Part shown: piece by piece, positions 1 through 64,000 of the stretch
Layout of the letters: the number at the start of each line of letters is the position of its first letter
Position numbering within the stretch: position 1 is the stretch's first letter
The notes under the pieces: generated by a model
The model's database searches: none
Seen by the model: the letters and a program-made list of their open reading frames with translations, nothing else
Told to the model about the DNA's origin: nothing
Position numbers and translations under genes: made by a program
Assembly (NCBI GenBank): GCA_022376925.1
Contig: JAIOJX010000005.1
Coordinates: forward strand, 161,699,001-161,763,000
From: Tragulus kanchil
Taxonomy: Eukaryota > Chordata > Mammalia > Artiodactyla > Tragulidae
Length of the DNA stretch: 64,000 bases
Direction: 5' to 3'

Positions 1-11
1 GACAGGAATTG

Positions 12-2105
12 CAGTAGTACTTTTTGATCTCCTACAGTAATGGAAATAAAAGGAAAAATAAACAAACTTGCACCTAATTAAATTTAAAACCTCTTGCACC
101 ACAAAAGAAACCATAAACAAAACAAAAAGACAACCCATAGAATGGGTGAAAAACGTTTGCAAATAATGAGACTGACAAAGGATTAATTTCTAAAATACAC
201 AAACAGCTCCTACATCTCAATGGAAAAAGAGATAGGCAGAAGACCTAAATAGACATTTCTCCAAAGAAGAGATACAGATACAACATGTGCATGAACAGGT
301 GCTCAGCATCACTAATTATCAGAGAAATGCAAATCAGAACTACTGTGAGGTACCACCTCACACTGGTCAGAATGGCCATCATCAAAAAGTCTATAAATAA
401 TAAATGCTGGAGAGGGTGTGGAGAAAACGGGACCCTCCTACACTGCTTGTGGGGAAAGTAAATTGGTGAAGCCACTATGGAGAATAGTATGGAGATTCCT
501 CAAAAACCTAAAAATAGAGTTACCAGTTACCATATGGTCCAGCAATCTCACTCCTTAGCATATGTCTGGAGAGAATTCTAATCCGAAAGGATACATGTAC
601 TCCAACGTTCACAGCAGCACTCGTTACAACAGCCAAGACCGGGAAGTAACCTAAACACCCACTCACAGACGAATGGATAAAGAAAACAAACAGGAGAGTC
701 GGCCTCTTGTCCCATCTGTGCCAAATGCCCTGGGCGGGTCCCCGCCTCTCACTCTCTCAGTGCCCACCTGCATTATGAGTATAGGGGCATGACTGTACCA
801 TATAGACACACCATATATACACAATGGAATATTACTCAGCCATAAAATGAATGAAATAACACCATTTGTAGCCATATGGTTGGACGTAGAGATTATTATA
901 TTAAGTGAAGTAAGCCAGAACGAGAAACACCAATTTTATATGTCACTTACAGGTGGAATCTAAAATGATGCAAAGGAATTTATATACAAAATAAAAACAG
1001 ACATAGAAAATGAACTTACGGTTACCAAAAGGAAAATAGGAGGTAAACAAAGCAGCACCTAATTAAACTTTAAACCTCTTTGCACCACAGTAGTACTTTT
1101 TGATCTCCTACAGTAATGGAAATAAAAGGAAAAATAAACAAACTTGCACCTAATTAAATTTAAAACCTCTTGCACCACAAAAGAAACCATAAACAAAACA
1201 AAAAGACAACCCATAGAATGGGTGAAAAACGTTTGCAAATAATGAGACTGACAAAGGATTAATTTCTAAAATACACAAACAGCTCCTACATCTCAATGGA
1301 AAAAGAGATAGGCAGAAGACCTAAATAGACATTTCTCCAAAGAAGAGATACAGATACAACATGTGCATGAACAGGTGCTCAGCATCACTAATTATCAGAG
1401 AAATGCAAATCAGAACTACTGTGAGGTACCACCTCACACTGGTCAGAATGGCCATCATCAAAAAGTCTATAAATAATAAATGCTGGAGAGGGTGTGGAGA
1501 AAACGGGACCCTCCTACACTGTTTGTGGGAATGTAAATTGGTGAAGCCACTATGGAGAATAGTATGGAGATTCCTCAAAAACCTAAAAATAGAGTTACCA
1601 GTTACCATATGGTCCAGCAATCTCACTCCTTAGCATATGTCTGGAGAGAATTCTAATCCGAAAGGATACATGTACTCCAACGTTCACAGCAGCACTCGTT
1701 ACAACAGCCAAGACCGGGAAGTAACCTAAACACCCACTCACAGACGAATGGATAAAGAAAACAAACAGGAGAGTCGGCCTCTTGTCCCATCTGTGCCAAA
1801 TGCCCTGGGCGGGTCCCCGCCTCTCACTCTCTCAGTGCCCACCTGCATTATGAGTATAGGGGCATGACTGTACCATATAGACACACCATATATACACAAT
1901 GGAATATTACTCAGCCATAAAATGAATGAAATAACACCATTTGTAGCCATATGGTTGGACGTAGAGATTATTATATTAAGTGAAGTAAGCCAGAACGAGA
2001 AACACCAATTTTATATGTCACTTACAGGTGGAATCTAAAATGATGCAAAGGAATTTATATACAAAATAAAAACAGACATAGAAAATGAACTTACGGTTAC
2101 CAAAA
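12..2105. repeat. Direct duplication 1 (12-1030 = 1088-2105)
   Basis: The two copies are offset by 1075-1076 bp and differ at only a few positions (for example near 446 versus 1522). Both lie within one L1 3' end. The spacer 1031-1087 is not unrelated DNA: its cacctaattaaac...cctctttgcaccac part is a corrupted version of about 80-103. This suggests a low-quality contig end. Confidence 0.95.
687..811. other. About 125-bp GC-rich insert inside the L1 3' end
   Basis: In L1 the part reading gaatggataaagaa is normally followed within about 15 bases by the tatacacaatggaatatt part. Here about 125 GC-rich bases (ggcctcttgtcccatctgtg ... gcccacctgcattatgag) separate them. The same insert recurs at about 1763-1886 because of duplication 1. 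I do not recognise the insert. Confidence 0.6.
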
Positions 2106-2584
2106 GGGAAAAGGTAGAGAGAGGAATAAATTAGGAATGTGGGATTAAGAGACACACTACAATATACAAAGTAGGTAAACAAAAAGGTCCTACAGCATAG
2201 CCCAGGGAACTATATTTGATATCCTGAATTAACTTATAATGGAAAAGAATCTGAAAAGGAATATATATGTATACATAGATAGCTGTACATATATATATAT
2301 ATATAACTAGATCACTTTGCTGTACACTAGAAACTAACACAACATTGTACATCAAGTATACTTCAGCTAAAAAAAGATGTCAAGGTAATTCAGTGCGTAA
2401 AGGATCGTCTTTTCCATAAATAACATTGGAAAGAACAGATGCAAAGAAAAGGATAAACACCATACAGAAAAAACAAACATGAAATGAAGCACAGACCTAA
2501 CAATCAACTAAAATTATTAAGCTTCTAAAAGAGCTTCTAAGACCCAATAGAATATATTTCACTCATACATTCATAAACCACAAA

Positions 2585-2745
2585 TCAGCCAGAGACATAA
2601 TTTAAAAATTCTTAGCAGCCACATTAAAAACATAAAAAGTAATGGGTGAGAATAACTTGGATATTTGATTTAATCTAAACCATTCAAAATATTATAATTT
2701 CAGCACATAACCAATAAAAAGATTACTGATGAGAAAAATATGCTG
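2585..2745 (+). mobile_element. Old L1M 3' UTR fragment
   Basis: It resembles the L1M 3' UTR: tagcagccacattaaaaac, then aatgggtgag, then caaaatattataatttcagc and aaccaataaaaagattactg. It is diverged. The AT-rich stretch 2377-2584 shows nothing else recognisable. Confidence 0.5.
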
Positions 2746-4684
2746 GACACCAACTTCCTCCTTCATGTACAGGAGGAAGAAATGTATCTCCTGCGTCTCT
2801 CAGAAGTGCTGGGAAGTCCTTCCTCTCTTTTTCTCCAAACATCTCTTCTCTCATGGCCTTGACTGGACAAAGAATCCACCCCTGAAGCAATCCTGGCGGG
2901 TGAGAAATGTGGGGTGCTGACTGCGTAAAAGCAAGCCGGTCTCACCCCAGGAGCTGGGTGGTGTTGGCTCCCACAGGCACCTGGGCTGGTACGGGGTAGA
3001 GGGAGACGCTAAAATAGATGCCAGGGCACTGTGATCAAGAAGAGGGGAGAAGGGCTGTAAAAACACGATGCCCCCCGCAGGTTGCTCTAAGGGTAAAGGA
3101 AATGAGACTGGCTGCCGCCCAGTATGTGAGTGTGTAACGTTAGTCCTTCCCCTTGGACGGGGTGATGGCTCTGCCTTTCTTTCCCAACCCTCACCCTTCT
3201 CCTGGCCAAGTCTACGCCCCAACCTCAGCTCTGCTGAGGCCTCAGCTCAGAGGCCTCTCCGGGAGACCGTAGCAGGCCCTCTGTCCTGTCAGTGCCATGT
3301 GCCTCATGGACATTGTATACACGTGAGGAGTGTGCAGGGCATGATGGTACATGAGGGTTCTGGCTGGAGGTGTGACCGTCACGGACCTCAGCCTGCAGCA
3401 GGACAAGGCCGTGGGGCGTGGGCATCTCCTCCGGGGAGAACGTGGGTGGAAAGGCAGGTGCGGTGGGTTCACACAGCTTGGGGAGCGTGACCCCAGGGCC
3501 CAGGGGCAGGAGAACTACTCTCCAACACCCACCCCGGCCCCTGCCTGTCCCCTCGCCTACCTTTCCCAGCAACTGTGTCCAGGGCAGGCCAGAGCCCAGG
3601 GCAGCTCAGCACAGGGGGGCACAGCTCCCTGCCACCACGCTGCACCCTGAACAGCCTTGGAGAGCGAGCTGGGCGATGACTCAGCCAGCAGCAGCTCTGG
3701 TGGGGACCAGCTGCACAGCAAACGGGCTCCGTGTGGGGCGGGTGCTGGGGGCACCAGCTCTTCCTGGACTCAGGCCAGAGGGCCCTGGACCTGGGTATCA
3801 CCTCACCCACAGGCCTTATGAATAACAACAGTGAGCACTTAGTAGGCACTGGCTATAGACCAAACACAGTAACGTGGCCGCACCCAGAGGTGAATATTTT
3901 AGTGGGATTGTGAGTCACCCCAAGTCATAGATTTAACACGGTAAAGATAGGGGGATCTGTCCTGGCATTCACTGCAAACTTGGACAAATGGACGCAGTTG
4001 TTTTGGACTGACCTACCCACGTATTCACCCTACGGCTCCTCATTCGTCTCCCACAGGGCCCTCACTGCCAGCATGTGAGCGCGGGCGGCACATCACCCAT
4101 CGCCAGGTGGGCATCCAGGCCCAGAAGGCAGGGGGTGGCCCAGGTTTCCAGGAAAGCTGCCTGGGTGTTGCCAGGCCAGAGTCTGCTCACCTTGGTATGG
4201 GGAAGTTGGACATCTCCATTTCCCAGAACTGTCCGGAGTTCCCTCTTCCAGACTGCCTGGAGGAAGCACCGGGCTCCCCGCCCCCTCTCCTCACCCCGCA
4301 GGCCCTGCCATGGCCTTGGCCCTGCCCCCGGCCCCCATGTGACCGGCGGGCAGGGGAAGCAGGCAGGACCAGGAGGAAGCGGTCCAGGCCGACCATCGTC
4401 AGGCAGATCCAGGCTCCCTGGCTCCTCGGAGCCTCTGGGGATGGCGCGTTGATTGCCGTCCTTGGCCTGCTAAGAGGCTGCGGCAGCCTCCGCTCAGGAA
4501 ATATTCCACGGGTGAGGCTGACCTCTGCCAGGAAGGGATGGGGCAGGGCGGCTCGCGGTCGCGGGCCCGGGTTTGACCTGGTGCGGCGCGCCCCCTGGTG
4601 GGCGCCGGCGGGCACTGCCTCCCACGTCCCTGGACCCCTCCCTTGCAGCCGCATCTCAGCATCCCTCCTCGCCTCTGGACCCGC
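2746..4684. other. GC-rich unique sequence, no gene recognised
   Basis: From about 2930 the DNA is GC-rich with many overlapping open frames on both strands, as expected from composition alone. None has a recognisable family motif or a convincing exon structure. A weak MIR-like trace lies at about 3815-3935. CpG density rises at 4540-4620. Confidence 0.5.
4586..4604 (-). promoter_or_regulatory. Strong CTCF-like motif
   Basis: The + strand reads GCGCCCCCTGGTGGG at 4588-4602; its reverse complement CCCACCAGGGGGCGC matches the CTCF core consensus CCASYAGRKGGC closely. It sits in a CpG-rich stretch and is outside duplication 2, so it occurs once. Occupancy is not provable from sequence. Confidence 0.6.
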
Positions 4685-6916
4685 AAAAGCCAACGCGCCC
4701 CACCCTCATCTGTAGCCTCACCTTTCCTGGGCCACGAGCGGCTCGCAGGGTATACGGGCTTCCTGGGGCTCCTGTACAGCCTTCCTCCGAGAGAGCAGCT
4801 GAATTCCGCGCAGCTGATCCAGTCCTGTCTGGAGTGAGGGGAGGAAGTTGGGGCTGGAGAAGTCATTTGCAGGGGAGGAGCCCGCAGGTTGCAGAGGGAG
4901 GAGCTGTGCCACTTCCCAAAGTTCCAGCATCCCCCAAATTTCTGCGCGCTGGGAACTGGGAAGCAGGTCAGACGCGTTCCCAGCCCACTTACCAAGGTGA
5001 CAGATTACGTCCCTGAGATTTGAAACCAAGGTCCGCTGACTGAAAAGGTTTTGAAAGCCAAGGCGAAGGAGGGAGGCAGGCAGATGGGCCTCCATTACCT
5101 GCCTCCCAGTGGGGCTCTGGTGGGCAAAGAGCCTTGCTCTCTGAGAGTGGACTGGCCTCCCCTCCCTGAGCTCAGAGCGGCCCCTCCCTCTTGTCCTCCC
5201 GGACAGAGGCAGGGGCACTGGCAGGGTGGGCAGGGTGGGCCACGGTGGAGAGGCGTGGCTGGCACAGGTAAAGAGCACATCCTGCTGGTCCAGAGCTCAG
5301 GGATCCTGAGGAGCAAGGTATAATGTCCTGCTCCTGGACCTTCGTGTCAGGGACTCAGCTGGAAAGCAGCAGACTAGGCCTGCTCTATACTTGCTCTGAG
5401 GAGGGCTAACTCTCTGTCCAGGCCTTCCGGGGGAGCCAGTGGAGCCGGCGTGGAAAGAATGGGGCTGCTGGACTCAAGCAAAGTCCAATTTGAGTCCTGC
5501 CCTGGTGATGGTGTGGTGGTAGCCCAGTATTAAACTCGACCACTTGGGGCCCACCCTGCCCCTCTCCCAGCAGCCTCCAAGGGCTGGCGGGAAGTGACCA
5601 CAGGGCTTAGTGGGAGTGATCGCCCGCCTCTGCCATCGTCACCTGCCTCCACTCCAGCCCCGGCTCTCCCCACAGGCTGAATCAGAATCAGGCTTTCCAA
5701 GCTCGGTCACTGGGCGAGTTACACTCTCGTTGCACTCCATTCCTAGTCTATAAAATAAGGAAAATAATAGAGCTGAATCCAGCGGCTGGCTCGGTGAGGA
5801 GCTCAAAGGTAGTAAAAGCCAACGCGCCCCACCCTCATCTGTAGCCTCACCTTTCCTGGGCCACGAGCGGCTGCAGGGTATACGGGCTTCCTGGGGCTCC
5901 TGTACAGCCTTCCTCCGAGAGAGCAGCTGAATTCCGCGCAGCTGATCCAGTCCTGTCTGGAGTGAGGGGAGGAAGTTGGGGCTGGAGAAGTCATTTGCAG
6001 GGGAGGAGCCCGCAGGTTGCAGAGGGAGGAGCTGTGCCACTTCCCAAAGTTCCAGCATCCCCCAAATTTCTGCGCGCTGGGAACTGGGAAGCAGGTCAGA
6101 CGCGTTCCCAGCCCACTTACCAAGGTGACAGATTACGTCCCTGAGATTTGAAACCAAGGTCCGCTGACTGAAAAGGTTTTGAAAGCCAAGGCGAAGGAGG
6201 GAGGCAGGCAGATGGGCCTCCATTACCTGCCTCCCAGTGGGGCTCTGGTGGGCAAAGAGCCTTGCTCTCTGAGAGTGGACTGGCCTCCCCTCCCTGAGCT
6301 CAGAGCGGCCCCTCCCTCTTGTCCTCCCGGACAGAGGCAGGGGCACTGGCAGGGTGGGCAGGGTGGGCCACGGTGGAGAGGCGTGGCTGGCACAGGTAAA
6401 GAGCACATCCTGCTGGTCCAGAGCTCAGGGATCCTGAGGAGCAAGGTATAATGTCCTGCTCCTGGACCTTCGTGTCAGGGACTCAGCTGGAAAGCAGCAG
6501 ACTAGGCCTGCTCTATACTTGCTCTGAGGAGGGCTAACTCTCTGTCCAGGCCTTCCGGGGGAGCCAGTGGAGCCGGCGTGGAAAGAATGGGGCTGCTGGA
6601 CTCAAGCAAAGTCCAATTTGAGTCCTGCCCTGGTGATGGTGTGGTGGTAGCCCAGTATTAAACTCGACCACTTGGGGCCCACCCTGCCCCTCTCCCAGCA
6701 GCCTCCAAGGGCTGGCGGGAAGTGACCACAGGGCTTAGTGGGAGTGATCGCCCGCCTCTGCCATCGTCACCTGCCTCCACTCCAGCCCCGGCTCTCCCCA
6801 CAGGCTGAATCAGAATCAGGCTTTCCAAGCTCGGTCACTGGGCGAGTTACACTCTCGTTGCACTCCATTCCTAGTCTATAAAATAAGGAAAATAATAGAG
6901 CTGAATCCAGCGGCTG
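4685..6916. repeat. Direct duplication 2 (4685-5788 = 5814-6916)
   Basis: The copies are offset by 1128-1129 bp, with one 1-base indel seen (gctcgcagg versus gctgcagg). The spacer 5789-5813 contains ctcggtgagg, which in copy B occurs 18 bp further on (about 6937), so the tail of copy A looks like a collapsed version of the real continuation. Confidence 0.95.
5690..5800 (+). repeat. MIR-like SINE fragment (again at about 6818-6960)
   Basis: A weak MIR pattern is visible: cactgggcgagttac, then tctataaaataaggaaaata, and in copy B the continuation gctgtgaggactcag. The copy B version (6818-6960) is the more complete one because copy A is cut at the junction near 5789. Confidence 0.4.
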
Positions 6917-6999
6917 CTGTGAGGACTCAGGGAGTCCTCGGTGAGGGAATGAGTCTTGCAGAGAATCGGCTACGTGCCCGTGCTAGTCCTCGGAGCCAC

Positions 7000-7885
7000 G
7001 AGGCCTCGGCACTGAACAGGGACCCAGCAAGGGCTGGTTTCCTCCATCTTCCTCCATCAGCAACAGCAGCATTAATGAAGGCAGGGTTTCGTTCTTAAAC
7101 TGGGCTTCCTGCACAGTTTAATAAATTCTGTTTTAATTTAACACCATAAATTAAAAAGCAAGCCCTTTTTAGAAGGTGGGATCACCACCTTATAATCAAA
7201 CTCTCCCAGGTGATTTTTTCCCCAGGTAATTTTAATGGGCAATTTGCTTTTGTGTTTAAAATCAAACTGGCAGCAGGTGACACAGAACGTGTCTGTCTTT
7301 AATGTTTAGCACCCTGGGTCCTGGGAAGCTGGCCTCTGGGGGACCCAGCAGCCAGAGTGTGGGAGAGTTTTCTGAGGCCTCCTGGGTGACTGGGTGGGGA
7401 CCCCCGAGCCTCACCAGGAATCAGTCACCATCACGGACCAAAAGGTTCTGTGTAGGGGCCCTGTGGGCTTGGAAGTCACCAGAAATCAGGGTGGCCACAC
7501 AGCCATCCTCTGGAGGCCTCTGTTCAGTGAGCCGCTGAACCCCGGCTGTCGCGGATTCAGCCAGAACCACGTGAAGAGTTCCTAGGGTTTTTTTGTTTGT
7601 TTAACCCAGCAAAGCTGTTTTGTTTTTCTAGTTGCTATAAGCATAGGAAGACTATATATTGTTTTATGAGTTTAGGTACTCAAGTTGCTGTGGAGCCCAG
7701 AGACTGTTCCCTCCTTCTTTCAAGGAGGCTTCCCATTATTGGGTAGAGGACACTAAGACAAGGGGCCTTCGTGTCCAGCGAGGAGGGTCCCACTTGAGAT
7801 CTTTCTCTCTTCCAAGGTCTTGGGGATCATTCCCCAGGGCTCATATTGCTGCTCATGTACACATCCCAGCTCAGTAGACTGGGTC
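7000..7885. other. Unique intergenic or intronic sequence, nothing recognised
   Basis: This is mixed-composition DNA with no open frame of recognisable family and no clear repeat by eye. It separates duplications 2 and 3. Confidence 0.5.
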
Positions 7886-7887
7886 TT

Positions 7888-8075
7888 CTCTGGTGGTCCA
7901 GTGGCTAAGACTCTGTGCTCCCAATGCATGGGGCCCAGGTTCAATCACCGGTCAGGGAACTATCTCCCACATTCTGCAATGAAGAGTTCACAGGTCGCAA
8001 CGAAGGTTGAAGATCCCCTGTGCTGCAATGGGAACCCATCGTGGCCAAAACAAACAAATAAAAATTTAAAAGAAA
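7888..8075 (+). mobile_element. CHR-1-type tRNA-Glu SINE (truncated copy at 9001-9169)
   Basis: The tRNA-like head cttctctggtggtccagtgg and ggttcaatcaccggtcaggg is followed by a CHR-type body and a tail of aaataaaaattt. Copy B begins inside the head at 9001 and lacks its first 19 bases, showing the duplication boundary is not a SINE boundary. Confidence 0.7.
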
Positions 8076-8095
8076 AAACACCAAGCTAACTATAA

Positions 8096-8275
8096 TATGA
8101 AAGTGTTAGTCGCTGGCCTGCCGGGATCCTCTGTCCATGGAATTCTCCAGGCGAGAATACTGGAATGGGTAGCCATTCCCTTCTCCAGGGAATATCCCCA
8201 ACCCAGGGATCAAACCCAGGTCTCCTACATTGCAGACAGATTCTTTAGGGTCTGAGCCCGCAGGGAAACCCTGTT
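8096..8275 (-). mobile_element. Bov-tA SINE, antisense (again at 9190-9369)
   Basis: Read on the minus strand it has the Bov-tA order: tRNA-Glu head (ending near 8270), ctgggttgggg..., and a BovA body with the ttccatggacagagg type motif. On the + strand it starts tgttagtcgctgg. The second copy comes from duplication 3. Confidence 0.8.
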
Positions 8276-8863
8276 TGTAATACCGGTGGAGTGATCTTGG
8301 CTGTAATTGGCAACTGTGGCCACAAGATGGCGCGTTCAGTACACCGCTTCCAGCATTACAGGGTTTTCCAATTGTGCAGGGCCGCCAGTCTGAGGTGGCC
8401 CTTCTCTGGGGGTGGGAGAGGCTCTGGCGCCCTCAGGGGGCTCAGAAGAGTCACCTGCATGGCACCTATTATGCAGGGAAACACATCTGGGGAGTTCAGG
8501 GCTGGGACTAGGGTAAAGGCAAGTGAGGCATCAAGGGTACACGTTTTAAGGAGGCTGTTGAGTGCCTCACGCTGCACCCTCGTCCAGGCCCCGAGTCTAC
8601 TGAGCTGGGATGTGTGTGTGAGAAGCAACCCGGGCGCTGGGAAACAGTCTCCGAGATCTTAGCAGAGAGGAAGACGCGTTACTACAGCTCTGGTCGGGTG
8701 GGCCCCTTCCACTTGGGGCACTGAGGCCTGTGGTCTCCTCAAGAGGGTATGGCTGGGACAATCAGATGTACTTTCTGGGAGAGAACTAAGGGGAAAGGAC
8801 TAGGTGCTGCCCATCTCCAGCGCGCCTCGAGTCAGAGGCGACGGTGGGCGTGGCCAGCCGAGG

Positions 8864-8878
8864 CCTGCAGGGGGCGGC
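8864..8878 (+). promoter_or_regulatory. CTCF-like motif in GC-rich block (again at 9958-9972)
   Basis: CCTGCAGGGGGCGGC matches the CTCF core moderately well. It lies in the GC-rich block 8280-8950 (8855-8900 is CpG-rich), which has no recognised gene although one frame is open for 123 codons from 8291. Both copies are the same site duplicated. Confidence 0.4.
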
Positions 8879-10047
8879 GGCTGAGCAGAGCGCCGCCTGG
8901 AGGCCCCGCTCCTATTTTGCAGCCTTCTGCAGCCTCCACTGAGATGGAGGAACAATGAGCGGCCTGCGCCAGTCACCGGTCAAGACTGAAGGTTTTTGGG
9001 AAGACTCTGTGCTCCCAATGCATGGGGCCCAGGTTCAATCACCGGTCAGGGAACTATCTCCCACATTCTGCAATGAAGAGTTCACAGGTCGCAACGAAGG
9101 TTGAAGATCCCCTGTGCTGCAATGGGAACCCATCGTGGCCAAAACAAACAAATAAAAATTTAAAAGAAAAAACACCAAGCTAACTATAATATGAAAGTGT
9201 TAGTCGCTGGCCTGCCGGGATCCTCTGTCCATGGAATTCTCCAGGCGAGAATACTGGAATGGGTAGCCATTCCCTTCTCCAGGGAATATCCCCAACCCAG
9301 GGATCAAACCCAGGTCTCCTACATTGCAGACAGATTCTTTAGGGTCTGAGCCCGCAGGGAAACCCTGTTTGTAATACCGGTGGAGTGATCTTGGCTGTAA
9401 TTGGCAACTGTGGCCACAAGATGGCGCGTTCAGTACACCGCTTCCAGCATTACAGGGTTTTCCAATTGTGCAGGGCCGCCAGTCTGAGGTGGCCCTTCTC
9501 TGGGGGTGGGAGAGGCTCTGGCGCCCTCAGGGGGCTCAGAAGAGTCACCTGCATGGCACCTATTATGCAGGGAAACACATCTGGGGAGTTCAGGGCTGGG
9601 ACTAGGGTAAAGGCAAGTGAGGCATCAAGGGTACACGTTTTAAGGAGGCTGTTGAGTGCCTCACGCTGCACCCTCGTCCAGGCCCCGAGTCTACTGAGCT
9701 GGGATGTGTGTGTGAGAAGCAACCCGGGCGCTGGGAAACAGTCTCCGAGATCTTAGCAGAGAGGAAGACGCGTTACTACAGCTCTGGTCGGGTGGGCCCC
9801 TTCCACTTGGGGCACTGAGGCCTGTGGTCTCCTCAAGAGGGTATGGCTGGGACAATCAGATGTACTTTCTGGGAGAGAACTAAGGGGAAAGGACTAGGTG
9901 CTGCCCATCTCCAGCGCGCCTCGAGTCAGAGGCGACGGTGGGCGTGGCCAGCCGAGGCCTGCAGGGGGCGGCGGCTGAGCAGAGCGCCGCCCTGGAGGCC
10001 CCGCTCCTATTTTGCAGCCTTCTGCAGCCTCCACTGAGATGGAGGAA

Positions 10048-11085
10048 AAAGAGCGGTGCTCCAACTGAGGCACAGAAGGCCTGGCGCCTGCCCATCGTTG
10101 ATCCTTGGTATCACTGGCGACACCGAGTAAACAAGGCAGCAGGCAGGGAGGCCCCTGGAGCCGGGCGAGGAGAGCTGATCAGTGGAGGAAGCACTGGGCG
10201 CTGGGCACACGGGCCGATGAGGATGTCGGCAAACACCTTGCTAAGTCTAAATCATCATCATGTATAAAACAAATGAGAGTATTGAGTTAAGGTGGAGGTG
10301 TGAAGAACCGGATGGAAAGATATGTTTAATGCAATATATGCAAAATTTGATTTCTTCCTTGTATATTTTTAAAAAATTTGATCATTTTAACATATAATCA
10401 ATATAAAGATTACGATGGAAAGATATAGTCTTCAGATACTAAGTCTTCCAAGATCTGGTTATTTACATTTATAGTGGAAATCTCAATTGGGATGCTAAAT
10501 TTCCATTGGAAATATTTTATCTATACTGAGATTTCACAAAATGCAGAGTTGAAAGAGATGATTCACCTTTCCAAATTGCTCCAGACATCTGTACATTTTT
10601 TCAATAATTGTATTGTGAATCAATTTTAAAATTAAAATTTAAATGAAAAATAAAAGTGAATTGTTCAATAACCAAAGGAGGCTACCAGCCTTGCTGTAGT
10701 GGATGATGAGGCACTAGACGTTTCATAGCTAAATATGTATACTAAAATTTTTAAAGTAACAGGAAAAGAAGTAGAATGTATAGCTTCCAAACCTGTAGAG
10801 GGAGATAAAGACAAAAAAAAAAAAAGAAAGACTAACAAATTCAACAGAATGAAGAAAGCGAGAAAAAGGAAAATCTTGGCAAATGGATACCCAAAGAAGA
10901 AGGTAAGAAATAGATAAAAACACACCAGTATCACAGTAAATGTAAACAGATTAAGTTCACACTTTAAATGATAGAGCTACTTAGGTTTGATTAAAAAATT
11001 AGAGGTGTAGGCAAGAGACTTAAAACATAGGAACACAGAAGTATTGAAAATCAATGAATCGAAAATGATACACCAGTCAGTAAAG
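10048..11085. other. AT-rich stretch with L1M remnant, no gene
   Basis: About 10350-10415 looks like a small L1M 3' UTR remnant (gatcattttaacatataatc). The rest is AT-rich with an A-run near 10814-10826 and no recognisable coding sequence. Confidence 0.45.
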
Positions 11086-11089
11086 GAAA

Positions 11090-11290
11090 GTTTAGTTGCT
11101 CAGTCGTGTCTGACTCTTGGCGACCCCACAGACTGTAGCCGCCAGGCTCCTCTGTCCAGGGGATTCCCCACCCTCCAGGGGATGCTCCAAGCAGGCATAC
11201 TGGAGTGGGGTGCCCTGCCTCCTCCAGGGGATTGAAGCTGTGTTGATCGCGCAATGCAGGTGGATTCTTTACCATCTGAGCCACAGCACA
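11090..11290 (-). mobile_element. Bov-tA SINE, antisense
   Basis: The + strand starts gttgctcagtcgtgtctgac and gcgaccccacagactgtag, which is the BovA end reversed, and finishes with ggtggattctttaccatctg agccac, the reversed tRNA-like head. Confidence 0.85.
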
Positions 11291-12589
11291 GGCTTATACA
11301 CACCAGACAAATAGAAGTAAAAAGAAAATTTTTTCATAATATTAATATGACATAAGGTAGATTATGGCAAGGATTTTATCGAGAATAAAGATGGTCAACG
11401 CCAGATGATGAGAGGAACAAGTCTCAGAGATGCAAAAGTCTTGAACCTGTGAACACCTCACAACAGCTTGGAAGCTAGAAAACAAGCCAATGTGCTGGGT
11501 TTCTGGTGTGGATATTGCTCCATATTGATTCGAGATGTAGTCATGGAGGAGACTGGAAAAAGGCACATGGGACCTCTATAGATCATCTTGCAACTTCCTA
11601 CAAATATATTATCATTTTAACATAAGAAGTTTAAACATAGAATACAAAATAATGAGTCCTCACTAAAAGCAAATATATTCCATCTTCATGTTTTATGTGG
11701 GCACACAGAAAAGTCTTCTTAGGATATTGAAACGTCACTAGTATATATTATCTATTATACTTTTAAAGATTTCCCTACAGATCAAAAGGTAAAATGTATA
11801 TGATAATTAGCGTATGTAATTTCCCTTCTCCCATCAAGAGGTGGGACATGATGCTCTGAAATTTCTGCACACAGCCTCTGTCAAACCTGTCGGCTTCATT
11901 TTCTCTCCCTGGGAGTCAGCCACTCTGGGGTTAAAAGTATGTGTTCAAGTCCAATAAGTGATGAGAGGCTGTGGGGGAAAGAAAAGCTGCCAGGAGCACT
12001 GAGGCACCAGTTGTGTGAATAAAGATTCTTGGATATTCCAGCCTTCCGGGTGCTTAGGTGAATGCCGGCGGCATTCCCAGCACCCCCACCCCCCATGTGG
12101 AGTGAAAGAACTGCCCAGCTGAGCCCTACCTGCTTCCTGTCCCATGGAATCCTGAGGCACAATAAACAGCTATGGTTCTAAGCCATTATACTGTGTCACA
12201 CACCAGTAGGTATCTGAGACACTCTTCAATACAACTTGGAAACATTTGACAATAAAAGGTCTGATTAAATACCTACTGTTTGGCAGGCTCTGTGCTTGGG
12301 GAAGGGCTACAGAATGAATAAGAAAGAGCCCCTGACTCAGGAGCTCATGAACTGGAAAAGCAGGGAGGATGTTCTAACAATGATTTTCTGAACAGATGCA
12401 AGGGGGCAAGTGTAGGGTACTGTAGGAGGCGGGGAAGGAGAAGGAATCCTCCCCTAGAAAGGCAGGAATGGGACATCTCTTACTGTTGCTCCAGCCAGCC
12501 ATAACTTCTAGGGGGCATTCTGGGACACTTCCCTCGGGTGTGTTATGTGGATGGATTTTGTCCTGGATGCAGTAATGATGCTCGTTATC
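11291..12589. other. AT-rich to mixed sequence, no gene recognised
   Basis: 11291-11880 is AT-rich and 11880-12590 is mixed. An open frame of 88 codons on the minus strand at 11896-12162 recurs at 12983-13249 only because of duplication 4; it has no family motif. 12260-12330 may be a MIR/L2 trace. Confidence 0.4.
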
Positions 12590-13791
12590 GATAAGAGTGA
12601 AGACTTACTATGTGCCAAGTGCTGAGAATTCCCATTGTCCTCACAAGCATACATGAAGGAGAGTATCGCTAGGCCCCTGTACCCGTGGGAAAGCTGAGAC
12701 TTACAAAATATACTTTTTTAAAACATAGAATACAAAATAATGAGTCCTCACTAAAAGCAAATATATTCCATCTTCATGTTTTATGTGGGCACACAGAAAA
12801 GTCTTCTTAGGATATTGAAACGTCACTAGTATATATTATCTATTATACTTTTAAAGATTTCCTACAGATCAAAAGGTAAAATGTATATGATAATTAGCGT
12901 ATGTAATTTCCCTTCTCCCATCAAGAGGTGGGACATGATGCTCTGAAATTTCTGCACACAGCCTCTGTCAAACCTGTCGGCTTCATTTTCTCTCCCTGGG
13001 AGTCAGCCACTCTGGGGTTAAAAGTATGTGTTCAAGTCCAATAAGTGATGAGAGGCTGTGGGGGAAAGAAAAGCTGCCAGGAGCACTGAGGCACCAGTTG
13101 TGTGAATAAAGATTCTTGGATATTCCAGCCTTCCGGGTGCTTAGGTGAATGCCGGCGGCATTCCCAGCACCCCCACCCCCCATGTGGAGTGAAAGAACTG
13201 CCCAGCTGAGCCCTACCTGCTTCCTGTCCCATGGAATCCTGAGGCACAATAAACAGCTATGGTTCTAAGCCATTATACTGTGTCACACACCAGTAGGTAT
13301 CTGAGACACTCTTCAATACAACTTGGAAACATTTGACAATAAAAGGTCTGATTAAATACCTACTGTTTGGCAGGCTCTGTGCTTGGGGAAGGGCTACAGA
13401 ATGAATAAGAAAGAGCCCCTGACTCAGGAGCTCATGAACTGGAAAAGCAGGGAGGATGTTCTAACAATGATTTTCTGAACAGATGCAAGGGGGCAAGTGT
13501 AGGGTACTGTAGGAGGCGGGGAAGGAGAAGGAATCCTCCCCTAGAAAGGCAGGAATGGGACATCTCTTACTGTTGCTCCAGCCAGCCATAACTTCTAGGG
13601 GGCATTCTGGGACACTTCCCTCGGGTGTGTTATGTGGATGGATTTTGTCCTGGATGCAGTAATGATGCTCGTTATCGATAAGAGTGAAGACTTACTATGT
13701 GCCAAGTGCTGAGAATTCCCATTGTCCTCACAAGCATACATGAAGGAGAGTATCGCTAGGGCCCCTGTACCCGTGGGAAAGCTGAGACTTA
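11633..13791. repeat. Direct duplication 4 (11633-12703 = 12721-13791)
   Basis: The offset is 1088 bp. The spacer 12704-12720 resembles a deleted form of the sequence before copy A (11600-11632), as expected for a noisy contig start. A MIR is cut at the end of copy A and continues intact after copy B. Confidence 0.95.
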
Positions 13792-13900
13792 AGGAGCAGA
13801 TGTGACCTGCCCTAGGTCAAGCAGCTAACGAGGGTCAGGGGCAGCACTCAGCCCAGGTGCTCTAATCCCAGAGCACGTGCTCAGAACCGTGATGCTGCTC
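13678..13900 (-). repeat. MIR SINE, antisense (truncated copy at 12590-12703)
   Basis: The + strand shows the reversed MIR: ttactatgtgccaagtgctg, a diverged tract in place of the usual tttacagatgag, ggtcaagcagctaac and ggtgctctaatcc. In copy A the same element stops at the junction at 12703, so copy B gives the true continuation. Confidence 0.6.
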
Positions 13901-13924
13901 GTGTGCTTCTTGCTGTTGTTAGTC

Positions 13925-14145
13925 ACTGCGTGTGTGCTAAGTCACTTCAGTCAGGTCTGACTCTTTGTGACCCTATGGACTATATAGCCGTCTGGGCTGC
14001 TCTGCCCATGGGATTCTCCAGGTGAGTATATTGGAGTGAGTTGCCACTTCCTCCTCCAGGGGATCTTCCTCGCCCAGGGACTGAACCCACATCTCCTGAT
14101 TGACAGGCGGATTCTTTGTCAGTGAGCCACCTGGGAGGCCCTGTC
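13925..14145 (-). mobile_element. Bov-tA SINE, antisense
   Basis: It begins with the reversed BovA end (ctaagtcacttcagtcaggt, gtgaccctatggactatat) and ends with the reversed tRNA head (gcggattctttgtcagtgag ccacctggg). It lies just outside duplication 4. Confidence 0.85.
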
Positions 14146-16027
14146 TTCTTCTTGGCTGAACATTATAAATTAAACACTTCTTCATATATTAAAAATAACA
14201 TCTAAAATGGTGTATTAATGACTGTATAATAGGTAATGTTTAGATTTTCTGAAGTGGAACATTTCACATCATTTCCAACATGCAGAGAATGCATTTCCAC
14301 ATAAAGATCTGCATTTGTATTTACTTATATTCCCACATCCTTCCATTATTTTAAAAAATTTGATGTAGATATATAAAAAGCATTTTCTGAATAGTGGGTT
14401 ATTTCCTTAGGATAGATTCACAGAGGGATAAACTTTGGGGTTTTTCTGAAAAGAGTGTCTGGAAGAAAAGGGCCATCTCTGTGGGTCCTGGTCACACAGT
14501 CACCTCCAGCCCAGCGATGGAGCAACCATTCGCACGTTTCCCGGTCCTCCAGAAGCTCAGAGAGGTGCCTCTGCAGAGACACGGCCACGGGGAGCCACAA
14601 CGACACTGCCTGTCGGGGTTCTTTCAGAACGTGAAGTGAACCTGCAGCTGAGGGTTGAGAATTCAAATGTGCTCCCTGGGATGGTACCTCAGTGGGTGAG
14701 CAGAAAGCGGAAGAGGGCTTTCTCGGCGTCCCTTCCTCTTACTTCAGGCCAGCCCCTGTCATGCCCCTGGTGCTGGTGGCCTCCCAGGCTCTCCAGTGGA
14801 GCCTCACAGTGGGGGACGAGGCATTCTTTGGGCCCCTGGTTCTTTTGGGAGTCGGTGGTGGGGACAGGGATCCCTGCCTTCAAGAACAAGCACTGCCCCT
14901 GTGCCTGCACAGCCTCTCAGATGTCCCAAGAGGCCCGGGGGAGGGATCAGCACCCTTTTTCAGAGGTGCGTGGGTGAAGGCTCAGAGAGGCGTGACCTGC
15001 CCTGTCCGCGCTGCTGCTGCTCAGCCTTTGACTTCCTGTCCTCCACGAAGAGTCCTGGCTGTCCTTCTGATGAGTCCATAGTCCCTGGAGCCACACTGGG
15101 CCTGGAGTATGGAAGGAGGCCTTTCTTTCCATTTTCTCCAAATTTCCTACATGACGTAATGGTGGGATCTGAGAAAGTGGGATGCTGGCAAATGCTTAAC
15201 AGTGGGCTCTCGAACAGTGCATTCATCTACCTATCTGCCTAAGTTTGCTATAAATTTTACTGATGTAAAGAATGTGTAGCACATAATTTACAAATAGTAA
15301 AGAAACATACAATTTTCTATTGCAAATTCCATATAGTCAATTGATTCTTATAGAATACATTCCATTAAGTTTTGCCAAACTCTTGACTATGTGGCCAAGG
15401 GATAGATAGTCTCAGTTTAACCACTATTTTGCAAGTGGAGTTGCATCCTGATCCACAAGGATTTACTGAATAATTTCTAGTCATTAAATTGAATACATCA
15501 TCTACTGTCAAACTTTTTCTTATCCTCATACATTGTATTTCTTAAACTGAAAGGATTTTCAGCTTTAGCACTATGTATGTCTGAACTTTTCTCCATTGCC
15601 AGGGTTCTCAGTGACTTTGTTGAATTGGATAATCATTTTCAGACACTGGAAAAATATTTCCTCAATTTTTTTAGGTGCTGTTCACAATGTGGTAGCTATA
15701 GACTCAGCACAATTTAAATTTAATCTGCATTACTAATGTTTTCCCCACCACTTCCTTAAGGTCAGTCAACAGAATGATAATTTAAGTGCCTGTTTGTAGC
15801 ATTTTTCCAGTTTCCATAGTGCAAATTCTCCCACCATGGCCAGTTTAAAAATACCAGCATGACATCACTAAGTGCAGAGCTGTGTGTCAGGGCACAGTTA
15901 CTGAGCGTGTCCACCACACAGATGCATGAGGGACGGGTGACCTCAGTGGCACCAAGAGCAACATGTGACAAAATAAGCCCACTCTGGGTACTTATTTCCT
16001 TTGTTTTAAATATAATTTGTCTATTGA
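14146..16027. other. Unique sequence, no gene or clear repeat seen
   Basis: 14146-14400 and 15240-15760 are AT-rich; 14460-15120 is GC-richer with several overlapping open frames of up to 148 codons on both strands. None has a recognisable domain or exon signals that I trust. Confidence 0.45.
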
Positions 16028-16550
16028 TTACCTGGGTTCAATCCCCAGTTTGGGAAGATCCCCTGGAAAAGGACATGGCAACCCACTCCAGTATTCTTTT
16101 TTTTTTTTTAATATTTATTTATTTATTTATTTTCGGGGGGAGGGGCGGGGATGCGGTGGGGAGGGAGCAGGGTGGGGGGGCCGCTTACATTGAGCTTTCG
16201 TTTTTTTGTCTATTTTCATCCATCTTCATTCTTTGGCCTGTGTGGGCCTCCCATCGCAGTGGCCTCTGTTGTCACTGAGCACCGGCTCTGGGCGCATGCG
16301 CTCCAGAGCTCCGGCTCGGTAATTGGACACATCGGTCCAGCAGCTCCGCAGCACGTGGGATCGTCCCAGGCCAGGGATGAAACCGGCGCCCCTTGCACTG
16401 CAAGGCGGTGTCCCTACCCACTGGACCACCAGGGAAGCCCCCACTCCAGTATTCTTGCCTGGAGAATTCCCAAGGACAGAAGAGCCTGGCGGGCTACAGT
16501 CCACAGGGTTGCAAAGAGTCAGCCACGACTGAGTGACTAAGCAGAGCACA
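16028..16550 (+). mobile_element. Bov-tA SINE split by a CHR-2 insertion
   Basis: The left half is 16028-16098 (gggttcaatccccagtttgg) and the right half resumes at 16440 (cctggagaattcccaaggac, gcaaagagtcagccacgac). The 17-base sequence cccactccagtattctt flanks the insert on both sides (16082-16098 and 16440-16456) as the target-site duplication. Confidence 0.85.
16099..16439 (-). mobile_element. CHR-2 SINE, antisense, nested in Bov-tA (partial copy 17320-17513)
   Basis: It starts with a poly-T tract (reversed tail) and ends with the reversed tRNA-Glu head (ctggaccaccagggaagcc). The body contains ggcctgtgtgggcctcc and aattggacacatcggtccag. It was inserted after Bov-tA, so it is younger. The partial copy at 17320 has no poly-T end because duplication 5 begins inside it. 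Confidence 0.85.
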
Positions 16551-18403
16551 TACAGCAAAAGTTTCTGTAACATATAATTTAACTGTAAAGTTTTAATAAC
16601 AGAAATATTTTTCTTCTCTCTGAGTCAATCATGTGTCTTGGTTCTACAGCAATACCAGGTTTGAAACCACATTATTGTCAATGTGATTTATTCATTTTCT
16701 AGTTTTGAGAGTCAACATACTGACAAAGCAAGGAAGACTTTTAGTTATGTAACAAATACTTTAAACCCTGATGATATGAAAACAATAGTATAAGAAACAA
16801 AGATGGGGGGAAAGGGAAGAATAGCTAAGCTAGTATCTTTGTCTTGCAGAGCAGCAAACAGTCTTAATTTCGCACATAGAAAAGTGAATATACTACTTGA
16901 AGTCAGAAAGGTAATTATTAGAAGGAATTATAAAAATACAATGAACAAAGCTGGAAAGGTAACGCTTAGAGGAATAAAATAAAAATATAATTATTAACCA
17001 GGAAGGCTCACGGAGAAGAAAAAAATAAAATAGTGTAATGCTCATTTTCTTATTTTTCATGTCTGCAGGTCTAAAGGTACAGTCCAAAATTAATCCTAAT
17101 AGAGAAGTATTAAAGTCATAATGGTAACCATCAAAAGATCTAAAAGCAATGGCTTTTAGCCATTAACTGGGCAGAGGGGAGAATGATCATGGGCAAAAGG
17201 GAAACTGCCTTCTATGTTCTTATTAAAAGCTGAATTTTACCTCCATGTATAGATTAATTTTATTAAAAAAAGAAAGAAAAACATTGCTACTGTTAAAAGT
17301 GGTGGCCCAGATGAAATCTGCCTCCCATCGCAGTGGCCTCTGTTGTCACTGAGCACCGGCTCTGGGCGCATGCGCTCCAGAGCTCCGGCTCGGTAATTGG
17401 ACACATCGGTCCAGCAGCTCCGCAGCACGTGGGATCGTCCCAGGCCAGGGATGAAACCGGCGCCCCTTGCACTGCAAGGCGGTGTCCCTACCCACTGGAC
17501 CACCAGGGAAGCCCCCACTCCAGTATTCTTGCCTGGAGAATTCCCAAGGACAGAAGAGCCTGGCGGGCTACAGTCCACAGGGTTGCAAAGAGTCAGCCAC
17601 GACTGAGTGACTAAGCAGAGCACATACAGCAAAAGTTTCTGTAACATATAATTTAACTGTAAAGTTTTAATAACAGAAATATTTTTCTTCTCTCTGAGTC
17701 AATCATGTGTCTTGGTTCTACAGCAATACCAGGTTTGAAACCACATTATTGTCAATGTGATTTATTCATTTTCTAGTTTTGAGAGTCAACATACTGACAA
17801 AGCAAGGAAGACTTTTAGTTATGTAACAAATACTTTAAACCCTGATGATATGAAAACAATAGTATAAGAAACAAAGATGGGGGGAAAGGGAAGAATAGCT
17901 AAGCTAGTATCTTTGTCTTGCAGAGCAGCAAACAGTCTTAATTTCGCACATAGAAAAGTGAATATACTACTTGAAGTCAGAAAGGTAATTATTAGAAGGA
18001 ATTATAAAAATACAATGAACAAAGCTGGAAAGGTAACGCTTAGAGGAATAAAATAAAAATATAATTATTAACCAGGAAGGCTCACGGAGAAGAAAAAAAT
18101 AAAATAGTGTAATGCTCATTTTCTTATTTTTCATGTCTGCAGGTCTAAAGGTACAGTCCAAAATTAATCCTAATAGAGAAGTATTAAAGTCATAATGGTA
18201 ACCATCAAAAGATCTAAAAGCAATGGCTTTTAGCCATTAACTGGGCAGAGGGGAGAATGATCATGGGCAAAAGGGAAACTGCCTTCTATGTTCTTATTAA
18301 AAGCTGAATTTTACCTCCATGTATAGATTAATTTTATTAAAAAAAAAAAAGAAAGAAAAACATTGCTACTGTTAAAAAGTGGTGGCCCAGATGAAATCTG
18401 CCT
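16246..18403. repeat. Direct duplication 5 (16246-17323 = 17320-18403)
   Basis: The offset is 1074 bp, rising to 1080 because a poly-A run is longer in copy B. There is no spacer: the join falls at a shared gcct (17320-17323), where the end of copy A (the head of a Bov-tA) meets the interior of a CHR-2. Both SINEs are truncated at the join. Confidence 0.95.
16551..17319. other. AT-rich sequence, nothing recognised (again at about 17625-18377)
   Basis: There are no open frames of interest and no repeat I can name. It ends in an A-rich run near 17274 whose length differs between copies (7 versus 12 A). Confidence 0.5.
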
Positions 18404-18560
18404 ACGATGCAGGAGCCCCAGGCTTGATCCCCTGGACAAGGGAATGGCAACCCACTTCAGTACTCCTGCCTGGGAAATCCTATGGACAGAGGAGCCTGGG
18501 GGGCTCCAGATCATGGAGTTGCAAAGAGTCAAACAGGACTGAACGAGTTTCACTTTTCAC
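18378..18560 (+). mobile_element. Bov-tA SINE (again at 19490-19671)
   Basis: The order is a tRNA-like head with gatgaaatctgcctacgatg, ggcttgatcccctggacaag, ggcaacccacttcagtactc and a BovA end with gttgcaaagagtcaaac. The head of the same element is the point where duplication 5 breaks (17323). Confidence 0.8.
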
Positions 18561-18771
18561 TGTCAAAAAAAGCAACTTCCAGCCTGGACCCCATATACCT
18601 TGAGGTAATCCCTTTTAAAGTATAGTCTGCTTTCCACCACATATGTAAACGTCCTAAAAGGCCTGAAGTCACATTCAACCCCTCTTTCCAGTTTCCATAT
18701 GCTCCACCTTTGCCTGCCAGCCAGGTGAATTCTCCTGTTACACAGCAGAGTGGCCACATTTTGGGCTTGTC

Positions 18772-18975
18772 TACACCTGTGGTCAAGAATCTGCCTGCCA
18801 ATGCAGTAAACTTAAAATATATGGGTTTCATCACTGGGTGGGGAAGATTCCCCTGGAGTAAGACACGGCAACCCACGCCAGGATTCTTCCCTGGGGAAAA
18901 AACCCCATGGACAGAGGAGCCTGGTGGGCAACAGTCCATAGGGTCACAAAGAGGCGCACACAACTGAAGCAACTT
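18772..18975 (+). mobile_element. Bov-tA SINE (again at 19883-20086)
   Basis: Visible parts are gtcaagaatctgcctgccaa, ggaagattcccctggag, ggcaacccacgccaggattc and ggtcacaaagaggcgcacac. It is moderately diverged. The second copy arises from duplication 6. Confidence 0.8.
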
Positions 18976-19281
18976 AGCGTGCAAGCACACCACACATATT
19001 CATAACGTTGTAAATATTGCACCTGGCCATATGGTGCGTTCTTACTATTTATTCGTCACCCTAAATTCGTGTGCGGGGTCCAGGAAGGTCCAGCGCGGTT
19101 AGACTCCTTACTCAGACGGTTTAGTGGCTTCTTAGGGCAAGTTCCTGTTCTCAGCAGCGAAGGATTAAGACAGGATAATACCGTCCAGGGCGTCATCCCT
19201 CCTCCCTTCCAGGAAATGCAGTGCTTCCCCAGGTCACTAGTCCACGCGCGTAAGGCTCCCACCTTGGAGAACCTCACAGTA

Positions 19282-19300
19282 CCTCCAGCAGGGGGCGGTA
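19282..19300 (+). promoter_or_regulatory. CTCF-like motif (again at 20393-20411)
   Basis: CCTCCAGCAGGGGGCGGTA is close to the CTCF core (CCAGCAGGGGGCG). It is in unique sequence, not in a SINE. Both copies are the same site in duplication 6. Confidence 0.55.
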
Positions 19301-20449
19301 TACAGCGTGGAGGAGCGTGGTTTCCTTCCTCAATTCCCCCCCAGCCATTAACTGGGCAGAGGGAGAATGATCATGGGCAAAAGGGAAACTGCCTTCTATG
19401 TTCTTATTAAAAGCTGAATTTTACCTCCATGTATAGATTAATTTTATTAAAAAAAAAAAAGAAAGAAAAACATTGCTACTCTTAAAAAAGTGGTGGCCCA
19501 GATGAAATCTGCCTACGATGCAGGAGCCCCAGGCTTGATCCCCTGGACAAGGGAATGGCAACCCACTTCAGTACTCCTGCCTGGGAAATCCTATGGACAG
19601 AGGAGCCTGGGGGGCTCCAGATCATGGAGTTGCAAAGAGTCAAACAGGACTGAACGAGTTTCACTTTTCACTGTCAAAAAAAGCAACTTCCAGCCTGGAC
19701 CCCATATACCTTGAGGTAATCCCTTTTAAAGTATAGTCTGCTTTCCACCACATATGTAAACGTCCTAAAAGGCCTGAAGTCACATTCAACCCCTCTTTCC
19801 AGTTTCCATATGCTCCACCTTTGCCTGCCAGCCAGGTGAATTCTCCTGTTACACAGCAGAGTGGCCACATTTTGGGCTTGTCTACACCTGTGGTCAAGAA
19901 TCTGCCTGCCAATGCAGTAAACTTAAAATATATGGGTTTCATCACTGGGTGGGGAAGATTCCCCTGGAGTAAGACACGGCAACCCACGCCAGGATTCTTC
20001 CCTGGGGAAAAAACCCCATGGACAGAGGAGCCTGGTGGGCAACAGTCCATAGGGTCACAAAGAGGCGCACACAACTGAAGCAACTTAGCGTGCAAGCACA
20101 CCACACATATTCATAACGTTGTAAATATTGCACCTGGCCATATGGTGCGTTCTTACTATTTATTCGTCACCCTAAATTCGTGTGCGGGGTCCAGGAAGGT
20201 CCAGCGCGGTTAGACCCCTTACTCAGACGGTTTAGTGGCTTCTTAGGGCAAGTTCCTGTTCTCAGCAGCGAAGGATTAAGACAGGATAATACCGTCCAGG
20301 GCGTCATCCCTCCTCCCTTCCAGGAAATGCAGTGCTTCCCCAGGTCACTAGTCCACGCGCGTAAGGCTCCCACCTTGGAGAACCTCACAGTACCTCCAGC
20401 AGGGGGCGGTATACAGCGTGGAGGAGCGTGGTTTCCTTCCCCTCAATTC

Positions 20450-22794
20450 AGGGATATGGCAGGGCAGGAAACCCCGCCTCTCTTATTAGTCCCTTGAGGT
20501 CCCTGGAACTATAGTCTGCAGAGTCACCCCTGGCAGGGGCCTGGTGGGAAAGAGAGGGTGCCCTGACCTGCCAGCTTTACACACTGACTCTGATTCTCAT
20601 CAACTCACAATCCGTAAGAAACTGCTATAATTGCGTTTTCAGATGAGGAAACAATCTCAGCGCAGTTGAGAAATCTGCCTGGGGTCACCCGTTCCCTCCC
20701 ACTCTCTCCCATCTGCCGCCCAGCAAGGCGTCCCTTCCTCGGAGCTGTCCCTTCCTCTGTCAGGTTTTGCGGCCGCTGGGGATGACGCTCAGGGCGGGGT
20801 TGGGGAGGAAGGGCCGGGATCCGCAGGAGCTCGGAGCCCCTGGTGGGGAATGTGGCCGCCCAGCTCCTGCTGGCGTTCAGCGCTCACGCTGATCTCCCTG
20901 GCACCCTCTGGCCCCTGGCACCTTCTTGCTCTGCAGGGCGCATCGGCGAGCTGCCCCTGAGCGGAGGCCCACAGGCGCGCAGGCCGGCTGGCTGCTGAAG
21001 CGTGGAGCCAGGCCCACCTGCGGCGTCCCCTGCCGGCCTCCTCCACCGTAACTGAAAGCTGCTATCTGCAGGGGCCGGTGCCAAAGCAGAGGGGCCCCCA
21101 GGACGACTGTGGAAGCGTTGGGGTCTGCACCCCGTGACACAGGACACAGGACCAAGTCTGACTCTGGGACCTGGAGAAAGCTGCTTCCCTTTCTTTAATC
21201 ATCTCATGTAACTTGGGGGGAGCTGGGAGGCAAGCGCCTCAGCAGGAAGGCATCCGACCTTGACGGACCGGGTTCACACCTCCAAGAACGGAAGCTCCCT
21301 CACCCCGCTCTTTCTGCTCCGCCACCCTGCCTCGGGGGAAGGGTGGGGGGCGCTGCTAACCCCACCCAGCCCTTCTGAACTTGCAGCCCCAGCCTCCCAG
21401 GCCTTGGGGTCCCTCTCCCTCCTCCAGAGTCCAACAGGGCAGCACATCCCCCAGCACCTCCTCCAGCTCAAGGAGAGGACGTGCCTGGCTGGCTGGCACA
21501 GCGAGCACCTCGCGGGCTCACAGGCAGTAAGGCTCACTGGTGAGACGTCTCCCCTGCCCGCCCTGTCCCCACCCAGTCTCCATGCGCTTGTAGCGGCAGC
21601 CAGGTTTGCTCAACGTGAACTGGGTCGGCATTCCTGCTACCAGGGATTGCATGTGCCTAATCACAGTCACTTCCGACCTGCCAGCTTTACACACTGACTC
21701 TGATTCTCATCAACTCACAATCCGTAAGAAACTGCTATAATTGCGTTTTCAGATGAGGAAACAATCTCAGCGCAGTTGAGAAATCTGCCTGGGGTCACCC
21801 GTTCCCTCCCACTCTCTCCATCTGCCGCCCAGCAAGGCGTCCCTTCCTCGGAGCTGTCCCTTCCTCTGTCAGGTTTTGCGGCCGCTGGGGATGACGCTCA
21901 GGGCGGGGTTGGGGAGGAAGGGCCGGGATCCGCAGGAGCTCGGAGCCCCTGGTGGGGAATGTGGCCGCCCAGCTCCTGCTGGCGTTCAGCGCTCACGCTG
22001 ATCTCCCTGGCACCCTCTGGCCCCTGGCACCTTCTTGCTCTGCAGGGCGCATCGGCGAGCTGCCCCTGAGCGGAGGCCCACAGGCGCGCAGGCCGGCTGG
22101 CTGCTGAAGCGTGGAGCCAGGCCCACCTGCGGCGTCCCCTGCCGGCCTCCTCCACCGTAACTGAAAGCTGCTATCTGCAGGGGCCGGTGCCAAAGCAGAG
22201 GGGCCCCCAGGACGACTGTGGAAGCGTTGGGGTCTGCACCCCGTGACACAGGACACAGGACCAAGTCTGACTCTGGGACCTGGAGAAAGCTGCTCCCCTT
22301 TCTTTAATCATCTCATGTAACTTGGGGGGAGCTGGGAGGCAAGCGCCTCAGCAGGAAGGCATCCGACCTTGACGGACCGGGTTCACACCTCCAAGAACGG
22401 AAGCTCCCTCACCCCGCTCTTTCTGCTCCGCCACCCTGCCTCGGGGGAAGGGTGGGGGGCGCTGCTAACCCCACCCAGCCCTTCTGAACTTGCAGCCCCA
22501 GCCTCCCAGGCCTTGGGGTCCCTCTCCCTCCTCCAGAGTCCAACAGGGCAGCACATCCCCCAGCACCTCCTCCAGCTCAAGGAGAGGACGTGCCTGGCTG
22601 GCTGGCACAGCGAGCACCTCGCGGGCTCACAGGCAGTAAGGCTCACTGGTGAGACGTCTCCCCTGCCCGCCCTGTCCCCACCCAGTCTCCATGCGCTTGT
22701 AGCGGGCAGCCAGGTTTGCTCAACGTGAACTGGGTCGGCATTCCTGCTACCAGGGATTGTTCTGACCTACAGTGACCTAATCACAGTCACTTCC
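20450..22794. other. GC-rich block (20750-21180, copied at 21860-22290), no gene recognised
   Basis: This contains CpG-rich segments including gcggccgctggggatgacgc at about 20769. Overlapping frames of up to 145 codons exist on both strands, which is expected from the composition. A reversed MIR trace lies near 20620-20700 (copy 21730-21810). Whether this is a promoter or CpG island cannot be settled by eye. Confidence 0.45.
20565..22794. repeat. Direct duplication 7 (20565-21674 = 21675-22794)
   Basis: The copies abut exactly, with an offset of 1109-1120 bp. The last 40 bases of copy A lack about 11 bases that copy B has (cagggattg followed by catgtgcct versus ttctgacctac), so errors cluster at the junction. 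Confidence 0.95.
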
Positions 22795-23377
22795 CTGGCT
22801 CCATCCGGGCTACATTTGCTTGGTCCTGGTGTTCACTGAGCCAAACGGAGATGGAGAGTAGAGAGCATCTGTCTGGGAGGCTGGACCCTATGTGAGGGAG
22901 GACACTCAAGAGCATTCTGCAATGAGTCCTGTGAGCCAGGGAGGCAGCCAGCCAGAGTCCCGCACACGAAAGATGCAGGACAGCACCTCCTACTCACGAA
23001 GGCCAAGCCAGTCACTCGTTTTCTGTGCCTCCCACCAAAAGCCTACCCAAAAAGGCATACAGGAGAAGCACCAAGAGTCTAGCTAGTTGGGTGGGGAGAG
23101 AGGGGTCAGGGTGTTGAGGACATAGCGTCTGTCTAGGCTTTGTGAGGCTTCACAAAGGACAGTAGAAAAAAAAAAAAAAAAAAAACAACAGTTTATTTCA
23201 ACTTCCTTGTCACAGCAGTCCTCTCCAATTCCAAGACTACTTCTCCCTGATGCGCTCACTCTGGTCCCATGAGACATCCCACAAAGTCAAGACTCTTTAG
23301 GGAAGACATAAAATTTCAATTAGTGCCATACCAATGGTGTGAAGGCTTAAAGCCACTCAGGATTAAGTCGAAGTTTC
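22795..23377. other. Unique sequence with a 20-base poly-A run
   Basis: An A20 run lies at 23166-23185, possibly the tail of an old retroposed element in the + direction. No other feature was recognised. Confidence 0.4.
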
Positions 23378-23689
23378 AGCTGTCGATTGCTACTTCCCCA
23401 AAATAAAACCGTTTGGGCATGACAGGTGTGTGGCTGTGCGTGGTGGTTGAGCTCTGTATGGTGTGGGTGTGATATCTGTAAATTCCGCCAAAGACAGGCT
23501 GGATCTCATCACCCCCAAGCAACTGGCACAGTGTCGGTTACACACGGGTGCTGAGGAGACAGTGGAATAAATGGAAGGGTCAGTCATGAGAGGTCGAACC
23601 AATGCCTTACAGAAGTTCACATCCACGGTGAGCCCGTACCTTCTCATCCACCAAAGATAAGTAAGTCTACATTTGCACCAATATAAATG

Positions 23690-24445
23690 GGACCAGAGAT
23701 GGTCACACTAAGTCAAATAAGTCAGACAGAGAACGATAAATACCATCTGATACAACGTACACGTGGAATCTAAAATATGACACGGGCTTCCCTGGTGGTC
23801 CAGTGGGTAAGGACACCGCCTTGCAGTGCAAGGGGCGCCAGTTCGATCCCTGGCCTGGGAAGATCCCACATGCGGCGGAGCGGCTGAACCAATGTGTCCA
23901 ATTAGCAAGCCAGAGTTCTGGAGTGCATGAGCCCGGGGCCGGTGCTCTGCGACAACAGAGGCCACCGCGATGGGAGGCCCACACGGGCCAAAGTATGAAG
24001 ATGGATGAAAACAGAGAAATGAAAGACCAATAGAAGTGGCCTACCCACCCTCTCCCTCCCCAACCCCCCCAAATAAATAAATAAATAAAATAAAATAAAA
24101 TATGACACAAAGAAACCTACCTACAAAACAGAACCAGACTCACAGACACAGAGAACTGACTTGCGGTTGCCAAGAGGGAGGGTAGGTAGGGCAGGGATGG
24201 ACTGGGGGGCAGGGATGGATTGGGAGGCTGGGATTAGCAGATGCAAACTACTATATGTAGAAAGAATAATCAACAAGATTCTACTGGATCGACAGGCAGC
24301 TACAGTCAATATTCAATGATAATCCATAATGGAAACATGTTTAGTGTATATATATATATGTATAACTGAATCACTTTGCTGTAGAGCAGAAATTAACACA
24401 ATGGTGTAAGTAAATGATACTTCAGTAACACTTTTTAAAAAAGAA
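23690..24445 (+). mobile_element. L1 3' UTR, interrupted by CHR-2 (again at 24876-25631)
   Basis: The L1 part reads ctaagtcaaataagtcagac, acgtggaatctaaaat, then after the insert acaaaacagaaccagactc, cttgcggttgccaagagg and ends tgaatcactttgctgtag with an A-rich end. Broken by a CHR-2 at 23784-24095. Confidence 0.85.
23784..24095 (+). mobile_element. CHR-2 SINE within L1 (again at 24970-25281)
   Basis: A tRNA-Glu-type head gggcttccctggtggtccag, cagttcgatccctggcctgg, body gtgtccaattagcaagccag and an (AAAT)n tail. It is flanked by the 13-base target-site duplication taaaatatgacac at 23771-23783 and 24096-24108. The second copy has the same flanks, so it is one insertion duplicated. Confidence 0.9.
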
Positions 24446-25646
24446 AGATAAGTAAGTTTAGCCTAAAAGTTGTTCTTGGGTTGATGACTCCTTTGGGGAA
24501 GGCACTCTTATTTATTCCTTGTGCTTGCAGAACCCAGCTTAGGACTTAATTCTGGCAAATCCGAGCTGTCGATTGCTACTTCCCCAAAATAAAACCGTTT
24601 GGGCATGACAGGTGTGTGGCTGTGCGTGGTGGTTGAGCTCTGTATGGTGTGGGTGTGATATCTGTAAATTCCGCCAAAGACAGGCTGGATCTCATCACCC
24701 CCAAGCAACTGGCACAGTGTCGGTTACACACGGGTGCTGAGGAGACAGTGGAATAAATGGAAGGGTCAGTCATGAGAGGTCGAACCAATGCCTTACAGAA
24801 GTTCACATCCACGGTGAGCCCGTACCTTCTCATCCACCAAAGATAAGTAAGTCTACATTTGCACCAATATAAATGGGACCAGAGATGGTCACACTAAGTC
24901 AAATAAGTCAGACAGAGAACGATAAATACCATCTGATACAACGTACACGTGGAATCTAAAATATGACACGGGCTTCCCTGGTGGTCCAGTGGGTAAGGAC
25001 ACCGCCTTGCAGTGCAAGGGGCGCCAGTTCGATCCCTGGCCTGGGAAGATCCCACATGCGGCGGAGCGGCTGAACCAATGTGTCCAATTAGCAAGCCAGA
25101 GTTCTGGAGTGCATGAGCCCGGGGCCGGTGCTCTGCGACAACAGAGGCCACCGCGATGGGAGGCCCACACGGGCCAAAGTATGAAGATGGATGAAAACAG
25201 AGAAATGAAAGACCAATAGAAGTGGCCTACCCACCCTCTCCCTCCCCAACCCCCCCAAATAAATAAATAAATAAAATAAAATAAAATATGACACAAAGAA
25301 ACCTACCTACAAAACAGAACCAGACTCACAGACACAGAGAACTGACTTGCGGTTGCCAAGAGGGAGGGTAGGTAGGGCAGGGATGGACTGGGGGGCAGGG
25401 ATGGATTGGGAGGCTGGGATTAGCAGATGCAAACTACTATATGTAGAAAGAATAATCAACAAGATTCTACTGGATCGACAGGCAGCTACAGTCAATATTC
25501 AATGATAATCCATAATGGAAACATGTTTAGTGTATATATATATATGTATAACTGAATCACTTTGCTGTAGAGCAGAAATTAACACAATGGTGTAAGTAAA
25601 TGATACTTCAGTAACACTTTTTAAAAAAGAAAGATAAGTAAGTTTA

Positions 25647-28030
25647 GCCTAAAAGTTGTTCTTGGGTTGATGACTCCTTTGGGGAAGGCACTCTTATTTA
25701 TTCCTTGTGCTTGCAGAACCCAGCTTAGGACTTAATTCTGGCAAATCATTATTCTGATTAAAGTAGGTTGAATAGCCTGTATTTAACTGAACGGTAGCTT
25801 ATAATTCTTCTTTATCTTCTAGATGGGCTCCTTTTGAGCTTTATGTCAGTATGGCCATTGAGGAAAGGAGTTACAGATTCCAACCTCCAGCTGTTTTTGA
25901 AAATTAGAAAATTATCTGCCCATTGGTAGTTTTCCAATCCCCTTGCCCTTCTCCAAGTCTCCCATGTCAGCCACAGGAACTAGTATTGTTCCCACGCGCA
26001 CCTGGGGTCCCATGAGGTATTTTCCAGTTGCTCCAGGACTCATAACCTTCATCTCTGAGGAAACTCAGTTTCTCAGTTCGATTCCCTCTTTTTCTGGAGT
26101 TCATCATAATTCTCACAGGGAATGTGGCATTACAACTAGATCCATGGAAGTTGCTTTCTTTCTAGGTTTATTTTTTTTAAAAAAAAAAAACATCATCCTG
26201 CTGTGTAAAGTCTTCCTTCTTCTTGATTCCAACTTGGTGTAAAAAATACATGGTAATAAAAAAATAGCAGACTGTTTTCAGTGAAATAAGTGGAAAAAGA
26301 CCAAATAAGCTATGAAGTAGAATTTATAACATAATTTTAAATTTATTAAGAAAAAAAATAAGATTAAAGAAATACACTTTGGTAAACATGAAAAAATATA
26401 ATACTGTTCTCAACATGTCTAGTGCTTAACTGTTTAGGGTATTTATAGTATTCATAATTTTTATTTTATTCTCTATTTCTTACACTTTTTGCCTCATGTA
26501 TAAAATTAACATGACATTTTAAAAGTCAGACAAATATTATAAGCTTTTTTGGTACATTGCTCAGAATATAGATCATAATATCTTGGAAGAGAGTATGACA
26601 GAAATGGATAACCTACCAAAATGCATCCTCCCTTAATAATAGGTGAAAGATGACATATTACTGGACTGCCTACTCAAACGGCTGTTGTAAGTTTGCCTTA
26701 TTCAAGATCGCCTTATTCATCTTCATTTCTCGGATCTAGCTGGGATCTGGCCCAGAACAGATGCTCAGTGTGAGTTTGTTGATTAGAACTGAACTTTGAC
26801 TTTCCTAACATCATCATCATGATAGGGACAGAAGTCTTAACTTTGCCTAAAAGTTGTTCTTGGGTTGATGACTCCTTTGGGGAAGGCACTCTTATTTATT
26901 CCTTGTGCTTGCAGAACCCAGCTTAGGACTTAATTCTGGCAAATCATTATTCTGATTAAAGTAGGTTGAATAGCCTGTATTTAACTGAACGGTAGCTTAT
27001 AATTCTTCTTTATCTTCTAGATGGGCTCCTTTTGAGCTTTATGTCAGTATGGCCATTGAGGAAAGGAGTTACAGATTCCAACCTCCAGCTGTTTTTGAAA
27101 ATTAGAAAATTATCTGCCCATTGGTAGTTTTCCAATCCCCTTGCCCTTCTCCAAGTCTCCCATGTCAGCCACAGGAACTAGTATTGTTCCCACGCGCACC
27201 TGGGGTCCCATGAGGTATTTTCCAGTTGCTCCAGGACTCATAACCTTCATCTCTGAGGAAACTCAGTTTCTCAGTTCGATTCCCTCTTTTTCTGGAGTTC
27301 ATCATAATTCTCACAGGGAATGTGGCATTACAACTAGATCCATGGAAGTTGCTTTCTTTCTAGGTTTATTTTTTTTAAAAAAAAAAAACATCATCCTGCT
27401 GTGTAAAGTCTTCCTTCTTCTTGATTCCAACTTGGTGTAAAAAATACATGGTAATAAAAAAATAGCAGACTGTTTTCAGTGAAATAAGTGGAAAAAGACC
27501 AAATAAGCTATGAAGTAGAATTTATAACATAATTTTAAATTTATTAAGAAAAAAAATAAGATTAAAGAAATACACTTTGGTAAACATGAAAAAATATAAT
27601 ACTGTTCTCAACATGTCTAGTGCTTAACTGTTTAGGGTATTTATAGTATTCATAATTTTTATTTTATTCTCTATTTCTTACACTTTTTGCCTCATGTATA
27701 AAATTAACATGACATTTTAAAAGTCAGACAAATATTATAAGCTTTTTTGGTACATTGCTCAGAATATAGATCATAATATCTTGGAAGAGAGTATGACAGA
27801 AATGGATAACCTACCAAAATGCATCCTCCCTTAATAATAGGTGAAAGATGACATATTACTGGACTGCCTACTCAAACGGCTGTTGTAAGTTTGCCTTATT
27901 CAAGATCGCCTTATTCATCTTCATTTCTCGGATCTAGCTGGGATCTGGCCCAGAACAGATGCTCAGTGTGAGTTTGTTGATTAGAACTGAACTTTGACTT
28001 TCCTAACATCATCATCATGATAGGGACAGA
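25647..28030. repeat. Direct duplication 9 (25647-26832 = 26845-28030)
   Basis: The offset is 1198 bp, with a 12-bp spacer 26833-26844. It overlaps duplication 8 by about 100 bp, so the stretch starting gcctaaaagttgttcttggg occurs three times (about 24461, 25647 and 26845). Confidence 0.95.
25748..28030. other. AT-rich sequence, one distinct 1.1 kb region present twice
   Basis: No gene was recognised. The 99-codon frame from 25943 recurs at 27141 only because of duplication 9. Two A-runs (about 26179 and 26350) are composition features. Confidence 0.5.
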
Positions 28031-28042
28031 GTAGAATAGTTA

Positions 28043-28410
28043 GGTAGTTGTGGAGTCCTAATAGGGGACTGTAGGTAGAAAGGTAAAACCTGAATAAGTT
28101 GGGAGGCCAGTAAGTTAACGATAACTCAAGAATGCTGCTCCTTATTCAATAAAACAGGAAGAGCTGGGGAAGGAGGAGCTAATGATGTATGCCTCGTGTC
28201 TGCATCTGCGTCTACTTGAGGAAGGTGGTCTTCTACCCTCCTATATATACATTGCTGCCCACCCAAAGAGGAGGAGCAGAGCTCTCCTGTCTGCCCACTT
28301 GCACTTCTTACAAGTGCCCTAATCTAATAAATCCTCTTCTTGCCTATCACTCTGCCTCTCGCTGAATTCCTTCTGTGTTGAGGCATGAAGAACCTGAGCC
28401 TCAGTGGGTC
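28043..28410 (+). mobile_element. LTR-like element (probable ERV long terminal repeat)
   Basis: It shows LTR-type signals in order: a TG start near 28048, a TATA-like cctatatatac at about 28240, an AATAAA at about 28326 roughly 85 bases later, and then a stretch (cttgcctatcactctgcctc, gctgaattccttctgtg) of the kind seen in class I ERV R/U5. No viral genes follow. The family is not assigned; the far boundary is uncertain. Confidence 0.55.
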
Positions 28411-28430
28411 CAGATGTTGGATGAGTGCTG

Positions 28431-28755
28431 GATTAAGTCCTGGCTGTGTGGGTTCGAGTCCCAGACAGGGTTTTTGGCTGGAATTGAGTCCTGATTACAT
28501 AGAATCAAGTCCCAAGCAGTGTTTTGGTTGGGATTGAGCCTCAGCCATGTGGGTTCAAGTCCCAAGCAAGGTTTTGGCTGGGGTTAAGCCTCAGCCATGT
28601 GGGTCCAAGTCCCAAACTGGGATTTGGCTAGGTTCAAACCCCAGCCACATGGGCTCAAGTCCCAAACAGGGTTTTGGCTGGGGTTAAGCCCCAGTCATGT
28701 GGGTTCAAGTTCCAAACAGGGTTTGCTTAGGTCTGGGTCCTGGGTTTAAGTCTCA
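28431..28755 (+). repeat. Tandem array, about seven units of 48-51 bp
   Basis: Units start at about 28431, 28482, 28533, 28584, 28633, 28684 and 28732 (the last is partial). Each unit resembles ttaagccYcagccatgtggg then gttcaagtcccaaacagggt then tttggctgggg. Divergence between units is substantial. The array directly follows the LTR-like element. Duplication 10 begins at its end (28749). Confidence 0.85.
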
Positions 28756-30985
28756 AATTGAGGTAGGACCCTTTCAATCACAAAGTTATAAATACCACAA
28801 TTGTGTTATCACTTAGAGTTAATAAAGTGGTATCTCATGTAAAATGTGAAAACCTCCCAACAGCTTGTTTCCAGTCACTCCTTCATCTTTTGTACATTTG
28901 TTGTCATGTATGTTTCATCTACAACTAATATGAACTGGAGATGGTATAGATTTCAGAGTATAGTGTTACACTTTTTTCCTTTAAACAGTTATAACCTTTA
29001 TTTTTTTTTTTTTTAATTTTGGCCTCTTTTATTGATTATTTATTTATTTATTTTCATCAATCTTTATTCTTTGGCCTGTGTGGGCCTCCCATTGCAGTGG
29101 CCTCGCTCACTGCAGAGCACCGGCTCTGGGCACATACGCTCCAGAGCTTTGGCTCGTAATTGGACACACTGGTCCAGCCGCTCCATGTCACGTGGGATCT
29201 TCCCGGGCCAGGGATTGAATTGGTGCCCCTTGGACTGCAAGGCAGACTCTTTGCCCACTGGACCACCAGGGAAGCCCAAACATTTATAATGTTTTGAAGA
29301 AGTTAAGACAAGACATAGTCTGTTTATATTGGTTCATATATTAGCCATTAATAGTGTTCTTCTTTCTTTTCTGTAGATTCATACTTCCACCTGGTGTCTT
29401 TAGCCTCAACAACTTCCTTCAGGATTTCTTGTAGTGAAAATCTTTTGGAGATGAAGGTTTCAGTTGTCACAGATCTGGAAATAACTTTATTTCATTCTCA
29501 TTTTTTTAAGGATAATTGGGTTAATACTTTTTTCTTCTGGTATGCAAGAGATATCTTTCCATTGTCTATGACTTCCATTATTTCTTTTCTCTGATTCTTT
29601 TTTTTTAATTTATGATTTTTGGGAGCTTGACTATGATCTCCCCAAGTGTGGTTTTCTATCCATTTTGTTCTTCTTGGAGTTTACTAAGCTTATTTTATCT
29701 GCAATTTGCTGTTTTTCAACAAACTGTGAAAATTTCAATAGTTTTTCTTCAAATTATTTTTCTGTTTGTTCTCTTTCTCCTTTTTCTCTGGGACTCCAGT
29801 TACACGTGTAGTAAATTATTTGATATTGTCCAGAAGGCAACTGAGTATGTGTTTATTTTTTTTTTTCCTAATAGTCTCAAATTGAGGTAGGACCCTTTCA
29901 ATCACAAAGTTATAAATACCACAATTGTGTTATCACTTAGAGTTAATAAAGTGGTATCTCATGTAAAATGTGAAAACCTCCCAACAGCTTGTTTCCAGTC
30001 ACTCCTTCATCTTTTGTACATTTGTTGTCATGTATGTTTCATCTACAACTAATATGAACTGGAGATGGTATAGATTTCAGAGTATAGTGTTACACTTTTT
30101 TCCTTTAAACAGTTATAACCTTTATTTTTTTTTTTTTTAATTTTGGCCTCTTTTATTGATTATTTATTTATTTATTTTCATCAATCTTTATTCTTTGGCC
30201 TGTGTGGGCCTCCCATTGCAGTGGCCTCGCTCACTGCAGAGCACCGGCTCTGGGCACATACGCTCCAGAGCTTTGGCTCGTAATTGGACACACTGGTCCA
30301 GCCGCTCCATGTCACGTGGGATTTTCCCCGGGCCAGGGATTGAATTGGTGCCCCTTGGACTGCAAGGCAGACTCTTTGCCCACTGGACCACCAGGGAAGC
30401 CCAAACATTTATAATGTTTTGAAGAAGTTAAGACAAGACATAGTCTGTTTATATTGGTTCATATATTAGCCATTAATAGTGTTCTTCTTTCTTTTCTGTA
30501 GATTCATACTTCCACCTGGTGTCTTTAGCCTCAACAACTTCCTTCAGGATTTCTTGTAGTGAAAATCTTTTGGAGATGAAGGTTTCAGTTGTCACAGATC
30601 TGGAAATAACTTTATTTCATTCTCATTTTTTTAAGGATAATTGGGTTAATACTTTTTTCTTCTGGTATGCAAGAGATATCTTTCCATTGTCTATGACTTC
30701 CATTATTTCTTTTCTCTGATTCTTTTTTTTTAATTTATGATTTTTGGGAGCTTGACTATGATCTCCCCAAGTGTGGTTTTCTATCCATTTTGTTCTTCTT
30801 GGAGTTTACTAAGCTTATTTTATCTGCAATTTGCTGTTTTTCAACAAACTGTGAAAATTTCAATAGTTTTTCTTCAAATTATTTTTCTGTTTGTTCTCTT
30901 TCTCCTTTTTCTCTGGGACTCCAGTTACACATATATTAAATTATTTGATATTGTCCAAAAGGCAACTGAGTATGTGTTTATTTTT
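28749..30985. repeat. Direct duplication 10 (28749-29860 = 29873-30985)
   Basis: The offset is 1124-1125 bp. Mismatches cluster in the last 60 bases of copy A (cacgtgtagtaaa versus cacatatattaaa; gtccagaagg versus gtccaaaagg). A third copy at about 32024-32056 agrees with copy B, so copy A's end is the outlier. Confidence 0.95.
28985..29277 (-). mobile_element. CHR-2 SINE, antisense (again at 30110-30402)
   Basis: A poly-T stretch and ttttggcctcttttattgat, then ctttggcctgtgtgggcctc, aattggacacactggtccag and the reversed head ctggaccaccagggaagcc. Copy B differs by a small change near 30320 (attttccccggg versus atcttcccggg). Confidence 0.9.
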
Positions 30986-31400
30986 CTTTAATCTTTTTTC
31001 TCTCTTGTTCCGATGAAATAATTTCTGTTCATCAGTCTTCAAGTTCCTTAATTTTCCTTTTTGAAAATTTGCACTCACTGATCTGTTTTTGGGCTATTAG
31101 TAAAATATTCATCCCAGATATGCCTTTCACTTTCAGAATTTACATCCAAATATTCTTATACCTTCTGTTTACTTCATGAAATATCCCACCTTTTAACTAT
31201 TATGGCAATCTTTTAAGTCATTGAATATATTTATAGTAGCTGTTTTACTGTCCTTGTATGATAATTCCAACATCTAATTCGTCTTGGGGTCTATTTCTAC
31301 TGATGTTTGTTTTTCTTCTTATGAGTTACATTTTTCTGTTCTTTCAGATTTCTACTCATTTTAGTTGTATGCTAGACAGTGTAGATGCCACATGGAACAA
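29340..31400 (-). mobile_element. Old L1/HAL1-like sequence, antisense
   Basis: It matches a diverged reversed L1 pattern: ggatttcttgtagtgaaaat, tggtatgcaagagatatct, cttgactatgatctccccaa, ctctgggactccagttacac, atttgatattgtcc. Frames are broken. Parts appear two or three times because of duplications 10 and 11; the copy continues through about 32500 in copy B of duplication 11. Confidence 0.55.
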
Positions 31401-33070
31401 ACGCTGCACTGCATTTTCTTCTTTTAAAGGATGATGGGGTTTTTGTTTCTTCTGGTTGACAGCTGAATAACTGCAATATTCTTTTGGTTTGCCCAGGCTT
31501 GCTTTTATTCTTTGTTAGTGCCGTTTTGTTTCCACTTTGAACTTGTTCTAGTTCATGACTCCTACTCTAGGCTGTAGATCTCATTTTTTCAGGTTTGGCT
31601 TTTCTGGAGTATAAAATGAAATCCCAAGATGCTTAAGGAGGGCTTGCCACTCTGGATGAAATGGAGCTCTAACATTGGTAACAGTGATCAATCTCTATTG
31701 CCTCAGTTCTCAGCCTTGGAGCAGATGATCTCCTTTAGGTCTCCTGGAATCTCCCCCGATGCACATCTAGACAATTCCTGGTCAGGGATACACATGATGA
31801 ATTCCCATAAAACACACTCTTCTCAGGGTCCCTGCCCTGAAAATTCTAGCCTCTTAAGAAACCTAGAACTCTCTGACTTACACTTTTTTAGTTCAAGGAT
31901 ACTGCTGCTCCTGGGGCTCCACCCCCTCGCCCCAACCATGGCAGGAAAGCACCCATAAGAAGAAAGCCAGAGCATTTCAATAGTTTTTTTGCTCTTTCTC
32001 CTTTTTCTCTGGGACTCCAGTTACACATATATTAAATTATTTGATATTGTCCAAAAGGCAACTGAGTATGTGTTTATTTTTCTTTAATCTTTTTTCTCTC
32101 TTGTTCCGATGAAATAATTTCTGTTCATCAGTCTTCAAGTTCCTTAATTTTCCTTTTTGAAAATTTGCACTCACTGATCTGTTTTTGGGCTATTAGTAAA
32201 ATATTCATCCCAGATATGCCTTTCACTTTCAGAATTTACATCCAAATATTCTTATACCTTCTGTTTACTTCATGAAATATCCCACCTTTTAACTATTATG
32301 GCAATCTTTTAAGTCATTGAATATATTTATAGTAGCTGTTTTACTGTCCTTGTATGATAATTCCAACATCTAATTCGTCTTGGGGTCTATTTCTACTGAT
32401 GTTTGTTTTTCTTCTTATGAGTTACATTTTTCTGTTCTTTCAGATTTCTACTCATTTTAGTTGTATGCTAGACAGTGTAGATGCCACATGGAACAAACGC
32501 TGCACTGCATTTTCTTCTTTTAAAGGATGATGGGGTTTTTGTTTCTTCTGGTTGACAGCTGAATAACTGCAATATTCTTTTGGTTTGCCCAGGCTTGCTT
32601 TTATTCTTTGTTAGTGCCGTTTTGTTTCCACTTTGAACTTGTTCTAGTTCATGACTCCTACTCTAGGCTGTAGATCTCATTTTTTCAGGTTTGGCTTTTC
32701 TGGAGTATAAAATGAAATCCCAAGATGCTTAAGGAGGGCTTGCCACTCTGGATGAAATGGAGCTCTAACATTGGTAACAGTGATCAATCTCTATTGCCTC
32801 AGTTCTCAGCCTTGGAGCAGATGATCTCCTTTAGGTCTCCTGGAATCTCCCCCGATGCACATCTAGACAATTCCTGGTCAGGGATACACATGATGAATTC
32901 CCATAAAACACACTCTTCTCAGGGTCCCTGCCCTGAAAATTCTAGCCTCTTAAGAAACCTAGAACTCTCTGACTTACACTTTTTTAGTTCAAGGATACTG
33001 CTGCTCCTGGGGCTCCACCCCCTCGCCCCAACCATGGCAGGAAAGCACCCATAAGAAGAAAGCCAGAGCA
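30857..33070. repeat. Direct duplication 11 (30857-31974 = 31974-33070)
   Basis: The offset is 1096 bp over the clean part. The first 18 bases of copy B (31974-31991) are a shortened version of 30857-30895, with about 21 bases missing. It overlaps duplication 10 by about 130 bp. Confidence 0.95.
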
Positions 33071-34100
33071 GCTGTGTGGCTCACTTTGTGTGGTTTTCTT
33101 ATTTCAAGGATTAGTATTTTGATGCCTGCTACTCAGTGCCTGAAAATAACTGTCTCATATATTTGTCCCATTTTAGAGTAGCCTTCAGTGGGAGGTAATC
33201 TCTTGTCATAAGTGGAACCAGAAGTATCTTTGCTAATTTTAGTTATTTTTTTAAAATGACAGAATATCACATTTCCCCTCAACAAAAATACACATTTCCA
33301 TGAGCAGCTCATAGTTGTCCTCGTAGCTTCAGTGTCTTAGCATAGGCAACTCTCTCAATAATAATAATAACTCATATTTGTACAGCTTTTTTATTTATTT
33401 TTGGCTATGTAACCTGTAGGATCTTAATTCCACAACAAGGCATCCAACCTCCACCCCCTCCATGGGACATGTGGAGTCTTAACCACTGGACCACCAGGGA
33501 AGTCCCCAGTACAGCCATATTTAGCATTTAAAAATTCTCTTATAAATACTACTTCATTTGTTCCGTACATCACTGCATTAGTCCCATTCTACAAAGAAGA
33601 ACCAGACTTAAAGATGTTAATTCCTTTTGAGTAGTAATGAGAGAATTTCAATCCAGATTTTCCACCTAGGAGCCTAGACTCCACTAACTTATCATTTTAG
33701 TCAATGAAAGTAGGTATCTCCCTAGGAAAGGGTCTTGCACTAGATGCTGAGAAAATTAATGTATTTCTTCATAATGGTACACAAAAATGGCACAATGACT
33801 CTTGAATATAGTAAATAGTAAAATTCTTATAGGAATAAGAATTTTGATGCTGAATTCTAGAGAACTTCATTCTATTACTTAAACTTTTCTTTTATCAGCA
33901 CTTTTATGTTACCCACTGTTGGCCATCTGAGGACTCCCTTGATGTGTCGTCCAAGTTACGCCTGAGGATAAGGGAGGAGGGAATCCCAGTGAGAAGCTCC
34001 TTTCTGGGCCTGAAAGCCTTAGGGAGGAAGATGACGAACTCACGCGATGTTCACAGATGTGTTTTAGACCCACCTCTAATTAAATTCACCTAAACATCAT
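33071..34100. other. Mostly unrecognised sequence with one SINE
   Basis: Apart from the CHR-1-type SINE listed separately (33385-33507) and a short taa/ata run near 33358-33370, nothing is recognisable. No coding frame is supported. Confidence 0.5.
33385..33507 (-). mobile_element. CHR-1-type SINE, antisense
   Basis: The + strand reads tttttatttatttttggcta, ctccatgggacatgtggag and ends with the reversed head cactggaccaccagggaagt. It is about 120 bp, so short and probably partial. Confidence 0.7.
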
Positions 34101-34460
34101 GATGGCTTCCCTGATAGCTCAGCTGGTAAAGAATCCGACTGCAACGCAGGAGACCCTGGTTCGATTCCTGGGTTGGGAAGGTCCATTGGAAAAGAGAATG
34201 GCTACCCACTCCAGGATTCTCAGCTGGAGAATTCCATCAACAGGGGAACCTGGCAGGCTACAGTCCAGGAATCGCACAGAGTTGGACGTGACTGAGAGAC
34301 TTTTACTTTCACTTTCAAACACCATTATTTGGAAACGGCAATGGAAACCCACTCTAGTACTCTTTTTTGGAGAATTCCAAGGACAGAGGAGACTGGGGGG
34401 CTACAGTCCGTGGGAATCACGAAGAGCCAGACATGGCTGAGTGACTGAGCATGAGCACGA
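34101..34460 (+). mobile_element. Bov-tA SINE followed by a second BovA unit
   Basis: 34101-34317 is a fairly complete Bov-tA (atggcttccctgatagctca, ggttcgattcctgggttggg, gttggacgtgactgagagac). 34325-34460 is another BovA-like body (ccactctagtactctttttt, gggctacagtccgtgggaat, agacatggctgagtgactg). This could be a dimer-type element or a second insertion. Confidence 0.8.
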
Positions 34461-37400
34461 ACCACCATTATTAGTTTTATTTTCCCAGATGCTCAGAAAG
34501 GAAAAGTGGAGCCAAGCAAAGGGGGAAAAGTGCAGCCCCACAGTGCAGGGCTGAATGAACTCTGAGTCTACTCTTACTAGCTTTCTCTTTTTGTCTGTGG
34601 CTCCACCCAGCATTGCTTACCATACTGCCCCTAGTGGCCTTTCTACAAGGCTCAAGTCACCCATCAGAACTCAGGCAGCTCTGCTGGTGGCTGGGAAGTG
34701 GGCAGAGTCAGGCATCTGCCGACTCTCCACTTCTGCTTTCTCCAGGAAATGAGCAGAAACCCAGTTCAAGTGATTCAGAGTGAAACACCATTAAAGACTG
34801 AACTCTCTGGGCTGGGTCATCTTCCCCTAAGCCTGAGGGGCTGTGGCTGAGTATGGGGGCACCCATGCCATCTGACATCTGCAGGCCCTGACGGACACAC
34901 TCCAGGTAGGTAACCCTGTCCTTGGCCATGTTAGGCCAGCCCAGAGGTCGGCATGGGCATCCTGTCTTCCAGGGCAGGCCGACAGGCCGCCTCCTGGAAA
35001 GCCGAGCATGGCAGTACATCTGACCACCAGGGCCTGATCTGGGTTTGTGGATGCGGGAGAGGAGGTAAGCAGAGGAGCAGGAAGTGTGTGTGGGCCAGGC
35101 GGCACGTGTGCTCAGGGCCACTCTAATGTCTGTGTCTACTGGGGTGTCCGACTGTTGGGGTGTCTCGTTGTTAGGGTGCCTTGTTGTTAGGGTGTCTGGC
35201 ACTACTGGACTTGGCTGAGCTGGGCCAGGCTCCAGCACCGTTCCTCACCTCCTACCTTGGGTCAAGCCCTTGACCAGGGTCCTGCTAAGGAAGGTGACCT
35301 GCCACGCCTTGGAGAGGTTGGCCACGGGCCTGTGTGGGCCCAAAAGTCCGGAGATGGAGAGAGGGCTAGCCGTGGGATGCTCCTGCCCGCCCACCATGTG
35401 GGCCTCGGAAGGGTACGGAGCAGTGGGGCCACTTCAGACTGGCCACTAAGAGAGATGGCTCTGTCCTGGCCCTGTGGTTACTCCTCGGGGTCTGCTAAGT
35501 AGGCATCTCTTAGGGCTGATCTTCCCTCACCTGGTTTACCAGGTGTCTTTCCTTTGTCTGATAAACCTTCTAAACATCAGTATTTTTGACTCAGCAAGAC
35601 CACAGGGTTCAAGAATTAGCTCTTCTCTCCTCACGTAAAATTGCATCTTCTAGAACACAGAACCAGTCCTTTGTCCCACTCTCTGTGAAGCATAAGGAGC
35701 TAATCTGGTAACTAAGGAGTTCACGTGTTACCTCTACTATGGAAAACTTAGATTTAAATAGGATTTTCTGCATAGTCACCCATGTAATTGTTCAACAAGC
35801 ATTTATTGAGATCCACTTCCTACCAGGCACTGCTAAAGACAGCTAGGTCAGTGGTCAGGAGTGGGTGGCACTGGGGCCACAAGCTCCAGGAGGCTGGAGA
35901 GCAGAGGGAAGCAGTGGTGGGGGTGGGAGAGGAAGCCCAGGAAGGCCCACTGAGTATGGGGCACCCATGCTGAGCAGGCCCTGACCCTGTCCTGTCCTTG
36001 GCCATGTTAGGCCAGCCCAGAGGTCGGCATGGGCATCCTGTCTTCCAGGGCAGGCCGACAGGCCGCCTCCTGGAAAGCCGAGCATGGCAGTACATCTGAC
36101 CACCAGGGCCTGATCTGGGTTTGTGGATGCGGGAGAGGAGGTAAGCAGAGGAGCAGGAAGTGTGTGTGGGCCAGGCGGCACGTGTGCTCAGGGCCACTCT
36201 AATGTCTGTGTCTACTGGGGTGTCCGACTGTTGGGGTGTCTCGTTGTTAGGGTGCCTTGTTGTTAGGGTGTCTGGCACTACTGGACTTGGCTGAGCTGGG
36301 CCAGGCTCCAGCACCGTTCCTCACCTCCTACCTTGGGTCAAGCCCTTGACCAGGGTCCTGCTAAGGAAGGTGACCTGCCACGCCTTGGAGAGGTTGGCCA
36401 CGGGCCTGTGTGGGCCAAATGTCCGGAGATGGAGAGAGAGGGCTAGCCGTGGGATGCTCCTGCCCGCCCACCATGTGGGCCTCGGAAGGGTACGGAGCAG
36501 TGGGGCCACTTCAGACTGGCCACTAAGAGAGATGGCTCTGTCCTGGCCCTGTGGTTACTCCTCGGGGTCTGCTAAGTAGGCATCTCTTAGGGCTGATCTT
36601 CCCTCACCTGGTTTACCAGGTGTCTTTCCTTTGTCTGATAAACCTTCTAAACATCAGTATTTTTGACTCAGCAAGACCACAGGGTTCAAGAATTAGCTCT
36701 TCTCTCCTCACGTAAAATTGCATCTTCTAGAACACAGAACCAGTCCTTTGTCCCACTCTCTGTGAAGCATAAGGAGCTAATCTGGTAACTAAGGAGTTCA
36801 CGTGTTACCTCTACTATGGAAAACTTAGATTTAAATAGGATTTTCTGCATAGTCACCCATGTAATTGTTCAACAAGCATTTATTGAGATCCACTTCCTAC
36901 CAGGCACTGCTAAAGACAGCTAGGTCAGTGGTCAGGAGTGGGTGGCACTCGGGGCCACAAGCTCCAGGAGGCTGGAGAGCAGAGGGAAGCAGTGGTGGGG
37001 GGTGGGGAGAGGAAGCCCAGGAAGGCCCATGTCTTTTGAGTGGAGGCCTAAAGGAAGGGAGGGCCTGAGCCGAGTGTGTTTCTGACCTGTGTTCTTGGCA
37101 GGGGGAGCTGGAGGGTCAAGGTGCAGAGGAGGAGGCCTGGTGGAGGCCAGAGTGGCAGAGAGCGGTAAGAAGTGTCCCAGGTGACCTGGCCAGAGAGGGA
37201 TGAGTGGGGTCAGGTTGGGAACAGGTCCTTCCTAATACTGGGTTGTAGCCCCCCAGACTTGGTAAGTCTTGAAATGCTGAGTAGATAGAAAAGAATATTT
37301 AGAGAGAGAAAATAGGCTATAAGAAATGCAAATGGCCCTGTGTGAGGTCAGTTTTGTTTCACAGATCAGCAGCTTCTGTGAAGCTGTCTGTGTGTGCCTG

Positions 37401-37559
37401 TTTCTCTGTTTCTTCAGAAAAAAACTATTCTTAATTCTGGGCTTGCTGTTCTTTTGCTTTTCCTTCCGGTTCGACCTAGTCTATTTAAATTGCTAAATAG
37501 GTATTTTGGTTTTGCATGGGTTTGAGCTTTGTAAATAGAAATGAAATATTTTTTTAAGA
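34461..37559. other. GC-rich sequence with duplication 12, no gene recognised
   Basis: The 176-codon minus-strand frame at 34708-35238 and its partial copy at 35820-36314 lack recognisable motifs. In copy A near 35150-35195 there is an imperfect repeat of gttgttagggtg. A MIR/L2-like trace (caagcatttattgagatcca) lies at about 35794 and 36871. Confidence 0.45.
34847..37029. repeat. Direct duplication 12 (34847-35949 = 35950-37029)
   Basis: The offset is 1076-1080 bp and the copies abut. The first 45 bases of copy B lack roughly 27 bases spread over several gaps relative to 34847-34915; after that, alignment is clean apart from small indels. Confidence 0.95.
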
Positions 37560-38414
37560 CTTGCTTCATTTCCTCAGAATTATGTGTCTGATATTTCTTT
37601 ATAGTACTGCATGTACCTCTAAGGCATTCATGTGTATTGCTGGACAGAATTTTGTTATATGTGAATATTCCTCATTACACACTCCCAATATATTGCCACT
37701 GGACACTTGGATACTCCTACTTTTTTTTTTTTTCTATTATAAGTTGCTAGGCACTGTTAGCACTGGTAAATACTGCTGGGACTCTCCTTGTACATATATT
37801 TTGGGGTGCGTGTGTAAGAATTCCCTAAAGTACATATCCTAGAAGTAGCATTGGTGGGTTGTAGGTATCAGCCTTAATGAATAATAAAACTTTTTCCAAG
37901 CTAGTTGTAACACTTTACCCACCCAATCCACAATATGTACAAGTTTATGTTGCTCTACATCTTCACCAACGTTATGACTTTGTTGGTATTTTATACCAAT
38001 TCAATGCAAATGAAAAGCCTTCTATGCTTTGAATTTGCATTTTCTGAAATACTAAGGTTGGTTACCTATTTATATGCTTCTTGCTCCTTCTAATTTTTTT
38101 TTTTCCCATTCTAAGCTTTTTCTTTTTGGGATCTTCTGTGTTTTATCCTATTGTTTTTCTATAATTCAGTATATATTTGAATGTTAATTCTTTGTTATAT
38201 ATGCATGTTGTAAATACATTTCTCTTGTTTGTATCTTGTCTCTTTAGGTCATTTGTGATTTCTATTAGTGACTGAATTTCTTACTTTCAAACAAGCTTAA
38301 TTTACCCATATGTTTTTTCACGATATACACTGTGTATTGCTTAAGGGATTCTCCTCCACTATAAAGTCATAAAATTGTTTTCTTACATTATTAATTTTTT
38401 TTCTTTTTCCTATT

Positions 38415-38687
38415 TTTTTTTTAAATTTTTGGCCTCTTTTCATTGATTATCCATCCATTCATTTTCATCCATCTTTATTCTTTGGCCTGTGTGGGCCTCC
38501 CATAGCAGTGGCTTCTCCGTTGCAGAGCACTGGCTCTGGGCGCATGTGCTCCAGAGCACTGGCTCCTAATTGGACACACTCATCCAGCTGCTCCTCTGCA
38601 CTTGGGATCTTCCTATGCTAGGGATCGAAACGGTGCCCCTTGCACTGCAAGGTGGTCTCTTTACCCACTGGACTACCAGGAAAGCCT
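38415..38687 (-). mobile_element. CHR-2 SINE, antisense
   Basis: The + strand has tttttggcctcttttcattg, ctttggcctgtgtgggcctc, ctaattggacacactcatcc and a reversed head at about 38665-38687. It interrupts the antisense L1M. Confidence 0.85.
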
Positions 38688-39053
38688 TATTAAATTCTTA
38701 AAAATAATTTTGTTCTTCCTATTTATAGTCTTTAGTTCTAGCTAGAAATTATTTTTTGGTATTATGTGAGATAGTGGGTCATTTTGTCATTCCCATATGG
38801 ATAATCAAGAGTCTTAGCTCTATTAATCAAAAAGGCCATTCTTTAGCCACTAATCTACAAGAACTCTTTTGTAAATCAAATTGGCATGTGTAGTGAGTCT
38901 GTTTCTGGGTTCTCTATGTCAGTTTGTTACTTTCCGAGCAGTAAATACTATCTATTATTAACTAGAGGCCTATAATAAATTTTGGTATCTGGAAAGAGTC
39001 TCCTCATTTTTTTTCCCCTTTCATTCTGTCTTGACATTCTTGGTCCTTTCTCT

Positions 39054-39390
39054 TGTTGTTCAGTCACTAAGTCGGGGGTGACTCTTTGTAATCTCATGGA
39101 CTGTAGCACGCCAGGCTTCTCTGCCCTTCACTGTCTCCTGGAATTTGCTCTAACTCATGTCCCTTGATTTGCTGATGCCATCCAACCATCTCATATTCCT
39201 TCACCCACTTCTCCTCCTGCCCTCAATCTTTCCCAGCATCAGGGTCTTTTCCAGTGAGTTGGCTCTTTGAATCAGGTGGCCAAGTATTGGAGCTCCAGCT
39301 TCAGCATCAGTCCTTTGAATGAATATTCAGGGTCAGTTTCTTTTAGGACTGACTGGTTTGATCTTCTTGCTGTCCAAGGAACTCTGGAGA
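39054..39390 (-). mobile_element. BovB LINE 3' end, antisense
   Basis: The + strand starts gttgttcagtcactaagtcg, and reads gatgccatccaaccatctca, tcccagcatcagggtctttt, tggccaagtattggagctcc and ctgtccaaggaactctgg. On the minus strand this is the end of the BovB reverse transcriptase region. It is truncated and interrupts the antisense L1M. Confidence 0.85.
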
Positions 39391-39832
39391 ATTATGTTTT
39401 AATATGAATTTTAGAATCAGTTTATCACGTTCAACAAAAAAGTTATGTTCAGATTTTATTAGAGATATAATTTGAAGAAAAGTGATATCTTTATGAAAAT
39501 GACTTTGCTAATTCATGCGCATGATTGTTTCTTCATTTATTTAGGTCTTTAAAATATATAAATAACAGTTTATAATTTCCTTTATAAAATTAGTGCATAC
39601 TTTGCCTAGGTTTATTTTTAAATGGTTTATTTTTTATATCATTGCCTTTATTAAAACTACGATTTTTTGACACTTGCTAATTTATGCTCTCTTAAAGAAA
39701 AATCACTTTCTGTGGGTAATGAAGGAGGAAGAGACACTATCAGTTAAGAGACTATTGTTATAACTCAGGCTGGATGTGACAGTGGTTTGCCCCAAAGTGA
39801 TAGTAACAGAGACAATGAGATGTGGTCAGAGT

Positions 39833-41945
39833 GGTGAGATTATAGATATTTTCTGAGAGAGATCTGACAGTGTTGTAAGTGCTGGGTGTAGGAGAAAAAG
39901 TTAAAGATGAGTCCAGAGCAGCAAAGAGAATGGAATTGTTATTTACCCTGAGTCAAGGGCAGAAGGAACATATTCGCAAGGTGGTGATTAATCCAGAATA
40001 TCAACTTGAACGTGGAAGAATGGAGATAGCTATTAGATACCAAGTGGAGGAATGCATTCTGGGCACCCCCCTTCCCTAAGTATTCCCCACAGTAGAAAAG
40101 CGAGGTAAAGTGGCCACTTGGGGAAGGGGGTGTGATTGCACCTAACACACAGAAATATCGGAGTTTGGTGCAGAGAAAGGTTTACTAATCAAGGAGGTGC
40201 TGACTCAGAAGGCAGGTGGCCTAGACTCACTTCAGATCCATCTTGCTGGCTGGCTGGGGCACAGGGATTTTAAAGGTAAAAAGGGTAAAAGGGAGAGGGC
40301 AGTAGGCTATGGGATCAGCTCATGGACCTTCTTCTGATTGGTTGGTGCTGTGCTAACAGAGCGAGGTGTCAGGAATCTCAGTCATCACCTTTCTGGTTCC
40401 AACCAGTCTGGGGTCTATGTGTTTGTCATCAGCCTGTGGCCACCATCCATCACCTGGGTGGGGAGTGGTCTCAGTTTCTACAGAATGACTCAAAGATACA
40501 CATCAGATTGTTATCTATTTCCTTTCAGGAGGAACTAGGAGTCCTGCGACTCTATTTTCCAGTCATTAACTGCTTGAGTCTGCTGTTTGGAACACGGAGA
40601 AGCCTTAGGAGACTAAGGCTTTTTGTTTTTTCCTCCCTACAAACAAGAGACAGGGGACATGGAGGATCTTTTTACCCAGGAGGGCCCTGAAGGATCCTGC
40701 TTGGTTTCAATTCCCCCTTTAATTTTTTTCACTCTTCAGTCCTGAAGGGAACAGGTGCTGGACAAGATCTTTATTATTCTCTTTCGAATAAAGTTTTGGG
40801 TAAAGAGGGTAATCATAAACTCAGCAGAGGATCTTGATTTTAGGGGGACTCAGTTTCAGGAGGGAGATATTTTGTACTGGAGGGGAAGGTGAGATTATAG
40901 ATATTTTCTGAGAGAGTTTGACAGCGTTGTAAGTGCTGGGTGTAGGAGAAAAAGTTAAAGATGAGTCCAGAGCAGCAAAGAGAATGGAATTGTTATTTAC
41001 CCTGAGTCAAGGGCAGAAGGAACATATTCGCAAGGTGGTGATTAATCCAGAATATCAACTTGAACGTGGAAGAATGGAGATAGCTATTAGATACCAAGTG
41101 GAGGAATGCATTCTGGGCACCCCCCTTCCCTAAGTATTCCCCACAGTAGAAAAGCGAGGTAAAGTGGCCACTTGGGGAAGGGGGTGTGATTGCACCTAAC
41201 ACACAGAAATATCGGAGTTTGGTGCAGAGAAAGGTTTACTAATCAAGGAGGTGCTGACTCAGAAGGCAGGTGGCCTAGACTCACTTCAGATCCATCTTGC
41301 TGGCTGGCTGGGGCACAGGGATTTTAAAGGTAAAAAGGGTAAAAGGGAGAGGGCAGTAGGCTATGGGATCAGCTCATGGACCTTCTTCTGATTGGTTGGT
41401 GCTGTGCTAACAGAGCGAGGTGTCAGGAATCTCAGTCATCACCTTTCTGGTTCCAACCAGTCTGGGGTCTATGTGTTTGTCATCAGCCTGTGGCCACCAT
41501 CCATCACCTGGGTGGGGAGTGGTCTCAGTTTCTACAGAATGACTCAAAGATACACATCAGATTGTTATCTATTTCCTTTCAGGAGGAACTAGGAGTCCTG
41601 CGACTCTATTTTCCAGTCATTAACTGCTTGAGTCTGCTGTTTGGAACACGGAGAAGCCTTAGGAGACTAAGGCTTTTTGTTTTTTCCTCCCTACAAACAA
41701 GAGACAGGGGACATGGAGGATCTTTTTACCCAGGAGGGCCCTGAAGGATCCTGCTTGGTTTCAATTCCCCCTTTAATTTTTTTCACTCTTCAGTCCTGAA
41801 GGGAACAGGTGCTGGACAAGATCTTTATTATTCTCTTTCGAATAAAGTTTTGGGTAAAGAGGGTAATCATAAACTCAGCAGAGGATCTTGATTTTAGGGG
41901 GACTCAGTTTCAGGAGGGAGATATTTTGTACTGGAGGGGAAGGTG
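39833..41945. repeat. Direct duplication 13 (39833-40891 = 40888-41945)
   Basis: The offset is 1054-1055 bp, the shortest here. The join is at a shared ggtg with no spacer. Small differences (gatctgacagtg versus gtttgacagcg) lie within the first 40 bases of the copies, next to the junction in copy B. Confidence 0.95.
40095..40760 (-). mobile_element. Possible LTR remnant, antisense (again at 41149-41814)
   Basis: The + strand contains phrases reminiscent of reversed LTRs (gagaaaggtttactaatcaa, tccatcttgctggctggctg, gattttaaaggtaaaa, tctgattggttggtgctg). No gag, pol or env sequence is seen. The 122-codon frame at 40322 has no family motif and is repeated at 41376 by duplication 13. The family is unassigned. 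Confidence 0.35.
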
Positions 41946-42639
41946 GAAGATGAGGCCTCAGAGGTCCTTGAGCCACACTGTAGAGCCCACAGCCACCAAT
42001 TTTATTAACAACTAGGGTCTGGCTTCTTTCGTCTCCCTCCAAAGGTACTGCAAACCATCAAAATGCACTTGCATTTTTCATGTGAAATGATGTTTCCAGG
42101 TAATGTTTCTATGCCCTTCACACACCTGTGAAATACTTAAGACTCAAAGTCCTGACCGTGTTAGCCAGTACAATAGCCTGTGGTCATCCCTGAAAAGTGG
42201 CCAGTCCGAATTGAGATGCGCTATAGGTCATAAAATGCACCTCAGATTCCAAAGATGTTATAAATAACAAAAGAAATATAGACTATTTATCTCATTAATA
42301 CCTGAAAATCTTGACTACATACTGAAATGATAATATTTCGGATATATTGGCTTAAATAAAATATATTTAAACACTGAGGTTTAATTGATTTAACCTGTTT
42401 ATTTTTACTTTCTAAATGTGGTTGCCCCCAAATTTAAAATAACATATGTGGCTTGAATTTGTAGTTAGTTTTATGTTTCTGCTGGGAAGCACCCTTCAGA
42501 GAAATGAGACTTCTTGTTCCACGGCTAAGACTTTCATGACGGAAACGGTTCAACAAGGATGGAAAATTAGAGAAGTGAAAAATCACCTGTCCTAAATAAT
42601 TTCCAGAAGAAAGAAACTATGGAGGATAAGAAACACAGA

Positions 42640-42860
42640 TTTAGTGCTTACAATAAGCCACGCACTGGGTAGGGACTGGTGTTTGCAGTCTCATTTGTTC
42701 CCCTCGGTGAGAGCAGCTCCATTATTACTCCCATTTTACAGATGAGACAATGGAGACTGAGGGAGGTGAAGTCCTTTGCCCTCAGACACTAAGTGGCTTG
42801 ATTGGGATTTGCGCCTAATTCCACCAGATGTTAAAGTCTGTGTGCTTTGCATTAGGTATA
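42640..42860 (-). repeat. MIR SINE, antisense (again at 43731-43951)
   Basis: The reversed MIR is clear: ttagtgcttacaataagcca, ctcccattttacagatgag, gaggtgaagtcctttgccc and ttgggatttgcgccta. Confidence 0.75.
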
Positions 42861-43038
42861 CTACCAAAAAGTTGACGGCACATCACTGGAAAGATGCAGT
42901 CAGTGTGTGGCAGAAGTGCTCTGCTCCCTTGGCCAATGGCTAACTCTTCTTTTGAGAATCAACTTCATGGATCATTTACAGCCAACAAGAAGATTGTGCA
43001 GGGGTCTTCTCTCAGCACTGCCCATAAAAACAGTAGAG

Positions 43039-43300
43039 GGGCTTCCCTGGTGGTCCAGTGGGTAAAAAGTCCACCTTGAAGTGCAAGGGGCACCAGTTCA
43101 ATCCCTGGCCCGGGAAGAGCCCACGTGCTGTGGAGTGCAGGTGTGTCCAATTAGGAGCCAGCGCTCTGGAGCGCATGTGCCCAGATCCAGAACTCTACAA
43201 TGAGAGAGGCCATCGCAATGGAGGCCCACACAGGCTAAAGAATAAAGATGGATAAAAGTAAATAAAAAATAAAAATAAAAGAGGCCAAAAAATTTAAAAA
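43039..43300 (+). mobile_element. CHR-2 SINE (again at 44131-44390)
   Basis: The head gggcttccctggtggtccag, cagttcaatccctggcccgg, body gtgtccaattaggagcc and aggctaaagaataaagatgg, with an A-rich (AAAT)n tail. One 2-base indel separates the copies near 43285/44377. Confidence 0.9.
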
Positions 43301-44601
43301 CCAAAAGAGTGGAGATGCCCTGAGAATCCCGTTCATAAGAAGTAAGAGAGTCAGTTATCGGAGATTGACTAAGACAATGCTTCTTGGTCATTAAGTCTCG
43401 TAATTTAAGGAAAAGAGCAACATAGAATATGTTTATGTTATGATGATACATTCAAACGTTGTACATCAATTACAAGTAAAATATGCTTGAATGTGAAAAG
43501 TGGTATACAAAAAGGAAAATTTCTATGTTTGAAAAGGGTATACTAGTCAATTTGTAGTTAGTTTTATGTTTCTGCTGGAAGCACCCTTCAGAGAAATGAG
43601 ACTTCTTGTTCCACGGCTAAGACTTTCATGACGGAAACGGTTCAACAAGGATGGAAAATTAGAGAAGTGAAAAATCACCTGTCCTAAATAATTTCCAGAA
43701 GAAAGAAACTATGGAGGATAAGAAACACAGATTTAGTGCTTACAATAAGCCACGCACTGGGTAGGGACTGGTGTTTGCAGTCTCATTTGTTCCCCTCGGT
43801 GAGAGCAGCTCCATTATTACTCCCATTTTACAGATGAGACAATGGAGACTGAGGGAGGTGAAGTCCTTTGCCCTCAGACACTAAGTGGCTTGATTGGGAT
43901 TTGCGCCTAATTCCACCAGATGTTAAAGTCTGTGTGCTTTGCATTAGGTATACTACCAAAAAGTTGACGGCACATCACTGGAAAGATGCAGTCAGTGTGT
44001 GGCAGAAGTGCTCTGCTCCCTTGGCCAATGGCTAACTCTTCTTTTGAGAATCAACTTCATGGATCATTTACAGCCAACAAGAAGATTGTGCAGGGGTCTT
44101 CTCTCAGCACTGCCCATAAAAACAGTAGAGGGGCTTCCCTGGTGGTCCAGTGGGTAAAAAGTCCACCTTGAAGTGCAAGGGGCACCAGTTCAATCCCTGG
44201 CCCGGGAAGAGCCCACGTGCTGTGGAGTGCAGGTGTGTCCAATTAGGAGCCAGCGCTCTGGAGCGCATGTGCCCAGATCCAGAACTCTACAATGAGAGAG
44301 GCCATCGCAATGGAGGCCCACACAGGCTAAAGAATAAAGATGGATAAAAGTAAATAAAAAATAAAAATAAAAGAGGAAAAAATTTAAAAACCAAAAGAGT
44401 GGAGATGCCCTGAGAATCCCGTTCATAAGAAGTAAGAGAGTCAGTTATCGGAGATTGACTAAGACAATGCTTCTTGGTCATTAAGTCTCGTAATTTAAGG
44501 AAAAGAGCAACATAGAATATGTTTATGTTATGATGATACATTCAAACGTTGTACATCAATTACAAGTAAAATATGCTTGAATGTGAAAAGTGGTATACAA
44601 A

Positions 44602-46835
44602 AAAAGGGCAGGAAACATTTACTCAGTTTTGTATTTTCAATAATAAGAATATCACCCAAGAAGCACCCAAGTAGCTGATATAAAAATATCAGCTTTTTAA
44701 AGCATATGCACAAAATACAATATAAAGAGAAACATTGTCAAAGATGAAAAAAGATATGCACATATGAAGAATTTGTGTGACAGAGTTGCCAGCACCTATC
44801 AGGAGCTGATAACGTTGAAATGCTACAGTGAATACACAGGACTTTGCCCCGATCTCTTTGAGCGTGGGCCAGATGACGTTCAGAGGGCCCTGAGTGCAAA
44901 AACCAAGTGGCCCTGGCGGGGATGGGGCAGCTGGGAGATAAATGTATCAAAAGCAGGGCCTAAGGACATGCGGTGTCTTCTAGAAGCTGGAGGAAGGCAG
45001 TGGTGAAGAGGGTGCTACAGCCAAGCTGGGGAGGCCTGAGCCACAGCAGCACGCTCCTCCTCAGGTGCCTGAGTCCCCCAGGGTAGCTGGGCTCAGGGCA
45101 TCCTGCTCGGGGGCAGCAGCTGTGCGGGCTGCTGCCACTGTCTTTGAGGTGAGCCAAGGAGGAGAAAAGAGCCAGGACAATGGGGATGGGCAACTATTCA
45201 GACACTGGAAAGAAAAACAAAATCAGAACACAGAGTCTATTATTTTACTTCAATTTTTCCTCCCGTGCACCTGTCTCCAGGAAGCATTTCATTATATAAG
45301 TGACATATTTACCACATGAAGGTATCTGAAATGGGTCCATGGCTCCGTCTTGGGGTTGGAAGGGACTAGCAAGGCAGTTACCCTGCAGAGTGATTCTACT
45401 GCTTCCCTTTGTGGGAAGGGAAGCTTCTCCCAAACACCCGTCTGAGATACCACCTTCCTCCCCAGAAAAAACTTCTTTCCTCACACAATTTAAAATGTCT
45501 GAATAGCCTCATTTTTGACTTGTATATTTAATACCACCCAACATTAATTAAATAATTGTCACATTTTATATGGATAAAAATCTAGAATTGAGGAAATACA
45601 AGAATAAGAGAAAGCGTGTTCATGAATAAGGACAACACAAGGAGGAAAGTGATGTGTGCAGCAGTTATAGGCAAAATCTACTGAGTGAAAATGATAAATC
45701 TGGGTACATCAATACAAGTAGTAAAAGGTTACAAAAGGGCAGGAAACATTTACTCAGTTTTGTATTTTCAATAATAAGAATATCACCCAAGAAGCACCCA
45801 AGTAGCTGATATAAAAATATCAGCTTTTTAAAGCATATGCACAAAATACAATATAAAGAGAAACATTGTCAAAGATGAAAAAAGATATGCACATATGAAG
45901 AATTTGTGTGACAGAGTTGCCAGCACCTATCAGGAGCTGATAACGTTGAAATGCTACAGTGAATACACAGGACTTTGCCCCGATCTCTTTGAGCGTGGGC
46001 CAGATGACGTTCAGAGGGCCCTGAGTGCAAAAACCAAGTGGCCCTGGCGGGGATGGGGCAGCTGGGAGATAAATGTATCAAAAGCAGGGCCTAAGGACAT
46101 GCGGTGTCTTCTAGAAGCTGGAGGAAGGCAGTGGTGAAGAGGGTGCTACAGCCAAGCTGGGGAGGCCTGAGCCACAGCAGCACGCTCCTCCTCAGGTGCC
46201 TGAGTCCCCCAGGGTAGCTGGGCTCAGGGCATCCTGCTCGGGGGCAGCAGCTGTGCGGGCTGCTGCCACTGTCTTTGAGGTGAGCCAAGGAGGAGAAAAG
46301 AGCCAGGACAATGGGGATGGGCAACTATTCAGACACTGGAAAGAAAAACAAAATCAGAACACAGAGTCTATTATTTTACTTCAATTTTTCCGCCCGTGCA
46401 CCTGTCTCCAGGAAGCATTTCATTATATAAGTGACATATTTACCACATGAAGGTATCTGAAATGGGTCCATGGCTCCGTCTTGGGGTTGGAAGGGACTAG
46501 CAAGGCAGTTACCCTGCAGAGTGATTCTACTGCTTCCCTTTGTGGGAAGGGAAGCTTCTCCCAAACACCCGTCTGAGATACCACCTTCCTCCCCAGAAAA
46601 AACTTCTTTCCTCACACAATTTAAAATGTCTGAATAGCCTCATTTTTGACTTGTATATTTAATACCACCCAACATTAATTAAATAATTGTCACATTTTAT
46701 ATGGATAAAAATCTAGAATTGAGGAAATACAAGAATAAGAGAAAGCGTGTTCATGAATAAGGACAACACAAGGAGGAAAGTGATGTGTGCAGCAGTTATA
46801 GGCAAAATCTACTGAGTGAAAATGATAAATCTGGG
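44602..46835. repeat. Direct duplication 15 (44602-45704 = 45733-46835)
   Basis: The offset is 1131 bp. The 28-base spacer 45705-45732 aligns with gaps to about 44542-44601 (tacatcaat, acaagta, gtaaaagg, ttacaaaaggg), so it is a degraded start of copy B. One substitution was noted, cctcccg versus ccgcccg near 45259/46390. Confidence 0.95.
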
Positions 46836-47004
46836 AATTACAAAATGTGGACTTTTATCCTGCCTGACTCCACAAACCTTGTCCGCTCACAGTGACTTGC
46901 AATCTCAGGCTCCCATTTCGCTTGCAGGCTGTCCTTTCTTCCGTTGTACAGTCTTGTTTCCTTTGTCAGAGATTGACCACACGGGAGTGAGTTTATTTCT
47001 GGGA
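44602..47004. other. Unique region present twice, no gene recognised
   Basis: No repeat was named. Frames of 70-84 codons at 44738, 44764, 44960 and 45065 recur 1131 bp on because of duplication 15. Nothing is supported as coding. Confidence 0.45.
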
Positions 47005-47575
47005 TTCCTATCATGACCTTTACTTCTGTTTTTGTGCCACTACCACACTGTTTGCTTCCCAGGTGGCACAGTGGGAAAGAATCTGCTGGCCAATGCAAGA
47101 ACAGTAAGAAATGCAGATTTGACCCCTGGGTTGGGAAGATCCCCTGGAGGAGGGCATGGCAACCCACTCCAATATTCTTGCCTGGAAAATTCCATGGACA
47201 GAGGACCGTGGTGGGCCACAGTCCACAAAGTCCCAAAGAGCCATCCATGACTGAACACTCCTGCATGCACCCATCATACTGTTTTGATGAGTGCAGCTTT
47301 GTAGTATAGTCTGAAATCAGGGAACCTAATTCCCCTAGCTCTGTTTTTCTTTCTCAGGTTTGCTTCAGCTATTTAAGGTCTTTTCTGTTTCCATACAACA
47401 TGAAAAATTTTTTGTTCTAGTTCTGTGAAAAATGCCATTGATACTTTGATAGGAATTGTATTGAATCTGTAGATTGCCTGGGATAGTACAATCCTTTTTG
47501 ACAATATTGATTCTTCCAATCCAAGAGCATGGTATATCTTTACATCTCTTTGTGACAGCCTCAAAAGAATTTATT
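47005..47575 (-). mobile_element. L1 ORF2 fragment, antisense, interrupted by Bov-tA
   Basis: The minus-strand frame at 47373-47564 contains RFNTIPIKVSM and FFTELEQKIF followed by VVWKQKRP, typical of the L1 ORF2 C-terminal part. The flanks cttctgtttttgtgccacta (about 47021) and gatgagtgcagctttgtagt continue the L1 either side of the SINE. Confidence 0.85.
47051..47268 (+). mobile_element. Bov-tA SINE inside L1
   Basis: The order is tgcttcccaggtggcacagt, acccctgggttgggaagatc, ggcaacccactccaatattc and a BovA end. An imperfect target repeat flanks it: cacactgttt at about 47044 and catactgttt at about 47275. Confidence 0.85.
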
Positions 47576-48447
47576 CTTTATTGCATGAATTCCATGAGAA
47601 TTAAGAGATGCTTAATTCTTTACAAGTCAGAAATGTCCATCCCCAGAGAGGGATGGTCTGGGTAGGCTTCTCAGAATGGACTGCACCCAGGACGGGCAGT
47701 GAGGGATGAGGAGGAGGTGCATCTGAAGCAAAGCAGATGGTTAACTCGAGGCAGCACGTGTGCTCAGAGATGCGGGTGGGGTTCAAGGCTGGAGCCCAGG
47801 GAGCAGGGATGGGGTGAGGGTGCATGCTGTGAAAGGACCATGAAGTTTCTCTGGGCTGGGCCATGAGCCTCTTCTGTGCCCCACAGCCAGGGTCCTCCCT
47901 GCCCAGCACCCACCCTACTGTGCCTGCTTCCTCATTGGTCCTTCTGCTTTCTTCACTGTGAGCTTTAAGGTCCAGGGTGTGAACCAGGGGTGATTTTGCT
48001 CCTTGCATGTTTAACAATCGAACAGCCCATCACGCAGAGAAAGCTGAGTAGGGCCACCGCTCTGGTCGCTATTCTGGAGGGTGAGTGATTAACACGGCGT
48101 CTGTGCTGGTGTCAGCCGAGGAGTACCTGGTGAGCTGGTGCCCACTCTGTGCTGGGGCTAGTGAACCCTGGACTCCTGGCTCCCAGAAAGCAACTCTTCC
48201 TTGAGGAGATGGCAAAACCACAGGGTCCTCTGCTAGGCCTGCTTGCTGGCAATGTGAGGGGACCAGATGGCATGCCTGGTGCTAAACCTCCTGTGGTCAG
48301 CAGCCACTCTGCAAGGCCAGCCAGGACACCCCTGCAGAGCTGCGGGCAGTCAGAGCGTCCAGCTAGTCCCTCAGGTGCCCTGAGGCCTGTTTTCCACCAC
48401 TGGTGACCACTATGTCCAGCCCACCTGGAATGGTGAAGGGGGTGGCG
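47576..48447. other. Unique sequence, no gene recognised
   Basis: This is mixed to GC-rich DNA. A 138-codon minus-strand frame (47601-48017) has no recognisable motif. Confidence 0.4.
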
Positions 48448-48600
48448 AGGGCTTTGGAGTCAGAAAAGTCTACATTTGACTTTGATTCTGACACTTACTG
48501 GCAGTTTTATTTCAGATGTTACCTGTTTTCCTTTAAGTTTTGCTCTCCTTACGTGTATAATGGTCATAATAATACCCCATTCGCAAGTTTTCTGTGGTTA
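48448..48600 (+). repeat. MIR SINE fragment
   Basis: It reads ggctttggagtcagaaaagt, gattctgacacttactggc and gtgtataatggtcataataa, matching the MIR order on the + strand. Confidence 0.6.
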
Positions 48601-48616
48601 GAGGACTCTGATGGTC

Positions 48617-49015
48617 TATTCAGTTCAGTTCAGTCATGTCTCACGGTCTGCGACTCCACGGACCACGGCACACCAGGCTTCCCTGTCCTTCCCCATCTCC
48701 TGGAGCTACTCAGTGATGCCACCCAACCGTCTCAACCTCTGCTGTCCGCTTCTCCTTTCGCCTTCTATTTCCCCTAACATCAGGGTCTTTTCAAATGAGT
48801 CATCTCTTTGCAACAGGTGGCCAAAGTATTGGAGCTTCAGCTTCAGCATCATTCCTTCCAACGAATATTCAGAGTTGGTTTCCTGTAGGATGGACTGGTT
48901 TGATCTCCTTGCAGTCCAAGGGATTCTCAAGAGTCTTCTCCAGCACCACAGTTCAAAGGCATCAATTCTTAGGTGCTCAGCCTACTTTATGGTCCAATTC
49001 TCACATGCCTGTTAG
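48617..49015 (-). mobile_element. BovB LINE 3' end, antisense
   Basis: The minus-strand frame at 48706-48930 reads KLQYFGHLLQR and EKTLMLGEIEGERR, the C-terminal BovB reverse transcriptase region. The + strand start gttcagttcagtcatgtctc is the reversed 3' end. It is 5'-truncated. Confidence 0.9.
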
Positions 49016-50039
49016 TAGATGCTCATTCAGTTATGGCCATTCTTACCAAGGCAGCATCTCCTTATGTCCAGCGGAGGCCAAGTCACAGATTAACTTCATC
49101 TGGTGAGTCTCCCAATTACAGGAGCTGGACTGTTTGTTACCTGCGCTATTACAAGCCCACATCTTTGTGCTGACAGGGATTGCTCAGTTGCCGCTATGCT
49201 TTGAGGGTCTGGCCAGGGGAACCGCTCCCTGGCCATTTTTGGCAATGTGGAACTCAGTACACATACCGAGATATAAAACTGGGTCCTTTCCCTAGCACAC
49301 TGTGAGTTCCTATATTTTATTGTTGCTGCAAAAACCACAGAGGTTTGTGCTGGCCAGGGGTGCACGGAGTGGAATCAGAAAAAGGAAGTGCTGGGGGCCA
49401 TGGGAGGGGTCGCCCACCTGCCTGGTTCCTGCCAATCAAGTCCCCATCTGAGTCTTCAGGGGAATTCTTAAACTTCTGGAAATAACCTGAGAGGCCTCCT
49501 TCTCTTCTTGAGTCATGGGAGGCAGGGTATAGGTCCCTGGGCTCTGCTGTTCTCTGCCTGCCGGGATGCTTGGCCCTCTGCTAGTGTAGAATGTGGGGAC
49601 CCTTGCTAACTGGTGGGGCTGGGGACTGCACCTAGGCTAGTCCTTGCCCCCAGCTCTTCTTTGTTCCTGTCTTTACCTGTTCCAGGCCTGGCTTATGCCA
49701 GCCAGGAATATCGCTTCTAGATCCATGTTATCATGTTGTTCTCCTTTTCTAGAGATCTCCTTTGAGATCTCTCTGTACCTACAACTCCACATCTCCCTGT
49801 GTCAGCCTCCAGGACTCAGCCGCAGCGTGATTTTCCCATTATACCTGTGCTCAGCCCTCTCCGGTCTGGAGACACTGTCTGTCTCGTGGAGCTCGGTGCT
49901 GCCCAGGGTCCTGGCCAGGCTCTTCAGTCTGGCTTGTGCAGCCCACGCTGGGATGCTGGTGAACTCCCCTTCAAGCAGCAGTCCCAGGAGGAGGAGCAGG
50001 TGGAGGGACTAAACCCTCAGCCTCCAGCCTCTCGTCAGT
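49016..50039. other. Unique sequence, no gene recognised
   Basis: The frame of 122 codons at 49644 is leucine- and serine-rich but has no domain I know, no acceptable exon borders, and overlaps another frame. I see nothing else. Confidence 0.4.
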
Positions 50040-50790
50040 GTTGCTTCCCCCTCAAGTATATGTGTGGTTTTCATGTCAGGCTGATGGACATTACACACAG
50101 AATAGCTGAGCTGTTTTAGTGTGCCCTTTGGACACACATACACAGCTGTGTGGCCACCACGGAGGTGGAGATATAGAACATATCTCCCACTCCAAATGTT
50201 CCCTTTGCAAAGTTACCCCCCACCCAAAATCCCTGGCAACCACTGGTCTGTTTTCTGGCCCTCTCATTTTGCCTTTTCCAGAGTGTCAGATAAATGGAGT
50301 AAGGCAGTGTGTAGCCTTTTGACTCTGGCTTCTGTCACTCAGTATAAGGACTTCGAGACCCATCCAGGTTGCTGGGGGTCCAAAGTGTGTTCCTTTATAC
50401 TGCATCCCAGGATATGGAAATGCCTGTTTATTTATTCATTCAACCCTTGACAAACATTTTGCAGTGTTTCCAAGTTTCAGCCACTATGAATATACCTACT
50501 ATAAACATTCATGTATAGGTTGTTATAGGAACATAAATGCTCATTTCTCCAGGGTAAATACCCAGGAAGGTAATGGTTGAGTCTCTGTTTAACTTTCTCA
50601 GAAATTGCCAAACTGTCTTCCAAGGTGGCATTCAGATCAGAGAGAGTGACAATGGTGGTCCCTCTGCATCCTCGCCCGCACTGATTGATTTTGTTTGTTT
50701 TTGAAGACATTCTCGTAGGTGTCTCCTGGTATCTTGATGTGGTTTTCATCTGCATTTCTCTAAGGCTAATGTCTTTGTCTGCCTAAATGC
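50040..50790 (-). mobile_element. Old L1M 3' region, antisense
   Basis: The + strand has ctctggcttctgtcactcag, gacccatccaggttgc, ctaaggctaatgtctttgtc and agggtaaatacccagg, the reversed L1 3' end pattern. It is strongly diverged. Confidence 0.6.
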
Positions 50791-52388
50791 TTCTGATTAA
50801 CAATAGTAGGCTGTGGAGTGAACAGAGCATCCAAGTTATTATAACTTCTGTCCACCCCTCCCAATGTTCATTTGCTTTTAGCTTATAAGCTCTCCTGTTA
50901 CTATGAAATGGTGGGGAAGGAAGCAAGGCTGAGCTCCACCCTGCATATGTGTTTGGAACAAGATTGGCTTTGTGTTGTTGTTTTTTTTTTTCCTGAGAGC
51001 TACAGGTTGAGGCCAGGCTCTTGCTGAGAGGACTGAGCATGCTTGGATTTGCTGACGTACAATGAGGAACTGACTTTTGAGTGGCAGGGAAAATAGGTCA
51101 TTCGCAGCAGCTATATGAGAAGTTGCTGTTCTGCTCTGTATCATCTGACTTACAGGCTCCCCAGCTCCAGATTCTCCAGGCCTGGAGACCATGCCCACGA
51201 GGAGGATGCCAAATCGGTATGCCTCTACACTGGGAGTGTATAATCCAGGAAGGCTAACAGTTACACAGGCTGACAAGGCATGGAAGGCTCTTCGATCTTG
51301 AACTTCATCATAGCAACTCTTTGTCACTAGGTCTGAGCTACCCCACAGAAGGCCGTGAGTCCCAGGTCTCTTTTGACCTGCCTTGTTGGAGGGTGGGCTC
51401 CACGCACCTTCTTGCTCCATGTCTTCCAGAATAGCTTCCTGCCATTTTAGCTCCAAGGGTTGCCAAATCATATCTAGCACCCTGAGACTTCTACCCATTG
51501 GCAAATCACCCATAGGAAGTGAGGGACGAAGCAGTTAGGTGAATGGGGGTTTTGCAGTCCAGGCATCAGTCGCCCAGCTGGCTCTGCAGACTCCAGATGT
51601 TGGTCTCCAGAGCAGCAGCTGTGAGCAGGATGTCTGGCTGTTTTCCTTCTGAGACATTATAAAGCTCCGATGATGCTCAGGATCTGTGCAGGATAGTTGG
51701 CCTGGGAGAGAGGATGGGGGCTGGCATGGTCACTCCCAGTGCCAATGTCCCTGAGGTCATAGAAAATTCCCCTTCTTAGCTTACTGCAGATTTGTCATCT
51801 GGCTCCTAAACACGGGAGCAGCTGACCTGCGCCCCTCACCACACAGAGCCCCACAGGCTCTCAGCCCACTCACCCACCTCTCCAGCCCTTCTGCGCCGGC
51901 ACACTGGCCCACGTGTCTTCTGTGGTCAGTGCATAAAGGCCAGGGGCTAGAGCTGAGATCACCAGGGCCATTTCAATAAGGAAAAACCTCAACTCAGAAA
52001 GGGGAAGTAGTTTGGTTGAGGCAGCATAGCACCAAGCTTGGACTACCAGGCCTCTGACTCCCATCCGGGCCTGCAGCGCCCCTCTGCCTGGGGGCGGCAT
52101 GAGTGGGCAGGAACTTGTGCCCCCTGCCAGTGTCACTGCCACATCTGGGCTGCAGAGAGGCAGGGACTCTAGTCTGCCTGGTGAGGCGTGCGGAGGAGCC
52201 GTGACTAAACTGGGCTTCATGTCACATGCCCTGAGCCTGACCCAAATTGGGAAAGAGTGGAAACCTTGTCTTTCCCTGGAGACTCCTTGGACCCCTCGTA
52301 GCCTCCAGCCCTCTCATCCTGCCAGGCCCTCTTCCCTTTCACCCCTCCCCAAACTCCTACTTCTCAGAACACTTGCTAGTGTGTATGT
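50791..52388. other. Mixed sequence with MIR trace, no gene recognised
   Basis: 51955-52075 resembles a reversed MIR. The 211-codon minus-strand frame at 50878-51513 is the longest of this part but has no recognisable domain, no signal peptide and no exon support; it may be chance. Confidence 0.4.
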
Positions 52389-54550
52389 GGCCGAGCCCCT
52401 CTCTCCTCCCTGGGCACCAAGTTGAGCCCTTTTTGAGCTCAGCCCCAGTGTGCAGTGCTGCCTCAGACCCAGGGGAACCCTGCTTTGGCTACAGACTCAC
52501 AGTGGGACCTTGGACAGGTCACATCTCTGCTCTGAGCCTTAGTACCATCTGCAGACAAAGGCACTGGATATGGGAGGACAGGAGATCCAAACATCGCTAG
52601 ATGGGAGGAAGATTAGCTGAAGAAATGCAGGTAAATGCCTGTATGAAGAAGGTTCTAATAAATACCACCCCAGAGCCCTGATTTAACTCCCTCTGTGAGG
52701 CCCTATTATTATCCCATTTCACAAATGAGGACACGGAGCCTGGGACAGGTTTCGTCACTTGGTCTAAGCCCACTGGACTCAAACTGGGGCAGCCTGGCCC
52801 CAGAGTCTGTGCTGGTGTGGGCGCCTGGGCACAGAGGTGAGGAGACCCTTCTGACGACACAGTGGGTTAGCCTGGCTTCTCCTTGCTGTTCTTCAGGCAG
52901 TCCTGACAGGCCACTCCCTGTTACCTTCCTTTCACAAAGAAAACTGAAGCCACCTATGGGAGGACAGGAGAGGAGGCCACAGCTTGACATCTGAGTCAGA
53001 CAACTTCTCCACACAATTCACGGATCCCATTTCGTTAGACATTCTTGTTTTTCTAAAATCTTTGTCTTTTCAAGGGGACACTTCAGTCAATATGGCTTCT
53101 TAATTCAGAGGGGATCTGAGGGGCTCTGTTTCCGCAAGGTGTCCAGCTGTGTTCCCCAGGGTCACCTTTTCGTATCCTGACCTGACACTCACTTTGTCTT
53201 CTCACCTGCTTATTCTAGAAACGTGGTGGCATGTTAGCAAGGCCTCGAATACATTTTATTGAATGAACCAGCTAGTAGCACCTGCAGGTGTAGCCCTAAG
53301 ATAGAGCCAAGCCTAGCTTGACTTCAGCCTCTATCCTGTGTGTTGGGATGTCCATGCTAGACTTTGGCTGGTTCTGGTGATGGGAATGTCAGTTTGATTT
53401 GAGATATAATGACTTTCAGAGTCTGGGGAAAATCTAAGTAGAAAAAGAACTTATTAAAAAGGGTTTTATTCGGTGAAGAGGGGGGCCGAGCCCCTCTCTC
53501 CTCCCTGGGCACCAAGTTGAGCCCTTTTTGAGCTCAGCCCCAGTGTGCAGTGCTGCCTCAGACCCAGGGGAACCCTGCTTTGGCTACAGACTCACAGTGG
53601 GACCTTGGACAGGTCACATCTCTGCTCTGAGCCTTAGTACCATCTGCAGACAAAGGCACTGGATATGGGAGGACAGGAGATCCAAACATCGCTAGATGGG
53701 AGGAAGATTAGCTGAAGAAATGCAGGTAAATGCCTGTATGAAGAAGGTTCTAATAAATACCACCCCAGAGCCCTGATTTAACTCCCTCTGTGAGGCCCTA
53801 TTATTATCCCATTTCACAAATGAGGACACGGAGCCTGGGACAGGTTTCGTCACTTGGTCTAAGCCCACTGGACTCAAACTGGGGCAGCCTGGCCCCAGAG
53901 TCTGTGCTGGTGTGGGCGCCTGGGCACAGAGGTGAGGAGACCCTTCTGACGACACAGTGGGTTAGCCTGGCTTCTCCTTGCTGTTCTTCAGGCAGTCCTG
54001 ACAGGCCACTCCCTGTTACCTTCCTTTCACAAAGAAAACTGAAGCCACCTATGGGAGGACAGGAGAGGAGGCCACAGCTTGACATCTGAGTCAGACAACT
54101 TCTCCACACAATTCACGGATCCCATTTCGTTAGACATTCTTTTTTTCTAAAATCTTTGTCTTTTCAAGGGGACACTTCAGTCAATATGGCTTCTTAATTC
54201 AGAGGGGATCTGAGGGGCTCTGTTTCCGCAAGGTGTCCAGCTGTGTTCCCCAGGGTCACCTTTTCGTATCCTGACCTGACACTCACTTTGTCTTCTCACC
54301 TGCTTATTCTAGAAACGTGGTGGCATGTTAGCAAGGCCTCGAATACATTTTATTGAATGAACCAGCTAGTAGCACCTGCAGGTGTAGCCCTAAGATAGAG
54401 CCAAGCCTAGCTTGACTTCAGCCTCTATCCTGTGTGTTGGGATGTCCATGCTAGACTTTGGCTGGTTCTGGTGATGGGAATGTCAGTTTGATTTGAGATA
54501 TAATGACTTTCAGAGTCTGGGGAAAATCTAAGTAGAAAAAGAACTTATTA
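52389..54550. repeat. Direct duplication 16 (52389-53456 = 53484-54550)
   Basis: The offset is 1094-1095 bp. The spacer 53457-53483 resembles a shortened form of the sequence after copy B (about 54551-54585: ggttat...ttcgg). Confidence 0.95.
52690..52830 (-). repeat. MIR SINE, antisense (again at 53785-53925)
   Basis: It reads ctattattatcccatttcac, aaatgaggacacggagcctg and actcaaactggggcagcc. Just upstream, 52480-52565 looks like a + strand MIR piece (gaccttggacaggtcacatc). Confidence 0.65.
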
Positions 54551-54999
54551 GAAGAGAGGTCTGGGTTATACATGGAGCGATTCGGGTGCCATCAGGATAG
54601 AGGTTCATTTATTCATCTATTCATGTGTATAGTAACATTTTATTGAGTTTTACATCATGCCAATCCCTGATAAACGTGCAGTGACCTTCTTTCACAAAGC
54701 TAACATTTAGTGGATATGTGGCTCTCAGGGGTAATTAGCACCAGGGGAATAGCTGAAATTTCCTACATGGAACTTGTGAAATAAGAACATGTGGCAGCTG
54801 ACAACAGCAGGGAAAGGAAGAAAGGAGGGACCGTAGTGGGGTACAGGAGCAAGAGGTATAAACTATTAGGTACAAAATAGACTTCTACTCCCTTGGTGGG
54901 GAGACGACCACAGGAAGCCTGGAAGGACACTGAACAACAGGCCGACAGAAACACATGTAACGAAATATACAGATACAACAGAGATGCCACTGCTTTTTT
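54551..54999. other. Unique sequence, nothing recognised
   Basis: AT-rich to mixed sequence between duplication 16 and the antisense L1. No repeat or coding feature is supported. Confidence 0.4.
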
Positions 55000-56090
55000 G
55001 TTAATTAAAAAACTTATTATATAAATTAAAGGTGTACAATACAGTGATCCACAATTTTTAAAGGGTCTACTCTCATTTTATACCTATTATAAACACTGGC
55101 TATATTCCCCATGTTGTAAAACATATCCTCATAGCTTGCTGCTGCTGCTAATTTGCCACTTCAGTCGAGTCTGACTCTTTGCGACCCTATGGACTGTAGC
55201 CCACCAAGCTCCTCTGCCCATGGGATTCTCCAGCAAGGACACTGGAGTGGGTTTCCATGTCCTCCTCCAGGGGTCTTCCCAGCCCAGGGCTGGACTCATG
55301 TTTCTTATGGCTCCTGCACTGGCAGGCAGGGTCCTCACCACTAGTGCCATCTGGGAAGCCCCATCCATTTAGCTTATTTTATACCTAATAGTTTATACCT
55401 CTTCCTCCCATATCCCAGCATGGCCCTTCCTTCCTTCCTCTCCCTACTAGTAACCACCAGTTTGTTCTCTATATCTGTGAGTCTGCTTCTTTTTTGCTAT
55501 ATTCATTAGTTGATTTTTTAGATTCTACGTATAAGCGATATCATACAGGATTTGTCTGTCTCTGACTTATTTAACTTAGTGTAATGCCTTCCAAGTCCAC
55601 CCGTGTTGCTACAAATGCCAAATTTTCATTCTTTTTTATGGCTGAGTTATGTACCACAGTAGTGCATATGTACCACATCTTCTTTATCTATTCATCTGTT
55701 GATAGACACTTAGGTTGCTTTCATATCTTGGCAATTGTAAATCATACTGCTATGAACATTGGGTGTATATATATTTTCAAGCTATTATTATTAATTTTTT
55801 TTTATATTTACACAGCAGTGACATTTCTGGGTCACAAAGTACTTCTGTTTTCAGTTTTTTGAGGAAACCTCCGTACTGTTTTCCTCAGTGGTTACACCAA
55901 TTTTTGTTTCTACTAACAGTCTACAAGGGTTTTCTTTTCTCTACATCCTCGCCAATATTTGTTGTTTGTGTTTGTTTTGATGATAGCCCTTCTGACAGGT
56001 GTGAGGTGATATCTTGTTGTGGATTTGATTTGCATTTCCACGATGATTACCAGTAGTGGGCATCTTCTCATGTGCCTGTTGGATGCCATT
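55000..56090 (-). mobile_element. L1 3' end, antisense, with a nested Bov-tA
   Basis: The reversed L1 3' end is clear: aaattaaaggtgtacaatac, tatattccccatgttgtaaa, tacctcttcctcccatatcc, ccaagtccacccgtgttgct, caggtgtgaggtgatatctt. It is broken by a Bov-tA at 55138-55365. Confidence 0.8.
55138..55365 (-). mobile_element. Bov-tA SINE inside L1, antisense
   Basis: The + strand starts with gctgctgctgctaatttgcc, cgagtctgactctttgcgac, and ends with the reversed head (cactagtgccatctgggaag). The L1 resumes on the right with tagcttattttata, and tagctt is also present on the left, a short target-site repeat. Confidence 0.85.
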
Positions 56091-56850
56091 AAACCAGCTT
56101 TTTACCCATTAAATCAGCAAGAATTAAAAAAAAAAAAAAACCTGCTAACTAAAGAAGTATGAACTCTGGCACATGCTTGGTAGGAAGACTGTACACTGAC
56201 AAGGTGTTTTGGGATAAGCTGTTTAGAATTATATGTCAAGAACCTAAAATTTTTACCTATCTTTAAATCCAGCTATTTTCTTTTAGGAATATATCACAAT
56301 CTGTTATTTAATCATGAATAAATGGAAAGGCTTAGACATGAGTCTTATCACAGTGCTGTTTATAGTGGTGAATAATTAGAAGTAACTTACCTGCCCGCAT
56401 GTAGGGGATTAGTTAAATAAAGGATCAACATGGTTCTACAGCTACCACACACCATTAAAAATGAAGGTGTAGGAGATCTTTAACAACATGGGAAACAGTC
56501 ACGATAATTTTGTGTGACATAAAAGTGTCATGAACTAATCTATGAGAAAAATGGATTGAGAGAAGATATTATTATTTTTTAAAGGCCAACACGGAATCTG
56601 CATTTAGAATATACTCTCTCAAAGCAGCAAGAAAAAGAGAGGCAAAGACAAAGAAGCAAAGGTAACAGTCATTTTTCAGATGAGAAAATTCAAAAGACCA
56701 GGAATCGTATAAAGAGATGCTCAGACTCATTAGTGAGAGAGAGGTAAATTAAAATGAGGGATCACTTTATTTCAGTCATATCAGCAAACATTAGGAAGCA
56801 GGGCGATGTCAAGCATGGGTATGGGGGAGATGGCAGAGGAGCCTGAGAGG
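56091..56850 (+). mobile_element. Old L1M 3' region, sense
   Basis: Diverged L1M features are cacagtgctgtttatagtgg, ggggattagttaaataaagg and accattaaaaatgaaggtg. Near 56700-56800 an older ORF2-like part (gatgctcagactcattagtg) is seen. A run of 15 A lies at about 56126. Confidence 0.55.
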
Positions 56851-57446
56851 GTAGCGGGTGGCCCAGTGCCAGCTTTCTGGAGGCCTCTTAGTCCATGGTG
56901 CTTGTTTGGATTGAGAGATACACACCCTTGACTCTGCTCTCCTGCCTAGGTGTTCATACCCAGAGGCAGTCACATACAGCCCTGAGAGGAGAGCCTGGTG
57001 GGAACATCCAGGACAGGGTGTGGGGCAGTGTGGACCATCTCAGGCAATCGAACCATCCACTGAGGACTCAACAAGTCAAATAGGCGCATGATGCCCAGTG
57101 TGTAACATGGAGCAACAGTTAGAGGAAATGAGGTTGACAAATACAGAGCCACGTGCTTTGGTCTGAAGTTACAATGCTGAGTGAGAAAGTAAGCTGAGAA
57201 AAGATGCAGAAGATTGTTTGGGGAACTTAAAATGATGCATTCAGAGATTATACACTTGTGTCATGTTTTATACGGACCCGTGCTATCAATAGGTGGCCTG
57301 GACTGGGTGGGGAAGACAGGAGTGGGGGATAAAGAGCCAAAGGAAAAATGAATAAGCCGTTAATGCCAGAGGGGAGCCTGGTCCCGGTCAGGAAACAGAC
57401 GGCGCTGAGACTGAGAAATGGGAGGCATCTGCCATCTGCCCCTGAG
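56851..57446. other. Unique sequence, nothing recognised
   Basis: Mixed-composition DNA between the L1M and the next Bov-tA. No coding feature is supported. Confidence 0.4.
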
Positions 57447-57642
57447 GTTTTGAGTGCTCAGTCACTCAGTCTTGTGCTTCTCTTTGTGACCCCACCCGGC
57501 TTCTCTGTCCATGGGATTTCCCAGGCAAAGATACTGGAGTGGCTTGCCATTTCTTTCTCCAGGGGATATTCCTGACCCCTTATCTCCTGTGTCTCCTGCC
57601 TTTGCAGGTGGATTCTTTACCACTGTGCCCCCTGGGAAGCTC
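57447..57642 (-). mobile_element. Bov-tA SINE, antisense
   Basis: Begins with the reversed BovA end (gtgctcagtcactcagtctt, gtgaccccacccggcttctc) and ends with the reversed head (gtggattctttaccactgtg). Confidence 0.85.
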
Positions 57643-58427
57643 TGCCCCGAGGGTCAAGTCACACATGGAAGCAAATAACCCCCCACCAAGTCTCAGCCAA
57701 CCAACCAACAAAGGCCAAAGTACAAACAAAATGTTTGCTTCAACAATATTACTAAACAACATGTTTGTGGGAAAAGCTTGAATATCAATGATCAGCTTTC
57801 TGGATATAGGCCAGCTTGATATTCTTCCTGACATTTTTTTCTTCTCGATTTCTTTTTTTTTTTTCCTTCTCGATTTCTGATGCTGAACATACATGGTTTT
57901 TGTATAAGAAAATGACTTCTGCAAATGAAGTCAGAGAGTGATAAGTATGTTTTATAGAAGAGGAGCAGGGATTAATGGAGTTTCATACTTAAAAGGTGAG
58001 AATGGTCCAAAGAAGGATGGCTTGTTGGGCCATGTGGCGCTTAGTTAATGGGAATTACGGCTTGTAAGGAGTCTGTGTTTGGGCTAAAATAAAGCGCAAC
58101 ATAACTCCTCAGCGGCTTATCCCGGAGTGAAACACTAGTGGACCTACCTCTGTGTCCATTTGTCTGGTTGCTATCTCTTGACTGGTGACTATCAAGTCGC
58201 TGGAGTCTATGTGGTGACATTGTGACTGGAGAGGGCTTCTTGCAGGGAACCTGGACTCCCTGGAGTTTCCTGCACTCCTGAGGAATAACCAGCAAACAAA
58301 CTTTATTGTACTGTGAGCTGGTCCTGCCTCAGTCACAGAGTATGTCAACTGAAAAGTCACAGCCACAAATAAAGGTACTTTCTCAAGGCTACCAATCTAG
58401 CAAATAAGTCTTTGGCTAGTTTTGTGG
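57643..58427. other. Unique sequence, nothing recognised
   Basis: AT-rich around 57830-57890 with T-runs; the remainder is mixed. No gene is supported. Confidence 0.4.
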
Positions 58428-58645
58428 GCTTCCCAGGTGGCACCAGTGGTAAAGAATCCTCCTGCCACTGCAAGAGACACAAGAGATGTGGGTTCCATCT
58501 CTTGGTCATGAATATCCCTTGGAGGAGGGCATGGCCACACATTCCAGGACTCTTAACTGGAAAAGTCCACGGACAGAGGAGTCTAGTGGGCTATTTCCAT
58601 GGGCTTTCAAAGAGTTGGACACGACTGAGCGACTGAGCACACACA
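58428..58645 (+). mobile_element. Bov-tA SINE
   Basis: It reads gggcttcccaggtggcacca, aagaatcctcctgccactgc, gagggcatggccacacattc and gttggacacgactgagcgac, ending with a short CA repeat (cacacacaca, about 58640). Confidence 0.88.
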
Positions 58646-59345
58646 CACATGGCATTCACATTCCTGTCCTCCTACCTACTGACCCCAGATCCCAGCTTTT
58701 ACACATTGTTTTTGTGTTTACTAACAGAGAAGTTCTTTTAAGTTAACTTGGGGGATTGAAGAGTTACTTTGAGAGCAAAGTTCTCTAAAAATATTGAGTG
58801 TGAAACAAATCAGGCTGAGAATGAAGAACTTACATCTTTTTAGTCTCATGTGATGAAATTAAAACAGAAGATATGGAATAACATGTACAAATACATTCAC
58901 AAATAACATACCATCTACAAATACTGAGAGACATTTACATGTCTCTTCTATTTACTCAGCATTTTAAAAGAGGAGCTGTGTCAAATGAAAATAAATAAAG
59001 ACTTTGGTGTTAAAAGTTTGCATTTCAACTGGACATCCCATTACCTGGGTGCTGTCTGGCTCGTGTTTCCTTACTTAAATAGGGAAAATAAGAGCATTCA
59101 TGTCTCTTGTGAGTGTTTAGAATCCAGGATGGTGCCTGGCAAATGTTAGTTTGTCAATATGAGTCACGTCTAAATTGGAATCTCTTTCCTCAGAAGGTTC
59201 CTTATTTTAGTGAGTTTCAGAATCTTAGAGGAACCATCTGTAATAGGAACTAGACTGAATGAGGCTGATACCTCGTCCCACAATCAGCTTCATCAGCAAG
59301 TGTCGTGAAGGGGCTGCTCAGTTTTCTTTTCTGTTCTGAATTCAG

Positions 59346-59596
59346 ATTTACTTTGCTGAGGCATGGAGGTGAAAGACGTCTCAGAGGCTGAAGACAGAGC
59401 TGAGGACGCAGGTCCCCAAAATAAAGGCCAGTCCGATGTTACTCAACCTGACTTGCCACCAGGAGGGCAGACTCCTGGCCCCACTGCCCTGTGGGAGCTG
59501 CTAGAAAGGAAGTTTCTGGAATACCAGCAGTTGGCTCCCAGGAGCCCAGCTGAACAGAAGAAGAGCCTGTTGAATCTTCTCCCACTGTTCCTAAAG
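59346..59596 (+). CDS. WDFY4: WDFY4 first coding exon, copy A (78 codons, then splice donor)
   Basis: The coding part is 59363-59596; 59346-59362 is 5' UTR within the exon. A pyrimidine-rich tract ends in an AG acceptor at 59344-59345, the start codon sits in a good Kozak context (G at -3 and +4), and the frame stays open for 78 codons to a GT donor at 59597 in phase 0. The peptide starts MEVKDVSEAEDRAED and contains ELLERKFLEYQQLAP and LLNLLPLFLK. I recognise this from memory as the N-terminus of WDFY4, a very large BEACH/WD40/FYVE-type protein that acts in classical dendritic cells for cross-presentation of cell-associated antigen. The open frame running to 59632 past the donor is intronic read-through. 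No later WDFY4 exon is visible, so the gene continues beyond the window on the + strand. The exon recurs unchanged 1088 bp downstream. The family assignment is strong; that this is the true genomic copy is not decided by sequence. Confidence 0.85.
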
Positions 59597-60433
59597 GTTG
59601 GTATTCTCATTTTCAAAACGGTAAAAAGATGATACAGCGCTCTGGGGACCCTGTGGGGATGATTGGAGGCTGGAGTCGGGTGGTTTAATATCACCACACA
59701 TGGTCTCTGATTGGTTGGTTAGAGGAGAGCGTTGTAATGTTTCATAAAGACAGCAAGCAGGGCTCGTCTCACATGCTTACAGTTAACTAATGTTTGTTCT
59801 TGTGTTTACTAACAGAGAAGTTCTTTTAAGTTAACTTGGGGGATTGAAGAGTTACTTTGAGAGCAAAGTTCTCTAAAAATATTGAGTGTGAAACAAATCA
59901 GGCTGAGAATGAAGAACTTACATCTTTTTAGTCTCATGTGATGAAATTAAAACAGAAGATATGGAATAACATGTACAAATACATTCACAAATAACATACC
60001 ATCTACAAATACTGAGAGACATTTACATGTCTCTTCTATTTACTCAGCATTTTAAAAGAGGAGCTGTGTCAAATGAAAAATAAAACAGACTTTGGTGTTA
60101 AAAGTTTGCATTTCAACTGGACATCCCATTACCTGGGTGCTGTCTGGCTCGTGTTTCCTTACTTAAATAGGGAAAATAAGAGCATTCATGTCTCTTGTGA
60201 GTGTTTAGAATCCAGGATGGTGCCTGGCAAATGTTAGTTTGTCAATATGAGTCACGTCTAAATTGGAATCTCTTTCCTCAGAAGGTTCCTTATTTTAGTG
60301 AGTTTCAGAATCTTAGAGGAACCATCTGTAATAGGAACTAGACTGAATGAGGCTGATACCTCGTCCCACAATCAGCTTCATCAGAAAGTGTCGTGAAGGG
60401 ACTGCTCAGTTTTCTTTTCTGTTCTGAATTCAG

Positions 60434-60684
60434 ATTTACTTTGCTGAGGCATGGAGGTGAAAGACGTCTCAGAGGCTGAAGACAGAGCTGAGGACGCAGG
60501 TCCCCAAAATAAAGGCCAGTCCGATGTTACTCAACCTGACTTGCCACCAGGAGGGCAGACTCCTGGCCCCACTGCCCTGTGGGAGCTGCTAGAAAGGAAG
60601 TTTCTGGAATACCAGCAGTTGGCTCCCAGGAGCCCAGCTGAACAGAAGAAGAGCCTGTTGAATCTTCTCCCACTGTTCCTAAAG
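60434..60684 (+). CDS. WDFY4: WDFY4 first coding exon, copy B (duplicate of 59346-59596)
   Basis: This is the same exon again: UTR 60434-60450, coding 60451-60684, GT donor at 60685, with an identical predicted peptide. Just upstream there are two single-base differences from copy A (cagcaag versus cagaaag, and aggggct versus agggact). The exon lies inside a 1.06 kb direct duplication (58712-59770 versus 59800-60858) that matches the period and junction style of 17 other duplications here. If both exons were spliced into one mRNA, the 17-nt UTR of the second would be read in frame and give a TGA within nine codons, so the two cannot both contribute to a normal protein. One copy is very probably an assembly artefact. 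The alternative, a real tandem exon duplication giving alternative first coding exons, is unlikely. Confidence 0.7.
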
Positions 60685-60764
60685 GTTGGTATTCTCATTT
60701 TCAAAACGGTAAAAAGATGATACAGCGCTCTGGGGACCCTGTGGGGATGATTGGAGGCTGGAGT

Positions 60765-62998
60765 CGGGTGGTTTAATATCACCACACATGGTCTCTGATT
60801 GGTTGGTTAGAGGAGAGCGTTGTAATGTTTCATAAAGACAGCAAGCAGGGCTCGTCTCCAGGGTGAGGATGGGCTTGAAAAGGATGGACAGTCCGCTCTT
60901 GAGTACTATTGTCTCTTTAGTTAAAAAAAATGGTATTGCTCAACAATGATATTGTTCAATCCCAGCTTGGGAGTAGGGGATAAACCTTGTCCTTTGGGAG
61001 GGAGGAAAGGAATCTGGGTCCTGACATGTGAGTGCATGTGACAAGTGAGTGGCAGGGTGCCTGGTAACTCGACACTAGCAATGCAGACACCAGGGCCAGG
61101 GAGAGCCAGAACCCTCGTTCTGTCAACAATTCAAACTGAGGTGTCAGTCAGAGCTGCTGTAGACACACAAGAGAAGCCCTACCTGTCCCCTGGGCTGACA
61201 TTCTGGCTGGTGGCAGCTAGTGACAGGTTGGGCACAAGGGATTTCCTCTACCGCCTTGGAATGAAGTTCGTCCCAGTGAGCTCTGCCTTGGCAGTTAAGT
61301 ATGTCGAAGTTTAACTGTGGAGCTGGAAAAGAATCCTTTTATGAAGGCTTAGTTTTTGCTTGATTACTGATTTGGAACTATTATTACAAAATCCATGCTC
61401 CCACATTCAAAGTATGGAGACCATGAGATACTTTCACATTTGAAAGTAAACTCAGATAGAGGGAGGCTTTGGCAGATTTGTACCCAGAAACTCCTTTGCT
61501 AATATGTTTCATCTAACCTATTAACCAGAAATACTTAAGGATTTCCAAAGTTGACTCAGAATTTCCCTGGGATTATATTTACAGGATGCACTGAATACTT
61601 AGGCATGCCTTTCTGTAAAAAGTTGCCAAGTAACTTACTATCTATGACTTCATTATTTTTCTCCATGTTTTGGACTAGTATACTTCATCCATCCCATTTC
61701 ACAGATTGGATAACTGGGACATAGGGAACATACTGGGAAAGAGAACTAGATAAAGAGAGATGGCTTAGGTGTCTCATTTCCAGCCCTTCCTGCTCCGATG
61801 ACCCCAGCTTCTGGGAGGCTGCTTCTTTGTCCTACCCAGTTCTCAGATCAACTTTGCCTTCTAAGAGGAAAAACGTGAGAACGGGTGGTTTAATATCACC
61901 ACACGTGGTCTCTGATTGGTTGGTTAGAGGAGAGCGTTGTAATGTTTCATAAAGACAGCAAGCAGGGCTCGTCTCCAGGGTGAGGATGGGCTTGAAAAGG
62001 ACGGACAGTCCGCTCTTGAGTACTATTGTCTCTTTAGTTAAAAAAAATGGTATTGCTCAACAATGATATTGTTCAATCCCAGCTTGGGAGTAGGGGATAA
62101 ACCTTGTCCTTTGGGAGGGAGGAAAGGAATCTGGGTCCTGACATGTGAGTGCATGTGACAAGTGAGTGGCAGGGTGCCTGGTAACTCGACACTAGCAATG
62201 CAGACACCAGGGCCAGGGAGAGCCAGAACCCTCGTTCTGTCAACAATTCAAACTGAGGTGTCAGTCAGAGCTGCTGTAGACACACAAGAGAAGCCCTACC
62301 TGTCCCCTGGGCTGACATTCTGGCTGGTGGCAGCTAGTGACAGGTTGGGCACAAGGGATTTCCTCTACCGCCTTGGAATGAAGTTCGTCCCAGTGAGCTC
62401 TGCCTTGGCAGTTAAGTATGTCGAAGTTTAACTGTGGAGCTGGAAAAGAATCCTTTTATGAAGGCTTAGTTTTTGCTTGATTACTGATTTGGAACTATTA
62501 TTACAAAATCCATGCTCCCACATTCAAAGTATGGAGACCATGAGATACTTTCACATTTGAAAGTAAACTCAGATAGAGGGAGGCTTTGGCAGATTTGTAC
62601 CCAGAAACTCCTTTGCTAATATGTTTCATCTAACCTATTAACCAGAAATACTTAAGGATTTCCAAAGTTGACTCAGAATTTCCCTGGGATTATATTTACA
62701 GGATGCACTGAATACTTAGGCATGCCTTTCTGTAAAAAGTTGCCAAGTAACTTACTATCTATGACTTCATTATTTTTCTCCATGTTTTGGACTAGTATAC
62801 TTCATCCATCCCATTTCACAGATTGGATAACTGGGACATAGGGAACATACTGGGAAAGAGAACTAGATAAAGAGAGATGGCTTAGGTGTCTCATTCCCAG
62901 CCCTTCCTGCTCCCATGACCCCAGCTTCTGGGAGGCTGCTTCTTTGTCCTACCCAGTTCTCAGATCAACTTTGCCTTCTAAGAGGAAAAACGTGAGAA
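60765..62998. repeat. Direct duplication 18 (60765-61881 = 61882-62998)
   Basis: The offset is 1117 bp with abutting copies. It overlaps duplication 17 by about 94 bp, so the segment containing tctctgattggttggttag occurs at about 59677, 60765 and 61882. Confidence 0.95.
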
Positions 62999-63192
62999 TC
63001 ACTGTTCCTCACTCTGAAAATCACTGGAACTGTGTATAGGTTCAGCCATAGAAAGCACTATATCTTTTCCACCCCTCTGGGCAGCCCTAGCTCTGATGAA
63101 AGCACTCTACATCTGAGAGCCAGGACTTGATACCTCTTTGTTTCTCTCCAGATTGTTGATTTGAGAATGCATTCTTTTGTTGTACAAACATT
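60859..63192. other. Presumed WDFY4 intron, including duplication 18
   Basis: It follows the WDFY4 exon donor, so it should be intronic. The 89-codon frame at 61045 recurs at 62162 through duplication 18, has no acceptor or family motif, and I leave it as non-coding. No further WDFY4 exon is seen. Confidence 0.5.
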
Positions 63193-63340
63193 TGGGCTTT
63201 CCTAGTAGCTCAGACTGTAAAGAATCTGCCTGCAATGTAGAAGACCTGGGCTTACTTCCTAGGACAGGAAGATCCCCTGGAAAAGGGAAGAACTACCCAT
63301 TTCAGTATTATTGCCTGGAAAATTCCATGGATGGGCAAGT
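63193..63340 (+). mobile_element. Bov-tA SINE, 3'-truncated
   Basis: It reads gggctttcctagtagctcag, aagaatctgcctgcaatgta, gaagatcccctggaaaaggg and ends near attccatggatgggcaa. The BovA end is missing or very diverged. Confidence 0.8.
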
Positions 63341-63967
63341 TATTTAGTGAGCTCCTACCCTCTATTCTAGCGTCTGGTGCTATGAACGTTAGGAAGACTG
63401 ACAGAGGTTTTACCTGCACCTTCTTAATTAACAGTTGGGAGCAGAAAGGAACATGGGGAAGGTGGGAAGTTTCTTTAGGGTGTAGTGAGGACAAAATCTG
63501 AGTTACAGATGAAGCCTGAGAATGGCCATTGAATTACAACAGCCACTGTAATACAATGTAAGAAGGCAAGCTTGTAAAAACTCTCTTCTGAATGTTATAT
63601 TCGTAAAACATAATTCTTCAGGTTGTCTGCTAAGAACCCTCTTAGAAGTATCAGGACTCAAAAAGTCTTGCCAACTCCCATGGCATCTGGCCAGTAAAGC
63701 CTTACCTGCATCCCCTTGAATTAAAAAAGACGGCCACCCCCTGCACTTGCACTGCTTGGGGAGCTGACTCCAGGATGCTGCAGACAAGGAGGTGATTTCA
63801 TTGCATCACGTGGGAAGCAGCATAGAGCCAGTGATGTCCTGGGGTACAGAGCAATGCTGGCAGGAAGGATTCAGTGGACTGTTGTTCTTTCCTTGCCAAC
63901 AGCCTTGGGCATTGATCTTTCTGGAACCCTCCAAAAACAAGCTCTTACAGCAAGAGAAGAAGGCATG
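63341..63967. other. Presumed WDFY4 intron, nothing recognised
   Basis: Mixed sequence. The pyrimidine-rich ttctttccttgccaacag ending at about 63901 looks like a splice acceptor with an open frame after it, but the peptide does not match any WDFY4 exon I can recall. Confidence 0.35.
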
Positions 63968-64000
63968 CCCCAGCTTCTGGGACTCCTACCCAGTTCTCAG
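63968..64000. repeat. Start of a 19th duplication, cut by the window end
   Basis: The last 33 bases repeat 62919-62963 with an internal deletion of about 11 bases (ttctggga joined directly to ctcctacccag). The distance of about 1.04-1.05 kb and the noisy start match the other 18 pairs. Confidence 0.75.

What the first reader, a model, noticed from the sequence alone, without database searches (positions are those of the whole stretch)
1..64000. Systematic about 1.1 kb head-to-tail duplications: eighteen pairs plus one partial
Eighteen direct duplications with offsets between 1054 and 1198 bp cover the window, and the second copies sum to about 19.7 kb (about 31%). Copies differ at only a few bases although they contain old MIR and L1 elements, and unrelated sequences share nearly the same period. 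No known biological process produces serial single duplications of near-constant size at unrelated sites every 2-8 kb. The best explanation is overlapping contig ends (or gap-fill flanks) placed next to each other without merging.
Basis: partly seen in the sequence, partly recalled or inferred. Interest (0 to 1): 0.9.

Follow-up and report, generated by a model that had tools for sequence, protein, structure and literature searches.

The report
Unmerged contig ends faking tandem duplications
The eighteen "duplications" of about 1.1 kb in this stretch of what looks like a hoofed mammal's genome are very probably an assembly error, in which neighbouring pieces that overlap by about 1.1 kb were laid side by side instead of merged; it is ordinary as biology but inflates this stretch by almost half.

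Summary
In detail: 18 direct pairs (aligned copies 1020-1186 bp, offsets 1055-1198 bp, mean 1108, SD 37) lie head to tail at sites that share only interspersed repeats and, between neighbours, short end overlaps; second copies total 19.6 kb, 30.6% of the window. I did not find the "one partial" pair. The artefact reading is supported. Copies differ at 51 places in 19.5 kb, 28 of them indels, and 23 of 51 lie within 60 bp of a copy end. Spacers are 0-64 bp; 6 of the 13 of 10 bp or more are exact or damaged versions of the sequence preceding copy A. In three places with three copies that differ, the middle copy is never the deviant (0 of 8 resolvable sites; my reading). This fits contigs sharing one terminal read of about 1.1 kb, concatenated unmerged: the 'homotype false duplication' at contig boundaries, often a read long, known from vertebrate assemblies (PMC8081667, passages). 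Against it: no N gaps, and 24 of 51 differences lie well inside copies. No reads or second assembly could be tested; the window's own genome was not searchable. Interest is low.

The parts
12..2107 (+). pair 1: copy A 12-1032, spacer 55 bp, copy B 1088-2107
4724..6916 (+). pair 2: A 4724-5788, spacer 64 bp (its right 39 bp equal the left flank of A), B 5853-6916
7907..10056 (+). pair 3: A 7907-8962, spacer 38, B 9001-10056
11633..13791 (+). pair 4: A 11633-12703, spacer 17, B 12721-13791
16246..18403 (+). pair 5: A 16246-17323, B 17320-18403 (no spacer, 4 bp shared); its end overlaps pair 6
18232..20449 (+). pair 6: A 18232-19336, spacer 6 (CCCCCC), B 19343-20449
20565..22794 (+). pair 7: A 20565-21674, no spacer, B 21675-22794
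23378..25747 (+). pair 8: A 23378-24561, spacer 2, B 24564-25747; copies identical; overlaps pair 9
25647..28030 (+). pair 9: A 25647-26832, spacer 12, B 26845-28030; copies identical
28749..30985 (+). pair 10: A 28749-29860, spacer 12, B 29873-30985; overlaps pair 11
30896..33070 (+). pair 11: A 30896-31974, spacer 17 (resembles left flank with deletions), B 31992-33070; copies identical
34915..37029 (+). pair 12: A 34915-35949, spacer 41 (left flank with deletions), B 35991-37029
39851..41945 (+). pair 13: A 39851-40891, spacer 14 (equals left flank), B 40906-41945
42464..44603 (+). pair 14: A 42464-43513, spacer 43 (resembles left flank), B 43557-44603; meets pair 15 with 2 bp overlap
44602..46835 (+). 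pair 15: A 44602-45704, spacer 28 (left flank with deletions), B 45733-46835
52389..54550 (+). pair 16: A 52389-53456, spacer 27, B 53484-54550
58706..60858 (+). pair 17: A 58706-59770, spacer 23, B 59794-60858; overlaps pair 18
60769..62998 (+). pair 18: A 60769-61881, spacer 4, B 61886-62998

Best explanation
The window is a string of 19 contigs (17 complete ones of 2.0-7.7 kb) from one mammalian locus, laid end to end without merging their overlaps. In the preferred version neighbouring contigs both contain the same terminal read, or read-like piece, of about 1.1 kb: contig i ends with it and contig i+1 begins with it. The offset (aligned copy plus spacer) is then about the length of that read, and the spacer is the read's low-quality tail and head, which the other contig's better reads replaced. 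The real locus is then about 44 kb without these duplications. Shown here: the pairs, their end-clustered differences, the flank-like spacers, the triples. Inferred: that the shared unit is a single read, and that a merging step failed. A capillary (Sanger-type) read fits the 1.05-1.2 kb length and the poor ends, but that is a guess from recall. The confidence given is for the artefact as a whole; within it the gap-fill rival below keeps about a quarter.
For: All 18 pairs are direct, adjacent and of one size class (mean offset 1108, SD 37) at sites related only by interspersed repeats and neighbour overlaps. 51 differences in 19.5 kb: 28 indels (17 of homopolymer type) and 23 mismatches; 23 of 51 lie within 60 bp of a copy end, where 11% are expected (binomial p about 1e-9; 13 of 31 if neighbouring differences are merged, p about 1e-5). 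Of 13 spacers of 10 bp or more, 6 (pairs 2, 11, 12, 13, 14, 15) match the left flank of A better than all 60 shuffles, pairs 11 and 14 only narrowly. Spacers (403 bases) are rich in homopolymer runs of 4 or more (18% against a mean of 8.5% in randomly placed pieces; 0.2% of 2000 draws reach it). In triples the middle copy, far from its own contig ends, is never the odd one (0 of 8 resolvable sites; 5 in the first copy, 3 in the third, 1 more ambiguous; my reading). Five of 17 complete pieces (2017-2269 bp) equal two offsets minus 76-168 bp, and none is shorter, as contigs of two overlapping reads would be. [quoted passage not shown]
Against: No reads, depth or second assembly could be examined. 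There are no Ns at the joins, whereas PMC8081667 describes a gap between copies. 7 of 13 spacers of 10 bp or more do not pass against the left flank, and none passes against the right flank (best: pair 2, reached by 3 of 60 shuffles). 24 of 51 differences lie 100 bp or more from the copy ends, some in tight clusters, which the model allows but does not predict. A 2-kb length filter on contigs would also give the floor in piece length.
Confidence: 0.9

Rival explanations
1. Gap-fill flanks (a version of the same artefact): some pieces are gap-closing patches with about 1.1 kb of flank on both sides, inserted without trimming the flanks.
For: Five 2.0-2.3 kb pieces sit over places where their neighbours overlap each other by 2-172 bp, and in triples the neighbours' ends carry the deviations.
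Against: Patches and contigs should alternate, but the five small pieces (numbers 5, 8, 10, 14, 17, counting the first piece as 0) do not keep one parity; a fixed flank should give a near-constant offset, yet it ranges over 143 bp.
Confidence: 0.25
2. Heterotype false duplication: the two haplotypes of the animal were placed one after the other.
For: Some scattered differences in copy cores (24 lie 100 bp or more from an end, 13 of them mismatches).
Against: Indels outnumber mismatches and differences cluster at ends; 3 of 18 pairs are identical; the cases in cow, chimpanzee and chicken had a median identity of 98.1% and few above 99.5% (PMC2864568, section 6), here 98.75-100%.
Confidence: 0.05
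3. Real biological tandem duplications of about 1.1 kb produced by one process at 18 unrelated sites.
For: The copies are joined without Ns.
Against: Deviations sit at the inner ends, 6 of 13 spacers are exact or degraded flank sequence, and third copies of 94-183 bp occur where two pairs meet; no process known to me makes single duplications of one size at unrelated sites.
Confidence: 0.02

Closest known systems
Homotype false duplication, type 'overlapping sequences at contig boundaries' (Vertebrate Genomes Project, PMC8081667, passages seen)
   Same: tandem copies that fit contig boundaries, of near-uniform read-like length, with sequencing-error type differences
   Different: no N gap between copies here, and 18 in a row within 64 kb; read depth not tested
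Duplicated overlapping contigs (Kelley and Salzberg 2010, PMC2864568, passages and section 6 seen)
   Same: neighbouring contigs whose overlapping ends are both kept; cow among the genomes
   Different: those were attributed to haplotype differences, median identity 98.1%; here 98.75-100% with end-clustered, indel-rich differences

Membership tests
Homotype false duplication at contig boundary | direct adjacent copies of one locus | tested here: met
   18 of 18 pairs
Homotype false duplication at contig boundary | duplicated length about a read length | tested here: inconclusive
   offsets of 1055-1198 bp are read-like, but the reads are unknown
Homotype false duplication at contig boundary | differences are sequencing errors, not haplotype variants | tested here: inconclusive
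   for: 28 of 51 indels, 23 of 51 within 60 bp of ends, 0 of 8 triple sites in the middle copy; open: 24 of 51 differences lie inside the copies and no reads were seen
Homotype false duplication at contig boundary | gap (Ns) between copies after scaffolding | tested here: not met
   no Ns in the window; a depth gap was not testable; the noisy spacers may be its counterpart
Homotype false duplication at contig boundary | reduced read depth, k-mer copy-number excess, no spanning reads | not testable with these tools
   no reads available
Heterotype false duplication (duplicated overlapping contigs) | haplotype-level divergence spread over the copy | tested here: not met
   23 of 51 differences within 60 bp of ends; 3 of 18 pairs identical

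The most novel reading that the evidence does not exclude
A replication- or repair-linked process in this animal makes serial single tandem duplications of about 1.1 kb at unrelated sites, with template-switched, degraded filler at each junction.
Probability: 0.01. Interest if true: 0.95.

Novelty: not a real feature. Interest (0 to 1): 0.1.

Why it matters
If the rest of the assembly is like this window, about 31% of it is redundant (summed offsets 19,941 of 64,000), gene models would carry false exon duplications, and work on segmental duplications or copy number from it would be wrong. The pattern (direct pairs of one offset class, noisy spacers, short third copies where pairs meet) could serve to spot such assemblies without reads.

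Tried and rejected
Real tandem duplication and haplotype duplication were considered and rejected on the evidence above. Vector and adaptor sequences: 11 sequences recalled from memory, substitutions only, 1 allowed (5 for the three longest), gave no match. Plasmid records: three queries covering the whole window gave no match. Rfam: 0 matches at gathering score. Pfam on 10 of the 72 open frames of 110 aa or more: no family at E 0.1, so no gene names the locus. Independent copies of the locus: one 30-base exact pattern in viral contigs and one 29-base SINE-like exact pattern in genome contigs gave nothing; both collections are viral or prokaryotic, so this weighs nothing. Literature: 7 searches (others returned nothing, 16 listed 15 of 2,126) found the general artefact; I could not name the assembly, so I could not search for it by name. 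A strict patch-contig alternation was tried and does not hold without extra assumptions (piece lengths). The window's own genome: seven identical requests, none answered.

Full report
Limits first. The search of the window's own genome was asked seven times and each time the machine was busy, so nothing here rests on the assembly outside the 64 kb. No reads and no second mammalian assembly were at hand.

Observation. A 24-mer self-comparison, local alignments and blastn agree on 18 direct pairs. Aligned copies are 1020-1186 bp, offsets 1055-1198 bp (mean 1108, SD 37). Second copies sum to 19,558 bp, 30.6% of the window; taking each locus once leaves 44,059 bp. Five of five block-shuffled controls had no run of 60 bp or more, against 31 in the window. 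Copies of different pairs share only matches of 77-89% identity, taken here for interspersed repeats, and the end overlaps of neighbours 5/6, 8/9, 10/11 and 17/18. At identity above 93% and length above 60 bp there are no inverted pairs and no direct pairs 3.5 kb or more apart.

Anatomy of a join. Each site reads L - A - spacer - B - R. The spacer is 0-64 bp (in pair 5 the copies share 4 bp instead). For the 13 spacers of 10 bp or more I aligned the spacer, anchored at the copy edge, to the left flank L and the right flank R, with 60 shuffles each. Six of 13 match L better than every shuffle (pairs 2, 11, 12, 13, 14, 15; 11 and 14 narrowly), two over an exact stretch (39 and 14 bp in pairs 2 and 13) and others with block deletions; none passes against R. 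So in these six B is preceded by an exact or damaged version of what precedes A, as if the second contig started a little earlier with poor sequence. The other seven spacers stay unexplained. Spacers hold twice the expected share of homopolymer runs of 4 or more (0.2% of 2000 random draws reach it).

Differences. There are 51: 28 indels (17 of homopolymer type) and 23 mismatches (14 transitions). 23 of 51 lie within 60 bp of a copy end (expected 11%, p about 1e-9); merging neighbours, 13 of 31 clusters (p about 1e-5). Against a pure end-error picture, 24 of 51 lie 100 bp or more from the ends, several in small clusters (pairs 1, 10, 12, 17). Pairs 8, 9 and 11 are identical. This is not the SNP-rich, even pattern expected of haplotypes or of aged duplicates.

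Triples. Where two pairs overlap, three copies exist over 94-183 bp. At the 8 sites that I could resolve by eye the odd copy is the first (5: end of the left contig) or the third (3: start of the right contig), never the middle one; one further site has three states. The differing sites are in 5/6, 10/11 and 17/18; 8/9 has none and 14/15 meets by only 2 bp. The middle copy is the one far from its own contig ends. Under equal odds 0 of 8 has a chance of about 0.04, so alone this is modest support.

Mechanism. If neighbouring contigs share one terminal read, contig i ends with it and contig i+1 begins with it; the offset is about the read's length, the spacer is its bad tail plus its bad head, errors cluster at its ends, and the smallest contig is two overlapping reads, about 2.1 kb. 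Five of 17 complete pieces are 2017-2269 bp, two offsets minus 76-168 bp, and none is shorter; a 2-kb length filter would give the same floor. That the shared unit is a read, and of what technology, is inference; 1.05-1.2 kb with poor ends resembles untrimmed capillary reads (recall). The gap-fill version predicts alternating patches and contigs and a constant flank; parity fails and the offset varies, but it is not excluded.

Literature. [quoted passage not shown] PMC9516828 (passages seen) lists low depth, gaps between copies and read discordance as marks of false duplications. PMC2864568 (passages, section 6) reports duplicated overlapping contigs, in cow among others, at a median identity of 98.1%, attributed to haplotypes.

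Origin. SINE pieces that I recall as ruminant tRNA and Bov-A types occur repeatedly; that the window is ruminant rests on recall and on no database match. No Rfam family and, on 10 of 72 long frames, no Pfam family was found.

Verdict. An assembly artefact of a known kind, dense here. Interest 0.1.

Noticed in passing
28505-28724: Tandem array of a 50-bp unit, 4.4 copies, 82% matches, just left of pair 10; an ordinary minisatellite as far as seen.
   Followed up: no
7887-7960: ARAGORN calls a tRNA-Trp; it overlaps the left edge of pair 3 and lies in what I recall as SINE-like sequence, so it is probably a tRNA-derived SINE, not a gene.
   Followed up: partly
12-2107, 28749-30985, 34915-37029 (pairs 1, 10, 12); 11633-13791, 18232-20449, 20565-22794 (pairs 4, 6, 7): Differences inside copies fall at similar distances from the copy start: 425-454 in pairs 1, 10 and 12 (tight clusters), 140-144 in pairs 4, 6 and 7; possibly where another read begins or ends in one of the two contigs, possibly chance.
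   Followed up: no
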